NCBI GenBank assembly: GCA_009667805.1
Contig: CM019069.1
Location: 95,763,204 to 95,827,203 of the forward strand
Origin: Leptobrachium leishanense
Taxonomy: Eukaryota; Chordata; Amphibia; Anura; Megophryidae
Direction: 5' to 3'
Length of the DNA: 64,000 nucleotides
The position numbers were made by a program, and so were the translations under genes. This document shows, piece after piece, positions 1-64,000 of this stretch; within the stretch, counting starts at the first letter, position 1, and each line of letters starts with the position of its first letter. The notes beneath the pieces were generated by a model. The model was not told the origin of the DNA, ran no database searches, and saw only the letters and a list, made by a program, of their open reading frames with translations.

Positions 1-180
1 CCTATATGCAAACTTTATTTTACCGTAAGAGTTGTAACAGCGCCCTCTATTAGTCAGTATTGTAAGTGCACGATCTTACAACATTAAAAACCTATATGCA
101 AACTTTATTTTACAGTAAGAGTTGTAATAGCGCTCTCTATTAGTCAATATTGTAAGTGCATGCTATTAGAACTGTAAAAA
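1..180. repeat. Tandem duplication, about 90-bp unit
   Basis: Two head-to-tail copies of a unit starting CCTATATGCAAACTTTATTT lie at 1-90 and 91-180, differing at a few positions in the first 70 bases and more in the last 20. The left edge of the window may cut a longer array. No coding potential is seen. The function is unknown. Confidence 0.85.
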
Positions 181-326
181 AAATAAAAAAAACTTTACTT
201 TATAAATAGTGAAACTCTATTCTCCTATATAACCAGGGTTTTTTTTTAGCCGATACCGGCACCTCTCGGCACGTACCGGCACCTCTTTGACCAACAGGAT
301 CCACCCGGCCGCCGCAATGCTCCGAC

Positions 327-592
327 CTCTCCTCTGCCAGGCCCCTCCTGCAGTTGCCGGCCGCCGCGTACTTCCTCCTATCGGCCGCCGCATGCTTCCT
401 GTGACCGACCGGCTTGAAACTCTGCCCCTCACGTGGGTTCCACCAGCCAGCCACGATCTCGCTAGCAGCTGGCTGGTGGAACCCACGTGAGCGGCAAAGT
501 TTCAAGCCGGCTGGTCACAGGAAGCATGCAGCGGCCGATAGGAGGAAGTACGCGGCAGCCGGCAACTGCAGGAGCGTCCTGGCAGAGGTGAG
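327..592. repeat. Long GC-rich palindrome
   Basis: Two arms of roughly 120 bp (about 331-451 and 468-590) are inverted copies with a few mismatches, separated by about 16 bases that include CACGATCTCGC. The transcript or single strand would fold into a long hairpin. The palindrome abuts the minisatellite directly. The centre 11-mer recurs exactly near 17175 in cassette copy B. Confidence 0.9.
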
Positions 593-594
593 CT

Positions 595-1258
595 GGGGCG
601 GCAATATACATCATGATCCATGTGTGAGTTGGGGGCAATATATATTCATGAGTGAGCTGGGGGCAATATATATCTATGAGTGAGCTACTGGGGGCAATAT
701 ACATCCATGTGTGAGCCCGGGGGGCAATATACATCCATGAGTGAGCTGGGGGCAATATACATCCATGTGTGAGCAGGTCTGGGGCAATATATCCATGTGT
801 GAGCTGGTCTGGTGCAATATATCCATGTGTGAGCTGGTCTGGTGCAATATATCCATGTGTGAGCTGGTCTGGTGCAATATATCCATGTGTGAGCTGGTCT
901 GGTGCAATATATCCATGTGTGAGCTGGTCTGGTGCAATATATCCATGTGTGAGCTGGTCTGGTGCAATATATCCATGAGTGAGCTGGTCTGGTGCAATAT
1001 ATCCATGAGTGAGCTGGTCTGGGGCAATATATCCATGTGAGAGCTGGTCTGGGGCAATATATCCATGTGTGAGCTGGCCTGGGGCAATATATCCATGTGA
1101 GCTGGTCTGGGGCAATATATCTCTTGTGAGCCTGGGGCAATATATCCATGTGAGCCTGGGGCAATATATCCATGTGAGCCTGGGGCAATATATCAATGTG
1201 AGCTGGCCTGGGGCAATATAACCCCCTGGGGTTATATATAGCCTAGGCAATATATCCA
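595..1258. repeat. 30-bp minisatellite (cassette copy A)
   Basis: About 22 copies of a unit of the form GAGCTGGTCTGGTGCAATAT followed by ATCCATGTGT. Units are most regular between 780 and 1080 and shorten toward the right. Because 30 is divisible by three, the array stays open in several frames on both strands; these frames are not genes. The core GCTGGGGCAATATATCCATG matches the minisatellites at 17262 and, inverted, at 30847. Confidence 0.95.
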
Positions 1259-1410
1259 GTGTGAATAAAGGAGTATTTATTAGGACACGAAAATTCGTCA
1301 TAATAATCAGTTTTTCCCTGGGCGTGAGAGTACCCCCACCTATTTTTTCAGAAAAAAAAGCACTGTATATAACGATAATCAAATGCATAAATTGCGACTG
1401 CGTAACCCTG

Positions 1411-1473
1411 TGTATATCTGGCTCTGATACTAGCCAGTGCCTCACCAGCCATTGACCTCACCGCACGTCACTG
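1411..1473 (+). repeat. 63-bp sequence shared with 7950-8012
   Basis: The block starting TGTATATCTGGCTCTGATAC and ending CGCACGTCACTG recurs at 7950-8012 with two or three differences. Neighbouring sequence at the two sites is unrelated. It may be the end of an unrecognised interspersed repeat. Confidence 0.75.
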
Positions 1474-1713
1474 ATGCTCAGTGCATTATTAATCTAGTCC
1501 TAGGAATACGCACTGCTTGGTTAGATCAAAGTGTCTGCTGAGGTGGGCGTGGAAAAAGCCAAGAAAGAAATGCAGAAAGAAATTAAAGAAACGCCAAGAA
1601 AGAAATGAAAAAATATATTTACATGCTTTTTATGCCTACTGAATGAGACGACTGACTCATTCAAAAGGCATTACACATTTTTAAAGGCACACTAGCAAAG
1701 CATGTATGTCCCT

Positions 1714-2956
1714 TTAACCCTTTCGCTGCTGAGGCTTTTCCCGCCTCTGTGCTGAGGTAATTTTTACCGGTTTTGCTCATCATGTTTAAACGCGTTTTGA
1801 AGGCTTATTTTAGTATATGACCCAGACAATATATCGTTCTTTCCGTCAGACTCGGCAGATTCATAATATGTCATTATTATATGTATACGTCATGACCTGT
1901 CTGTATATTATAACAAAAAATGCAATAAAATATGAATTTTCAATAATTTACAGCGTGTAAAGTGTTTTTTTTCCACATTTTAACATGCGAGCAATTGCGG
2001 TTATATTTTGTATGGGGTGCGCTTGTTAAAAAAATTAGAGATGGGGTCTCGTTACATTTTTTTTTGGGGAAAATTACACGATTTTTAACAAACGCACCGC
2101 ATACAAAAATCGTTAGTGCAGCATCATTGTTCACATTATAATTGAAATGGGAACAATATTGCTGCATTAACAAACCAAAAAAAAGAAAAAAAAGTGTTTA
2201 TTTTTTTTTATAATGTTTTTTTAAATATTTTTTTATTTTTATTTTATTTATTTATTTATTTTTACAAACTTTTTTCACTTTCGTGTTTGGTATCGTTGGA
2301 ATGGCCATGCTCTGGCCGATCCAACAATACCAAACGTTAACCCCTAGCTGCCACGGATCGGGAGATAGGGAGTTCCAATGAACTCCCTATCTCCACCGTT
2401 GGTGGCAGTTAGGGGTTCACTCCAGGACTGGCGTCATCGTGCTATGCATGATGACGCCAGTCCTCAGGGGGAGTTCCTGGAGGCTTGGCCGACATCCAAG
2501 ATGTCGGCCAGCTCCGGGAAAGGATCACGAACCGGCGCTTTTCAGCGCCGATTCGCGATCCAGCTCCCCAGGGGTTAATGCCAGGTACCATTTGGAAGGG
2601 CAGGCTGTGCCCTTCCAAATGGTGCCTGGGTTAACCCCCGCAACGCTGCCAATCGGGAGGGAGAGAGGTCCGAAGGACCTCCCCCTCCCTTTCAGGCGCC
2701 TCCTCCGCACATGCGGGGGGGGGGGGAGCCTGAATTAGGTGTCATCGCGCTGCCGCGATGACACCTAGTTTCACCGGCGGCGGTTCCGGATGCTGGGCTG
2801 ACATCGAGGATGTCAGCCCGCACCGGGGGGGCCAGCGATCGGCCGGAACTCGGCCGAACGCTGACCCCAAAGTGAGGACGCGCTCAGCGCGTCCTCAGCA
2901 CAGCAGCAGCCATGCGGAGGACGCGCTGAGCGCGTCCTCCGCATCGAAGTGGTTAA
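1714..2956 (+). mobile_element. TTAA-flanked non-autonomous DNA element, copy 1
   Basis: It is bounded by TTAA on both sides (1714-1717 and 2953-2956) with short imperfect terminal inverted repeats: CCCTTTCGCTGC on the left and the complement of GATGCGGAGG...CCACTT on the right. TTAA targets are used by the piggyBac and Kolobok superfamilies; I cannot choose between them. The left half is AT-rich and conserved among four copies in the window (1714, 16055, 20870 and, inverted, 46200). The right half is a chain of hairpins. No open frame resembles a transposase. Confidence 0.8.
2289..2942. repeat. Chain of about twelve consecutive hairpins
   Basis: Successive inverted repeats fill the right half of TTAA copy 1 with almost no spacer. 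Examples are 2289-2335 (GTTTGGTATCGTTGG arms), 2337-2417, 2421-2463 (TGGCGTCATC arms), 2484-2513 (TTGGCCGACAT arms), 2521-2560, 2581-2629 (CATTTGGAAGGGCA arms), 2646-2690, 2692-2733, 2737-2770 (AGGTGTCATCGCG arms), 2785-2820, 2832-2860 and 2874-2940 (GAGGACGCGCT copies). The same order of hairpins is seen in the other copies with different arm sequences. Confidence 0.85.
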
Positions 2957-2980
2957 GTAGTCAGCAATTTCCATGTTAAG

Positions 2981-3839
2981 CTGGCCGTACACTAGGTCCG
3001 TATTTGTGCGATGATGTGATCATCTAACATCGTCCGGCCGATCCCACAACAGTGAAGTGAATAAGCCCTCCACTGCCTCCGACTTCCATCTGACAACTTC
3101 AGATGATTTTTTACTACTACAACAGACTAGTGATCTTTCCCATTTCAATGGGATTTATCGGACGCTGCCGGGACAATCTGGTACAAGTTACATGAAAACA
3201 ATGAACTGGATACTTAAACCGCCGTGCCCCGGCAGGGAAATTGCTTCATAGAGAAGTGATTCAGTTCGACAGCCCATAGGATTCAATGTAAAAAGATATT
3301 TTCTATTCTATTCAACGGTTTATTTTTTTTCTACAGCAGCAAAAAGCCTTTTTAGTTACAGATTATTATTTTTTCTTCGGTATCTTCCTGGGGTTTTTCT
3401 TGGGTGTAATTTTAGGTTCCCATTCTTAAAAATAAATAAAGGCTAGCCTTTTTTCCCCTCACCGAACGAATTTAAAAAAAAAATCTTCAGGCTGGCTGGG
3501 TTTGGCGTTGCCCCGTCCTTGGTGCTGAAACCTATTTCAGCACCAGGGCAGGGGGTCTATTAACCCCCGCCCCCTACAGCCTTTGGCAAGATTTTTTTTT
3601 TAAAAAAAAAAAAAAATTCAGCTTCGAATGTGTTTGGACCTGGCTGCCCTTGGTGCGGAAACCTCATTTCAGCACCAAGGACAGGGTTTTTTCTCCCCGC
3701 AGCTGGATTTTTTTATGTTCGTTGGCCGACCTAGGTCGTCCACAGTCACTTCCAGTGGACAACCCTGAACGGCCGACGGCGTTGTCCGTAGATGGACAAC
3801 CAAGTCGGTCATCCGACTAGGAACCCAGTGGACGGCCAG
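2981..3839. mobile_element. MITE with TGGCCGTACACT ends
   Basis: The left end CTGGCCGTACACTAGGT is mirrored by the right end, whose complement reads CTGGCCGTCCACTGGGT. Inside are two similar hairpin units around 3520-3560 and 3650-3690, each with GGTGCTGAAA/TTTCAGCACC-type arms, and a stretch of GTCCAC/GTGGAC inverted motifs at 3740-3840. No target duplication was found. The superfamily is unassigned. Confidence 0.55.
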
Positions 3840-5335
3840 TCTCACAGGGAGTAGCATGCCTCTCAGCATCGTGAGATTTGAGATTGGAAAATATATGGGT
3901 GGTATATGAGGCATGCCAGGTATAAAAAGATATTTCACTTGGAAAAGGGGCTTTTTGGTACCCTAGTCATTAATGAAATGAGTGGAACTGTCTAAGAAAG
4001 GAACCTGTCTGCCCAGAAAAGGGGCACGTCTCACTGCTTTGCTCACAAAATCAGGGCATGTGACACTGTCTCATTCTGGACCAAATTCAACCCATCGCAG
4101 AAAGGTTTAGGGGCAAGGACTTGGGACCTTTATTGTACATTTTTAAACAAAATTGGGGAACAAGGTAACTACGTTTTAGAACAAAATTGTGAAGTTTAAA
4201 CAATGCAATAATTCCCAAATTTGCGGCTTCGTGAATAGTCTGTAGTATTTTGCATTACCTTTGAGAATTGAGAAAGCTGTGCCCCCATCTCCCATTCCTG
4301 GATTCCTACACTGATGGTTGTATATAATAAAATCTTTTTTAACTTAAGAAATCCTGATGGTTTTTGACAATATTGTGTAATAAAACCTTAAATCTGGATT
4401 GTGGAGTGTTCCATTAAGACAGCGCAGATAAAGAAGAAACACATTCTTGACAGCAGATAAGTAACGTGTCATCTAGCATACTCATTCTAATATAACTGAC
4501 TAATCATCTTTGTTCTTCACATAGTCTGCTCATTATAAAATCTCCAAATAATTTAATAGCCATGTTCTTTATGATAGCCTAAAGCATTTAGTTAAAAATC
4601 TAAGATATTCTCTGCCATTTCTACCAAAAACAAATCTTTAAATGTCTGTTAATAAGACGGAAAGGTTAGCCACTATGACCGTCTTATGTATACCCTCACC
4701 ATCACCTCAAGAGGTGGGACGGGACCTTCCTGTAAGTCTCCTATGAGGAGTAGGAGTTTATTTGTTATTGCCTTACTTTGCTTAGTTATGCCGCTGTAAG
4801 GCCTATATGCTGACAAAGCATACTTTATTTTGGAAATCTTGTGTTGCCTGAAGAAAAACGTGCTCATCCTGTCATGACAAAACGCGCGCCGCGACGAAGG
4901 AAGCAGGGTTAAGCAAATCACTATCAGTCTATCCTAGACTCAAAATAATGACTACGCGGCCCACAATCCCCCGCGCGCGCTTGCCTAACTATCCCGGCAA
5001 TGCCTTCACTCCAGAAGGGCACGCAAACGTGATGAAATGATCACAGGGTTGCAACACAGTATCCGTCTACACTCGCCCCGGAATCCTGACTACCTCGCCC
5101 ACAATACATGTACCCACTTTTCTTATTCTATTTATCATACTGCCACCACAAACCAACCTTTTTTATTCAAGAGGCTTACTGCTTGACCCAGAGACGGTTT
5201 GAGACTCTGGTCCTTCACCCCACCACAACTCACGGTTTAGTAGAGTCGAGCTTAAACAAAGGCAACTCTCTATGATAATCCAGTCCTTCAGTTAGTAGGG
5301 CTCGAATATCAGGCAGAAGCAGAGCTTAATAAGTT
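3840..5335. other. No gene recognised
   Basis: Mostly AT-rich single-copy-looking sequence. A small hairpin at about 4650-4686 (AAGACGG/CCGTCTT arms) and a GC-rich patch near 4880-4990 are the only structure. A possible decayed hammerhead-like motif near 4848-4892 is treated as a weak finding. Confidence 0.6.
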
Positions 5336-5339
5336 TTAG

Positions 5340-5860
5340 ATTTTATCTATAACATAATGCAGTAAGGCCTGGCGTGTCCGTCGCCAAGCCTCTACTGCGC
5401 ATGTGTGCACAACCAGCGGCGGTTGGCTGCGTGCGCATCCAACCGCCGCGGCAAGTGCACAGCCAGCGTGCGCGAGGGACAAAAAAAATCCGATCCATTG
5501 GAGAGGCGCACTCTCCAATGGATCGGATTTTTTGTGTCCCTCACGGATCCCCCCTGCCCAGAGTCTCCCCCGGAGGCACATGTCCCCATACTTACATTTC
5601 AATACGTGCCCCGTCGCTACGGCCTACGCCGTAGAGACCTGCGTGTGCGCCGCCGACACCTCACACAGCACTGTGTGCGCTGTCGATACCCTGATTACAC
5701 GTGCCCGCGCCCCAGGCTGGCTCTGTGGAGTGTATTCGATGCAGGAGGATGGGGGGCACCTGCCTGAGAAATCCAGAGAGGGAGGAGCCTCCTGGGGGGG
5801 GGGGGAGAGGGGGGGAGGGGGAGGGGGAGAGGGGGAGGGGGAAGAGGCCATGGCTTTCCT
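5340..5860. repeat. GC-rich block with strong hairpin and G-rich tract
   Basis: A near-perfect hairpin spans about 5473-5547: arms containing AATCCGATCCATTGGAGAG flank a short loop, and each arm ends in GAGGGACA/TGTCCCTC. Around it are CpG-rich stretches with GTGCGC and GCCGCC motifs. A purine tract of G runs occupies 5796-5850. Open frames on both strands here follow from the base composition. It may be an unclassified MITE core; no terminal repeats were found. Confidence 0.6.
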
Positions 5861-6259
5861 CTGTGCTGATGTTCAGATAGTGCTTAGCTGCCAATCTGTA
5901 TGATGTATTGTACCTCTAGCCAGGCTGCCTGGGGAGGGACAGGACAGGTGGGGGACTCCGCAGATGCAAAGTTGCCAGCAAGACTCTCAACTCCTCTTCT
6001 ACCAGGGCTGTCAGATCACAGCGTGTGCTTCATGGGTCACTGGCTTTGGGCTGGGGTGTCAGATCTCCATTTTGCAGTCAGGTTGGGTCAGTGGCTTGCT
6101 TTCCCTTCAGTATAATATGAATGACGCAAAAATGTATAGGTGCTTTAAGGAAACCTAATGGATGTGGCCAGGCTCCTCTTAATACTTTTGTTATAGGGGC
6201 AGCATATAGAGCGGTGTGTGTGTTCTTACAGTGACAGTCTCTTTACACACCCTTTCTTT

Positions 6260-6260
<1 letters not shown>

Positions 6261-6312
<52 letters not shown>

Positions 6313-6322
6313 TGTGTGTGTT
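6261..6322 (+). repeat. (GT)n microsatellite
   Basis: About 60 bases of alternating GT with one interruption near 6305, followed by T-rich and A-rich runs. Confidence 0.98.
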
Positions 6323-6358
6323 TTTTTTAACATTTTAGGCTCCAAAAAAAAAAAAAAA

Positions 6359-7715
6359 TCAGGGTTATTCAGAGAGGTGAAAACCTTGAATTGGCAGGAA
6401 AATGAACAGCCAATTTGGAAAGTGAAATAAATGGGAGAATTTTTCTGTTTCAACTTCTCCAGTCATTCTCCAAGGTTTTCACCTCTTTGAATAGCCCTGC
6501 TACAGGGTCATTCTTCTTTTCACCGCTCTGAATAACTCTGATACAGGGCTATTCAGAAAGAGGTGAAAATCTTAAATGACAGAAGTTAAAATTCTAGGTC
6601 AAAATGGTCAAACCAGAAAAATTCTCCCATTTATCTCACTTTCCAAATTGGCTATTTGGTCTAGAATCTGTTTCTCAACTCGTTTCCTCGGCCTGGTTTG
6701 CCAGATATGTGAAGCACAGGTGAAATGATTTGCTGCTCAGTGTTTGCAGTATTCAGTCTGCATTTTCCCAAGGTGATCTGAAAAATGTAGTATGTAGTGG
6801 GTCCTGAGGACTGGAGTTGAGAAGCCCTGGTCTAGATTGTTCATTCTCCTGCCAATTCTCAAGGTTTTCACCTCTCTCTGAATATCCCCGATATTGAATC
6901 ATTGTGCTGGCTACACTATCAGGGTTATTCAGAGAGGTGAAAACCTTGAATTGGCCGGAGAATGAACAAGTTGAGAAACAGATTCTAGACCAAATAGCCC
7001 ATTGAAAAATCTAGACCAAATAGCCAATTTGGAAAGTGAGATAAATGGGAGAATTTTTCTGGTTTGACTATTTTGACCTAGCATTTTAACTTCTCCTGTC
7101 ATTCTCAAGGTTTTCACCTCTTTCTGAATAGCCCTGTATCAGGGTTATTCAAATAGCGGTGAAAAGCAGAAGAATGACCCTGTATCAGGGCTATTCAGAA
7201 AGAGGTGAAAACCTTGGAGAATGACTGGAGAAGTTAAACTTCTAGGTGAAAATAGTCAAAGCAGAAAAATTCTCCCATTTATCTCACTTTCCAAATTGGC
7301 TGTTCATTTTCCTGCCAATTCTCAAGGTTTTCACCTCTCTCTGAATATCCCTTATAGTGTAGCCAGCACAATGATTATCAGGGATATTCAGAGAGAGAGG
7401 TGAAAACCTTGAGAATTGGCAGGAAAATGAACAGCCAATTTGGAAAGTGAGATAAATGGGAGAATTTTTCTGCTTTGACTATTTTGACCTAGAATGTTCA
7501 CTTCTCCAGTCATTCTCGAGGTTTTCACCTATTCTGAATAGCCCTGTATCAGGGTTATTCAGAGAGTGGTGAAAAGCAGGCGAACGACTGGAGAATGGAA
7601 AATTCTAGGTCAAAATAGCAGATCATGAAAGGGAAAAAAAATTCTGGTTTGGCTATTTTGACCTAGAATTTTCCATTCTCCAGTCATTCTCCTGCTTTTC
7701 ACCTCTCTCTGACCC
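6359..7715. mobile_element. Tandem cluster of short MITEs with CAGGGTTATTCAGAGAG ends
   Basis: The motif CAGGGTTATTCAGAGAGGTG and its complement recur many times (for example near 6359, 6480, 6545, 6880, 6922, 7115, 7140, 7190, 7335, 7380, 7530, 7550 and 7690), giving a run of alternating inverted units of 50 to 370 bp. Shared internal parts include AATTGGCAGGAAAATGAACA and ATAAATGGGAGAATTTTTCT. A single related copy sits at 45414-45577. The elements are non-coding; CAGGG ends might suggest hAT, but no 8-bp duplications were established. Confidence 0.75.
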
Positions 7716-8500
7716 TGTTTGAAAACAAGTCCAGGTACAAGGACCCAGGACTGTAGATTCTTCATTTAAGAAGTCTTTACCAATGCAATTTAGAAGGCAT
7801 ATTGTAAGATAATTGTTCTGTATAAAAGGTCTGTGGGAACAGAATCGGCTTCCAGTCAGTCCTTACTCTCAGTGTTTGTCCTTCCGATGTACTAAATGCC
7901 TGAAGCCTCCTCTTTGGGAGCTAGAATGTTTTTTTGGCTGTTTTGCATTTGTATATCTGGCTCTGATACTAACCAGTGCCTCACCAGCCACTGACCTCAC
8001 CGCACGTCACTGCAATTGACGAATTACAAACGTATTTATATAGAGAGATACTCTTGGATAGGACATTGAAAAAAAAAAAAAGTGGACATGAATTCTGAGC
8101 TGGCGTCAACAACAATAGACTGCCCTCTGGGCAGGCTTTCCACCTAGTTATGATATAAAACATTATGTATATCAGTGCATTTAGGGTTACAGAAAAATTG
8201 ATATGATAATTTAACACTTTACACACACACAAACAGCAAGAAAAACAGATTAAAACACAGAACCTTACGCACACTTCAGTAAGCTAACCAGACATCTGTG
8301 ACTCCTGGGGCTGGAGCTTGGAAACCACAGGCCAAAATCCTCACATCGTACATGAACCCCAAGCTCATTCAAAATACAAGCGAAAAAAGTGGACGGCGCC
8401 CAAAACCTGTACCGCCACCAGTTTAACCAAAGCCAAACCAGAAATTCAGTGGTTTCCCCCAAACCAATGTGTGAAACAATAGTATAGTAATACGTATCTG
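7716..8500. other. No gene recognised
   Basis: Contains the second copy of the 63-bp shared block (7950-8012) and a short CA-rich run near 8220. No protein-coding evidence. Confidence 0.6.
7950..8012 (+). repeat. 63-bp sequence shared with 1411-1473
   Basis: Same block as at 1411, starting TGTATATCTGGCTCTGATAC and ending CGCACGTCACTG, with two or three substitutions. Confidence 0.75.
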
Positions 8501-8504
8501 GTGG

Positions 8505-8590
8505 CGCGATAACCAGCGATCAACCAGCTGATGAAGCCAGTTAACCTGGCGAAACGCATTCTGGTCACTTGGCAGTGTCAGTAACATTGT
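8505..8590 (+). ncRNA. Hammerhead ribozyme-like motif (type I arrangement)
   Basis: The core box CTGATGA (8528-8534) is followed by a five-pair stem II (GCCAG 8536-8540 with CTGGC 8546-8550, loop TTAAC) and then GAAAC (8551-8555). GTC at 8564-8566 sits where the cleavage triplet belongs after a very short stem III. Stem I, between about 8510-8527 and 8567-8585, pairs only weakly as written. Known hammerheads of type I with tiny stem III occur in Penelope-like retroelements and in many metazoan repeats; an AATAAA-containing tail follows at 8600. The copy may be decayed, and self-cleavage is not shown by the sequence. Confidence 0.6.
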
Positions 8591-8599
8591 CTTATGTTT

Positions 8600-9517
8600 T
8601 AATAAAATCTTTTATTTCATCCCCGTTTTTCTGGAAGTCCTGGAAGTTAAAAGGGTTTGTTGGACTTAACCTACAATAAGTCCATACGCGCGCACCTCGA
8701 GCTTGGTCCTAAAGCTCCAACGCATGTGAGTTGGCAATTTATACATCTTTATTAGTCACCGAATTCGCAAGATCTGCACGAGAAAGTTCTTCCTGTTTCT
8801 TGTATTACATGTAAGAAGAATCTCCCTTCAAGCGGAGAATTTAAGTACCCGAATGCGTTCATCCACGCAGAGCCAGTGTTCGGGCTCTGGTTTTGTGAGT
8901 GAAACCATTATATAACGTTTTTTGTTAGAACTTGTTAAAACAGTCTGTACGATTATATTGTTCTGCTTTCTTTCATTCAAAATACAGCCCATAGAGGGTA
9001 CGGCCCCACCCTGTACAGTTCCCAGAATTCTCCAATCCTGGGCATGCACAGTGCACTTCTTCATTAATTTTAATGCACAGCTGTAATCCAATATCCAAAG
9101 ATGTCTCTAGCAATCAAAGGATATGATCGCTTCTTTGAAATGCGCTTGTGGTGCCTCTCAGACTGGCTGTTCCCATGCCATGAGCAATGCAGTTTTTCCC
9201 ACCTGCTGAGTAGAACAAAGGGCCAATTTCCCCCCATTCACACCTTCGATGGCTTCACAGAGACCAGGCTCATTAACATTTTAATTACTTTTAGAACAGG
9301 ATAGAAACTGAGGCTTTTACTATTACCGCTGTGCAAAATGGCCATGGGTATATATAGATATATAGATAGATAGATGTGTATCGATATATACATATCTAAT
9401 CTGCCACACATCCTAACACCAGGAACCTGTCAATCAGCTCGTAATGGACAGCATTTTGGGTTTTTGGTTAACAATGTAAAGCACAGTGCATTGAGAGGCA
9501 TTGGATTCGATAGGTGC
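8600..9517. other. No gene recognised
   Basis: Unassigned sequence; the first part (about 8595-8660, with AATAAAATC and a T-rich stretch) may be the tail of the retroelement that carries the hammerhead motif. A GATA microsatellite-like run lies at 9350-9400. Confidence 0.5.
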
Positions 9518-9899
9518 TTAGGCTGGGGTCACACGAGCGTAGAAGAAATGTCCATGAGACCGTACGTTCTTTCCTCACAGACACCCATGTGGCCACTTCG
9601 CTGATTGCACATTAGTGTACACAGCCCTACAAAGCGCAATCCTCCTATGGAGGCTCGCACTTTGTAGACCTGTCCAACATCTATTGTAGCGGGTCGACAG
9701 GGAGGAAAACCGCACGCCCATTGTAACGTGTGATACTAGTACGCACGTTACACCGTGAGGCATGGGTGTCTGCAGGGGGCACTTGCCCCCCCTGGAACTG
9801 CCCATCAACAATGGGGCCAGAGCATCCGTTCTCCAGGGCCCCCCAGGTTCCTTCTCCTGCAGCGGGAACATTGCGGGAACGCAGGTTCCTGTTGTGGCC

Positions 9900-10384
9900 C
9901 GAGCCCGATAAAGTTTATCACTGGCCGTGTCTAATTGCAAAGGCATCCGATTGTGTTCATATCTGCCGTGCCAGGAGATCAGGGGAATCTACTACCGGTT
10001 TGCGTTCTGCCCTGTTCGGTTGCTACAAAACCATTAAGTCTGCTGCTTGTGTGACTGCCCTGCAGTCTGCACAATTCATCAACCGCATCAACACTCTGTG
10101 TATCACCCGCATCCATACTCTGTGTATAAACCGCTGTGCAAATAACTATATTCATGTACCCAGGTTATGTTTACAGTTGACTGAAGTTCATGTGTTTGCA
10201 CCAAGCGATCTTTTGGTCTTGAAACCATTTGAGCTTAGGGGCTACTCAGGCTGGTCGTTATTATCCCTGGCTAGGGAGATCCGATCAATTTATACCTTTT
10301 GCTCTGTAAACTGGTATCATATAAGTCTGTCCATTACAATCCCAACTATGCTACTCCAGTGTGAGCGCTATAGCACCCGTTACA
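9900..10384 (+). mobile_element. LTR remnant, plus orientation, same family as 10967-11848 and 43769-44662
   Basis: The complement of the 43.8-kb LTR shares blocks such as GACTGCCCTGCAGTC and the end sequence GCGC(C/T)...CCCGTTACA; the present copy ends with CCCGTTACA at 10384. The complement of the 10967 LTR shares CAAATGGTTTCAAGACCAA-like sequence near 10210-10240. The left boundary is unclear. The LTR directly abuts the 28-bp minisatellite. Gypsy-type affiliation is inferred from the TGT...ACA ends and 5-bp duplications of the two other copies. Confidence 0.6.
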
Positions 10385-10961
10385 CTGGATATATATAAAT
10401 TGTGGGCTATGTGCTGGCTGGATATATACAATTCTGGGCTCTGTGCTGGATACATACAATTCTGGGCTCTGTGCTGGATACATACAATTCTGGGCTCTGT
10501 GCTGGATACATACAATTCTGGGCTCTGTGCTGGATACATACAATTCTGGGCTCTGTGCTGGATACATACAATTCTGGGCTCTGTGCTGGATACATACAAT
10601 TCTGGGCTCTGTGCGGGATACATACAATTCTGGGCTCTGTGTGGGATACATACAATTCTGGGCTCTGTGTGGGATACATACAATTCTGGGCTCTGTGCTG
10701 GATACATACAATTCTGGGCTCTGTGCTGGATACATACAATTCTGGGCTCTGTGCTGGAGATATATATACATATCTATTCTGGGCTCTGTGCTGGATATAT
10801 ATATATATATATTCTGGGCTCTGTGCTGGATATATATATAATTCTGGGCTCTGTGCTGGATATACATATAATTCTGGGCTCTGTGCTGGATATATATAAT
10901 TCTGGGCTCTGTGCTGGATATATATAATTCTGGGGTCTGTGCTGGATACAGAGAATTCTAG
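10385..10961 (+). repeat. 28-bp minisatellite
   Basis: About 20 copies of CTGGGCTCTGTGCTGGATAC followed by ATACAATT. Units from 10790 onward gain (AT)n in place of CATAC. The array continues for two more units at 11849-11900, on the other side of an inserted solo LTR. All open frames here are by-products of the array. Confidence 0.95.
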
Positions 10962-10966
10962 GGTTT

Positions 10967-11848
10967 TGTTATGGGCGCTGTGGCGCTTACCCCAGATCAG
11001 CGTTGTGTGGACCAGATTTCTATAGTACAAAAGGCAAGGAAAGCAGTAATACCTTGTATCCCAAGCCAGGGAGGTAATACACGATTCAAAATACCACTGA
11101 ACTCCAATTGGTTTCAAGACCAAGAGACTGTTGAGCGAAAACACAAATAACTCCATTCACATATTTTTCTTGACTGGAGACATGAGCATATTGTGGTACC
11201 AGACAGGTGTAATCAATTGCATGTGTATTATCAGAGAGTGTGTTACAAGGTCTGTATATAGGCTTGTTCTTAAACAGGTTGAGGGGTTGGTGCGTTTTGC
11301 AGCATGCACGGCAGTCACACAATCAGAGAACTTTTGATTAATGCTGCAACCAGAGTGAATGCTCAACAAACAACTGGAGCTGTAAGTAGGTCTCTCGCCC
11401 TGGCGGGCAGACACACAATCTGTAGCCTTGCGATTAGGACTGAAACCAGATTGGGCTGTCAACAGAGACTTAGAGCAGCAGATGAGTTTTACAACCTGGC
11501 GGGCAGAACCCCAAACAATAAGCATATGGTTAAATATAGACGGGTACACAAAATACCGCACAGAAGAAACACACATGGGATATAGCAACAGAATAGTCAA
11601 TTGGCAAGCCGGGTCAAAACGTAATCAAAACACACTGAACTAGATACAGCAGGCGATGCGGGAAATAAACTCCACGTCAGGGCAACGAGCAGATACTCAC
11701 GCCCTGATTTTAAGACCGGTGGCTCTTCGTGACCACGCCAAGCCCCGCCCCCTCAGACACCAATCGGCCATCACTGACTCCTGGCACCCAGCCAGCCACC
11801 AACGCCGTCGAGCGCCCAGACAGCACCACGGGGGTCGAGGACGTAACA
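10967..11848 (-). mobile_element. Solo LTR with exact 5-bp target duplication GGTTT
   Basis: In minus orientation the sequence begins TGTTACGTCC and ends ...CCCATAACA. GGTTT flanks it exactly at 10962-10966 and 11849-11853. A TTAAAATCAGGG promoter-like stretch and a GTGGAGTTTATTTCCCGCATC block are shared with the LTR at 43769-44662 (TTTAAAACCGGGC; GTGGAGTCTGTTCCCGCATC). A solo LTR is what remains after recombination between two LTRs of one element. The 5-bp duplication fits Ty3/Gypsy elements; ERVs with 5-6 bp duplications are an alternative. Confidence 0.85.
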
Positions 11849-12304
11849 GGTTTGTGCTGGATACATATAATTCTGGGGGCCTGTGCTGGATGTATAGGCT
11901 ATGCAGGGGTTAAATGGGATGCCTGGCCATACATTTCAATATTAACAAACTGGACAGGCTTTTAGCAAAATCCAAAATTATTTATTGGAAAGTGTCATAT
12001 GACTTCAAATAAAGCAATCGGTGAGTACTTGAAAAAACTATCCAGCTCAACTGCTAATAGAGCCACACAAAGCAATTGTTGTGCGAGCTACTAACCCGTT
12101 GAAATGCCCAGTGACTGTCCCCTTCATGACATTGTCAAAAGGGCAGAATATAGATGCCATTAAATTTTGCCCCCCCCCCCGAAAATATTTCTGCGGACGC
12201 CCATGCTGTGTGGCCCTCCCAGCCGAGCAGTCATAACACTACGAGGGACGTGGGTGGGAGGGGTATCACTACGGACGCACTCAATTGACTGCCCAGCACC
12301 CTAA

Positions 12305-13642
12305 CTGCTCTTCAATGGAAGCAGAGGCAGTCAGACAGCAACAGCATCAAGGCAGAGTATGGGCTGGTGTTATTTTTTTAAAAAAAATTAACAGATTTTA
12401 AAAAAGACCGACATAATGACTAGATTCCCTTTAAGGATGCACTTTCTGTAAATAATCTGTAAGGAAATCTAAGAACAACAGGGGGCACTGTACATTTGAC
12501 ACAAAATTACATTGAGTTTCATATGGGGTCATTCTCACATAAAATCTGAAATAATGTTTCTGGATGAACAAGCACAATGTTTATGTATATAGTAGAATAT
12601 CTAGATATCATGCTGCTGATAGAATTGTCACAGACTGATGCAAAATCATACCGAAACTGAGAACAAAATTCAACATACATTCTTCTTGTAACTAAAATGC
12701 AGACTGCAGTCTTGCTTTATACATTTTTTCCCAATTAAGTACACACTTGACAGAACTACATTGATCTAAACTGAAAAACTTCCTATCAGCACCCACATGG
12801 TTAATTCTAAGCTACCAATTTTTTATAAAAAGGAAAAAAAATTCAAATATTGTATTAAAAATAAAAGAAAGAAAAAGAGAACATTTGTATCTCTTTTTTC
12901 TTTTTTAATAACCTCAAAAAAAATCAATTGTAGCCTTCTTTTCACCATTTTGCTTTTGTTATCGCACAGTCGTATTCCATATTTTATACCTGCCATCCAT
13001 TTAGAGACAGGTTGCTATGCAACAAACCAAGAAGCCCATCTTTTATTCAGAATCCGCAATAATGGCGAAGGGATAGCCAGTGTTACACAGAAGATTTCCC
13101 CTCTGAAGAGAGGCAGGCTTTGTCACGGCATACAGAGGATAGATGTAATCCGCACCCGTACACACACAGGTGATCCTATGCACTTAGCTAGAAAATACAA
13201 AAGGTACACATTTGATTATCGATTCTTTAAGGCTTACTAATAAAACACAATGTTATTTTATTAATAAAGCTGTATAGAGCAGAATTCTTAAAGCTGTTTT
13301 ATGATTTGTTTAATCGCTCTTGAATATGAGAATAAAATAAATGTACAATGTGATGGCAGGGTCTTGGCTTAGAGTTAAACAACAAACAAAAGCAGCAAAG
13401 TGAAGCTGCAACAAGAGAGAATATAAAAAGATCAATTCCTCCTCCTAGTGGCCATACTCTGAATATACTATCCGTTAAAAAAACACAAGTGTCTCTAACA
13501 AGTCTGGGAACCACTGTTTTAATGGGAATCTGGGATAAACACTAATGGAAAATTGATGCTAAAACCACATAAAATGAAACCATTTTTCTGGTGGTTAACG
13601 AGCATAAAGCGTATAGAAAATCCAGACTGGGAACCTAAAAAC
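12305..13642. other. No gene recognised
   Basis: AT-rich sequence. A 147-codon open frame (12797-13240) has no recognisable motif and begins in a lysine-rich, low-complexity stretch; I do not support it as a gene. Confidence 0.6.
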
Positions 13643-14379
13643 ATTGGGACCTATCACCTCCTTAACGCTAGCGGTCACATAAAGGAGCTAGGTTAATTGA
13701 GGTGATAGTGTCCGGCAAAGATCACCTACCCGTCACTAACGGGTTAAAAACCTGGGAAGCGAATCAGTATTAGCGCTTCTTGCTACTGTATTTTGCGCTC
13801 CCTATACTTAACATGGGGAGCACAAAGAGAAAGCAATCAGTAATTAGTGTCCCATAGAACAAACGCTAATTACGCCCCACTGTTGCCAACTAAAAAGGTT
13901 TGCTACAGATTTGAGCTGTAGCCACCTGATCCCGTTTCTGCAGGAATCAGCAGCAGCTGGAACGCCCCCAAAACTCAAATACTCACCTCTCATCCCACAG
14001 CGATAACGGCAGCCTGATCTGCTGCTTCTGGCCACTGGGAGAAGAGCGAGATTGGGGAAAAAAGTTACCAGTCTCCCTCCACGATCACTCCGCCGACCTG
14101 CATGATCTTGCGAGAGGCGAGATCATGCCAGTCATGTGAGCCGGCAGGAGAAGCCTCCACGGAGTCCAATGGAATCCATGGAGGGGATGCTCGGAACATC
14201 GCTTTAGCGCTGCCCCGGGCATCCTGGAGCATAGCAGCTGCTACACGGCAGGCTGCTGGACTCAGCACCTGTCCTGTAATCTACTGGTAAAACGGGGACG
14301 CTAAGGGTAGATTTGCGAGCGCAAATGTTTCCCCTGAGCATCCCCATTTTAGCTCAGGGCAGCTGATAGTGCCCATTGT
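13643..14379. mobile_element. Probable MITE
   Basis: Imperfect terminal inverted repeats are seen: CATTGGGACCTATCACCT on the left against the complement of the right end, CAATGGGCACTATCAGCT. Subterminal hairpins (13645-13710 with TATCACCTC/GAGGTGATA arms; 14310-14350) strengthen this. The centre is GC-rich without coding signal. No target duplication was established. Confidence 0.5.
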
Positions 14380-14716
14380 GAATAAATATAGTAAAATATA
14401 AAATTTCCATTTCAAGCTTTTTTGAAACATCCATACTGAAGATAGAGGATGGTGGGAGCATTCTCAATGGACATTTAGGCTAGGGTCAGACGAGCGTGAT
14501 TTCTACGGACTGTACGTCCGTGCAAACGGACGGACGTCAGTACGGAAGACGCAGTAGTGGCCACACAGTCCGTGATCACGTCAGTGATCACGTCTGTGAT
14601 TTGTGACGGATCAATATAAAAAAGTGAAATGTGAGAAACCAAATTAATTGCAGATGAAAAAACCAAGGGAATAAGGGTATAAAAAGCCATTTTGGGGACG
14701 GTGGGGTTTTCCAAAG

Positions 14717-15009
14717 ATGGATGCAGTCCAAGTATTTGTGTTTGCTGCTACGGGCTACCTGTACCTCAAGAACAAGCGAAAACGGCGATCATGGTTTCAT
14801 CCCATAAACGCTGCCAGATGCACGCATGGCCACTTTGTGACGCTGTACAGGCCACTGCGAGAGAGGGACCCGACGAAGTTCTTCAACTACCTGCGGATGT
14901 CCATCCCCTCCTTCGACGAACTGTCGAAGGTACGTGAGCCGTTGATGAAGAGGGACACCAACATGAGGGACGCCATACCAGGCGAGGAGATGCTGGTCAA
15001 CACGGTGCG
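14717..15009 (+). pseudogene. PIF/Harbinger transposase, N-terminal exon
   Basis: This exon encodes about 98 residues of a HARBI1-like transposase. Recognisable parts are the basic region (KNKRKRRSWFHP), the block THGHFVTLYRPLRERDP and the motif FFNYLRMSIPSFDEL followed by DTNMRDAIP, all characteristic of the N-terminal half of Harbinger transposases. The open frame runs into a consensus splice donor, GCG|GTAAGT, at 15009/15010, in the middle of the VNTVR segment where the family's frame continues. The DDE catalytic exons that should follow are absent; only a C-terminal piece is found 4.2 kb downstream. The start ATG (14717) is the first in the frame. It is part of a dead element. Confidence 0.85.
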
Positions 15010-17015
15010 GTAAGTACCAGCAAACACCAGCATTCATATCTTCGGTGCCAGCCAGCAGAGATGTGCTCGATGACCAGAGCCCCCATTGTCGGTGTGTTGT
15101 GATATGCCCACCAGCCCATTCGCACAAGCATACTCACACACATTGAATAATATCACACATACTCAATAATGAATGACACCGACAACAGTGACAGCAACAT
15201 AAATGTTTTATCCACAAGAAATGGTAATGCTAAACAAAATAACATTAACACACCATATGTTGCTGAACATACCATCAATCATACCTAAACTAAAGAGTCC
15301 ACTAACATGTGGCAAACAACAATGCAGAGCATAAAACAAGTGCATGAGCAGGAAAATAACTACAAATCCGCATAATGAGGAGCATCTTCCTCATAGGGGT
15401 CGGGCATGTAACCTCGGTTGTATGCAGACTGATAGGGTGGTTGTGACCTGGCACCAGGGGATATGGGTTGGTGTGGAGGCTCCGGCTGCCGGTAATAACC
15501 ACCAGCATACTGTGCATAGGGATGAGCTGTTCGGTTCGATCAGTTCGGAGTTCGATTCGAACTTTGGCCGTTCGCAAGTTCACGAACTTCGAACTTTTTG
15601 GAGTGTTCGGTTAGAGTTCGAAAAAAAAAAATTGTGAAAAAAGTATAAAAAAATGCTTAAAAAATACCAAAAAATCTACAAATAAAGAGACTCTTTACTG
15701 CAGAATATTATAAGCAACGGTTTATTAGATATTGAATTAAAAAATAATGTCTACGTGCAAAGATTCTCACCTCTAAATGACCTGTGCTCTCAAACGGCGT
15801 AGACAACAGGTGTTTAATTAGTGTTTGGAAATAACATGTGCTTCTAATTAGTCCTCTCATGAATTTGATACATTGTATGCAGACTGGAGGTGCCAGGTGT
15901 CATGTGTGGGCCTGTGCTGTGATGGCAATGTTTCCATACATCCTACAAATCCGCCACTTCACGGGCAGGTTATGGGGACCTCCTAGGCACGATATTTGAA
16001 GGAATTTTTCGTTTTTATTTTTAACCATTATTTTCTGGAAAACTCACTGTTCCTTTAACCCTTTCACTGCAGAGGCATTTCACCGCTGTGTGCTGAGCTA
16101 ATTTGTACCGCTTTCGCTCATCATGTTTAAAAGCGATTTGAAGCCACATTTTATTATATGACCCAGACATATTATATATCGTTCTTTCCAGGAGACTCAG
16201 CAGATTCAGAAGATATCATTTTTATATGTATACGTCATGTTCTGCCTGTATATTATAACAAAAAATGCAATAAAACTTGAATTTTTAATCATCTGCAGCA
16301 AGTGGTTTTTTTCACCTTTTATCACATGAACATTTGCGGTTATATTTTCTATGGGGTGTGCTTGTACAAAAATTAGAAATGGGGACTTATTAAATTTTTT
16401 TGTGAGGAATTATGTGATTTTTAGCAAACGCACACCATAGAAAAAAAATCATTAGTGCAGCATCATTGTTCACATTATAATTCAAATGTGAACAATATAG
16501 CTGCATTAATAAAAAGAACACAAAAAAATACATGTTTTTATTTTTTTATTATTTTTCTACTTTATACCTGGTCAAGTTGGGTATCATTTGAAAGGCCATG
16601 CTCAGGCCTTTCGATTGACACCCTCCATGACCCCCTAGCTGCTGCAGGTTCTGGAGATATCGGAGTTCAAATGAACCCCCTATCTCCACCAGGGGATTCC
16701 GGGCAGCTAGGGGTTCCCCGGCTATCTGACGTCATCACGCTATGCGTGAGGACGTCAGGCAGTGAGGGGGTTACCCGGGGGTGGAGCCGTCATCCAAGAT
16801 GGCGGCCCCCACCGGAGCTAGGCCGCACTGCGGCGCCGCAAGGTGCTGAAGTGCGACCCGGTGCCTAAGGGGTTAAAGCCAGGCACCGCTTAAAGGGGGA
16901 GACTGTCCCCTTTTAAGCGGTGCCTGGCTTTTTTTTGTGGGACCTCCCGATCGGGAGGGAGAGGGATTCGAACGGATCCCCCCCCTTCCAGGCGACCTCC
17001 CGGCATTGATGGGGG

Positions 17016-18228
17016 CAGGGCTGGCACTAGCGTATGGTGGCACAGGCAGCCGCCGTACTATCTGGCTTCTTGCCAGTTTGTGGGGGAGAAATTCCCCGGC
17101 CCGAGCACCACCACCTTGGTAGGCCGGGGAGACCCGGCGCAGCACTAGGGGCCGAACCACCTGACCAGCTCCACGCACGATCTCGCAAGAACACGGCTGC
17201 GCTGGTCATGTAGTTCCCGCCCGGCGAGCGGCACAGCTGCATCATGTCAGTGGCAGGGGGCAGATATATCCATATGTGAGCTGGGGGAAAATATCTCCAT
17301 ACAGTTGGGGCAATATATACCCATGTAATCTGGGGGTAAATATATCCATGAGTTGGGGCAAATTTATCCACGTGTGATCTGGCGGCAAATATATCCATGA
17401 GCTGGGGGCAAATATATCCATGAGCTGGGGCAAATATATCCATGAGCTGGGGCAAATATATCCATGAGCTGGGGGCAAATATATCCATGAGCTGGGGGCA
17501 AATATATCCATGAGCTGGGGGAAAATATATCCACATGTGATCTGGGGGCAAATATATCCACATGTGATCTGGGGGCAAATATATCCACATGTGATCTGGG
17601 GGCAAATATATCCACATGTGACCTGGGGGCAAATATATATATATCTCCATGAGCTGGGGGCAAATATATCCATGAGTTGGGGGCAAATATATCCACATGT
17701 GATCTGGGGGCAAATATATCCATGAGCTGGGGGCAAATATATCCATGAGTTGGGGACAAATATATCCACATGTGACCTGGGGCAAATATATCCATGAGCT
17801 GGGGGCAAATATATCCATGAGTTGGGGACAAATATATCCACATGTGACCTGGGGGCAAATATATCCATGAGCTGGGGGCAAATATATATATATCCATGAG
17901 CTGGGGGCAAATATATATATATCCATGAGCTGGGGGCAAATATATATATATATATATATATATATCCATGAGCTGGGGGCAAATATATATATATCCATAA
18001 GCTGGGGGCAAATATACCCACATGAGCTGGGGGCAAAAATTTCCATATGAGCTGGGGCAAATATCTCTACATGAGCTGGGGCAATATATAGCCATGTAAT
18101 CTGGGGGCAAATATATCTGCATGTGATCGGGGGCAAATATATCCACATGTGATCTGGGGCAAATATACCCATATGAGCTGGGGGCAAATATACTTATATA
18201 TATATACACACACACACTAGGGTTGCTC

Positions 18229-18263
<35 letters not shown>

Positions 18264-18366
18264 TTATCATGGCACCTCTATCCTGATTGGCTTGACATGG
18301 CACGGATGGGAGGGGCACCAAAATGCACCTTCGCCTGACTAGATAAAAATGCTTGCACCAGCCCTG
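17016..18366. mobile_element. hAT-like non-autonomous element with minisatellite (cassette copy B)
   Basis: The ends CAGGGCTGGCAC (left) and, complemented, CAGGGCTGGTGCAAG (right) are flanked by GATGGGGG (17008-17015) and GCCGGGGG (18367-18374), 6 of 8 bases. It splits the hairpin chain of TTAA copy 2. The interior has a partly palindromic module (17162-17232) and the minisatellite 17262-18193, followed by (AT)n tracts. The module shares CACGATCTCGC with copy A and CGC(A/G)AGAAC plus GTCA(C/T)GT(A/G)GTTCCC with copy C. Confidence 0.65.
17262..18193. repeat. 24-28 bp minisatellite (cassette copy B)
   Basis: About 35 units of the form GAGCTGGGGGCAAATATATC followed by CAT, with interspersed longer units containing CACATGTGATCTGGGGG. 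Some units have expanded internal (AT)n (17880-17965). Long open frames on the minus strand are due to the repeat. The core matches the arrays at 595 and 30847. Confidence 0.95.
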
Positions 18367-19202
18367 GCCGGGGGTCGCCTGGAAATGACGTCATCGCGCA
18401 TGGCGCGATGATGTCATTTACGTTAGGAGGAGCTTGACTTCAGCGTCTGAGGACATTATTTTTCCATTGGCCTAGTGGCAGATGCCAACTATAATTTCAT
18501 GGAAAACTCACTGTCCCTTTAAAACGTTTTTGTTTTTTTTAAACTTTTTGTCCTTGTTTCCTGTCCCCCAGGGCACTACCTGGACCCCCATACACCTTTT
18601 ATGGTAAATATCTAGCATATATGCCCTCTTGGAGGGCACTCTAAAAATCAAACTTTGAGTCCCATTGTATTGTATTGAGTTCGTGTTCGGGGGTGTTCGG
18701 CTCATCCCTAATTGTGCACTAGGAGGCACAGGCGGTAATGGAGGCTGGCTCAAGATGCTGTGGATGGTGTCCAATGTTCTTCGCCGGTACTCCATCTTCT
18801 GAGCCAGGCTCATCTGGTGCAACATGGGGAGACACGAATGATGGAACGTCATGTCATCGTCGTCCCAGAACCTGCAGCGTGGAGGTGGTGGTGCTGGATG
18901 GTGAGCATCCATGAATGTCACCATAGCATGCTCAAATTCAGCACCCGGTGGCCTTCTTTTGTGGGCCGGCCTGGTGGTGTCAGCTCTTGCAGTAGGCAGC
19001 TCCTGGGCTGCGGTCTCCTCCTCCAACTGCGAGTCTGCTCCGGCCTGTTCCGAGCAGGTGGCAGAACCACATGGCTGCACGAGTTGCTGTGCCCCAGATG
19101 TGGATGGGATATCCATGCTGTCCAACATAGGTCTTGGTTCGAGGGTCCGTTGCAGGAATGACAGCTGCTCAGCATAAATCTAGCTGCAGCCCCTCCTCGC
19201 CG

Positions 19203-19460
19203 CTGATTTTTCATAGGCCGCTAGATGTGCACATAGATTTTTGTGTAGATATAGTGAAATGCTGTTGTGTGTTGCATAATTTTGTTCGTGTGCGGGGTGG
19301 TTTTAATTTTGATGACTCCTTGTCTGTTTGTTGTTTGGAGGAATTTATTAATGATGATGTTATGCCTGTGAATCGACACAGCAACAGGCATCGTGATGCA
19401 CTGGCAAACTATTTCACTAGCGAAGCAGGACAGGTGCCCTGGCAGATGGGGAGCATTTGA
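19203..19460 (+). pseudogene. PIF/Harbinger transposase, C-terminal fragment
   Basis: The plus-strand frame from LIFHRPLDV through DIVKCCCVLHNFVR to ANYFTSEAGQVPWQ and a TGA at 19458-19460 matches the end of Harbinger transposases (the typical RIFHRPLD...ACC(V/I)LHNFVR...YF motifs). The D/E catalytic residues upstream are missing, and the sequence to the left is the minus-strand accessory gene. This fragment therefore lies inside, and antisense to, the intron of the accessory gene. Either an internal deletion or a rearrangement produced this order. Confidence 0.8.
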
Positions 19461-19550
19461 CATGTGACGTTCATGAATTTGTTAGCCATTTACATTTTGT
19501 TTGAATTAATAATGTGCATTTGATTATGAATAGAATAATCATATACTCAC

Positions 19551-19786
19551 TCTGCACTTTCTGTTCATGCTCGGACCATGTGTCATATGCAGGGTACACC
19601 GCTCGTCACATCAGCCCATGCGTTCACCTTGCTGATCTTGTCCTTGTATTGCTGGCTGGCTGTGTCCCACAATTCGGGGTGCTCCCCCACTTCGGTGATC
19701 AGCCTCTCGACGTCCATGTCACCTGCAGTGTCCACTCTCCAGTGTCCAGGATACACTCTCCAGCCTCCAGGATATACTCCAGCCAC
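19551..19786 (-). pseudogene. Harbinger accessory protein, MADF-domain exon
   Basis: Minus-strand frame starting MDVERLITEVGEHPELWDTA and running through YKDKISKVNAWADVT, which is a MADF (Myb/SANT-like) DNA-binding domain in its first two helices. After GVPC a one-base shift would be needed to continue as PAYDTWSEHEQ...VQ, where the domain normally goes on, up to a donor-like A|GTGAGT at 19550. The next exon of the same gene is taken to be 19128-15360. An upstream frame (to 20013) is GC-rich and not clearly coding. Confidence 0.65.
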
Positions 19787-20081
19787 GCCAAGAAAGTTCT
19801 GGAGTCTGGACGTGATGTAGGCCGCAGAACAGGTGCGTCTGACCTCTCCATATCACGCACAGAGGCCGCTAGGCGGGCGCAGTGCACTCTGTGCGGCCGT
19901 TCTAGGGGTTGTACGTTCTTGCCGGCCTTGCGTCCGTGGGCCGCGGCCGTTGTGCGTCCACAGTTCAGTGCGGACGTACTTCGTGTAACGGGATCCGATG
20001 GGCTTTCAGTCATGCTATCACGGACGTATTTTTAGGCGCAATCACGGACGTGAACACTACGCTCGTCTGACCCCAGCCTAA

Positions 20082-20869
20082 ATGGCCAGGAAATGTTGCC
20101 CAACAATATGCAGGGATACTAAATGAGGAAAAGGATGCAGAAAACTCATCTGTGAAAGGTGGCTAAACTAAAATAGTGGAACAAAACAAGCATAGCGAAT
20201 GTGACGAAATAACAAATTAAGTAAATTAGAAACTGGAAAAGGTTACCCAAAAGTCAAAAACATATCTTGCTTATTGATAAGAGGTCTGGATAGGCCCCTA
20301 ATGCTTTGCAACACCTGCTTTAACCACAGAAACTCTCAGCTCACCGTATGTCACCAGGCATGAGAGGTTCTGGGCTGAGGCATGCAAAGTATTGGCACAG
20401 TGCGATTCAGTTTGAATTATAATTAGGTTACTATGTTAGCTCATATGTAGCCCTATATACCCGTTCTGTAAACTTGGTAATAGGTCTGAGATTAATGTGC
20501 ACGGCAAATCACGGCAGGCATGGACCCACCCATGACAGTGATGGCAAACCTTGGCACCCAGGATGTTTCAAAACTACAGGACACATGATGCTTAATCACA
20601 TTTAAGCCTGGCCGAGCATCATGGGACACATCTGGGGTGCCAAGAATCGTTATCATTAATCTGGAGCCACCTGGAGGATCAGTCATTACACAAAACACAT
20701 AAATCATTGAATACATCTAAAATGTATGTCTACAACTGCAAGAATAATTTACCTAATTAAACACTCTTTCCCTGCAGAGTATTTAGTGTTCGTAGAGGCG
20801 TACACTTTCTCAGAGTATGCAATGCAAGATCTCTCGGGTTCTGGAGTTTAAAAAGAACAGTATTTAATT
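20082..20869. other. No gene recognised
   Basis: Sequence between the Harbinger element and TTAA copy 3. It is moderately AT-rich with no repeat or coding feature I can assign. Confidence 0.6.
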
Positions 20870-20990
20870 TTAACCCCTTCACTGCTGAACCATTTCACCT
20901 CTGTGTGCTGAGCTCATTTTTACCGTTTTTGGCTCTTCATGTTTAAACGTGATCTGATGTCAGGTTTCATTATACGACCCAGACAAATTA

Positions 20991-21021
<31 letters not shown>

Positions 21022-21743
21022 TTACAGATTCTGAATATATATCATTATTATATGTATATGTCATACCCTGCCTGAATGTTATAACAAAAAATAAAAATAC
21101 AATAGAATTAGAATTTTCAATCATCTACAGTGTGTAAAATGATTTTTATTACATATCATCATCCGAGCCTTTGCGGTTATATATTCTATGGGGTACGCTG
21201 GATAAAAAAAATTAGAACTGGGAACCGTTTACTTTTTTTCTGATTAATTACGTGATTTAACTAAAACACTTTTTAAAAAATATATATAGATTATAATTTT
21301 TTATTTTTTTTACTTAGTCATGTTTGATATCATTGAAAAGGCCATGCTCTGGCCTTTCCATTGATACCAAACATTAACATCTAGCTACCACGGATTGGGA
21401 GATCCACCATAGGGAAAGCCCTTGGCAGCTAGGGGTTAATGCTCACAATGGCATGGCACGATGACATCAGGAGCAGGGAGAGGCCCTAGAGGTATGGCTG
21501 GCATCCAGGATGTCAGCCACCTACAGGAGAAGTCCGCCAAATGGTGCCGGATCGTGGACCTGCACCTCAGGGGTTAAAGAGAGGCAGCCCAGGGGGGCGG
21601 AGCCGAGCCGGCAACAGTGATGGTCGTTGTGTGAGGGAGCTCCCGTCCTAACCCACCGAAAAACAGCTCCAACCAGCACCTATGTAGGCGGACAAAAACA
21701 GATTCACTTTCAAGACGGCGCCGGACCGGGCACAAGTAAGGAT

Positions 21744-22399
21744 TGTCAGAACACGAGTCTCTTCAGGAAAGGCAAACTTTATTGTGTCGTCACACAAGTG
21801 CCCACACAGGATTGAATCGCAAAGAGTGAGCCCCCCCTTTCACCCATGCAAGGGATCTTATACCCAAAAATACGTAATTAGGTACATCCCAATTAGCCCA
21901 CCTCCCAATGACACTTTATTCCACCCCACGTGGGTTAATACCTCCCATCGTTAGTACAAAAGGAATTCCACATTTAACTATAAATTGATACACTTCACGT
22001 TAGTTTGACAGTCTGTGATTTGTTGTGCTGTCTTTCTCAGGGCAGCGCCGCCCTCCCTATAGGCTATGTTTATTGAGATAGCTTGGGGCCTGGTCTGTTC
22101 TCTATGATCTCTTTGTTTCTCTGCTCGTCTCAGTGACCTTGCCCCATTCATTTATCTTCCTGTCTCTCCGTGCCAAGAGCCGGCCGGATTCTGCCTGGTT
22201 TTATTGCTAGCTTTCTAATCTACCACACATTCTTGGAATTCTATGTAAGCTCTGCTTTTGCACATCTAATAAAAATCTATTCTATTTACTGGTGAACCAA
22301 TATTCTGAACAAGATGGCTGCCTGGCTCATAGTAGCAATCATCTTTCAGCTTGATCTCACTTCACCTAAACCAGCCAAAACCTCTCTAAATCAGGTACA
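21744..22399 (-). mobile_element. ERV-like LTR inserted in the L1 5' UTR
   Basis: On the minus strand the sequence runs from TGTACCTGATTTAG (22399) to ...GTGTTCTGACA (21744). A TATAAG box lies near 21858-21863 and an AATAAAG signal at 21778-21783, about 80 bases apart, followed by a 35-base U5-like end, the usual layout of retroviral LTRs. The second L1 has only about 135 bases of 5' UTR, which supports insertion here. I found no convincing target duplication, so the boundaries are provisional. Confidence 0.5.
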
Positions 22400-22414
22400 A
22401 TACAGCCCCTGACC

Positions 22415-23350
22415 ATGAAGAGGGCAAATAAAACTAAAAAAGATGCCGAAATTACCGTGGCGCCGATCTTTTCACCTCGGGCACGACATGAAGACACCTC
22501 CCAAAATGGCACCGAGTCTGCCTCAGCATGTGCGGACGCCTGCAGAGAGGGGGATTCGGAAGCTTACCCAGCTACCAAGGCTGACATCCTAGGTCTAAAA
22601 TCCTTCATCGCCACAGAGCTAGAGAAAACCTCACGCTGTCTCTCTGCTGACATCCAGGAAATGGGTGAGCGGACCGCTAGACTTGAGGACAGATCTGAGT
22701 AGATTGTAACTCATTATAATGCACTTGCAGCCCACGCTGACGCTATGGAATCCAGGGTACAATACCTAGAGGAAGCCATTGAAGATCAATCGAACCGCTC
22801 CAGACGCAATAACATACGCCTCAGGGGCCTATCTGAGACTGTACTGGGCGACGAACTACTTCCCACGCTCACAGGCATCGTGCATCGCCTTCTACCAGAC
22901 CTCCCTGAGGTTAAACTGCTATTTGATCGTATACATAGAACCCTGGGCCCTAGACGTGACAAAAACGCGCCACCGAGAGACGTGGTGGCGTGACTTCATT
23001 ACTATTCCACCAAGGAAGCCTTATTGAAAACGACCAGAGATCAGAAAGTAGATTATGATGGCTCCCCACTTTCCTTCTATCAAGATCTATCGCCCACAAC
23101 CTTGGCGCGCCGCAGGGAGTGGCAAGAGGTGACAGGGATCCTCCGTCAGCATGACATCAAGTACGCCTGGGGCTTTCCTTTCAAAATACTGGTCACCAAG
23201 CAAAATCGCACGCATGCGTATTCACACCTTTACCAAGCAAAATATGTTTTACGCCTCTTTGACCTACCGGTTCCGCGGGCATTGGAGGACTTGAGGCCCC
23301 CGCCACCACTTCCTCGCCTGAATCAAGACTGGTCCTCGGCAGCGGATTGA
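22415..23350 (+). pseudogene. L1 ORF1 (RNA-binding protein), two in-frame stops
   Basis: One frame of 312 codons is interrupted by TAG at 22700-22702 and TGA at 22991-22993. It contains a coiled-coil-like region (ADILGLKSFIATELEKTSRC...MGERTARLEDRSE), the block LEEAIEDQSNRSRRNNIRLR (the RNA recognition region of L1 ORF1 proteins), DRIHRTLGPRR...PRDVV, and a C-terminal part with RREWQEVTGILRQHDIKYAW. In active L1s this protein trimerises and coats the RNA. Both stops are explained by single C-to-T changes (CAG to TAG, CGA to TGA), so this copy is dead but only lightly decayed. Confidence 0.9.
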
Positions 23351-23892
23351 CAGTGGATTACCTGGAAAAGGTCTTTCCCTGAAGCTTTGGATGAGGCGTT
23401 TATCTCTGGCATGGCATCTTCCCCTTGGATGCTGGGGACGTCACCCCAGCCCCGGGCTCGCACCGGGACTCAGGACTGAATGCCCAGGGTGCCATGATGC
23501 ATGTGGTAATGTTCTATGTTGTTCTATATCATTACAGGTTGCTGGTTTTTTTTTGACAGTTAATATTGCTTCTATAGTTGGAGCCCATGCTCCGTTCTGT
23601 TTTAAAAGTTTTCAGATTCAGCGGGCAGACGGCGTACCCTTTGTGCTCTTTTGGTTTCGCACCAGATGGTCATTGGCTTCCCTCTTCCTTTCACCTCCTC
23701 CCCCGCTTTACCTCCCCTCCGGTATACCCGCTCGGTTGTTACTACCCCCTACCCTCATGACTGCCCACCATGGGGTTTCCTGTCCCTTCTCTTTCTTTTT
23801 CTTCTGAATAACTCTCTTTTTTCTTCGCGCCTTGTCTTCTCTCTTTCTCCATATATAGTGCTCTTCATTGCACATTGTGACACCGTACTAGG

Positions 23893-26800
23893 ATGGCCCC
23901 AGTAAATATACTATCCCTAAATGTCAAAGGCCTTAATTCGCCTCGCAAACGCCGCTTATTATTCCGCGAATTAAAACGCAAAGCAGTTGACATTGCTCTA
24001 TTACAGTAAACTAGGATTCCTAAAACGGCTGCTTTTCGTTTATCGGATCCTGCCTATTCTAGAGTCTTTTTATCGTGTGCACTCTTAAGCGTAATGGGGT
24101 GGCGGTATTGATCCGAACCTCTTGTCTCATTACTATTACGGACTCCCACACAGATGACATAGGTAGATGTCAGGTACGGTGTCTGGTCAACAGTATACAT
24201 TCGCTTCAGTCTATGGCCCAAATGCACCAGATGCTGATTTTTGGTCCTCTACTCGCTCTTTTAGATCATCCCACACTAAAGGCCATGTTGTCCTGTGGGG
24301 GGGGGGGGATTTTAACGCGACGCTGTGCCCACCAATAGACAGATCTACCTCACATAATGACCAGACATCTCATCTCCCATCACTAGAAGACAAACAATTT
24401 TATAACTTCGTACATCACGCAGGCTATATTGACGTGTGGAGGGTCCAACACCCCTCGGTTAAAGACTACACATATTACTCTCCCGTCCATCACACCTATT
24501 CTAGAATAGACTGCATATTAACCTAAGCCTCATGTCTTCCCTTAGTCATCTCCTCTTCCATAGGCTCCATAACATGGTCTGACCACGCGGATGTCTCCCT
24601 CCAGCTGCGGCCTTTTGCTCCTGCAGTGGGTTGCCGTTGGCGGTTAGACCCATTTCTGCTGGATAAACTGGGTGTGCGTGATTCTGTGAGGGAAACATTA
24701 CAAGAATATTTCCACCTTAATGACATAGATGATATATCCATGCAGGTACTATGGGCTGCCCATAAACCGGTGATCCGGGGCGCACTACTAGGTTTAGCAT
24801 CCCACCTGAAAAAACAGAAATTAGCGGACATACAAGACCTTCAACGCCAACTCCGTGAGAGGGAGCTGATCCATAAGACATCCCCCTCTCCTGAGACCTA
24901 CGCTACCTTATCCCAGGTCAGACAGGACTTAAATAGGTTATTCCTTGATGATGTAGGACGATCGCTTCTCTGGTCCAAGCGAAGATACTACGAGAGGTCC
25001 AATAAAATAGACACCCCCCTTGCACGCCTTCTTAACCCTAGACCGCACTCACAGAATATGCCCCCCATACAAGACGACATGGGCTCCTAGCTCTCCACCC
25101 CGAATGCCATCAGAGACGCCTTCACTCAATACTTTGCATCCATTTATAATCACACCCCAACCCATTCAGCCTCTGATCCATCCCTGATGGACAGTATTAT
25201 TATTTATTATTATTATTCTTTATTTATAAAGCGCCAGCATATTCCGCAGCGCTGTACAATAAGCACAGTATAGACAGGGTTACAATACATTGAACAACAT
25301 TTGGCAAACAGTACAGGAGGAGATTAGGGCCCTATTCCCGTAGGAACTCACAATCTAGGAGGGTTGGAAACAGGAGGAGAGGACTGTAAGGTGAGAGTGA
25401 TTGATGGTTGCGTCAGTGAGTTGGGTGGTAGGCTTCCCTAAATAGGAATGTTTTCAGGGAGCGTTTGAAGGAAGAGAAGTTAGGGGAAAGTCTGACAGTA
25501 CGAGGGAGAGCGTTCCAGAGAGTGGGGGCTGCGTGTGAGAAATCCTGCAGTCTATCATGGGAAGAGGTGATGCGGGGAGAAGCTAGGCGCAGGTCACTGT
25601 TTGACCTTAGGGAGCGGGCTGGTGTGTATTTGGTGATTAGTGAGGACAGGTAGTGGGGAGCTGAGTTAGTGAGGGTTTTGTAGGTAAGGATAAGGATTTT
25701 GAACTTAATTCTGCAGTGGATGGGGAGCCAGTGAAGGGACTCGCAGAGGGGAGCGGCAGAGACAGAGCAGCGGGTGAGGTGAGTTAGCCTGGCTGAGGCG
25801 TTCAGGATGGATTGTAGGGGGGAGAGGCGGGACAGAGGGAGGCCAGATAAGAGATTATTGCAATAGTCGAGTCGGGAGATTACCAGGGCGTGTATGAGTT
25901 GTTTTGTGGTGACAGCGGTAAGAAATGGCCAAATTCTGGAAATATTACGCAGTTGGTATCGGCAGGAGGAGGAAAGAGACTTGATGTGGGGGATGAAGGA
26001 AAGATGTGGGGGATGAAGGAAATCAAGGTATCAAGTATCAGTATCAGTATCAAGGATTACCTATCCAGGGCCTCGCTTCCATCTCTGAGCGAAGATCAGG
26101 CGGCCACACTGGCTTCTCCCATTACCGAAACAGAATTTAGTAATGCCCTGAGCTCAATGAAACCTCACAAAGCACCTGGCCCTGACGGCCTCACATACTA
26201 GTACTATAAAGCCTTCCCCATAATCCTGTTCCCTTATTTGCTCCGAATGTTTAATGACCTGATGGAAGGAGGCACCCCGAGAATCCTTACTGGCGTCTAT
26301 TGTCTTAATACCCAAAACTGATAAAGATCACCATCTAACTGAAAACTACAGGCCAATCTCACTAATTAATACAGATTTGAAATTACTAGCCAAAATCATC
26401 TCCCTTAGACTAGAACTGCTTTTGACCTTTCTTATCCACCCTGACCAAGTCGGCTTTAGATCCACTCGACAGGCTTATGAAAACACTAGGAGGGCGGTGG
26501 ACTTGGTGTGGACAGCTATGGAGACATGGCAGCCTTCTCTGTTGCTCTCCTTGGATGCAGAGAAGGTGTTTGACAGAGCGGAGTGGCCCTTCCTGTTCTC
26601 CCTCCTGCAACATATTAAATTACCGGGCTCCTTTCTAGCCGCTATTAATGCCTTATACACCTCACCCTCTGCCCAGATTTTATTGCCTGGAGCGGAACCA
26701 ATCCCTTTTCTGATATCTAATGGTACGAGACAGGGTTGCCCCCTTTCCCCTGCCCTATTCGCCTTGTATTTGGAACGACTTCTCCAACACATACGGATGA

Positions 26801-28522
26801 ACCCAGGGATATGGGGACTCACAGTCCGTTCCGACTCCTTTAAGGTGTCGGCTTATGCTGACGATATCCTCTTGTCCCTGTCCCACCCCTTGGAGTCTCT
26901 GCCGCAATTGTTTAAAACCCTAGATGCATATGCAAGATTGTCAGGCTACAAAATCAATATCAACAAATCGGAAGCCTTCACGGTCCATGTTCCCCCCTCA
27001 ATATTACTCTCTCTGCACTAACTTTCCTGTCCGCTTCTCCCCCTCCTCTTTCAAATACCTAGGTGTTATGCTTACCAACGACCCTACCACCCTATATGAT
27101 GCTAATTATAAGATGTTATGGTCGCAAATAAAGAAGGATTTGGAATGTTGGGATAGATACCAAACTTCGTGGGTGGGCCGCATTTATAGCGTCAAAATGA
27201 ATGTCTTGCCATGTTGATTATATTTTTTCCAAGCATTACCTATTGCACTGGACTCTGATGATATACGGGACATACAGAGGGCTATTGACTCCTTTATTTG
27301 GCAAGGAAAACGCCATCGAACTGCTCGAGCTACCCTGTACAGGCCAAAGGAGGCGGGGGGCCTGGGACTGCCATGCCTGTTGTCTTATTACTACGCTGCA
27401 CAACTTGCCCAGGTTGTAGCCTGGCACTCCCCTCAGACCTCCCGTCGATGGGTAGACCTGGAAAGGGGTCTCATGTACCCGGACCGTCCCCAGATGTGGA
27501 TATGGCTTCCTAGAGCTCACCGCCCTTTATTGAAAACCTCATGTCCGGCCATCATTAACTCTCTCCGACTATGGGACAAATTGGCGACTAAATGCAATCT
27601 TACATCTTTCCCGTCTCCGCCAACACCGATCCTGTGGAATCGTGATTTCCTGCCGGGACTCATCTCCTCTTCCTCGGAGGGCTGGATGGGCTCCAACATC
27701 TCAAAAATCTGCCATCTATATCCCAAGGGACAACTATTACAATCTACGGACCTACCTCACTCTGGATTGTTACATCCCTTACCTTTACTCCAGATACGAG
27801 CATACGCAACTCGCCCTCATATCAAAACTGCAGCACTAACCACGCCGTCTTTCTTCGAACGACTATGACTTGGAGGCCCTTACCCTAGGGGGTTAATCTC
27901 TACGATTTATCACCAGCTTACAGTCCTTCTCGACTGGCGAGAACTCCACTACATTCAAGCTTGGGAAAGAGACTTGGGGGAGACATTGGAGGCTGAAGAA
28001 TGGGGCGATATCTGGGACGCTATGAGAAATGTCTTGGTATGCACGGTTCATCAGGAACAATTAATTAAAACTATTTTTCGATGGTACACCACTCCTGTCC
28101 AAGTTTCACACATGTCTCAACAGACCCCTGATCTTTGCTGGAGAGGATGTGGACTCCCGGGTACTTACGCCCATATGTGGTGGTTTTGTTCTGAGGTCCA
28201 ACGATTTTGGGACCAAACACACACTCTACTACAGGCAGTATTACCGACAGAGACTCCAATGGATCCATGGGCTTACTTGTTGTCCAGACCCTTACCGGAT
28301 CTGTCGCGACATGAAAACAAATTGTTGGCCAAGAGCACCCTTGCAGCCCGCCGCGTTCTCGCGGAACACTGGAACTGCCCGGCGATCCCTCCCTTTTCAA
28401 AAATTTACTCTAAAATCAGGGATGTCCAACTGATGGATGAACTCACAGCCACTACTAATCACACACTCTCAACCTGTTATAAAACATGGACACCATGGAT
28501 AGAACAGATGGGCTCAGCTTGA
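23893..28522 (+). pseudogene. L1 ORF2 (endonuclease and reverse transcriptase), broken
   Basis: Begins ATG GCC CCA with VNILSLNVKGLNSPRKR, the N-terminus of the AP-like endonuclease; an early TAA follows ALLQ at about 24007, where a glutamate codon is expected. Endonuclease sequence continues to SRIDC (24525). Reverse transcriptase motifs include NYRPISLINTDLKLLAKI, HPDQVGF, TRQGCPLSPALFALYLERLL and AYADDILLSL (YADD box, near 26855). The C-terminus has a C-x3-C-x7-H-x4-C cluster near 28137-28190. An L2 fragment (25198-26044) and several frame changes break it. Removing the insertion leaves about 1261 codons. Confidence 0.9.
25198..26044 (-). mobile_element. L2-like LINE, 3' fragment with (AAT)n tail
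   Basis: In minus orientation the fragment encodes a typical C-terminal L2/CR1-group segment (YTPARSLRSN...PRITSS...APTLWNALPRTVR...FKRSLKTFLF) and ends GCGCTTTATAAATAAAG followed by (AAT)n, a microsatellite tail characteristic of L2 elements. CAGTAT occurs on both sides (25192-25197, 26045-26050) and could be the target duplication. L1 ORF2 sequence resumes on the other side, so this insertion is younger than the L1. Confidence 0.85.
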
Positions 28523-29080
28523 ATCGGATCTCCCTTTTCTTATACCGTTTTGGGGTTTTGGTTGGCTCTTTTAGCCTTATAGACCGATAATATTATGGAT
28601 AACGTCGCAATTATCTCTTTCTCTACATAATGTCTTCTTTCTCTTTTTTCTATTTTCTCTCTTCACCTCTTCTTTCTGGGTTTGGGCGACCCCTTCTCTC
28701 TCCTTCCCCCTCCTCTATCCCCTACTCTCTAAATGTTATACCTATATTTGCTTGATTTATGTATGACAATTATCTCTGAATAAAAACATTAAAAAAAAAA
28801 AAAAGAGGGAGGCAGCCCTGAAAAGGGCAGACTCTGCCCTTTTAAGCGATGCCTTTCTCTTGTATCTCCTCCCAATCAGGGGAGAGAAAGGCATCCGAAA
28901 GACCCCCCTTTCAGGCACTCTTCTGGCTTTGCTGGGGGGTGCCTGAAACTGACTTCATCGCACCCGTCGCAATGATGGCAGTGCACCGGGAGGGGGGTAT
29001 AAAGTAGCATCCGGCTTCCATGAAGTCAGATTGCTGTGGGACCCCGAAGGAGAGAGGTGGGTATAGTGAGCGGAGTCCAC

Positions 29081-29531
29081 TAAGGCCCCAGTCAGACGAA
29101 CGCAGTCATCACGTCCATGTTGCCGCACAGTTTAACGTCCGTTGTAGCATAGAATCAGGATCAAGAGACCCACACACAAAGTACATGAGCACCGATGGCA
29201 ACGGACACAGTTTAGGCAAGAACGTATAAACTCTAGGACGACGCTCAGAGTGCGCCACATCCGCATAGCGTTGTGTGTGTGTGATGACACAAAGTCAGAC
29301 GGAGCGCATTTGCAACATGCAGCACCTTGACGCACAAAATGGCTTTTCAGATAATTTTCCAATTTGTATAAATTTTTCATATTAATTTTGTTTCCCATAA
29401 TTCCTTTTTTTTTCTACGTCCATCAAGAAAAACAGATCGTGTGGTGTCTACAGTATCTTCCATCAGTACATCCGTCCATTATGCACACACGCAGAGTGTG
29501 CTCAGACTGCGTTCATCTGACATTAGCCTTA
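29081..29531. mobile_element. PIF/Harbinger MITE
   Basis: The ends are TAAGGCCCCAGTCAGACGAA and, complemented from the right, TAAGGCTAATGTCAGATGAA followed by CGCAGTC. The interior has many ACG(T)CC and GACGGA motifs like the long element at 14475. It interrupts TTAA copy 3. The flanking triplets are TAA on the left and TTA on the right, symmetric rather than directly repeated. Confidence 0.75.
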
Positions 29532-29794
29532 GCAGAAGGCGCGTGGGGAACGTCCTCCGTAATGGGGAAATCCCATGACATTCCCCACATTTCTTAAGCA
29601 GTGAAGGGGTTAAACAACATTTTCCCATTCACATCATTCATAAAAACTATGAAGTGAGAAGAACAAAAATTTATAATCACCTTCCAGGCTATACGTAACC
29701 CTAGTATTGTAGTGATGTTACCTAGAATAGGAGCTTTGTAGGATAGTCCCTACAACCATCAACCAGATGCTTGATGGAGTGGGAAAAGGTATCT

Positions 29795-30140
29795 TTATGG
29801 CTGCGGTCACACAAGCATTTCTGAGAGCGGCAGGAACGTCCGTGAGAGTGGACTTTCCTTCCACTCAGGACGCCCATGTGGCCACCTCACTGAGAGCAGT
29901 TAGTGCACTCAGCGCTACAAAGCTCAATCCTCTATGGAGGATTGCGCTTTGCAGCCCCGTCCTACGTCCATCGTAGCTTTTCGACAGGGATGCTGAAAGC
30001 ACGTCCGATGGCAGCGAGCGCAACTAATGCGCACGATACACCGTGTGACCCTCCCCGTTGAGCTGTCATAAAGCTGCGATGGACGCAAAGAAGAGCGGTC
30101 ACACGGAGGCACTCATTGCGCTCGTGTGACCACAGCCTAA
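29795..30140. mobile_element. PIF/Harbinger MITE, complete
   Basis: The left end TTATGGCTGCGGTCACACAAG and the complement of the right end, TTAGGCTGTGGTCACACGAGC, enclose about 346 bp. The body with CATGTGGCCACCTCACTGAG and TCCTCTATGGAGGATTGCGC is shared with 9518-9760 and 45164-45413, and this copy serves as a reference for the two disrupted ones. Confidence 0.8.
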
Positions 30141-30310
30141 TACGTTTCACACACAATACGCTTCGTGCACTCATATCCACTAGCAGACACTGTCACTGGG
30201 GTCAGAAAATAAACAGTTATCCCATGCATTGCATAAGTGTAGCCACCTTAATTGTAACCTGCAACGAGTCTCGTGAGAGACTGGCAACACAAGTCTTCAA
30301 AGGACATAGT

Positions 30311-30527
30311 CTTTTTTTTTTTGCAAAAGGATTTTACCAGGAAGGATACATTGAGATTTCTCTAATTTTCAAGTATGTCCTAGGTGGCGAGTATGTACAG
30401 TTAGGTGTCTTGCCAAGGACACTTACTGGAGAGGTGCTCTTGCCGGGATTGAACCTGTGTCTCCACAGTCTCTCTCCACCGTTATAGAGCAGTGATGTTA
30501 CCGCTACTCCACCCAGCCATGAGAAGG
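30311..30527 (-). mobile_element. tRNA-derived SINE
   Basis: On the minus strand the head reads TGGCTGGGTGGAGTAGCGGT (A-box-like) and about 50 bases later GGTTCAATCCC, a perfect B box of an RNA polymerase III promoter. A tRNA-unrelated body follows with CCTAGGACATACTTGAAAAT and ends in a run of A (the T run at 30311-30320 on the plus strand). I do not recognise the family by name. No clear target duplication. Confidence 0.7.
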
Positions 30528-30846
30528 AAGAAGGCGGTGCTAGACCGTGTCATAAAACATGAGAAATTTATCATTAGTAGAGTTAACCGAAGATGTAGCG
30601 TCTATGTGGAAGAGATCAAAAGAGGCTGTACGTGGTGACAGCCCCACCATACTCTATTTGGTGGAGGAAGTCTGAGGTCACATACTTCTTGCCATGAAAC
30701 TGTCCAGGCTAGGGCTGTGCAATATTGACAAAATAATCATATTGCGATTTCTTGAATGAATATTGCGATTGCAATTTTATTTGCGATTTAGCCAATTGTT
30801 TTTGCTTTTTCAAACATGCTACATACATTCTAAATGTATTCAGTAT

Positions 30847-31045
30847 TCAGCACATGGATACTGCCCCAGCACATGGAAATACTGCCCCAGCACATGGATA
30901 TACTGCCCCAGCACATGGATATACTGCCCCAGCACATGGATATACTGCCCCAGCACATGGATATACTGCCCCAGCACATGGATATACTGCCCCAGCTCAT
31001 GGATATACTGCCCCAGCACGTGGATACTGCCCCAGCTCACCTCTG
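30847..31045. repeat. 20-21 bp minisatellite (cassette copy C)
   Basis: About nine units of CCCAGCACATGGATATACTG plus C. The complement, GCAGTATATCCATGTGCTGG, matches the core of the arrays at 595-1258 and 17262-18193. It stays open in several frames but encodes only repeats. Confidence 0.95.
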
Positions 31046-31046
31046 T

Positions 31047-31205
31047 GCGCCACGTGTTCGGCTCCCTGTTAACTTCTGGCGGCATGGAGCTTGGGCGCTC
31101 GCCTGGGGGAACCATGTGACGAGCCGCGAGAACGTGGCTCGTCACGTGGTTCCCCCTGCGAGCGCCCAAAGCACCATGCCGCCGGAAGTTAACAGGGAGC
31201 CGAAA
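31047..31205. repeat. Palindrome next to minisatellite C
   Basis: Arms of about 70 bp are inverted copies: GGCTCCCTGTTAACTTC at 31060 against GAAGTTAACAGGGAGCC at 31186, continuing inward through GGGCGCTCGC and CACGTGG motifs. The centre is CGAGCCGCGAGAACGTGGCTCG. Part of it (GTCACGTGGTTCCCCC, GCGAGAAC) matches module B at 17183-17232. Confidence 0.9.
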
Positions 31206-31355
31206 ATTGCAGCCTTATGCGATTTATTAATTGCATGGTCGGAAATCGCGATTCGATTGCGATTGCAATTAATTGCACAGCCCTAGTCCAGGCATAGACA
31301 CAAAAATTGTAAATGACAAATTCCTCTTTCCAGATAAATGAATGAGAAGATACAA

Positions 31356-31771
31356 TATATAGAGAAGTACTGGAACAAACCTATTTGTGAATTCAGGTGT
31401 TTTAATCAGACCCTTTGCCACAGGGGTATAAAATCAAGCACCTAGCCATGCAGTCTGCATTTACAAACGTTTGTGAAAATGATGGACCATTCTTAGAAGA
31501 CCAGTGAATTCATGCATGGTACGGTGATAGGATTGCAGCTTGGCAAGAAGTCAGATCGACAAAGTTCATGCTAGATATTCCATAATCAACTGGAAGTGGT
31601 ATTGTTGTATAATGGAAGTGTTTAGATATCGCAGCAATTCCTCCAAGAAGCAGAACACCACAAAGTCACAGAGTGGGGTCACTGAGTGCTAAGTTGCATG
31701 GTGTATAAAAGTCACCAACGCTCTGCTGATTCCACAGCTGAAGAGTTCTAGACTTCTACTGGTATTAATAT
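31356..31771 (+). pseudogene. Tc1-like element, 5' half (remnant)
   Basis: The stretch CACAGGGGTATAAAATCAAG through TAGCCATGCAGTCTGCATTT and ATTCCATAATCAACTGGAAG matches, from memory of the family, the 5' UTR and transposase start of a Tc1-like element common in fish and amphibians. Many substitutions and stops destroy the frame. The matching 3' end lies at 38280-38462 in the same orientation, so the Ty3/Gypsy element between them was inserted into this older element. The middle of the transposase is missing. Confidence 0.65.
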
Positions 31772-32208
31772 TGTCACGTATGCCCCGGGAATATAGAAAC
31801 CGGTCCCTATACGCAGAGTTACCCCTACCCTTTCTGATCCTTAGAGTGGCCGGTTAATGCAAATGTGTATGTGTTCCAGACTGTTGATATATTATTGCCA
31901 AAAGCCAGGGGTCAAACACCAGAATCGTTACTTGCCAAAGCCAGGGGTCAAACACCAGAATCGTTACTTGCCAAAGCCAGGGGTCATACACAGAGATCAG
32001 ATAAATTTTACAAACGCTAGTTAGCACTGCGGGATGTGAGAAAAACGTCAGCGCGCTGATCTGGGCTAACTGAAGGGTTTTTAAACCCGATGACGCCGCG
32101 TCCCATTTCTGCTCCCCGCCACTCTGGCCGTCACCGGCGTGAATTTCATCCGGCGCTCGGCCAGCGAACAGCGTGGAAGACAATGCCGGGCACCAGAGGT
32201 ACGTGACA
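31772..32208 (-). mobile_element. 3' LTR of the Ty3/Gypsy element
   Basis: Minus-strand start TGTCACGTACCTCTGGTG directly follows the polypurine tract, and the other end reads ...GGCATACGTGACA, giving the terminal TGTCACGT/ACGTGACA inverted repeat usual for chromodomain gypsy LTRs. A short direct repeat (CCAAAGCCAGGGGTCA, three times at 31899-31988) lies near the LTR end. Length 437 bp. Confidence 0.88.
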
Positions 32209-32211
32209 GAA

Positions 32212-33353
32212 TCCCCCCTTCACGGGCAGACACCGGATGACCACCTGGAGCTGAAGGGCGAGACTCATGAAATGCACGTTTCAGGCGGACAGCATGAACT
32301 TCATCCCCAGGGATCCATTGCCTGTCCTCAGGACCATACCCCCCTCTCAGTCGAACAGGTATTGCAAGACCCCCCTAGACCAGCAGGAATCCAAGATTGC
32401 CCTCACCTCGAATTCCTCCTCGCCCTCCACCGTAATAGGAAGAGGGGGAGCCCGGGTCTTGGTGTACCGATTACAAAGCAACAGCTTCAAAAGGCTCACG
32501 TGAAACACATTGTGGATCTTAAAGTGAAAGGGTAAAGCTAAGGCGTAAGAGACAGGGTTCACCCGTCTGAGGACTTTGTACGGGACGATGTAACAAGACG
32601 CCATTTTCATGGATGGCACTAAAAGCCTGATATGTTGGGTGGATAACCATACCCTATCTCCAACTTGGTAAACAGGTGCTTGCCTCCTGTGTCTGTCCTC
32701 CTTACTCTTCTGAACTGCACTGCTTCTTTCTAGTGCTTTCTTGACGATCCCCCAAGTCTCCTTTAGATATGTTATGTTTTCGTCTAGGGCAGTTATGACA
32801 GATACCTGAAACGTGGAAGGAAGCATGGGAGGATCATACCCATAGACAGCTTGGAAGGGTGAACGACCCATACTCTCACAGATTGCATTATTGAGTGCAT
32901 ACTCAGCCCAAGGCAGAAGATCAGACCAGTTATCCTGCCTTTCGGATACAAAACAACAAAGGTACTTTTCTACATTTTGGTTTGCTCTTTCAGCCACCCC
33001 ATTGGTTTGGGGATGATAGGCCGAAGAGAAGGCAAAGGTTATCCCCATGTTGGTACAGAATCCCTTCCAGAATCTGGATACAAATTGAGTGCAGTTTCGG
33101 CAGTGGGACGTAGTGTCCCAACTAGAAAATCGATCAATGAGGGGGAGTATTACTGTATTCAATGGGCAATGGGTGAAGTAAGCCAACCAGTAAAGCTTTG
33201 GGGCTTGTTTCTTGTGCATACTTCGCACACGGCTATGTATTCTTTTATATCCTTTCGTAATGTGGGCCACCAGAACAACCTACTGAGATTGGATACTGTC
33301 TTGGTGATACCCATATGTCCCGATGGCTTCACATCATGACATATATATATATA
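32212..33353 (-). pseudogene. Ty3/Gypsy pol: integrase and chromodomain
   Basis: The frame 33270-32347 encodes integrase core sequence SAYHPQTNGVAERANQNVEK with the downstream GRSPFQAVYGYDPP, then the C-terminal YQVGDRVWLSTQHIRL region, NVFHVSLLK and a chromodomain ending YLFD*EGYGPEDRQWIPGDE. A TGA replaces the expected tryptophan codon between D and E of that last motif. Upstream (33350-33270) a CH.GI..T zinc-binding segment is partly visible (PSGHMGITKTVSNLSRLFW). The first catalytic Asp region near VDRFS survives as IDRFSSWD. Chromodomains direct such elements to certain histone marks; this is family knowledge. The copy is dead. Confidence 0.88.
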
Positions 33354-34991
33354 AGTCAGGTCCAGAAATATTGGGACATCGACACAATTCTAACATCTTC
33401 GGCTCTACACACCACCACAATGGAGTTGGAATGAAAGAAACACAATGTGCTTTAACTGCAGACTGTCAGCTTTAATTTGAGGGTATGTACATCCAACTCA
33501 GGTGAACAGTGTAGGATTTAAAGCAGTTTGCAGATGTGCATCCAACTTGTTAAGGGACCAAAGGTAATGGGACAGAATAATAATCATAAATCAAACTTTC
33601 CCTTCTTAATACTTGATTGCAAATCCTTTGCAGTCAATCACAGCCTGAAGTCTGGAATGCATAGACATCACCAGACGCTGGGTTTCATCCCTGGTATTGC
33701 TCTGCCAGGCCTCTACTGCAACTGTCTTCAGTTCCTGCTTGTTCTTGGGGCATTTTCCCTTCAGTTTTGTCTTCAGCAAGTGAAATGCATGCTCAATGGG
33801 ATTCATGTCAGGTGATTGACTTGGTCATTGCATAACATTCCGCTTCTGTCCCTTCAAAAACTCTTTGGTTGCTTTTGCAGTATGCTTTGGGTCATTGTCC
33901 ATCTGCACTGTGAAGCGCCGTCCAATGAGTTCTGCAGCATTTGGCTGAATGTGAGCAGATAATATTGCCCTTCAGAATTCATCCTGCTGCTTTTGTCAGC
34001 AGTCACATCATCAATAAATACAAGAGAACCAGCTCCATTGGCAGCCATACATGCCCACGCCATGACACTACCACCACCATGCTTCACTGATGAGGTGGTA
34101 TGCTTAGGATCATGAGCAGATCCTTTCCTTCTCCATACTCTTCTCTTCCCATCACTCTTGTACAAGTTGATCTTGGTCTCATCTGTCCATAGGATCTTGT
34201 TCCAGAACTGTGAAGGCTTTGTTAGGTGTTGTTTGGCAAACTCTAATCTGGCCTTCCTGTTTGAGGCTCACCAATGGTTTACATCTTGTGGTGAACCCTC
34301 TGTATTCACTCTGGTGAAGTCTTCTCTTGATTGTTGACTTTGACACACATACACCTACCTCCTGGAGAGTGTTCTTGATCTGGCCAACTGTTGTGAAGGG
34401 TGTTTTCTTCACCAGGGAAAGAATTCTTCGGTCATCCACCACAGTTGTTTTCCGTGGTCTCCCGGGTCTTTTGGTGTTGCTGAGCTCCCCGGTGCGTTCT
34501 TTCTTTTTGAGAATATTCCAAACAGTTGTTTTGGCCACACCTAATGTTCTTGCTAGCTCTCTGATGGGTTTGTTTTGTTTCTTCAGCCTAATGATGGGTT
34601 GCTTCACGGAAATTGACAGCTCTTTGGATCTCATCTTGAGAGTTGACAGCAACAGATTCCAAATGCAAATAGCACACTTGAAATGAACTCTGGGCCTTTT
34701 ATCTGCACATTGTAATTGGGGTAATGAAGGAATATCACACACCTGGCCATGGAACAGCTGAGAAGCCAATTGTCCCATTACCTTTGGTCCCTTAACAAGT
34801 GGGAGGCACATCTGCAAACTGCTGTAAGTCCTACACCGTTCACCGGAGTTGGATGTACATACCCTCAAATTAAAGCTGACAGTCTGCAGTTAAAGCACAT
34901 TGTGTTTGTTTCATTCCAAGTCCATTGTGGTGGTGTATAGAGTATATATGTTAGAATTGTGTCGATGTCCCAATATTTCTAGACCTGACTG
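33354..34991 (-). mobile_element. Tc1-like element with about 215-bp inverted repeats (family B)
   Basis: Long terminal inverted repeats (33354-33570 and 34775-34991) start (C)AGTCAGGTC(C/T)AGAAATATT and include TGACAGTCTGCAGTTAAAGC. TA flanks both ends; the left C of the consensus CAGTC end is missing. The long repeats with internal direct motifs fit the IR/DR type of Tc1 elements. It is inserted in the integrase region of the gypsy element. The transposase between the repeats is broken. Confidence 0.9.
33606..34634 (-). pseudogene. Tc1-like transposase (family B), frameshifted
   Basis: Starts MRSKELSISVKQPIIRLKKQ and contains a paired-type helix-turn-helix (LARTLGVAKTTVWNILKK), a GRPRKT hook (KRPGRPRKTTVVDD), SKSTIKRRLHQ and, in other frames, KHGGGSVMAWACMAANG (between the first and second D) and the end RLQAVIDCKGFAIKY. 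At least two frame changes (near 34170 and 33830) and stops break the catalytic core, and the region with the second Asp and the Glu is scrambled. Total span of 343 codons equals a normal Tc1 transposase length. Confidence 0.88.
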
Positions 34992-35003
34992 TAGGTACTC
35001 CTA

Positions 35004-35134
35004 GGGCCATATTACATAGTTGGTGCTAACTTAACCAGAGCTGTTGTAAGCCTTACCAGAGCCATTATAGCCTATGTAGGTTTTAAGTTTACAACAGCTC
35101 TGGTTAAGTTAGCAACAACTTTGTAATATGGCCC
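35004..35134. mobile_element. Short palindromic MITE, GGGCCATATTACA ends
   Basis: A 131-bp inverted repeat: arms GGGCCATATTACATAGTTGG and the mirrored right arm GGGCCATATTACAAAGTTG, continuing with GCTAACTTAACCAGAGCTG. It interrupts reverse transcriptase sequence of the gypsy element just after the GHY segment. The ends resemble those of the MITE at 38908-39613 (GGGCTAAATTACA). Confidence 0.8.
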
Positions 35135-35540
35135 ATAGTGTCCGCTACGAGTGTTGAATGCAGTTTTCCACTCGTGCCCCCGCTTAATTCGAACGACATT
35201 GTACGTACCTCGCAGATCTAGTTTTGATCTAGTTTCTATTTAATCCCCTATAGTCAATGCATGGGCGCAGGTCCCCTTCTTGCTTCGATACAAAAAAGAA
35301 ACCTGCACCTGCTGGTGAGGAGGAGCGTCTGATAAACCCTCTGGCCAGGTTACTCCTCCATTATATCGTTCTCCTTTTGTGATAGAGGATAAATGTACCC
35401 CTTGGGAGGCATAGTACCAGGGAGGAGTTCTATCGCCAATCATAAGGACGGTGTGGTGGCAGTACTGTGTGGTGGAGACTATGATTTGAAACGTTATGGT
35501 CTCACTGTGAAGGATACCTGTGGACATGCATACTGGTAAA
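35135..35540 (-). pseudogene. Ty3/Gypsy pol: reverse transcriptase N-terminal part
   Basis: Read in changing frames on the minus strand: [46 protein letters not shown] and [20 protein letters not shown] followed by [10 protein letters not shown]. These are the linker, the finger motif and the LDLR motif A block of gypsy reverse transcriptases. Short indels lie between them and the segment between LNRN and KLDLR is shortened. The YxDD box is not present because the element is cut here by a MITE and further deleted. Confidence 0.85.
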
Positions 35541-35548
35541 GTGTCATG

Positions 35549-38010
35549 CAGGGCCGGCCCAAACCACTGTGCTGCCTGGGGATGAAATGCTGCCCCCCCA
35601 AAAAAAACGTGACATGTATGAGCGTATCAAAGAGCTCCACAGCAATAAAACGCACAGCAATGTGCGGTGTGTATGAGCGTATCACAGAATCCACTGCAAT
35701 AAAACTCAGTAATGTATACTGCATATTTGCTTATCATTTGAATCCACGGCAATAACACAAAAACATTAAATTGATGTGTTTATACAGGGTACGAGAGGTG
35801 CTGCAGCAGCCTTGAGTGTTTATGCAGGGAATGTGAGGTGCTGCAGCAGCCCTGTGTGTTTATACAGGGTATGCGAGGTGCTGCAGCAGCCCAGCATGTC
35901 ACATTCACACAGGCGGACACTGCTGAGCATCAGGTTTGGCCCCAGGGATCCCGTTCACTCTTTCCCCGGGATGTGCACATTTTGGTGTTGTGGGAGAGGA
36001 TGAGCCCTGCAGCTTACAGGAAGCCAGCATGTCACATACTGACCATTACCAAGGGAATGTGGTACTGGCTTAAAGAATAAAAAGTGTTAAAAAAAAAACA
36101 ACAGGTCAATAACGTCTCCTCACCACCACCTCCCCTTTTAACCCTAAAATATCCACATAATTTTTTTATGGCAGGGATCAACAAATCCAAGTAACCATCG
36201 ACTCCTAGAATATTCCCTAGGTCATTCATTTTTTTGAATTCATAGAACAAAAATCTTTGCTCAAAACTGTGCCTGGCTCTAAAAAAGGTGTAGTACACCC
36301 CTGTTTTCCTACACATTTACTCTGCCCAAATTGTCCATTCTCATCATTACTTAAATACAACATTTTGAAGGAAACCCACCTTCCAGTAAAGACAAGCCTT
36401 TTCTTCCGGAGAGGATAAAACCAGCTTTCAAATCTCTGAATCATAGTTATGGTAAATAACAGAAACAAAGTAATATTTTCAAAAATCAGCATCCACAGTA
36501 ACCGGAGAATGAACCTTACAGGACAAGAGCAGCCAGCAATGGAGAGTTTATACGGAGTTACACAATGATGCAGTGCACACTGCCAAAAAGATGATTGCAA
36601 GGAATGGGGCACAAACACCCTGAATGTGACTTATAGATCCTTTCCAAGGGACAAAACGTCTCTACATTTGAACAAGAGCTGGACAAAGTCCAGTGTTGTC
36701 ATGCCACTGTACAGAGCACTGGTGAGACCTCACTTGGAGTACTGTGTGCAGTACTGGAGACCGTATCTCCAGAAGGATATAGACATCTTAGAGAGAGTTC
36801 AGAGAAGGGCTACTAAAATGGTGTATGGCTTGAAGGAGAAAAGTTACCAGGAAAGGCTTAATGATCTTAACATGTACAGCTTGGAAAAAAGACGAGACAG
36901 AGGAGATATGATAGAAACATTTAAATACGTAAAGGGAATCCACAAGGTAGAGGAAGGGAGTATATTTAAACGGAAACAAAGTAGCAAAACAAGAGGACAT
37001 AGTCTTAGATTAGAGGGCAAAGGTTTAAAAGTAACATCAGAAAGCATTATTTACTGAGAGGGTGGTGGATACATGGAACAGTCTTCCAGTAGAAGTGGTA
37101 GAGGCCAAAACAGTAATTGAATTTAAGCAAGCATGGGATAGGCATAAGGCTATCCTAAACAAAAGATAAATCCAGGTAAAGTATCCATGTAATTGGGCAG
37201 ACTAGTTGGGCCGAAAGGTTCTTATCTGGCGACATTTTTCTATGTTTCTATGTCATCTCACAGTGTTCTCTTGTTACATGCCTATTGTTTGTTAACACCA
37301 AAAAAAAAGATAGAAAACACTGAGCAAGCAGGAGAGCATTTTATCCTCCGAACCCAATCTTTATCCTACTGGTCATTTACCTTTAGTCCATTGTATAAAA
37401 ACACAGTTGCAGTCCAACAAATGGCCCATGGGCCGCATATAGCCTGCAGTACCTTTGAATCCAGCCCACCGTAAAATAAAGACAAATAAATAAATAAAAC
37501 AGCATCCTTTACCTGTCTGAGTTTTGGGTCATTTGTCCCTCCCCTCCAGCTTTAAAGCCCACGCAATCAGCCACATGACTTACACAGGAGGCAGGATTTG
37601 AAATATCCTTTTTCCACCCATTTATATAGCCCTGCTGCTGGATGAGCGGAGCTACGAGGGCAAGAATATCCTGCAAGCGTAAAAGAGTTCAGGAGCCGCA
37701 AGAGCAAAGACTCGGTCCAGAGGAAGTGCGGGGGAACCCTTTGTTTCGCGGGGTCCTCTCCAGAGAAGCCTCAGCGTCTGGCAAGATACCACACACATGG
37801 AAGCGCGGGATTACAGCGCGTGTGGGCGGTTCCTCTTCACGCTGCTGGGCTGCGCCTGCGTCGTCACTCCAACGTAGATATCGCCGCCGGCGCTGATAAA
37901 AAAAAATTTCAGCGACAGCGGCGTGGGTGCCAGCGGCTAAAACATGCCGCTGACGATATCTGCCATCTGGAGCAGGTGCTCCATCCTGCACCATCGTTGG
38001 GCCGGCCCTG
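35549..38010. mobile_element. hAT element, non-autonomous, with CR1 insertion
   Basis: Ends CAGGGCCGGCCCAAAC (left) and, complemented, CAGGGCCGGCCCAACG (right) with an exact 8-bp duplication GTGTCATG (35541-35548 and 38011-38018). It interrupts the gypsy protease region. A tandem repeat with a roughly 54-bp unit (GAGGTGCTGCAGCAGCC, three times) lies at 35776-35895. A CR1 fragment is at 36626-37252. No transposase was recognised. Confidence 0.92.
36626..37252 (+). mobile_element. CR1 LINE, 3' end fragment
   Basis: The frame encodes the C-terminal CR1 segment LYRALVRPHLEYCVQYWRPY, then DIDILERVQRRATKMV and ERLNDLNMYSLEKRRDRGDM followed by a 3' UTR with GGGCAGACTAGTTGGGCCGA and ending in two copies of the octamer TTTCTATG. 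An octamer tail of this kind is characteristic of CR1 elements. It is 5' truncated; a stop after about 143 codons ends the frame before the usual end. Confidence 0.9.
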
Positions 38011-38018
38011 GTGTCATG

Positions 38019-38279
38019 AGTAATCATGGGGGTAGATAGAGGATTTCCATCTATAGCCTCCACCACAAGAGGAAACTCCATTTTTACTAGTGGTACAGAA
38101 TGTGTGGAAGCTAAAGAAAAAATCCATAAAGTTTCCTGCCGCCCCAGAATCTAGAAACCCCTCCGTCCTCACACTGAAGGTCTCCCATGACACAGACACT
38201 GGTAATATTACTCTAGAATTTATTTTATGATCATGGCAACCGAGATAGTGGTTACATCCAATATGAGTGTATGACCTTA
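38019..38279 (-). pseudogene. Ty3/Gypsy protease fragment
   Basis: The minus-strand frame includes GFLDSGAAGNFMDF, the aspartic protease active-site signature (D-S-G-A) of gypsy proteins, and in an adjacent frame VVEAIDGNPLSTPMITHDT, the following beta-strand segment. The hAT at 35549-38010 interrupts the sequence right after that, and reverse transcriptase-side sequence resumes beyond it. At least one frameshift separates the two segments. A retroviral-type protease origin is less likely given the chromodomain integrase downstream. Confidence 0.85.
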
Positions 38280-38462
38280 CAAATGCTCTACTGCAGGAAT
38301 AGGTGAAAATTCCACACACTCCAAAATCTTGTAGAACGTCTTTCCAGAAGAGTGAAAGCTGGAGTGGACCAACTCCATATTAAGGTCTATGTATCTCAAA
38401 CGTAATGCTGGAAAAGTCTCTGTTGGTCTAATGGTCAAGTGTCCCAATACTTTTGTCCATAA
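38280..38462 (+). pseudogene. Tc1-like element, 3' end (partner of 31356-31771)
   Basis: CACACTCCAAAATCTTGTAG, TTTCCAGAAGAGTGAAAGCT, GGTGGACCAACTCCATATTA-like sequence and the terminus GTGTCCCAATACTTTTGTCC are the known 3' region and inverted repeat of the Tc1-like family whose 5' half lies at 31356-31771. The central transposase is missing. Confidence 0.7.
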
Positions 38463-38907
38463 TGAGTATCCATGTAACGGAGCGTCCCATTTGTGAAGAT
38501 CGTAAGTCACTGTTAAATGAACATTTTCCTGTTGCAATAACTATTAAATCTCATGCAATAGCTCCTATGTAGGGAGTTTTGCCAATAAAAAAAAAAAACC
38601 TTGTCAGGTAAAGACATTTTGGTTAATAAAAAATCTACAAAGGTGTCACTACATAACAGAAGAAGTTCCTCTTACAAGAGTTAACCAAATATATGCTGTG
38701 ATAAACGTTCATGGTGGTGGCAGCATAAAAAAATGTGCGTTTAAAATAAGATTTTTGATTAATTTACTTGTTACTTTATGCCCTAGTAGATATACAGGAA
38801 ACGATAACCACAGACCATATGAGAGTGACCCTTGCATACCTATACACATCCAACGGTCACAGACTGGCAAACAGGTCTATCTGTGACATTATACATGGGA
38901 AAACAGA
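38463..38907. other. No gene recognised
   Basis: AT-rich sequence between the split Tc1-like element and the next MITE; no feature seen. Confidence 0.6.
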
Positions 38908-39613
38908 GGGCTAAATTACAATCTTTGCGCAAACATTAGCGCCGGCGCAAAAAAAAACTTTGCGCCGAATGCCGTATTACATAGCGCAACAACTGCGCGC
39001 AATCGTCTACTGCGGGTGAACCCTGTGCGAGCTTACTGAACTGCGCGATTCCTACACTTAACATTGTGAGCACAAATGCGAATGTGCGCTGGTACGAGGA
39101 TGGTATTACAATCTATTTAGTGGTAGTTACCGCATAGCCTTTGCGCGCATTATTTAGCAACTGCAAAAAGCTGGTGTTAATGGCAAATTCTATCAACCTG
39201 GCCAAACCAAAACACACCAGCCCAGTAAAAATAATGCAGCCAAGTATAGTTGCCCATTCGACACATACCAAACCAATAAAATGGATAAGTATTTTGTGCA
39301 TGTATTATCGCTGCAGCATATATGCTCAGATTGACTTTGGCAGGCGCAATTTCTTAACGTGAGATAATTGTGGTTCTTCATTCTGATTAGCTGAATCGCG
39401 AGAAAAAAAACTGTCCGTACACTGTTTTTTGCGCGAGACGGTACTGCGCGAGCATTTGGCCGCGTCCTGTTTGCGCGCGGTAATGATCGGCGGATGAAAA
39501 GACGCGCAAGGATTGTAATTCCAGCGGTGATTTGCGCGCGCAAACGTTTAATGCTTGCCGCAAATATTCTTGCTTTGCGCAAGGGTTTTTGCGGGAAGAT
39601 TGTTATATAGCCC
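38908..39613. mobile_element. MITE with GGGCTAAATTACAATCTT ends
   Basis: The left end GGGCTAAATTACAATCTT and the complement of the right end, GGGCTATATAACAATCTT, form inverted repeats, followed on both sides by TTGCGCAAA/TTTGCGCAA and GCGC motifs. AGA flanks both sides (38905-38907; 39614-39616), possibly a 3-bp duplication. The ends are close to those of the small palindrome at 35004-35134, so both may be one superfamily. Confidence 0.65.
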
Positions 39614-41304
39614 AGAGACTTGTATGAAGATTCAGATTTAGGGGAGACAGGGCAAGGAATTGGTGGCATGGTACCATGTAGGATACTAAGGACAGTTAAA
39701 GAGTGAGACTTGATAGTGGAAATTGAAACAGTTGAGGTGGAGAGGAATAAGCCAATGGGGAATTGGAGATATTAATGGTTTGGTGAAACTTGAATAAAGG
39801 TCTCACTTATGTAAATGTTACATTACAACTTGCAAAGGTATTTAAGTTCCATTCAATGCTGCACAGTGATGTCACAAACATAAATGCATTCAGAGGAAAA
39901 GACTGTAACCCCTTAAAGGCTGAAGCCATTTATCCTTCCTATGTGTTAAGGACCAGATTAATTTCGCCATTTTTCTCTGTACACGTTCAACGTTGAATCT
40001 CAGCTTTCTGGTCTATTTCAACCCCACATATTATTTACTGCTCTTTAAAGGACAGTGACCGCTTTATTTATGGTCAATATATATTAACAGCTAAACATTT
40101 TACATGGGAAAAGAAAAAAATATATCAGAAACTTGTACTGAACGCTGGAATATCTAAATTTGATTTTTGTTTTAACTTTTATACTACATATATCACAATA
40201 AATTACTGTTTTAATGCTAAAATGTAGCAAAACTTGGTATGCAGTGAATATTTAAAACATAGCCACATTATATAAAGTTTTTTATTAAAATAAATTTATA
40301 GTAAATGTGGACAAATAAAAATAAACGAAAAGGTCAGGCAGTCGAGTGAAACCTGATTTCTGAGAATTTTGCAGCATAGACCTGTAATTTGAGGGTGTGA
40401 TGGTCTCTGCTGTCACTGGGTGTTAAAGCCATAAACCGTGTTGTTGCCACAGAATATAACTTGATTGCTATGGTTCTCTAGGCCACTGTTATTGCATATT
40501 TGATTTAAATTTATACTGTAGATGTTGAAAAATCTAAATGTGATCTTAAAATATGTGATCTTTTCATAAATATAATAGTTTGTTTACATTTCTATAGTAA
40601 GTTTACAATGTTGCATTGACCTGCTCGAAAGACTGGTAACCTTGATTTACATGGCAGTCCTTGTCCCTGTCTACGTGGATATATATGTAATATTTCAAAA
40701 GCCACTTGTAACATGATCTACACTTTAACTTAAAGCTATCTAGGCTTAGTCATTTTTGCTACTCATCAATACATTTCTCCTCTCATTCGGTTTCAAAAGG
40801 GTATTTTTAAACAACAGTACATTTGGAAGCAAACTGATAGATAGCAGGAGCAGAACTTTACATTGAAGCAGATTAAATTAGATCAGGATGAAAAGCTGTG
40901 ATGTGCTGGAAATGCTATCAATTTTGTGAAACGTGTGCCAAGGTCGAAATGACCTCTTCTATGGTACCTGAATAGAGGACATTTGGCAAAGCTAGTGTTG
41001 TAAACCTACACATTTTTAATTAAATGTATAGGTTTTATTGTAATACATAGTTATTCTTTGTACAAGCAATTTTTTACTGCTGGTTTCTTAACAAGATTGC
41101 ACATCAAAAAGTTTTGTTAAGAAATCATCAATATAAATAATAGGAATTCATTTTAGCAATCCCTTTAATTTGATTTACACATTTCTTGTTGTGCTTAACA
41201 ATGGTCATTTCTCAACCAGAAGCCTTTCCTCAGGTCTGCCCAGTAGGCAGGGTAAGCACGGCAGGACCTCCAATCTCTGGTGGCAGTCAGCATGTAACCA
41301 AATA
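39614..41304. other. No gene recognised
   Basis: AT-rich sequence. TAACCCCTTAAAGGCTGAAG near 39908 resembles the end of a TTAA-target MITE but no partner end was found. A GT splice-donor-like site (CAGG|GTAAGC) occurs at about 41250 without a convincing exon. Confidence 0.55.
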
Positions 41305-42921
<1,617 letters not shown>

Positions 42922-42949
42922 TACATAAGAAGAATAACGAAAAGCGCCT

Positions 42950-43520
42950 CTAACTAGATATTGTATACCTCGCTATCTACAGATTATATACAGTGTAGAA
43001 TCCAATTATTCGGAAACTCGACTAGATACACTATTTAGTCCAGAAATAATGGGTCTACCAGGAATAATAATCTAATCCTTTATGGAGTTTGGGTAACCAA
43101 TAAAAACCATGACTCCTAGGGTGTTGCACGCCTAAATATCCACAATCGTTTTTGTTTAAAATACCATTAGATTAACAATCATTCAAAAGGGCCCCAATTT
43201 TCTCTTCTACAATTTTTGTAGGATCTTCACGTAAAAGGTTAATTTGTGTCTTGATCACCAAGGATCCTGTTTGCTTCTATTATAAAATGTTCTTTAGACA
43301 AGATAACTATACCCCCACCTTTATCAGCAGGTTTCACAACTCTAGTATCATCTGTCTTAAGATCCTATACCTAAAGATTCCATAAAAGGTAATGCATACT
43401 GCAGTGGTTTATATGTAATCTGTTTAAAGGTGGTTTGACTAGACACAATCATTGGTGCTTCATATAGCTTGGAAGGGTTATACGAACCAATGGACCTGCA
43501 TGATACATAATTGTTGCTCA
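42950..43520 (-). pseudogene. Penelope-like element, reverse transcriptase fragment
   Basis: On the minus strand, with frame changes, one reads VVKPADKGGGIVILSKEHFI (the conserved N-terminal KPADKGG motif of Penelope-like reverse transcriptases), EANRILGDQDTN, LREDPTKIVEEKIGALLND, then PK-like and PGRPIISGLNSVSSRVSE, a block that follows the LPKIHK motif in this class. Several stops and indels make it a pseudogene. Penelope-like elements often carry hammerhead ribozymes in their terminal repeats, but none is visible next to this fragment. Confidence 0.8.
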
Positions 43521-43555
43521 CATGAATTTATTGTTAAGGCCAGGGTTAGACGAGC

Positions 43556-45163
43556 GCACATGGCTGAAAAATTTGTTTAGTTTAGTTTTTAAATAATTTC
43601 GGTTTCGGAATTTAACTAATTTAGTTTTGTTTCGGATCGATTCAAAATTTCCCTATCGATTAGACATTTCAAATCTATTTGAATTTCATATAATCAATTC
43701 GATAATGGATATCAATTCGAATTTGGGGTCCTTTGCTGACAAGTCCTTTGCTGACTATTACTTGTAAGTGTAACGGGGGGAGTAGCGCCCACTAGAGAGT
43801 AGCGGAGTTGAGATCCTTAAGGACTGATAAATCTTTTTGACGTTTAAACACTGCTTGGCATATGCAGACTTATACGCTTGAGGCAGCGAGGATGAACAAA
43901 ACACTGAGTTGCTACTAAGCACTAAAGGTTTAGAGACCGATAGAGCATGTTCAGAAATACAAAGATACGTCAGACAGTTGGTGAATTGTGCGGACTGCAG
44001 GGCAGTCAGGAAATGTGCTGCTTCAACGTTTTCTGATAATCGGGAGCAGATCAGCGGTACCTTAAGATAGGCAGCGGCAACACATACACCTCGGGGTCTA
44101 TCGTGGGTACAGTATCGAGTATATTTGATGGTGAGAGCACACTGAACACGAGCCGCATATAAACAGTACCTTTCGATCGCAGTTCTTATAAACATGTGTG
44201 GCTGGAGAACATGAGCTCTGGGTTGGGTATAGAAACCTAATGAGGCCACAGACGATACCCACAACTTAGAAGGGACAACACCCCAGTAATGTGTAAACAC
44301 CCCAGCGGCAAGCATGGGGTTAAACCACCAAAGCACCACACAGGCGATCGTAATTGAGAAGCAAGAGAATAGTCACAACAAGCCAGGTCAAAAGCAGGAG
44401 CAGGGATGGTATTCAAAAAACGGGTTGGCAACAATGAATCAATGCACACAATAAGTTAGCGATGCGGGAACAGACTCCACGACAGGGCGACGAGGTAACT
44501 CCTCGCGCCCGGTTTTAAACCCGGCGGCTCCTCGTGACAACGCCAGGCCCCACCCCCTCGGACGCCGCTTGGCCATTCCTCAGTGCTGGCAGTCGGCCAG
44601 CTCTTGGCACAGGACCCTGCCCAGACCCCCCAGGCAGCACAGCAGGGGCTGAGGATATGACAGTAAGTTAAGATCAATTCGATAGGTCATTTCAAATTCG
44701 ATAGTTGATATCAATTTGAATTTTGGATCACTAAATAAAACCCCAATTAATCAAATTTTGCTGCTAAAAGACAATCTAGGGTTAAATATTAAGCAGTCTC
44801 ACAGATTTAGTATTTGAGTCAAGTTAAACATCAAAACAAAATTTATTTGTTTCATAAAGTTGTTTGCTGACTGCATTACTTGTATTGTATGTATTTTAAT
44901 TTAAGATCATTTCAATAGTTGATATATCAATTCGGTATCGATTCGGTAGTTGATATCGATTCGAATTTCGGAACACCAAAAAAAATTATTCAAATTTTTC
45001 TTTTATGAGGAGGACACAGTGTAAAACGAAATAAATTCGTTCTATACCAGTTCGTTTCAAATTCGTATCTTATCGATTCGTTATTCGGAAGTACTTCCGA
45101 AATACGAATTAATGGATTTCGTACCGAATTCCGAATTTTTCTGAAACGAATGCACATCTCTAG
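43556..45163. mobile_element. hAT-like element of ATCGATTCGAATT repeats
   Basis: The right end, complemented, reads TAGAGATGTGCATTCGTTTC, a known style of hAT end. The left end (GCACATGGCTGAAAAATTTG) is degraded. The flanks of the inserted LTR are full of ATTCGA, ATATCAATTCG and CGAATTT motifs in both orientations. The left boundary is uncertain and no target duplication was found. Confidence 0.45.
43769..44662 (-). mobile_element. Solo LTR with exact 5-bp target duplication GTAAG
   Basis: The plus strand starts TGTAACGGGGGGAG and ends GAGGATATGACA; GTAAG flanks it on both sides (43764-43768, 44663-44667). The same family as 10967-11848 and 9900-10384, judged by the shared end, the GCGATGCGGGAA(A/C)(T/A)(A/G)A block and TTTAAAACCGGGC. 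Sense orientation is taken as minus from the promoter-like TTTAAA and the shared layout. No internal region is present. Confidence 0.88.
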
Positions 45164-45413
45164 AAGGAACGTCTGTGAGAGTGGACGTTCCTTCCAATTC
45201 ACACCCATGTGGCCACCTCGCTGGGCGCAGTCAGTGCGCTCAGCGCTGCAAAGTGCAATCCTTCTATGGAGGATTGCGCTTTGCAGCCCCGTCAACTCGC
45301 GTCTAGCATTTTGATGGGGAGGCTTTGTGGCCGGACGCTCGTTGCGCATGCATTTCGTGCACAAGTGTGTGACGGCCCCGTTGCAGCGTCACAATGCTGC
45401 GACAGGCGCACCT

Positions 45414-45577
45414 ACAGGGTTATTCAGAGAGAGGTGAAAACCAGGAGAATGACTGGAGAGGTGAAAACTGTAGGTCAAAATAGTCAAACCAGAAAGATTC
45501 TCCTATTACTATTTGGTCTAGATTGTTCATTCTCCTGGCAATTCTCCTGGTTTTTACCTCTCTCTGAATAACCATGC
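45414..45577. mobile_element. MITE, CAGGGTTATTCAGAGAGAGG ends, single copy
   Basis: Inverted repeats CAGGGTTATTCAGAGAGAGG (left) and, complemented, ATGGTTATTCAGAGAGAGGT (right) with the internal AATAGTCAAACCAGAAAGAT shared with the 6.4-7.7 kb cluster. It separates the Harbinger MITE body from its right end. Confidence 0.8.
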
Positions 45578-45605
45578 TAGTACGCTCGTCTGAAACCAGT
45601 CTAAG

Positions 45606-46199
45606 CCATTTTAGGTGTTTGGATTTATATACGATTTATAATCTGGAGATAGTGTGGTATTATATATATTATATCTGGTTAGAGGTGCTTTTCCCCAATA
45701 ACCAGTCCTGCTGCGAGGACGCATACTTTATCTGTGCAACTTTAAAAATCAAGGTACTTTACAAGAATTCATCGGATCCTTCCTGGAATCAACTTTTTGG
45801 CTCTCGTACATTTAGTTATTTTTGTTTTTTGTGGGTTTTTTTTTCTCTTATTTAACTTTGTATCTCTTCTTAGTCATTAATAGTCACTGCCTTATTTATT
45901 ACTGCATTCTGTGATTGTTTCTTTAGCATAATTTACTAGCCATCATTAGCTATTATTGGCCTTATGCCTGTATTTGTATATTTATTCTATTGGTTCACCA
46001 ATCCTCTGCCTATCTATCCCTTTAAATTTTAAAGTATAGAACACCCTTTTATCCCCCTCTACCACTAGCACAGAGAGAAACCCAAACAACCAGCTCGGCT
46101 GCAAAGGCCCATACTTTAGCTTACTGCCCCCAAGGTCATCTATACTATTATAAGGGAAATATGTCATGTGACATGAAACTCCTCCTTTTAACTCAGTGT
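45606..46199. other. No gene recognised
   Basis: AT-rich sequence between a Harbinger MITE and TTAA copy 4, without a recognised feature. Confidence 0.6.
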
Positions 46200-47394
46200 T
46201 TAACCACTTGGCTGTTAAGGGCGCATTCAGCGCGTCCAGCCAAGTGGTTCTCCAGTGCTGCAGACGTGCTGAGAGCGTCCTAGCACAGGAGACAGCCGAA
46301 CGCTGCAGCCCCCCAGGGCGGGCTGACATCTTTGATGTCAGCCCAGCCTCCGGGACCACGGCGAGCAGGAATAGCGTCATCTCGCCGGGCGCCATGATGT
46401 CTATTCCAGGCACCCCCCGCCAGTGCGGGGAAGGTGCCTGAAGGGGAGGGGGGATGTTCTTTGGACCGCTCTCCCTCCCCATCCGTACGGGGCACAGCAT
46501 AAAAGGCAGGCACCGCTTGGAAGGGCACAGCCTACCCTTCCAAGTGGTGGCTGCCTTTAACACCTTGGGGGCTGGATCACGATTCGGCACCAACAGGCTC
46601 CGGATTGCAGTCCCCTCCCAGAGTGGGCAGACATCTTGGATGTCGGCCAAGCTTACGGGATGGGATCTCCCCCTGCCAACTGGTGTCATCGCTCATAATG
46701 TGATGACGTCAGTTCGGGAGGTAACCCCTAGCTGCCACCTATGGTGGAGATAGGGGTTTCATTGTAACCCCCTATCTCCCGATCCGTGGCAGCTAGGGGT
46801 TCATGTTTGGTATCGTTGGAAAAGCCAGAACATGGCCATGTTAAATGAAAAGAAAAAAAGTGTAAAACTAAAAATATAAATAAAAAATTAAAAAAATAAA
46901 TAAAGTGTTTTTTTTTGTTTTATTAATGCAGCAATATTGTTCCCATTTCAATTATTATGTGAACAATGATGCTGCACTAACGATTTTTTCTATGGGGGGG
47001 TTTGCTAAAAATCATGTAATTTGCTCCCAAAAAAATGTAACTGGTTCCCATTTCTAATTTTTTTTTAACAAGCGCACACTATAGAAAATATAACCGCTAA
47101 TGCTTGCATGATAAAATGTGGGGGGGGACACTTTACACGCTGTAGATTATTGAAAATTCTAATTTTATTGCATTTTTATTGTTATAATATTCAGGCAGGG
47201 CAGGACGTATACATATAATAATGATATATTATGAATCTGCCGAGTCTGTCAGAAAGAACGATACATAATTTGTCTGGGTCGTATTTCTGGGTCGTAAAAT
47301 TTGACTGCAAATCGCGTTTAAACATGATGAGCGAAACCGGTAAAAAATCAGCTCAGCACACAGGGGTGAAATGGCTCAGCAGCGAAAGGGTTAA
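46200..47394 (-). mobile_element. TTAA-flanked element, copy 4, inverted and uninterrupted
   Basis: TTAA at 46200-46203 and 47391-47394. In minus orientation it begins TTAACCCTTTCGCTGCTGAG and ends ...CAAGTGGTTAA, as copy 1. The AT-rich half is at 46840-47390 and the hairpin chain at 46205-46830, including 46501-46558 (AAAGGCAGGCACCGCTTGG arms), 46690-46715 and 46720-46800. With copy 1 it gives a complete reference for the two disrupted copies. Confidence 0.85.
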
Positions 47395-47618
47395 TTTCTA
47401 AACACATTGAGAACCTCACAGGTAAGGAAGGACAGATGATTATGCACACACACCGCTGCCAACACCTGCCCATCCAACCTTCACAAACTCATTGCTTTCC
47501 CTTCCAGCTGCTGGCACCTTATTTTAATTACCCTTTTCTAATAGTGATGCACCGAAATTAAAATTTCAGACGAAATTGCAGGCTGAGCTCAGCCGAAAAT
47601 CAGTCATCCGAACCCGAG

Positions 47619-48310
47619 TGTCACGTTTCCCCATTCCAGCCCTGTTCCCCTGCCCTCTGTATCACTTACAACCCGTTTTTGGCCTGGTTCCTTCATGTTG
47701 CCGTTTTCCCTGGGTTGCAGCTCAGAGGTGGTTTCTTCATCAGCTTACCTGTTGGTGATGTGGGCTGATCACCTCCCTATTTATTGCAATGGGCCCTTAT
47801 TCCATAGCTCTTGCATTTGGTTAATTTTCACTTCCTGATTCCTGCTGAGTGTTTGTACCTGAGAGCTCCCTGTTGGTTTGTTTCCTGTCCAAGTTTGTAT
47901 ACTTTTGTTCAGTTCATATTTTTGGTTTTGTCTTTACTTTCTGTCAGCTGTATCTTCTGTGTATTTGTGTTCTGGTTTATGTCTGGTTCTTCATGTATAT
48001 TAGTTCATAGTTGTTTTCCTTGTTGTGCTTTTTGGTTATACTCTTCGCTGATTCCCGGGTTAACGAATTTCTGGCTTGGCTGACTTCTCTCCTGGTTCTG
48101 CTTCCCTGGATCTGTCTGACGTCCTCGCTTCGGTTCTGATATCTGGCTTCTCTCCTTGACTTCGTTTTTTGGATCATCCTTGTCTGTACTTCTGTGCCAT
48201 TGCTAGAGAACCCTGTTATCTGTATTTTCTCTATAGACTCTGCACAGCTTCGAGGTTCATCCTTTCCTATAGTATAGATCCGGCTACTCTAAAGACCAGC
48301 CTGTCAGAGT
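47619..48310 (+). mobile_element. Probable Ty3/Gypsy-type LTR
   Basis: Starts TGTCACGTTTCCCC, the terminal hexamer seen in the gypsy LTR at 31772-32208, and is followed by about 700 bp of T-rich sequence with repeated CTGGTT/CTTGACTT motifs, a composition usual for long chromodomain gypsy LTRs. The right end is not certain (TGTCACGG at 48320 may be close to it) and no target duplication was found. It lies within a possible hAT element: TAGTGATGCACCGAAATTAA at 47543, with inverted CAGTCATC motifs near 47601 and 48515. Confidence 0.4.
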
Positions 48311-49440
48311 AGGGCTGCTGTGTCACGGCTGCTGTGCAGAGGTCTCTCGCTAATCCCTTGCTGTTCGCTCCTGTTATTGTTTACCTCGGTGTATCTCTGC
48401 ACATATGGGCTTTTATCATATACCAGATGCCCCCCAATTGTGACAAATGTGACACTGAGCCTGGAAGCCTGGCCGAGCTGGGGGCTCGGCCAGCCTCCAG
48501 GGCCCTGGGTCAGATGACTGATTTTGGGTGTGAAACCATGATTAGATAAAGATTGCGTTACCTAAATCCACATACTTACCTATATTCACATATTCCGGCC
48601 CTGAGCTCCATCAGTAGTCTCCATTGCAGTCATCCTGTATCACTCGAATACACAGGCACACTTCTTGCTCTCCTTGCGCGCACAGCATGTGGTATCAGAG
48701 ACGCCAGTCGCAGGCTGACATCACGGAGGTGGAAGCCTTTGATCCTACCGACGGCCAAAGCGAGGCCAATTTTACCGCTGGTTGGGGGGCTTCCCCCCCG
48801 GCTAGTAATTAGTAGTAATAGCTAAATGCATATATTGCCTCTGCCATAGAACAGAGAAGAAAATTAATTGTGCATTTACTTTAAAACTGTATTATTATTT
48901 TTTACACATTACAAGATAATGTTTGGCATCATTGTAAAGACCAGACTCTGACTTTTCGAATGACACTTCACTTAAGGCGGGGCAAGGGGGCGGGGCGCCC
49001 CAGGTGACAAGCTGAGGGGGGTATATGTCTCAGAGATGATCCATGCAGGCAGCCTCTTGTGCAGCCTGCTTGAGTGCTTGCTCGCACACAGCCTGTGCCT
49101 GCTAGACCAGCCATTCCGGCTGGGGTGATAAGGGGGATGGTCTGTGTGATGATGTCACCCCCTGCTCCACCTCCAGATCATCTGCAGGCACCACTGGCTC
49201 AGACAATGAGAGAGTCCCTGCTTCCTGACTCCCGCTCAAACCACGCAGCACTTAGCTTGCTGGGAGTCAAGGGGAGGCAGGGCTGGGCAGCTGCAACCTG
49301 TCCTGGAATGAAATGAAACACCATGGGGAAGAAGTTCAAACTAAAAGGTGAAGACACTGGTGAGTGACACACCCCATCTGTTTCTGCACAGAATCAAAAA
49401 AATAATTTACTGCCTTTTAAGAACTGTGAGGACAGCTTCC
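48311..49440. other. Unassigned, GC-rich in its second half
   Basis: 48960-49320 is GC-rich with CpG and purine-rich stretches. It leads to ATG at 49323 in a strong Kozak context (CACCATGG) and a splice-donor consensus, CTG|GTGAGT, at 49359/49360. This could be a first exon or the leader of an unrecognised retroelement; the 37-base coding stretch is too short to identify. Confidence 0.35.
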
Positions 49441-49442
49441 CC

Positions 49443-49650
49443 TCTGTGCTGGGCTGCTACGCCCCCAGATTATCTGCCATGTCTGCTGGGCTAATACACC
49501 CCCAGATTATCTGCCATGTTTGCTGGGCTCATACACCCCCAGATTATCTGCCATGTCTGCTGGGCTCATACACCCCCAGATTATCTGCCAGGTCTGCTGG
49601 GCTCATACACCCCCAGATTATCTGCCATGTCTGCTGGGCTCATATACCTC
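49443..49650. repeat. 39-bp minisatellite
   Basis: About five units of CCCCCAGATTATCTGCCATG followed by TCTGCTGGGCTCATACA. Length differences are few. The array ends where the gypsy LTR at 49654 begins. Confidence 0.95.
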
Positions 49651-49653
49651 CTG

Positions 49654-50508
49654 TGTAGTGTTCTGGATAATACGAGATGTCTTGGGTTTTCATTAATGGG
49701 TTTATTAACAACTAAGCATACAGGTTTCCTATTACAGCAACTGGCTGCGTCACTAGTCAGCCTTAACTGGCAGACAAAATGGATGACCAACTGTCAACAG
49801 CCAACCCCCAAAAGAAACACCCACTTCCCCCCATTGGCAGCCAGCACAACTACACCACACCTCCTCCCTTTTCTTAAAAGAAAAAAAAAACAATGCAAAA
49901 ATGTCCAGTACAAGTCTATGTATCTTCCAGACCCTCCTGACTTCCGTTCTATAATCTGTGCTTTTGGCTAACATAGTATCTGTGGTTCCGCAAACTTTTA
50001 CTCCTACGATGGAAATCCCTCAATGGGTCTGGAGCTTGCCAGCGTTCTGGAAGATGCCGGACTCTTTGATTCCGAGCTAAACTGACATTTCCAGCCAGAT
50101 CATGTGAAGTGGAATCTGCTTCACTGAGACGATCACCATCTATTTCTTCCTTCGAAAGGGCACAGTCCTCTTCTTCTTGTGAAAATACATCTCCATTATC
50201 ATGCCAGACCCCCATCCATGTATCCGTGTCTGTCGACTCTTCAGCCTAGTCATTCAGTTGTTTGTCAAAAACAGATTTGGGCCGTAACTGGGCTGAATGT
50301 CTCTTGGTGTGCAGACCATTGGACGCGCTAACCTCATAGGTGAGGAATCCCAAAACCTTGGAAATAACTGCCGGAGACAAACGGTTTGGCCCTCTATACA
50401 TCCGTATCCAGACTGGATCCCCTATATTGTATGTGCATGAACTCTTTCCATGCTTCATCTTTTCCTGCTGTTTCTGTACATGACGTTCCTGTGAGACGTC
50501 CGTTTGAC
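49654..50508 (-). mobile_element. Ty3/Gypsy fragment: integrase C-terminus, polypurine tract and 3' LTR
   Basis: From high to low coordinates: integrase C-terminal domain (50505-50250; QEKMKHGKSS, YNIGDPVWIRMYRGPNR, VLGFLTYEVS, KRHSAQLRP, which is the GPY/F-type module), non-conserved sequence with a few more codons (to 49949), a polypurine tract (complement AAGAAAAGGGAGGAGG at about 49860-49877) and an LTR starting TGTGGTGTAG (49859) and ending CACTACA (49654), 206 bp, with an AATAAA near 49705. It is a different family from the 32-kb element and is 5' truncated at about 50508. Confidence 0.82.
50246..50505 (-). pseudogene. Ty3/Gypsy integrase C-terminal domain
   Basis: An open frame of about 80 codons with YNIGDPVWIRMYRGPNRLSP, then VISKVLGFLTYEVSASNGLH and RHSAQLRPK. 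This is the GPY/F-like end of gypsy integrases, which binds DNA and positions the catalytic core. The core and everything upstream are missing, and the sequence beyond 50508 is unrelated. Confidence 0.85.
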
Positions 50509-50510
50509 CC

Positions 50511-51003
50511 TTGTCCGGTTGCTGGCTCTATGCTCCTTCCCTACAACGGGGTTATGCAACCGGAGCAGGCTTGGTTGTTGTTGTGCAGTCTGGGGTTACC
50601 CCCAAAACCAAGGTCGTTGGTCCCTGCTTAAGGTTTCAGTTTTTTCTTTTTTGGAAAATCTGCATCCTGTATTTTTGTATTGGGGCATACCATGTACCCC
50701 CCTCTCCCCCTTTTTTTTATTTTCATTCTCCCCCCCCACCTCCCTCAGGTGGCATTTTGGGACTTTCTCTGGGCGAGCCACCATAGTAGCTACCATGGCT
50801 CTGTCTGCCATGTCTGGCGCTAGGGTGCCAGGGCCTTGTGGCCTCTTCCATGGTCTCCTGTTGATCTTAGGGCCCGCGGAAGTGAGCCGGGAAGCGGGAA
50901 CACCACGTTTATGGCATTTGCCATTCCTCCTTTCTGTCCCAGAAAACAAATTAACACAAATGGCAGGATCATACCTTAAATTGTGACTGGTTTGCATATA
51001 TGA
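50511..51003. other. No gene recognised
   Basis: Between the truncated gypsy fragment and the L1 target duplication. It has C-rich runs near 50695 and 50730 and is not assigned. Confidence 0.6.
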
Positions 51004-51322
51004 GCCAACAATCTTTTTTTTAAAATTCTTTATTTTGAGAATTGCAGAATCACAAAAATACATATGCAGAATACACACAGCAGCGTAAACAAATCACGAA
51101 GGTGCAACTCCGTACATTTTCAGAATATTAACAGTAACCTGACAATATCGGGAAAATGAAAATAAAAATACACAAAAATAAAAGACAAGACTACTAAAGG
51201 AAAACAAAAAATAAAACATAAAAACATCCATTACTGGGGTGGGGTGTTGGAGTGTTAAGCGTAGACAATCAGCAAGAGAGAGGTCACCATAGGGAAAGGA
51301 AACAGCCAAGATCATATTCAAA

Positions 51323-54300
51323 TCAAGGAGGCCGGTACTCAGTCCATAACGACCACGTTTTAGAAAAGGAGCGCGCCGGGTCTCTAACCTTGGCAGTAAG
51401 GTCGTCCATGAGACAGGCGTCAATTTTGTCGGCTACGACATCCCAGGACGTCAAAGAGCTCTGGCGCCATACAGCCGCCAAGGCTCTCCTAGCAACTAAA
51501 GCCATTCTATTAAACAGTCGCTGCTCTGCGGAGGACATAGTAGGGAGAGGGCGAGAGAGGAGAAAAGCCCAAGGATCCCAGGGCAGTGGGCGTTGAAAAA
51601 TATCCTGAAATTTAGCATGTACCGACCTCCAAAAAGGTTGCACAACCGGGCACTCCCACCACATGTGTATGTATGTACCTTTGTCACCACAGTTACGCCA
51701 GCACAAATCACTGGGAGATACTCCCATACGGTGAAAGGACACTGGGGTTACGTACCATTGCATTAATATTTTCTATGCCTGTTCTTGGTGTGTCACACAG
51801 ATAGATGAACGGGCCGTGTGTTCCCAGATATCTTCCCATTCATCACTCGGTAGGGGGTCATGTAAGTTGGTTTCCCATTTACTACAATAGGTAAGAGGGC
51901 CCATTCCCCAGGTCTAGAGCAGAGTAAAAAGTTAAGTTGTGAAAGAAGACCTTTGGGGGAACCACCTACATCGCAGAGACGTTCAAAAGTCGTGAGGGGG
52001 GCAGTCGAGACCGTCTTTAGTTCCGAAGATAAAACATAATGTGGAAGTTGCATATATCTGAAAAAGTCACACGGAGTCAGACTCGCCCGCTCTTGCAGCA
52101 ACTGAAACGTGATCAGCTGGCCATGTGCAAACAAGTCACGGTAACGTTCCAACCCAACTCTAGACAAGCCAGCAAAGTCTTTCTCATGAAGACCTGGAGG
52201 AAAAGCGCGGTTGCGTAGGTATGGTGTAAGGGGGGAGGAATCGCCCCGTAAGAGCGAATGTCTTCCTAGCGGCATCAAACAAGTGCAAAGAGGTAAGTAT
52301 AGACGGGCATACCATGCGCGAAAGGGGTCTAAAACGTTTAGGGATCCAAATATAAAGGGCCGGGGAGTCAGGTGACATAAAAGCAGACTCCAGTGCTAGC
52401 CATCTCCTAGATTCTGGCGGAGAACGCCATGCTACCACCTGGGCCAATTGTGCAGCGCAGTAATAAAGGTAAAGGTTAGGGAGGCCTAATCCCCCTCTGA
52501 TCTTAGGACGATAAAGCAACCGCCTGGCCACTCTATGTCTCTTGTGTTGCCATACAAAAGAGTCTATTGCCTGTTGAAGTCCCGCCAGATCTCTACGTGA
52601 GATCAGTAGAGGGAGAGCTTGCAAAACGAATAGAATGCGAGGGAGAACATTCATTTTGACACTGTGGATTCTTCCTAACCACAATATAGGTTTATTTCCC
52701 CAGCATTCTAAATCGCCCTTAAGTCGCTGAATCAAAGAGGAGAGATTACGGGAGAACAAGTCCGCGGGATCCCTAGTTAGAGAAATTCCCAAATAGGAGA
52801 TGTCAGTGTGTGTTATTCGGAATCTATATTCTGTCTCCACCGCAGTTATCGCCGCTCGTGACATGTTTAAAGGCATGGCACAAGATTTGTCGTAGTTGAC
52901 TCTAAAACCCGTCAATGCGCCATACTCCTCCAATATATCCCACAAACAAGCAAGCGAAGAGAGGGGCTCAGCCAACGTGAGAAGAATGTCATCTGTGTAG
53001 GCCGATACAGTAAAAAACTCTCTACCCACCTTAACTCCCTTGATATCTGGGGTGACTCCTAAGTGTAGCTAAAAGAGGTTCTAGTGAAAGTAGGAATAAC
53101 AACAGGGAGAGGGGACAGCACTGGCGTGTACCGTTCAGGATGGGAAACCGTGTGGGATAGCAGCCCGGTATCCGAACCTGAGCTATCCCCCATTGGTATA
53201 AAGTACGCGAACCGAATGAAGAAATCTGTCAGGGAGACCCGCCCGTTCCAGAGTAGCAAAGAGGTACGGCCATTCCACCCTGTCGAAAGCCTTCTCGGCG
53301 TCAAGAGACAGCACAAGAGAAGGATCAGCATGTTCCGACATCCACCAGAGCAGATCAGCGCCTCTTCTGGTATTATCATAAAGCTGTCGGCCGGGGACAA
53401 AGCCCACCTGATCCGGGTGTATCAAATGCTGCAAGAGGGGACCCAGCATATTCGCTAATACCTTAGCCAATATTTTGACATCAAAATTTAAAAGCGTTAT
53501 CGGGCGATAGTTCCCTACATCCGTCAAGTCCTTCCCTTCTTTAGGGATTAAGGCACTATCTGCTAGCAACATGTCCGGGTGGAGGGCCTCTCCAACAGCA
53601 CAATCATTAAACAGTTTAGTGAGAGTGGGGACCAATTCCTTGCGAAAAGTCTTAAAATAACCTCTCGAGAACCCGTCAGGGCCCGGGGCTTTATTACCCC
53701 CAATACCAAAATAGCGCAGTGAACTTCATCCTCAGTAATACAGTTCTGCAAGTCACTAACCCGATCCAAATCCAGTCTCCGCAGGGGAACAGAAGACAAA
53801 ACAAATCAATAGCGGACACATAAATTGTGTCGGTAGGGACGTGGTTGGGGGAATGCCGGTAAAGTGCTGAGAAATAAGCGGTGAAAGCTGAGCTGATGTC
53901 AGCAGGAGAGGTCACCAACGTCCCATTAGGGGTGTGTATGGTCGATATAGGAGGATACCTCCCTTTAGGTTTTAGAGAACGGGCCAATAATGTATCTATT
54001 TTATTAGCCTTTTCATAGAAGTGGTGCCTGGACCAGAGTATTTGTTTAGCGACGTCATCCAGTAACAATTTCTTAATGGACGTCCGAGTGCGTACTAGCT
54101 CTTCCAAAATTTTAGACGAAGGGGAGGTTTTAGGTTTCTGTTCCAGACTGCGGAGAGAGGATTAGAGGGAGAGTAGTTGAAGCTTGAGACGTTTACGATG
54201 AGTAGCAATCTTAATTAAGTGACCTCTTAACACCGCCTTATGTGCGGCCCACACTGTGGACGGTGAGACATCCTCCGCGGGATTTTCAGCAAAATACTGT

Positions 54301-55108
54301 ATTAACAGGTTACGCAATTGTTGAACAACTACAGGATCTTTCAGTAGGGAGGAATTCAGGCGCCATGACCAGGGAACCGCCACCCGCGGGGAATGGAGGT
54401 ACAGAGCAATGTCAGCGTGATCAGAGCACGAGATAGAATTGATTTCTGCTCGGATCACATGCGACATGGCCGTTCCGTTAAGAAGGAAATGGTCAATGCG
54501 GGAATAGGAACCATGGGGGGCCGAGTAAAAAGTGTAGTCCCTCACACTTGGGTTAGTAACGCGCCAAACATCAATCAAGCCCACCCTTTTCAGAAATTGA
54601 GCGAATGTCTTATCCTGCACACTCACAGAAGGGCGGCCTGAAAAAACAGGGTGATCGCTTGTGTCAACGGCAGGGCAAGGCATCGCGTTCATGTCCCCTC
54701 CCAATATAAATCGCTCCGTGGGGTAGCGTGTCAAGAACGGCACAAATAGAGCTCCCGAAATCAGTAGCGGAGGCATTGGGTGCATACACATTTAAAAAAA
54801 TGATAGGTTTTTGAATACAGGGAACCAGAAAGTAAAAAAAGATAGCGGCCGTCAACATCACACTTATACGATACCATTTGAAAGGGACACGATTTACGGA
54901 TCAAAATTGAGACACCATTACGTTTGCCCAATGCTCGAGGAAAATTCCCTAGTAAAAACATGGTCAGTGAGCACAGTTTTTGCATGTTTAACCAGATAGG
55001 TCTCTTGAATAAAAGCAATGTCCACTTTTTCAGATATTAAAGTGCGTAAAAGGAGTCAAGTTTGTTGGGCAAATTCAATCCCTTTACATTTAGTGACGTG
55101 AGTTTCAT
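51323..55108 (-). pseudogene. L1 ORF2 (endonuclease and reverse transcriptase), broken
   Basis: The start ATG (55108) gives MKLTSLNVKGLNLPNKLDS, homologous to the sister copy. The endonuclease runs to about 54160 with SDHADIALYL and DYTFYSAPHGSYSRIDH motifs. Reverse transcriptase: DVGNYRPITLLNFDVKILAK, HPDQVGFVPGRQ, SLDAEKAFDRVEW, and an AYTDDILLTL box in which the usual alanine of YADD is threonine. The C-terminal zinc-like motif C-x3-C-x7-H-x4-C is at about 51640-51700. Stops and frame shifts occur near 54790, 54110, 53700, 53180, 53040, 52180 and 51790. Span 1262 codons. Confidence 0.92.
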
Positions 55109-55577
55109 ATCAAAAAGAAGAAGAACTCGCGGTCAGACCTTACCCAGAGTACGAACGTCGGGATCATCTTTTGTGCGATACAAAGGCCCATATGCCGCGT
55201 TACATCGCAAATAAGCAGATGTGCACCACTACCACATGGATGAAAAAACACTACAAAAAAAAGGAAAGAAAGAGGACACATAACAAAAATTGAGAAAAAC
55301 CAAACAGAAAAATTCCCTGTCTTACTCTTCGCCGGGAGCCATGGGGGTATGAGGGAAAAACACCTCAGAGCCATATAAACCCAAAACCAAAAGGGGTTCA
55401 GAAGGCCAACTCGTCCCCGTGGCCACTACCATCCACCCGAGAGTGGGAAAAAAAACAAACCCTCCCTTCCCCATGAACCTTCCATAAATTCCTGATCCAG
55501 AGGTGATAAAGATTCGAGGTTTGCCACGCATGGGCAATGGCTACAACAGAGGCAGGAAAAAAGATGATCAGCGGAAC

Positions 55578-56579
55578 TCATCCCGGGCCCGAAGGAGGAG
55601 GGCCATGTCGTGGTGACTTCACCTGTACCCACTCCGTGGGTAAACCAAGCAGTGGAGGAATCGGGCCCTCTGGGGATACAAAGCCATCAGGAGGTTGTAT
55701 ATCCAAGGACTGGAAAAATCTGGTAGGATCAGCGTGCGGCAAAAGGACATGCGTTCTCCTATTTCGTAAGGCCAAGATTTTAAAGGGGTGTCCCCATGCG
55801 AACGCAACTTTATGCTCGCGAAGAAGGTCTGCAACAGGTTTCCATTGTCACCTCCGACGAAGTAGGTTCGGAGAGATGTCTTGATATAATAGTAGGGGTA
55901 CGCCATCATACAACACAGGAGTAGTGCGGTTTTTACGTAGAATCAGTTCCTTTGTAGAAAAGTGAAGAAAGCGCACAATTACATCCCGAGGTCGATCTTC
56001 CATTGTGCCTCGGGTACGCAAGGCCCTGTGCGCTCGGTCAAGCTCCCAGGCATGATCGGGAAGCTCCGGTGCCACGGGGCGCAGCATAGCGATCACAAAG
56101 TCACATAGTGGGTCGTCCTCAGCACCCTCAGGCAGCCCTCTAATCCGAAGATTGTTCCTTCGGTTAGCCAAATCTTCTAGTTCGTATTCCAAATCGTCAA
56201 GCTTATGGGACATAGCATTAAAATGACTCACTAGAAGGTTATGAGCCTCTGAAATAGTTTTGGTACGGTGCTCCAGATCAGCAGTGCGCAGTACTAAGGC
56301 CTGTATGTCAGCCTGCAAGGCCTTCGTATTCTTCTCCATCTCTCCCGCCAGAAATACCTTCATATCAGCCATACTGCCCAGGATTGTGGAGACCTCTGAT
56401 GCACCTAAGCTTGAAGCTGCTTCCTCCTGTCCATCTGAATCCGATTCCGCAGCCGGGCTAGGCTGCAATATCGAGTGGCTGCCATCTTGACTGGCTGGGG
56501 TCCTCCGGCCTGCGAACAGCGGGGCAACCGGGGGTTCCCTCGATTTCGCTCTCCGTGGCAATTTTGGGATGCCTGGCAT
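55578..56579 (-). pseudogene. L1 ORF1 (RNA-binding protein), one in-frame stop
   Basis: Begins MPGIPKLPRRAKSREPPVAP, then a disordered region, a coiled coil (MKVFLAGEMEKNTKALQADI...ADLEHRTKTISEAHN), the RNA recognition region (LEDLANRRNNLRIRGLPEG), DRAHRALRTRG...PRDVIVRF and the C-terminal domain (VADLLREHK, FAWGHPFKI). Only one in-frame stop, TGA at 55848-55850 after LLRRR, breaks a 334-codon frame; it fits a CGA-to-TGA change. The initial methionine is taken at 56579, since upstream codons belong to the 5' UTR and flank. Confidence 0.93.
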
Positions 56580-56723
56580 GTTCTTGGGGCAATGAGAGCT
56601 CAGCAGGCGAACGATCGGGTCCTGGGAAGGGAGAGAATCCGCGTTTACAGGGTGGATGGTGTGGAGCTCGGAGACTATGCGGCCATCTTGGATGCCGCTC
56701 GGCCACGCCCCTCGCCAACAATC

Positions 56724-57784
56724 ATTTTGAGCGTCCTTTGTGTGAATGTGGGGAAGTCCAACAACCTTGAGGAGTTCCAAAACTCCACACAGATACAAAC
56801 AAAATCTTATAAATGCCCTTGGACAGTGTTGAAATCAAACCTATCGAAGGAGGCTTCATTGTTCTACACAGTGTACAGTACTTCAGTGTTTAGTTCATAA
56901 ATGGGGGAGAAAAGTAAGTGCTCCACAAGGCACAAAGGCAAAATTAATGCAGTTCTACCTTTTTGTGAAGACCCAGATAATTGTGGCTACAATTCACCTT
57001 AAAATATATGACGCAAGATCGAATTCATACAGAGTGGATATAGAGTTATACAATTTAATATAGGGGTGGAAATCCCCATAATCAGCTAATGAACAATTAT
57101 AAATCTAGAAAAAACAATAATCCACATTAAAAGGCTTAAATATAAACATAATGAAATGACACCAGTATAAACAAAGGGCTTGCAACCCGTAAGTCAGTTT
57201 TTATAAAGCAACATATGATTTTTGCTTAATAAAACCTGCTACTTAAAGTGAAAAAAGTTTATAAATCGATAATTCATGTGGAATACAAATGGTTAAAATG
57301 GTCTGCTTTGCCTTACTCGAATATCAAAATCTCAATGCAAATGGATGTCTATACTGAAACATAATTTACATTGAAATGTGATGCATGAAATCTTTGGTCT
57401 ACTCATATTGAAATCAATTTTCTGATAGTCTGCACGTTTGTAATACATTCAGTTACTAAAATGAATAATATAAATGTATAACTTTATGAGCTGACATATC
57501 CAACATTTTATGGTTGTCAAGTTTCACCTTAAAACATATTGCGCACACACTGTAATACACTCGACTGTATTACACACCCTACACGAATTTCCAACATAGC
57601 AAGTCATGTAGGTGTGTCATGTACAATCAATGGGCATTATGGGTCCATAAATACTTTATTTCCTGTAACTGGTTACAGTGCAACCCCATTGCAGTGGGTT
57701 ATACATACAATTCTCATTCAGAAAAAACTGAACATTCAGAAAAAAATGAACATCACCCTAGTGAAATAAAGAATGTCATTACAG
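56724..57784. other. No gene recognised
   Basis: AT-rich sequence with a few short inverted repeats (57545-57580, TGTAATACA arms). No coding evidence. Confidence 0.6.
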
Positions 57785-58150
57785 GGGGCGGAGCTTAGCT
57801 GTACAGGAGAGAAGACGTGCTTTCTTGGAGCTCCGATACCGAGTCTCCACTAGCTGACTTTATTGCCCTCCTGGCTCTCTCTTTGCAGCACTTTTGTCCC
57901 TGAAGGTACAAAGCGATTGATCCGGGGGATCCAAGGTGGTCACTACCTTCAGAGTAGACTTCTTCAGAGTCTCCACGCAGCCCAGCGGCCATTTTGCGGC
58001 CTACGAGGTGGGAGGCCTTTTTGGCGCGGATCCGACTTGTGCCTCACGGGGGGATTTGGAAATAGCAAGACTCTCACAAGGTGCAGACTCATACCCTGGG
58101 ACGGCTGGATGGAGAAAAAGTAACAATTGAAGCCCCAGCCGGCTGCAGAC
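57785..58150 (+). mobile_element. L1 5' end fragment (probable)
   Basis: Begins GGGGGCGGAGCTTAGCTG, like the 5' ends of the two full L1s, and continues with GC-rich leader sequence (AGCGGCCATTTTGCGGCC). It stops where mariner-like sequence starts, so it may have been truncated or interrupted there. No ORF1 is recognisable. Confidence 0.5.
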
Positions 58151-58159
58151 GGCTGCCAG

Positions 58160-58730
58160 CGGGACATCATAGAATCTCTGGGTAATGACACGAGGCGCGG
58201 CAAATGTTTACCTTGACCTTTTGACGGAATACGTGGCACCACAACTACATGACCTTCAACCAACCATAATTTTCTAGCAAGATGGTGCACCACCACATTG
58301 GTGACTGCACGTTCGTGGGTTCCTAAAGGAAACATTTCCAGACCGGGGAATGGGAAGGGGTGGTCCATTTCCCTGGCCACCTCGTTCACCAGATATCACT
58401 CCCTTCAACTTCTTTCCATGGGGTTATGTTAAAGATATCGTGTATCGAACAACGGTACAGGACATCACTAATCTAAAGGATTACAGAGGATCACTGATCC
58501 CATTGCCACCATTGATGAGGGTATGCTACAGCGAACCTGGCAAGAAATCGAGTACCATCTTGATGTGCTTTGTGCAACTAATGGTGCCCATATAGAGGTG
58601 TATTAAATGAGGCAAAAAAGAAACTGAACTATATAAGTCTCATGTTGTAATAATTTTCACTTATCTGTCTGTTCAATTGCCTTTGTAATAAAATTTTGAA
58701 ATTGTAAAGAGACTTTATGGACACCCTGTA
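58160..58730 (+). pseudogene. Tc1/mariner-group element, 3' part with transposase remnant
   Basis: The plus strand, with frame changes, encodes QDGAPPHW, FLKETFPDRGMGRGGPFPWP, PRSPDITPFNFFPWGYVKDI and VYRTTVQDI, the second-Asp and DE-box region of a mariner-related transposase, then the end TWQEIEYHLDVLCATNGAH-like codons. The terminus AGAGACTTTATGGACACCCT followed by GTA at 58730 is the inverted repeat (TACAGGGTGTCC) known from this group. The 5' end is missing. Confidence 0.8.
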
Positions 58731-58810
58731 TTTTGATTTTTATCATCTGTGCAAATTCAGTTTGCTGTATTCAAAGACCACAGTTGAGTTAACTAAAGAT
58801 AATTACTCAC

Positions 58811-58893
58811 TATTTGTTAACGATTCTGGCCCAGATGTTACAGGTGTCCGATTACTTGGGACGTTTACTGGAGCTGTTGAGTTGGTTTCCATG
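58811..58893 (-). other. Candidate exon (unidentified)
   Basis: On the minus strand an 83-base segment is bounded by a polypyrimidine tract plus acceptor (CTCACATCCAG, ending 58894) and a donor-like A|GTGAGTAA (58811/58810). The only open frame of three begins with ATG two bases in and reads METNSTAPVNVPSNRTPVTS and seven more residues, with two N-glycosylation sequons. I cannot match it to a protein. A chance arrangement in AT-rich DNA is quite possible. Confidence 0.25.
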
Positions 58894-58930
58894 CTGGATG
58901 TGAGAATAAAAAGAAAAAAATACACAAGAA

Positions 58931-61900
58931 TAATGTAAGTCGGGTCATCGTTTTAAAGACAGAACAAACACCTGATATAATACAGTATTTATTTTTTCCT
59001 ATCTATCCGAGAACTGGAGGGAAGGATGCTGCACCCAACACCGAGTATTTAATATCTGGAGGCATAATTAAAAGTGTGCTGCTGGCAAGGAGTCCTATCA
59101 AAAAATATTGTTCATGAGAGAAGCCCGATATCCCCTTAAGCAAAGGAGAAAGTTTTAAAAAAAAAGTGCACTCTCCAGCAATACAAGCCAGTAATTGAGG
59201 TTAATGAGTTTCCAGTCAAGCAATATATTATGCATTATTCTTCACGTATAAATAAGTGCATTTCCCAGCCTAAATAATAAAGTAATGGAAGCAATGTTTA
59301 CATACATTTCAAGGAACATTATTAACTTTCATCAAGCAGAAACCGTAGGAATGAGTCACCGAATTGCAATATTTCTTTAGGAGTATGTTCATAAAGGTTT
59401 AAACAAGAAATAAAATGTGGGTTTTGATTTTTTTTTAACGTGTTTTAGGGGAATGCAAAGTTTGCTGTGAGCAAATCTGTAAGCGATTTAAAAGAAGAAT
59501 CCATTGCTACAATTCGAATAGTTTGCATACATTTCTTTTATATGTATGCACTTCGTATGCCGCCTTAATTATGGGCCCTATTTCACTCTTGCCGGTAAAA
59601 GGGAGCAAAGCCAATTGCCCTCATCAGCTCCCTGTTGCCATACCTATTCCATTTTCACGTTTCTGCTAATTGGATGCCACTCAACTCTTGGGCACTGCCC
59701 AGACAGCAATACACAGATCTCTTCATTGCTGCCCAAAACCAACCAGAATATAGTCCTTAATCTTAAATACAAGACATGGGACACCAGACAGGAAAGTGGC
59801 AAACGGTCAGAGCTCATGGTGCCCCCAATGGCGGAACTACCGCCATAGCGACCCACGCGGGCGCTATGGGGCCCAGTGAGGAACCCAGCCGAAGCCCAGC
59901 CATGTCCCGACCCAGGGGTTGTCAGACCAGTTCAGATATGAAATTTCTATATTTCGCAGGACTGTATACATGACGGCCAAGAACTGCTTCAAACAGGCCA
60001 TCTGTCTAATTGGGGTTAAAATGTAACAAGAATATGTGATTTAAAAAATTGACAAGCTAAATGCGTTATCTTTCAGCAAACAAGGGAAGAAACATCCATT
60101 GTTCAGAAACGTTCCTAGTCGATTCTGGTTGTAAAAAAAAACCCCGAGATGTTAGATCACATTACTTTGAAGTAAAGGAACACAACGGGCAGCTGAGCTT
60201 AACCTAGTGTATGTATTCCAGGGCATTGTGTTTATTTGGTCAGATCTAAGCTCTGGAGCCATATAAACCTTAGACAATGGATTGCATAACCTGTAGAATA
60301 AAAAAACCCAGAAAAGGTAAACTGATTTTCTGTTTTTAACAGTGTTAAATTATCTGAATAATCAGTTTGTAATGCTATATTATTAGGCGATAGGATCTAA
60401 CACTATATGGTATTTGAATATTTATGTGGTCAGTTATAATAGAGGCCATACCACATTTAAGTGATTATTACATAACAAATGTCTTATGTATTAACATTTA
60501 TAAAACAGATTAAGTCTGTTAATTATGAATGAATGAATGTATGCCTGCAGAATCATCTTATACACACATATCTCTGGATGTAAATAAGGGGTGTATGAGA
60601 TGCATGCACGCCGTGGCGAAATATGCAGGCGATTTAACAAAAGCAATAATATTGATATTGTTAAATAAACCCATGGAATCCTCGGATATAGTATAAAATG
60701 ACCCCAAAACCATTAAAGATTGGCCACATGCATAAATTAATTCCTGCAGAAGGTTGATGGTTGATCTGAAAGCGCCATCTGCTGGCCAGGTAATATAACA
60801 CCTGGACAGACCCCTGGAGTTAATGAATATATATATATCCTCCAATCAAATGAGGCCACATAGTGATGCACTAGAGCTAAAACTGGGCGGGAAACCACTA
60901 TATAGAGGGGATACTCCAGAGCGGAAGGGAGATTAGAAAAAAAACCCTGAAAGAAAGCTTGGGGAGAGACATGAGGGACGCTTGGAGGAGAGAAAGGGCA
61001 GATACCATCAGCCACTCCAATAAGACGCGACCACACCCTAATCTTACACCATTCTATCTTCACTACCAGATGGTAAAGTATAACTGAATAACTTGATATC
61101 TATTTCCTAATTGCATAGTCCTTACTTTAAATGTCCATCACAAATTAAAGGAATATAAATGAATCATTTTGCTGTTGAAGCCTAAACAGTAGAATAGTAT
61201 CAGCCTCTCCGCTCTACTGCAGACGAGCACAAGAGGAAGAAACTATTAAAGGCGACCTAGTTGCGCTGTAATTTAGTGAAATTATTTATATTCCAAGAAT
61301 ACTGGATGTGGACATCTAAAAATCAATTGTGTACCCATAGTGAGATACGCTGGAACCGTGAAATAGTTTTTATATATCAAGTGCCATCTGCCCCATTAGT
61401 AAAACGAACATAACCCCTTTCATATACATCTTGCAGCCCTTTCAATTGAATGCACGCAAGTCAATAGGACGTTTTGGGTTAACGTATATTGAATTAAGTG
61501 CTGTGATTGATCTGTGGAAGAGTTAGTCTACCTATCGAGTGCGTTATGTATCTCCCTGAAGGAAGTTGCATTTAGTAAATAGGCCCCCACAATAATAAAC
61601 CGTGTTGCAGGTGATGCCCAGTAACTGAGTGTTTTTTTTAGCCATGTTGAAGATTGGTTTATACTGGGAAAGGTTTAAGTGAATAGAATAGAACTTTGTG
61701 TTTAAGAACTGATGCGTGCGCACATATGTGGTGTGGTGTGGTCTATAAACCTAAAATATTTGTCCATTAGATTATTGCGTGTCGCAGTATTGCTACAAAT
61801 CACGATCTATAATTACTTTTGAAATTGCATCTTGCTAATCAGTCGATAACATACGATTGTACGAAACTTGACGTGTGAATAAATTGTGGTTTGAATTGTT

Positions 61901-62110
61901 TTACCGTTACACAGTCTCATATCATCTTTATTGATTTTATGGTGTCTAAAAATATCTAGATCGCATCAAAAGAACTCGGGATAACACGCTATATATTTGT
62001 TAAGACGTATATTCATTGATTGGCTATTAATCCTTATCTTAAAGGGTAAATTACCAAATTATACCATTGGTATTGGAGGCACTGTCATTATATATATATA
62101 TATATATATA
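58931..62110. other. Mostly unassigned, no gene recognised
   Basis: Long AT-rich stretch with few repeats. A hairpin near 59829-59875 (GGCGGAACTACCGCC and GGGCGCTATGGGGCCC) resembles the end of a hAT element. The promoter-like stretch at 60842-60910 is listed separately. (AT)n precedes the Tc1 at 62111. Confidence 0.5.
60842..60925 (+). promoter_or_regulatory. Promoter-like stretch with CCAAT and TATA boxes
   Basis: CCAAT at 60842-60846 and TATATAGAG at 60899-60907 are about 55 bases apart, followed by a purine-rich segment and, near 61070, a donor-like ATG|GTAAAGT. AATAAATTG follows at 61877. This could be the promoter of an old LTR (long LTRs of over 1 kb exist) or a chance arrangement. 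No TG...CA ends or target duplication were found. Confidence 0.25.
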
Positions 62111-63716
62111 CAGTTATTATTATTATTCAACCCTCACTGAAATTGAGTGTTTTGGCCAGTTTGACATTGATTTTGATCATTCAGTCATCTTGCTTACAAT
62201 TACATCAAAGAGGCACGTGTAGGTCAGACAAATATAACAACATTTATAATGAAATAACCACAAATGTCTTTTCTGTGCTCACATCATAATCAGTTTTATT
62301 CAACCCCCAAGTGACATTCAATCTTAGTACAACATCCTTTTACAGTTATAACAGCTTTTAAATGTGAAGCAAAGCTTGACACAAGTGTCTTGCAGCGATC
62401 TACGGGTATCTTCGCCCATTCGTCATGGGCAAAAGCCTCCAGTTCAGTCACATTCTTAGGCTTGCGCACTGCAACTGCTTTCTTTAAGTCCCACCAGAGG
62501 TTCTCAATCGGATTTAAGTCAGGTGACTGCGATGGCCACTCCAAAATGTTCCAGCCTTTAATCTGCAACCATGCTCTAGTGGACTTGGAGGTATGCTTGG
62601 GATCATTGTCCTGTTGAAAGGTCCAACGTCTCCCAAGCCTCAGGTTTGTGACGGACTGCATCACATTGTCAACCAATATCTCCTGGTACTGAAGCGAATT
62701 CATGGTACCTTGCACACGCTGAAGCTTCCCTGTACCTGCAGAAGCAAAACAGCCCCAAAGCATGATTCACCCCCCCACCATGCTTCACAGTAGGCAAGGT
62801 GTTCTTTTCTTCATAGTATTTGTTCTTCCTCCTCCAAACATAGCCTTGATCCATGGGCCCAAACAGTTCTAATTTTGTTTCATCAGTCCACAGAACACTA
62901 TCCCAAAACTTCTGTGGTTTGTCCACATGACTTTTGGCATACTGCAGTCGACTCTTCTTATTCTTTGGAGACAGCAAGGGGGTGCGCCTGGGAGTTCTGG
63001 CATGGAGGCCTTCAATACGCAGTGTGCGCCGTATTGTCTGAGCTGAAACTTCAGTACCCACATCTGACAAATCTTTTCTCAGTTCCTCAGCAGTCACACG
63101 TGGACTTTTCTCCACTCTACACTTCAGGTAGCGCACAGCAGTCAAAGTCAGCATCTTCTTTCTGCCATGACCAGGTAGCGTTTCAACAGTGTCCTTTGCC
63201 TTGAATTTGCGAATGATGCTTCCTATGGTCTCTCTTGGTATGTTTAACATCTTTGCAATCTTCTTATGGCCATTGCCCTTCCTGTGAAGAGTAACCACCT
63301 CTTCTCTTGTCTTCCTGGACCATTCTCTTGACTTCACCATGTTTGTAACCACACCAGTAAATGTCTAGAAGGAGCTGAGTATCACAGTCATTTTAAAGCT
63401 GCCTAATTGGTGCTTATTATGCTTTATTGCTGCTCTGTGACATCCACAGGTGTTTTCAATACCTGATTGAAAACACTTGAATGAACCTCTGTTCTTCAGA
63501 GTGGTAGTCTTTAAGGGGTTGAATAATTGTGTCAATGAAGAATTCACAAAAGAAACATTTACTACTGTATTACAAAACCAATTGATGTCATTTTAGTTGC
63601 ATATGGTTCTTTAAAAAGTCCTTGTAGGATTTCATTCTGAATACAATTACAAATGTACACTAAATTTCCTAAAACCCTTTACAGCATTGGGGGTTGAATA
63701 ATTTTGAACACAACTG
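62111..63716 (-). mobile_element. Tc1-like DNA transposon (family A), second copy
   Basis: The right end, ...TGAACACAACTG at 63716 with TA outside, is intact. The left end begins CAGTTATTATTATTATTCAA at 62111 after TA, where the sister copy has CAGTTGTGTTCAAAATTATT. The rest aligns with 41305-42921 in inverted orientation throughout its length. The transposase has a frameshift. Confidence 0.93.
62317..63340 (-). pseudogene. Tc1-like transposase (family A), one-base frameshift
   Basis: Same protein as at 41681-42709: start [15 protein letters not shown] at 63340, first catalytic Asp in WTDETK. The run of G after KHGG at about 62768-62775 has one base more than the intact copy, which shifts the frame before the second Asp; the second half is open in the other frame (from [10 protein letters not shown] onward) and includes QQDNDPKHT and SPDLNPIEN. 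The end differs from the sister copy (KIECHLGVE in place of KYED), because the frame continues past the usual stop. Confidence 0.92.
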
Positions 63717-63784
63717 TACATACAAATGAAAAATACACGTCATAATTAATATATCCCTGACATATTAATGGAGTCAAACTCTGA

Positions 63785-64000
63785 CAGGGTGGACTGACCC
63801 GTCGGGCACTGCCCGAGGGCCCGTGGGTTGGCAGGGGCCCGGTTTTGGGGTGCAGTCCATTGGCTGGTTCAGTGTGTTTTGTGGTGGCGGCGTCGGCGAT
63901 GCAGCGTGCCTCCCACACTCGTAACACGAGTCTGGGAGCTGCACGCTACATTGGCGGCGGCGGCCCCTCTCGCGTTACCTGTGAGATTCACTTGGCGGGT
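63785..64000 (+). mobile_element. hAT-like element end running off the window
   Basis: CAGGGTGGACTGACCCGTCG with the inverted GGGCACTGCCCGAGGGCCCG is typical of a widespread hAT end (CAGGG(C/T)(C/G)GGACTG). GC-rich sequence continues to the right edge. The other end is not in the window. Confidence 0.5.

Follow-up and report, generated by a model that had tools for sequence, protein, structure and literature searches.

Background

The systems that appear closest to the sequences described here are the CMITEs of Acropora corals and Cg_HINE of the Pacific oyster. CMITEs are elements of about 100 bp with TTAA duplications, are linked to piggyBac-like transposons, and can form tandem arrays; their families have different terminal repeats and a common internal region whose conservation exceeds that of the ends and whose origin the account gives as unknown, with transduplication discussed (PMC2872659). 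Cg_HINE elements are non-autonomous Helentrons in which flanking modules are combined with tandem central repeats that the elements spread (PMC7492417). In a mollusc satellite-transposon network, tandem repeats occur in varied contexts and the junctions of one satellite map inside a palindrome (PMC5139131). Tandem repeats from or within amphibian transposable elements include the Xenopus Xmix MITE and Xstir, and a frog SINE/tRNA-V minisatellite (PMC9659126, PMC10794172). Internal tandem repeats also expand in Tetris, a foldback-like element of Drosophila virilis (PMC4079207).

In the window (the whole 64,000-nucleotide stretch of Leptobrachium leishanense DNA analysed), three elements, E1, E2 and E3, resemble CMITEs in having different terminal repeats and one common interior, whereas the hosts of this interior have 8-bp or TA duplications rather than TTAA or piggyBac-type ends, and contain an internal minisatellite and palindrome, neither of which features in the CMITE account as far as it describes the elements (PMC2872659). 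Cg_HINE elements, as described, are all Helentrons; here, hAT elements and a TA-duplicating transposon have an array and palindrome in common (PMC7492417). Unlike the families reported below, the mollusc network includes no hAT element or splice-donor-like junction in the portions describing it (PMC5139131). The Xmix/Xstir and SINE/tRNA-V cases involve one element family each as described, whereas the present cassette spans several (PMC9659126, PMC10794172). In the Tetris account, the repeats lie in the element's own terminal repeats, while the arrays here are interior, and what Tetris and DAIBAM have in common is terminal portions, rather than an interior that crosses superfamilies (PMC4079207).

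Results

E1, E2 and E3 are three repeat families with different ends (Table 1). A preliminary description of this DNA had reported three elements with different ends and one interior, which is real and extends to further families. Its extents for E2 and E3 stand; its right end for E1, at 1410, was rejected, since other copies diverge near 1365 (many cease to match at query positions 1132-1140) and the target duplication is perfect there. The tandem repeat calls (TRF) for the E1 array cover 616-1220, the initial units having been read by eye.

Table 1. Coordinates of the three elements and their parts in the window; a colon marks the donor-like boundary.
Feature	Position	Strand	Details
E1, non-autonomous hAT-type element	234..1365	+	ends CAGGGTTTTTTTTTAGC / CAGTGCTTTTTTTTCTG
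E1 target duplication, perfect	left 226..233, right 1366..1373	.	TATATAAC
E1 palindrome	322..597	+	arms 322-451 and 468-597, 92% complementary
E1 junction, splice-donor-like	583..599	+	CAGAG:GTGAGCTGGGGC
E1 minisatellite	588..1220	+	unit about 24-30 bp
Outer hairpin element carrying E2, left arm	16986..17012	.	
E2, non-autonomous hAT-type element	17016..18366	+	ends CAGGGCTGG / CCAGCCCTG
E2 palindrome core	17154..17218	+	GAACCACCTGACCAGC...CATGTAGTTCCC
E2 minisatellite	17256..18192	+	unit about 23 bp
Outer hairpin element carrying E2, right arm	18367..18384	.	
E3 target duplication	left 30702..30709, right 31286..31293	.	GTCCAGGC
E3, non-autonomous hAT-type element	30710..31285	-	ends TAGGGCTGTGCAAT; cassette on minus strand
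E3 minisatellite	30848..31036	-	21-bp unit, about 9 copies
E3 junction	31029..31045	-	CAGAG:GTGAGCTGGGGC
E3 palindrome	31057..31204	-	outer arms 31057-31095 / 31166-31204, inner 31105-31128 / 31133-31156

All three are hAT-type, because copies elsewhere carry 8-bp target duplications. These are perfect in 10/11 E1 and 29/30 E3 copies (independent, both ends read, window copy counted), the exceptions being L063 (7/8) and L022 (one mismatch), respectively, and in 6 of 9 independent E2 insertions with both ends read, compared by eye. The duplication of the window E2 has decayed (GATGGGGG/GCCGGGGG); this copy sits within a larger hairpin element, and flanks resembling the arms of that element were found at 16/28 E2 loci. 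Short hAT-like terminal inverted repeats starting C/TAG are present in E2, E3, E6 and E8 and, matching only in part, in E1.

A 17-base core, allowing up to 3 mismatches, occurs 36 times in the window (0.33 expected; largest shuffle, 2), and 35 of these occurrences fall inside the E1, E2 and E3 arrays. Units from the three arrays align with each other better than any of 1000 unit shuffles, and by their sequence are judged homologous, as the common core noted earlier had suggested. The unit common to the cassette families is GAGCTGGGGCA(n)ATCCATGT. Other minisatellites in the window (10417, 49447, 35775, 31895 and 25983) were rejected as members, as they did not align strongly to these units; the nearest were 49447 and 10417, whose scores against E3 were reached by 14 and 27 of 1000 shuffles, respectively. 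The arrays had also been viewed as a source of new minisatellites, and they look instead like one old homologous unit re-expanded in each family.

Palindromes were compared without the array, against palindromic nulls. Among window copies, E2-E3 and E1-E3 scored above all 1500 nulls on either side and E1-E2 above all but one of 1500. With family consensuses, E2-E3 scored 53 in the better orientation, with 1 and 0 of 2000 nulls attaining its forward score of 42; 4/2000 nulls reached the E1-E2 score, 6 and 12/2000 that of E1-E3, and 11/2000 that of the window E1 against the E3 consensus. The three palindromes thus appear related but diverged, clearly for E2-E3. The tie of E1 by palindrome alone is weak because several nulls reach its consensus scores. 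The proposed alignment of all three interiors holds beyond chance for the units and for the E2-E3 palindromes, and less firmly for E1. The short exact match reported between the first two palindromes is present (CACGATCTCGC at 452-462 and 17176-17186), reverse-complemented E3 having CACGTTCTCGC there, and the consistent order and orientation, with E3 inverted, was borne out.

The cassette also occurs in further families, of which E4, E6, E7 and E8 were each assessed mainly from one copy. E6 and E8, in flanking DNA, are hAT-like; the single E8 copy has a perfect 8-bp duplication, while that of the single E6 copy falls in an AT run and is weak, its ends starting CAC on one side and CAG on the other. 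E4 is a long-inverted-repeat element bearing the palindrome of E1 (window E1 149-678 and E4 206-723 align at 71%), and a duplication scan of the E4 and E7 ends found nothing hAT-like. E9 is flanked by TA on both sides in L071 and in 8 of 10 more copies in which both flanks were read (2 of these by eye). It has TA only, with no 8-bp hAT-type duplication, and is thus not hAT and is Tc1/mariner-like as far as the TA duplication goes. Its terminal ends are unrelated to those of E3, and a single block from palindrome through junction to array aligns window E3 82-433 with E9 119-482 at 72% identity. Helentrons and HINEs are not known to have terminal inverted repeats or a target duplication; the cassette hosts have terminal repeats and duplications and so fall outside them. 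The apparent element CAGGGGTGTGG...CCACACCCCTG at L056 was not counted, as it has no clear duplication and seemingly contains a nested E8 piece.

Across eight families, 6/28 palindrome pairs scored above all 400 nulls (E1-E4, E2-E3, E2-E4, E2-E9, E3-E9 and E4-E9), so homology joins E1 with E4, E3 with E9, and E2, E3, E4 and E9 together. For E6, E7 and E8, the best of the 28 pairs were E3-E7, E2-E6 and E1-E8, met by 3, 4 and 24 of 400 nulls, respectively. These palindromes are not clearly like the others, and therefore the array, plus the junction in E6 and E8, may be all that is shared; convergence, against which the homology of the units counts as far as the arrays go, could still apply to these three palindromes. 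All eight palindromes have a GC content of 0.59-0.74 and CpG observed/expected ratios of 0.70-1.08.

Each palindrome is a symmetric, CpG-rich stretch terminating, in 7/8 families, at a splice-donor-like CAG/GAG:GTGAG that starts the array (consensus CAG/GAG:GTGAG(AG)CTGGGG), E7 being without it; E1 and E3 have the exact junction CAGAGGTGAGCTGGGGC in common. Junctions were placed by eye and the scripts looked for AGGTGAG / AGGTRAG, and so locate the site rather than test it. The first GTGAG is preceded by AG in these 7 families and later listed GTGAG units in 0/84 cases; one inner unit in another E2 array (L049, 3082) is AG:GTGAG. The window E2 has lost the exon-like stretch and junction, which other E2 copies retain, and the E2 consensus (8 loci; GCCACCATGAGG...CAGCAG:GTGAGA) and E3 consensus (30 copies; ATGCCGCCGGAA...GAG:GTGAGC) are both open up to the donor. 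Searching proteins with the reading frame of E3 gave a single weak and uninformative match (E 3.4e-3). A first exon that codes in all families was rejected, as most other E1 copies have ACG where the window copy has ATG, and the E1 consensus has no ATG upstream of the donor. The cassette may have a promoter or first-exon role. The preliminary description did not include the splice-donor-like site at the palindrome end.

Rfam gave no match at the gathering threshold, two IMG/VR pattern scans gave 0 matches (these scans may not cover records close to the genome of the window), and a literature search with the string CCGTATTTTTCG returned unrelated papers only.

Discussion

Exchange of the cassette among transposons is well supported. 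Sharing across hAT families with different ends holds as first proposed, but a description limited to exchange within hATs leaves out E9 and E4, where the module is also present, and different families carrying one interior suggest that transposon pieces swap between otherwise unrelated families. Probably, a cassette of GC-rich palindrome, splice-donor-like junction and minisatellite from a single source moved between non-autonomous DNA transposon families, with at least one move between a hAT, which makes 8-bp duplications, and a transposon that duplicates TA, after which each family would have amplified it using its own terminal repeats while the array lengthened or shortened in situ. Transfer may have occurred by recombination or template switching, probably inside the array or hairpin during excision-gap repair; no transfer with donor beside recipient was seen among the copies examined. 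The original form of the palindrome may have been a promoter, rich in CpG and perhaps bidirectional, together with a first exon and 5' splice site. A bolder version is conceivable, if doubtful: a portable CpG-rich bidirectional promoter, first exon, 5' splice site and intronic minisatellite of donor-like, G-run units would have been handed around among several hAT families and also have reached one other superfamily or more, unrelated non-autonomous elements so spreading one transcription-initiating module genome-wide.

It is unlikely that the cassette is itself mobile, as a foldback-like element whose palindrome bears minisatellite tails and which enters other transposons and is then carried by them. 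Such an element would fit the symmetry of the cassette, the different kinds of hosts, the inverted unit (...GCCTCAGCTCACCTGC...) adjoining the host end in the left arm of E9 and the inverted donor (CTTACCT) in that of E8. However, no duplication was seen around the cassette itself in the copies examined, one host end in E1, E2 and E3 is no more than about 80-140 bases from the palindrome, and the E3/E9 and E1/E4 local alignments begin at different points of the palindrome, such starts being imprecise. Still less credible is vertical inheritance in one hAT lineage whose ends diverged, the cassette being what internally deleted elements have kept of the 5' part of their transposase genes (promoter, exon 1 and start of intron 1): the donor-like junction in 7/8 families and the open E2 and E3 consensuses agree with it, but the ends are unrelated, the E1 consensus lacks an ATG, and E9, which is not hAT, still has the palindrome of E3. 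Repeated origin of G-rich minisatellites beside palindromes, through hairpins that promote replication slippage, is highly improbable, for although another window array (10417-10959) lies between inverted flanks (compared by eye), the units are one sequence in identical order in E1, E2 and E3, and the remaining window minisatellites show no strong alignment to them.

If exchange from a single source is true, interior modules are traded between superfamilies of non-autonomous transposons, what lies inside a MITE is therefore no guide to its ancestry, and tandem repeats are able to cross superfamily borders. The order palindrome, donor, array makes it testable whether elements seed promoters and donor sites beside host genes, and whether intra-array recombination swaps transposon ends. 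At one locus (L045), an E7 5' end and an E8-like 3' end are joined across one array; nested insertion followed by deletion could account for this, and the units along the array are CATTATCC at first and then CAATATCC and mixed types, the pattern that intra-array recombination would leave.

Genome Sample and Element Copies

Copies were sought in the 3.54 Gb genome G000, where the window lies at C7:95763204-95827203. Arrays, inverted repeats and ends were computed for the window elements E1, E2 and E3, and all three were also read directly. First-look candidates numbered 6494 for E2, 2113 for E3, 6693 for E1 and 6452 for E9, a TA-duplicating transposon, with 40 scored for each; these are not copy numbers, because the shared array inflates them. 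L-numbers denote loci elsewhere in G000.

Coordinates of the elements and related features
Feature	Sequence	Position	Strand or orientation
E1	window	234-1365	
E2	window	17016-18366	
E3	window	30710-31285	inverted
Flanks of a larger hairpin element around E2	window	16986-17015, 18367-18400	
Overlapping inverted repeats	window	6360-7712	
28-bp minisatellite	window	10417-10959	
Minisatellite with its flanks	window	10200-11150	
Open frame	window	41657-42709	
Broken relative	window	62296-63364	minus
Inner array unit preceded by AG	L049	3082	
E7-type end, array, E8-type end	L045	1-1650	reverse
Unit array, host unplaced	L046	14-287	
Unit array, host unplaced	L047	3213-4557	
Stretch of E9 palindrome with inverted unit	L071	1840-2060	reverse
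String of E2 array matches	G000:C5	188187713-188200377	
Gap in the string (approximate)	G000:C5	188190023-188192790	

Cassette and Junction

E1, E2 and E3 share one order, namely end, palindrome, splice-donor-like junction, minisatellite array and other end, and the consistent orientation claimed in the preliminary description is borne out, E3 simply being read in reverse complement. Its single minisatellite core also holds, the units of all three being homologous by alignment. CAGAGGTGAGCTGGGGC is common to E1 and E3; the window copy of E2 has lost the corresponding stretch, and other E2 copies retain GCCACCATGAGG...CTGGCAGCAG|GTGAGAGCTGGGG, near the CCTGGCAGAG|GTGAGCTGGGG of E1. The three palindromes are GC-rich (0.66-0.74), with CpG observed/expected of 0.88-1.01, and have similar cores (e.g. 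AGCCGCG(A/T)TCTCGC in E1 and E3). Among the eight palindromes checked, including those of the further host families E4 and E6-E9, CACGTG is present in E1, E3, E4, E6, E8 and E9 and absent from E2 and E7; E2 contains GCCGCCATCTT and TCTCGC/GCGAGA. We take these to be putative YY1-, BANP/ZBTB33- and E-box-type promoter motifs, and infer a promoter function for the palindrome.

The first GTGAG of the array is preceded by CAG or GAG in E1, E2, E3, E4, E6, E8 and E9; E7 lacks such a junction. For all families the search used patterns requiring AG before GT, and position at the array start was judged by eye. None of 84 later GTGAG units (listed in the six commonest contexts per family; the E3 array has none) is preceded by AG, and one inner unit so preceded occurs in another E2 array. 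Two readings fit this pattern: shared descent that takes in the last exon-like bases, or constraint on a 5' splice site. Open ATG frames lie ahead of the donor in the E2 and E3 consensus, and E1 copies mostly have ACG in place of ATG.

Ends and Target Duplications

E3, a non-autonomous element of hAT type, is young, with 91-97% identity in the full-length matches scored against its 576-base query and a perfect 8-bp duplication in 29 of 30 fetched copies, including the window copy and L029 (after allowing for a changed first base); the remaining copy, L022, has one mismatch. For E1, comparison of copies kept the start described earlier and moved the end from 1410 to 1365; duplications are perfect in 10 of 11 copies examined, window copy included, with one mismatch in L063. 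Four E1 copies, L061, L066, L067 and L068, carry the palindrome core an additional time.

Flanks compared by eye place E2 in two settings. At 16 of 28 loci it sits within a hairpin element, whose flanks are found on one or both sides (the duplication at L002 is GCCGGGGG); this is a composite of two mobile elements multiplied jointly. The other 12 loci have other flanks, and nine were read at both ends (L044, L047 and L057 have one end unread). Duplications are perfect in six (L043, L045, L049, L050, L054 and L052, where it is TATATATA), match at 7/8 in L051 and 6/8 in L041, and are ambiguous in L055. The window copy of E2 lies inside this larger hairpin element.

Further Hosts and Palindrome Homology

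Scanning 324 kb of DNA, window and overlapping stretches included, located the cassette unit outside the focal elements as well. The 90 kb flanking 30 E3 copies hold four arrays (L011, L026, L027, L038), of which two belong to additional copies of E3, one to an E8 and one to an E9; at E2 loci, flanking or internal sequence yielded E6 (L002/L073), E7 (L045), E4 (L049) and a piece of E8 (L056), and two further arrays have unplaced hosts. E6 has ends CACTGGTGTCAAAGAC.../CAGGGGTGTCAAACTC..., with ATATATAT on both sides, which is weak evidence since it falls within an AT run; E8 has the end TAGGGTTGCACCGATACC and GTTTTTCT on both sides. E9, with the end CCGTATTTTTCGCTCCATAAGACGCAC, is flanked by TA in L071 and on both sides in eight of 10 further copies, the sequence beyond differing (for the remaining two, a single side was read). 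Once the sequences flanking the inserted E2 are joined, the E4 host shows inverted repeats that are 79% alike across 169 bases, and a search for hAT-type ends in it found none; E7 has a hAT-like end at its 5' side only. In L071, the left arm of the E9 palindrome has a minisatellite unit in inverted orientation at its far end, which mirrors the array start there.

Palindromes were compared as family consensus (E1, E2, E3) or single copies (E4, E6, E7, E8, E9), and six of 28 pairs reach scores met by 0/400 palindromic nulls: E1-E4 (146), E3-E9 (125), E2-E3 (53), E2-E9 (40), E2-E4 (38) and E4-E9 (34). Since 28 pairs were set against 400 nulls, only these are safe, and they make E1, E2, E3, E4 and E9 one linked group. 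The proposed linkage of the three window palindromes is clear for E2-E3 and weaker for E1; E1-E2 (33, met by 1/400) and E1-E3 (2/400) fall below the safe level, as do E3-E7 (3/400), E2-E6 (4/400) and the best pair of E8 (24/400). By sequence, E6, E7 and E8 are tied to the group only by the array and, in E6 and E8, the junction. E3 and E9 align in one continuous block from palindrome into array at 72% identity; their ends differ, as do their duplications (8 bp versus TA). Mainly for this reason transfer is preferred over descent from a common hAT. The module is common to hAT families with different ends, as first described, and is not limited to them, E9 duplicating TA.

Proposed Mechanism

Palindromes and arrays are recombinogenic by nature. 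Excision-gap repair with template switching would join the ends of one family to the interior of another; alternatively, crossing-over within arrays could do the same. Each family would then have spread by a transposase recognising its own ends. L045 carries an E7-type 5' end, an array that changes unit type mid-way and an E8-type 3' end; it is possibly a chimera left by array recombination or template switching between families, and nested insertion plus deletion is also possible.

Coral CMITEs have interiors common to different MITE families (PMC2872659), and the oyster Cg_HINE elements have modular central repeats (PMC7492417). Searches of open PMC papers turned up no single block of palindrome, junction and minisatellite common to several hAT families and a transposon that duplicates TA; it may nevertheless be described already, for instance in repeat-database reports.

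Other Features

On C5, E2 array matches are strung over ~12.7 kb, which suggests a very long minisatellite array. Reading frames of the window presumably resemble vertebrate Tc1 and LINE elements, and one of 350 residues, which we take to be Tc1-transposase-like, has a broken relative. Overlapping inverted repeats are densely nested at one site, some with the start CAGGGTTATTCAGAGAG. The 28-bp minisatellite lies between flanks that look inverted to each other by eye and forms a second repeat-plus-minisatellite arrangement, its unit unrelated to that of the cassette.
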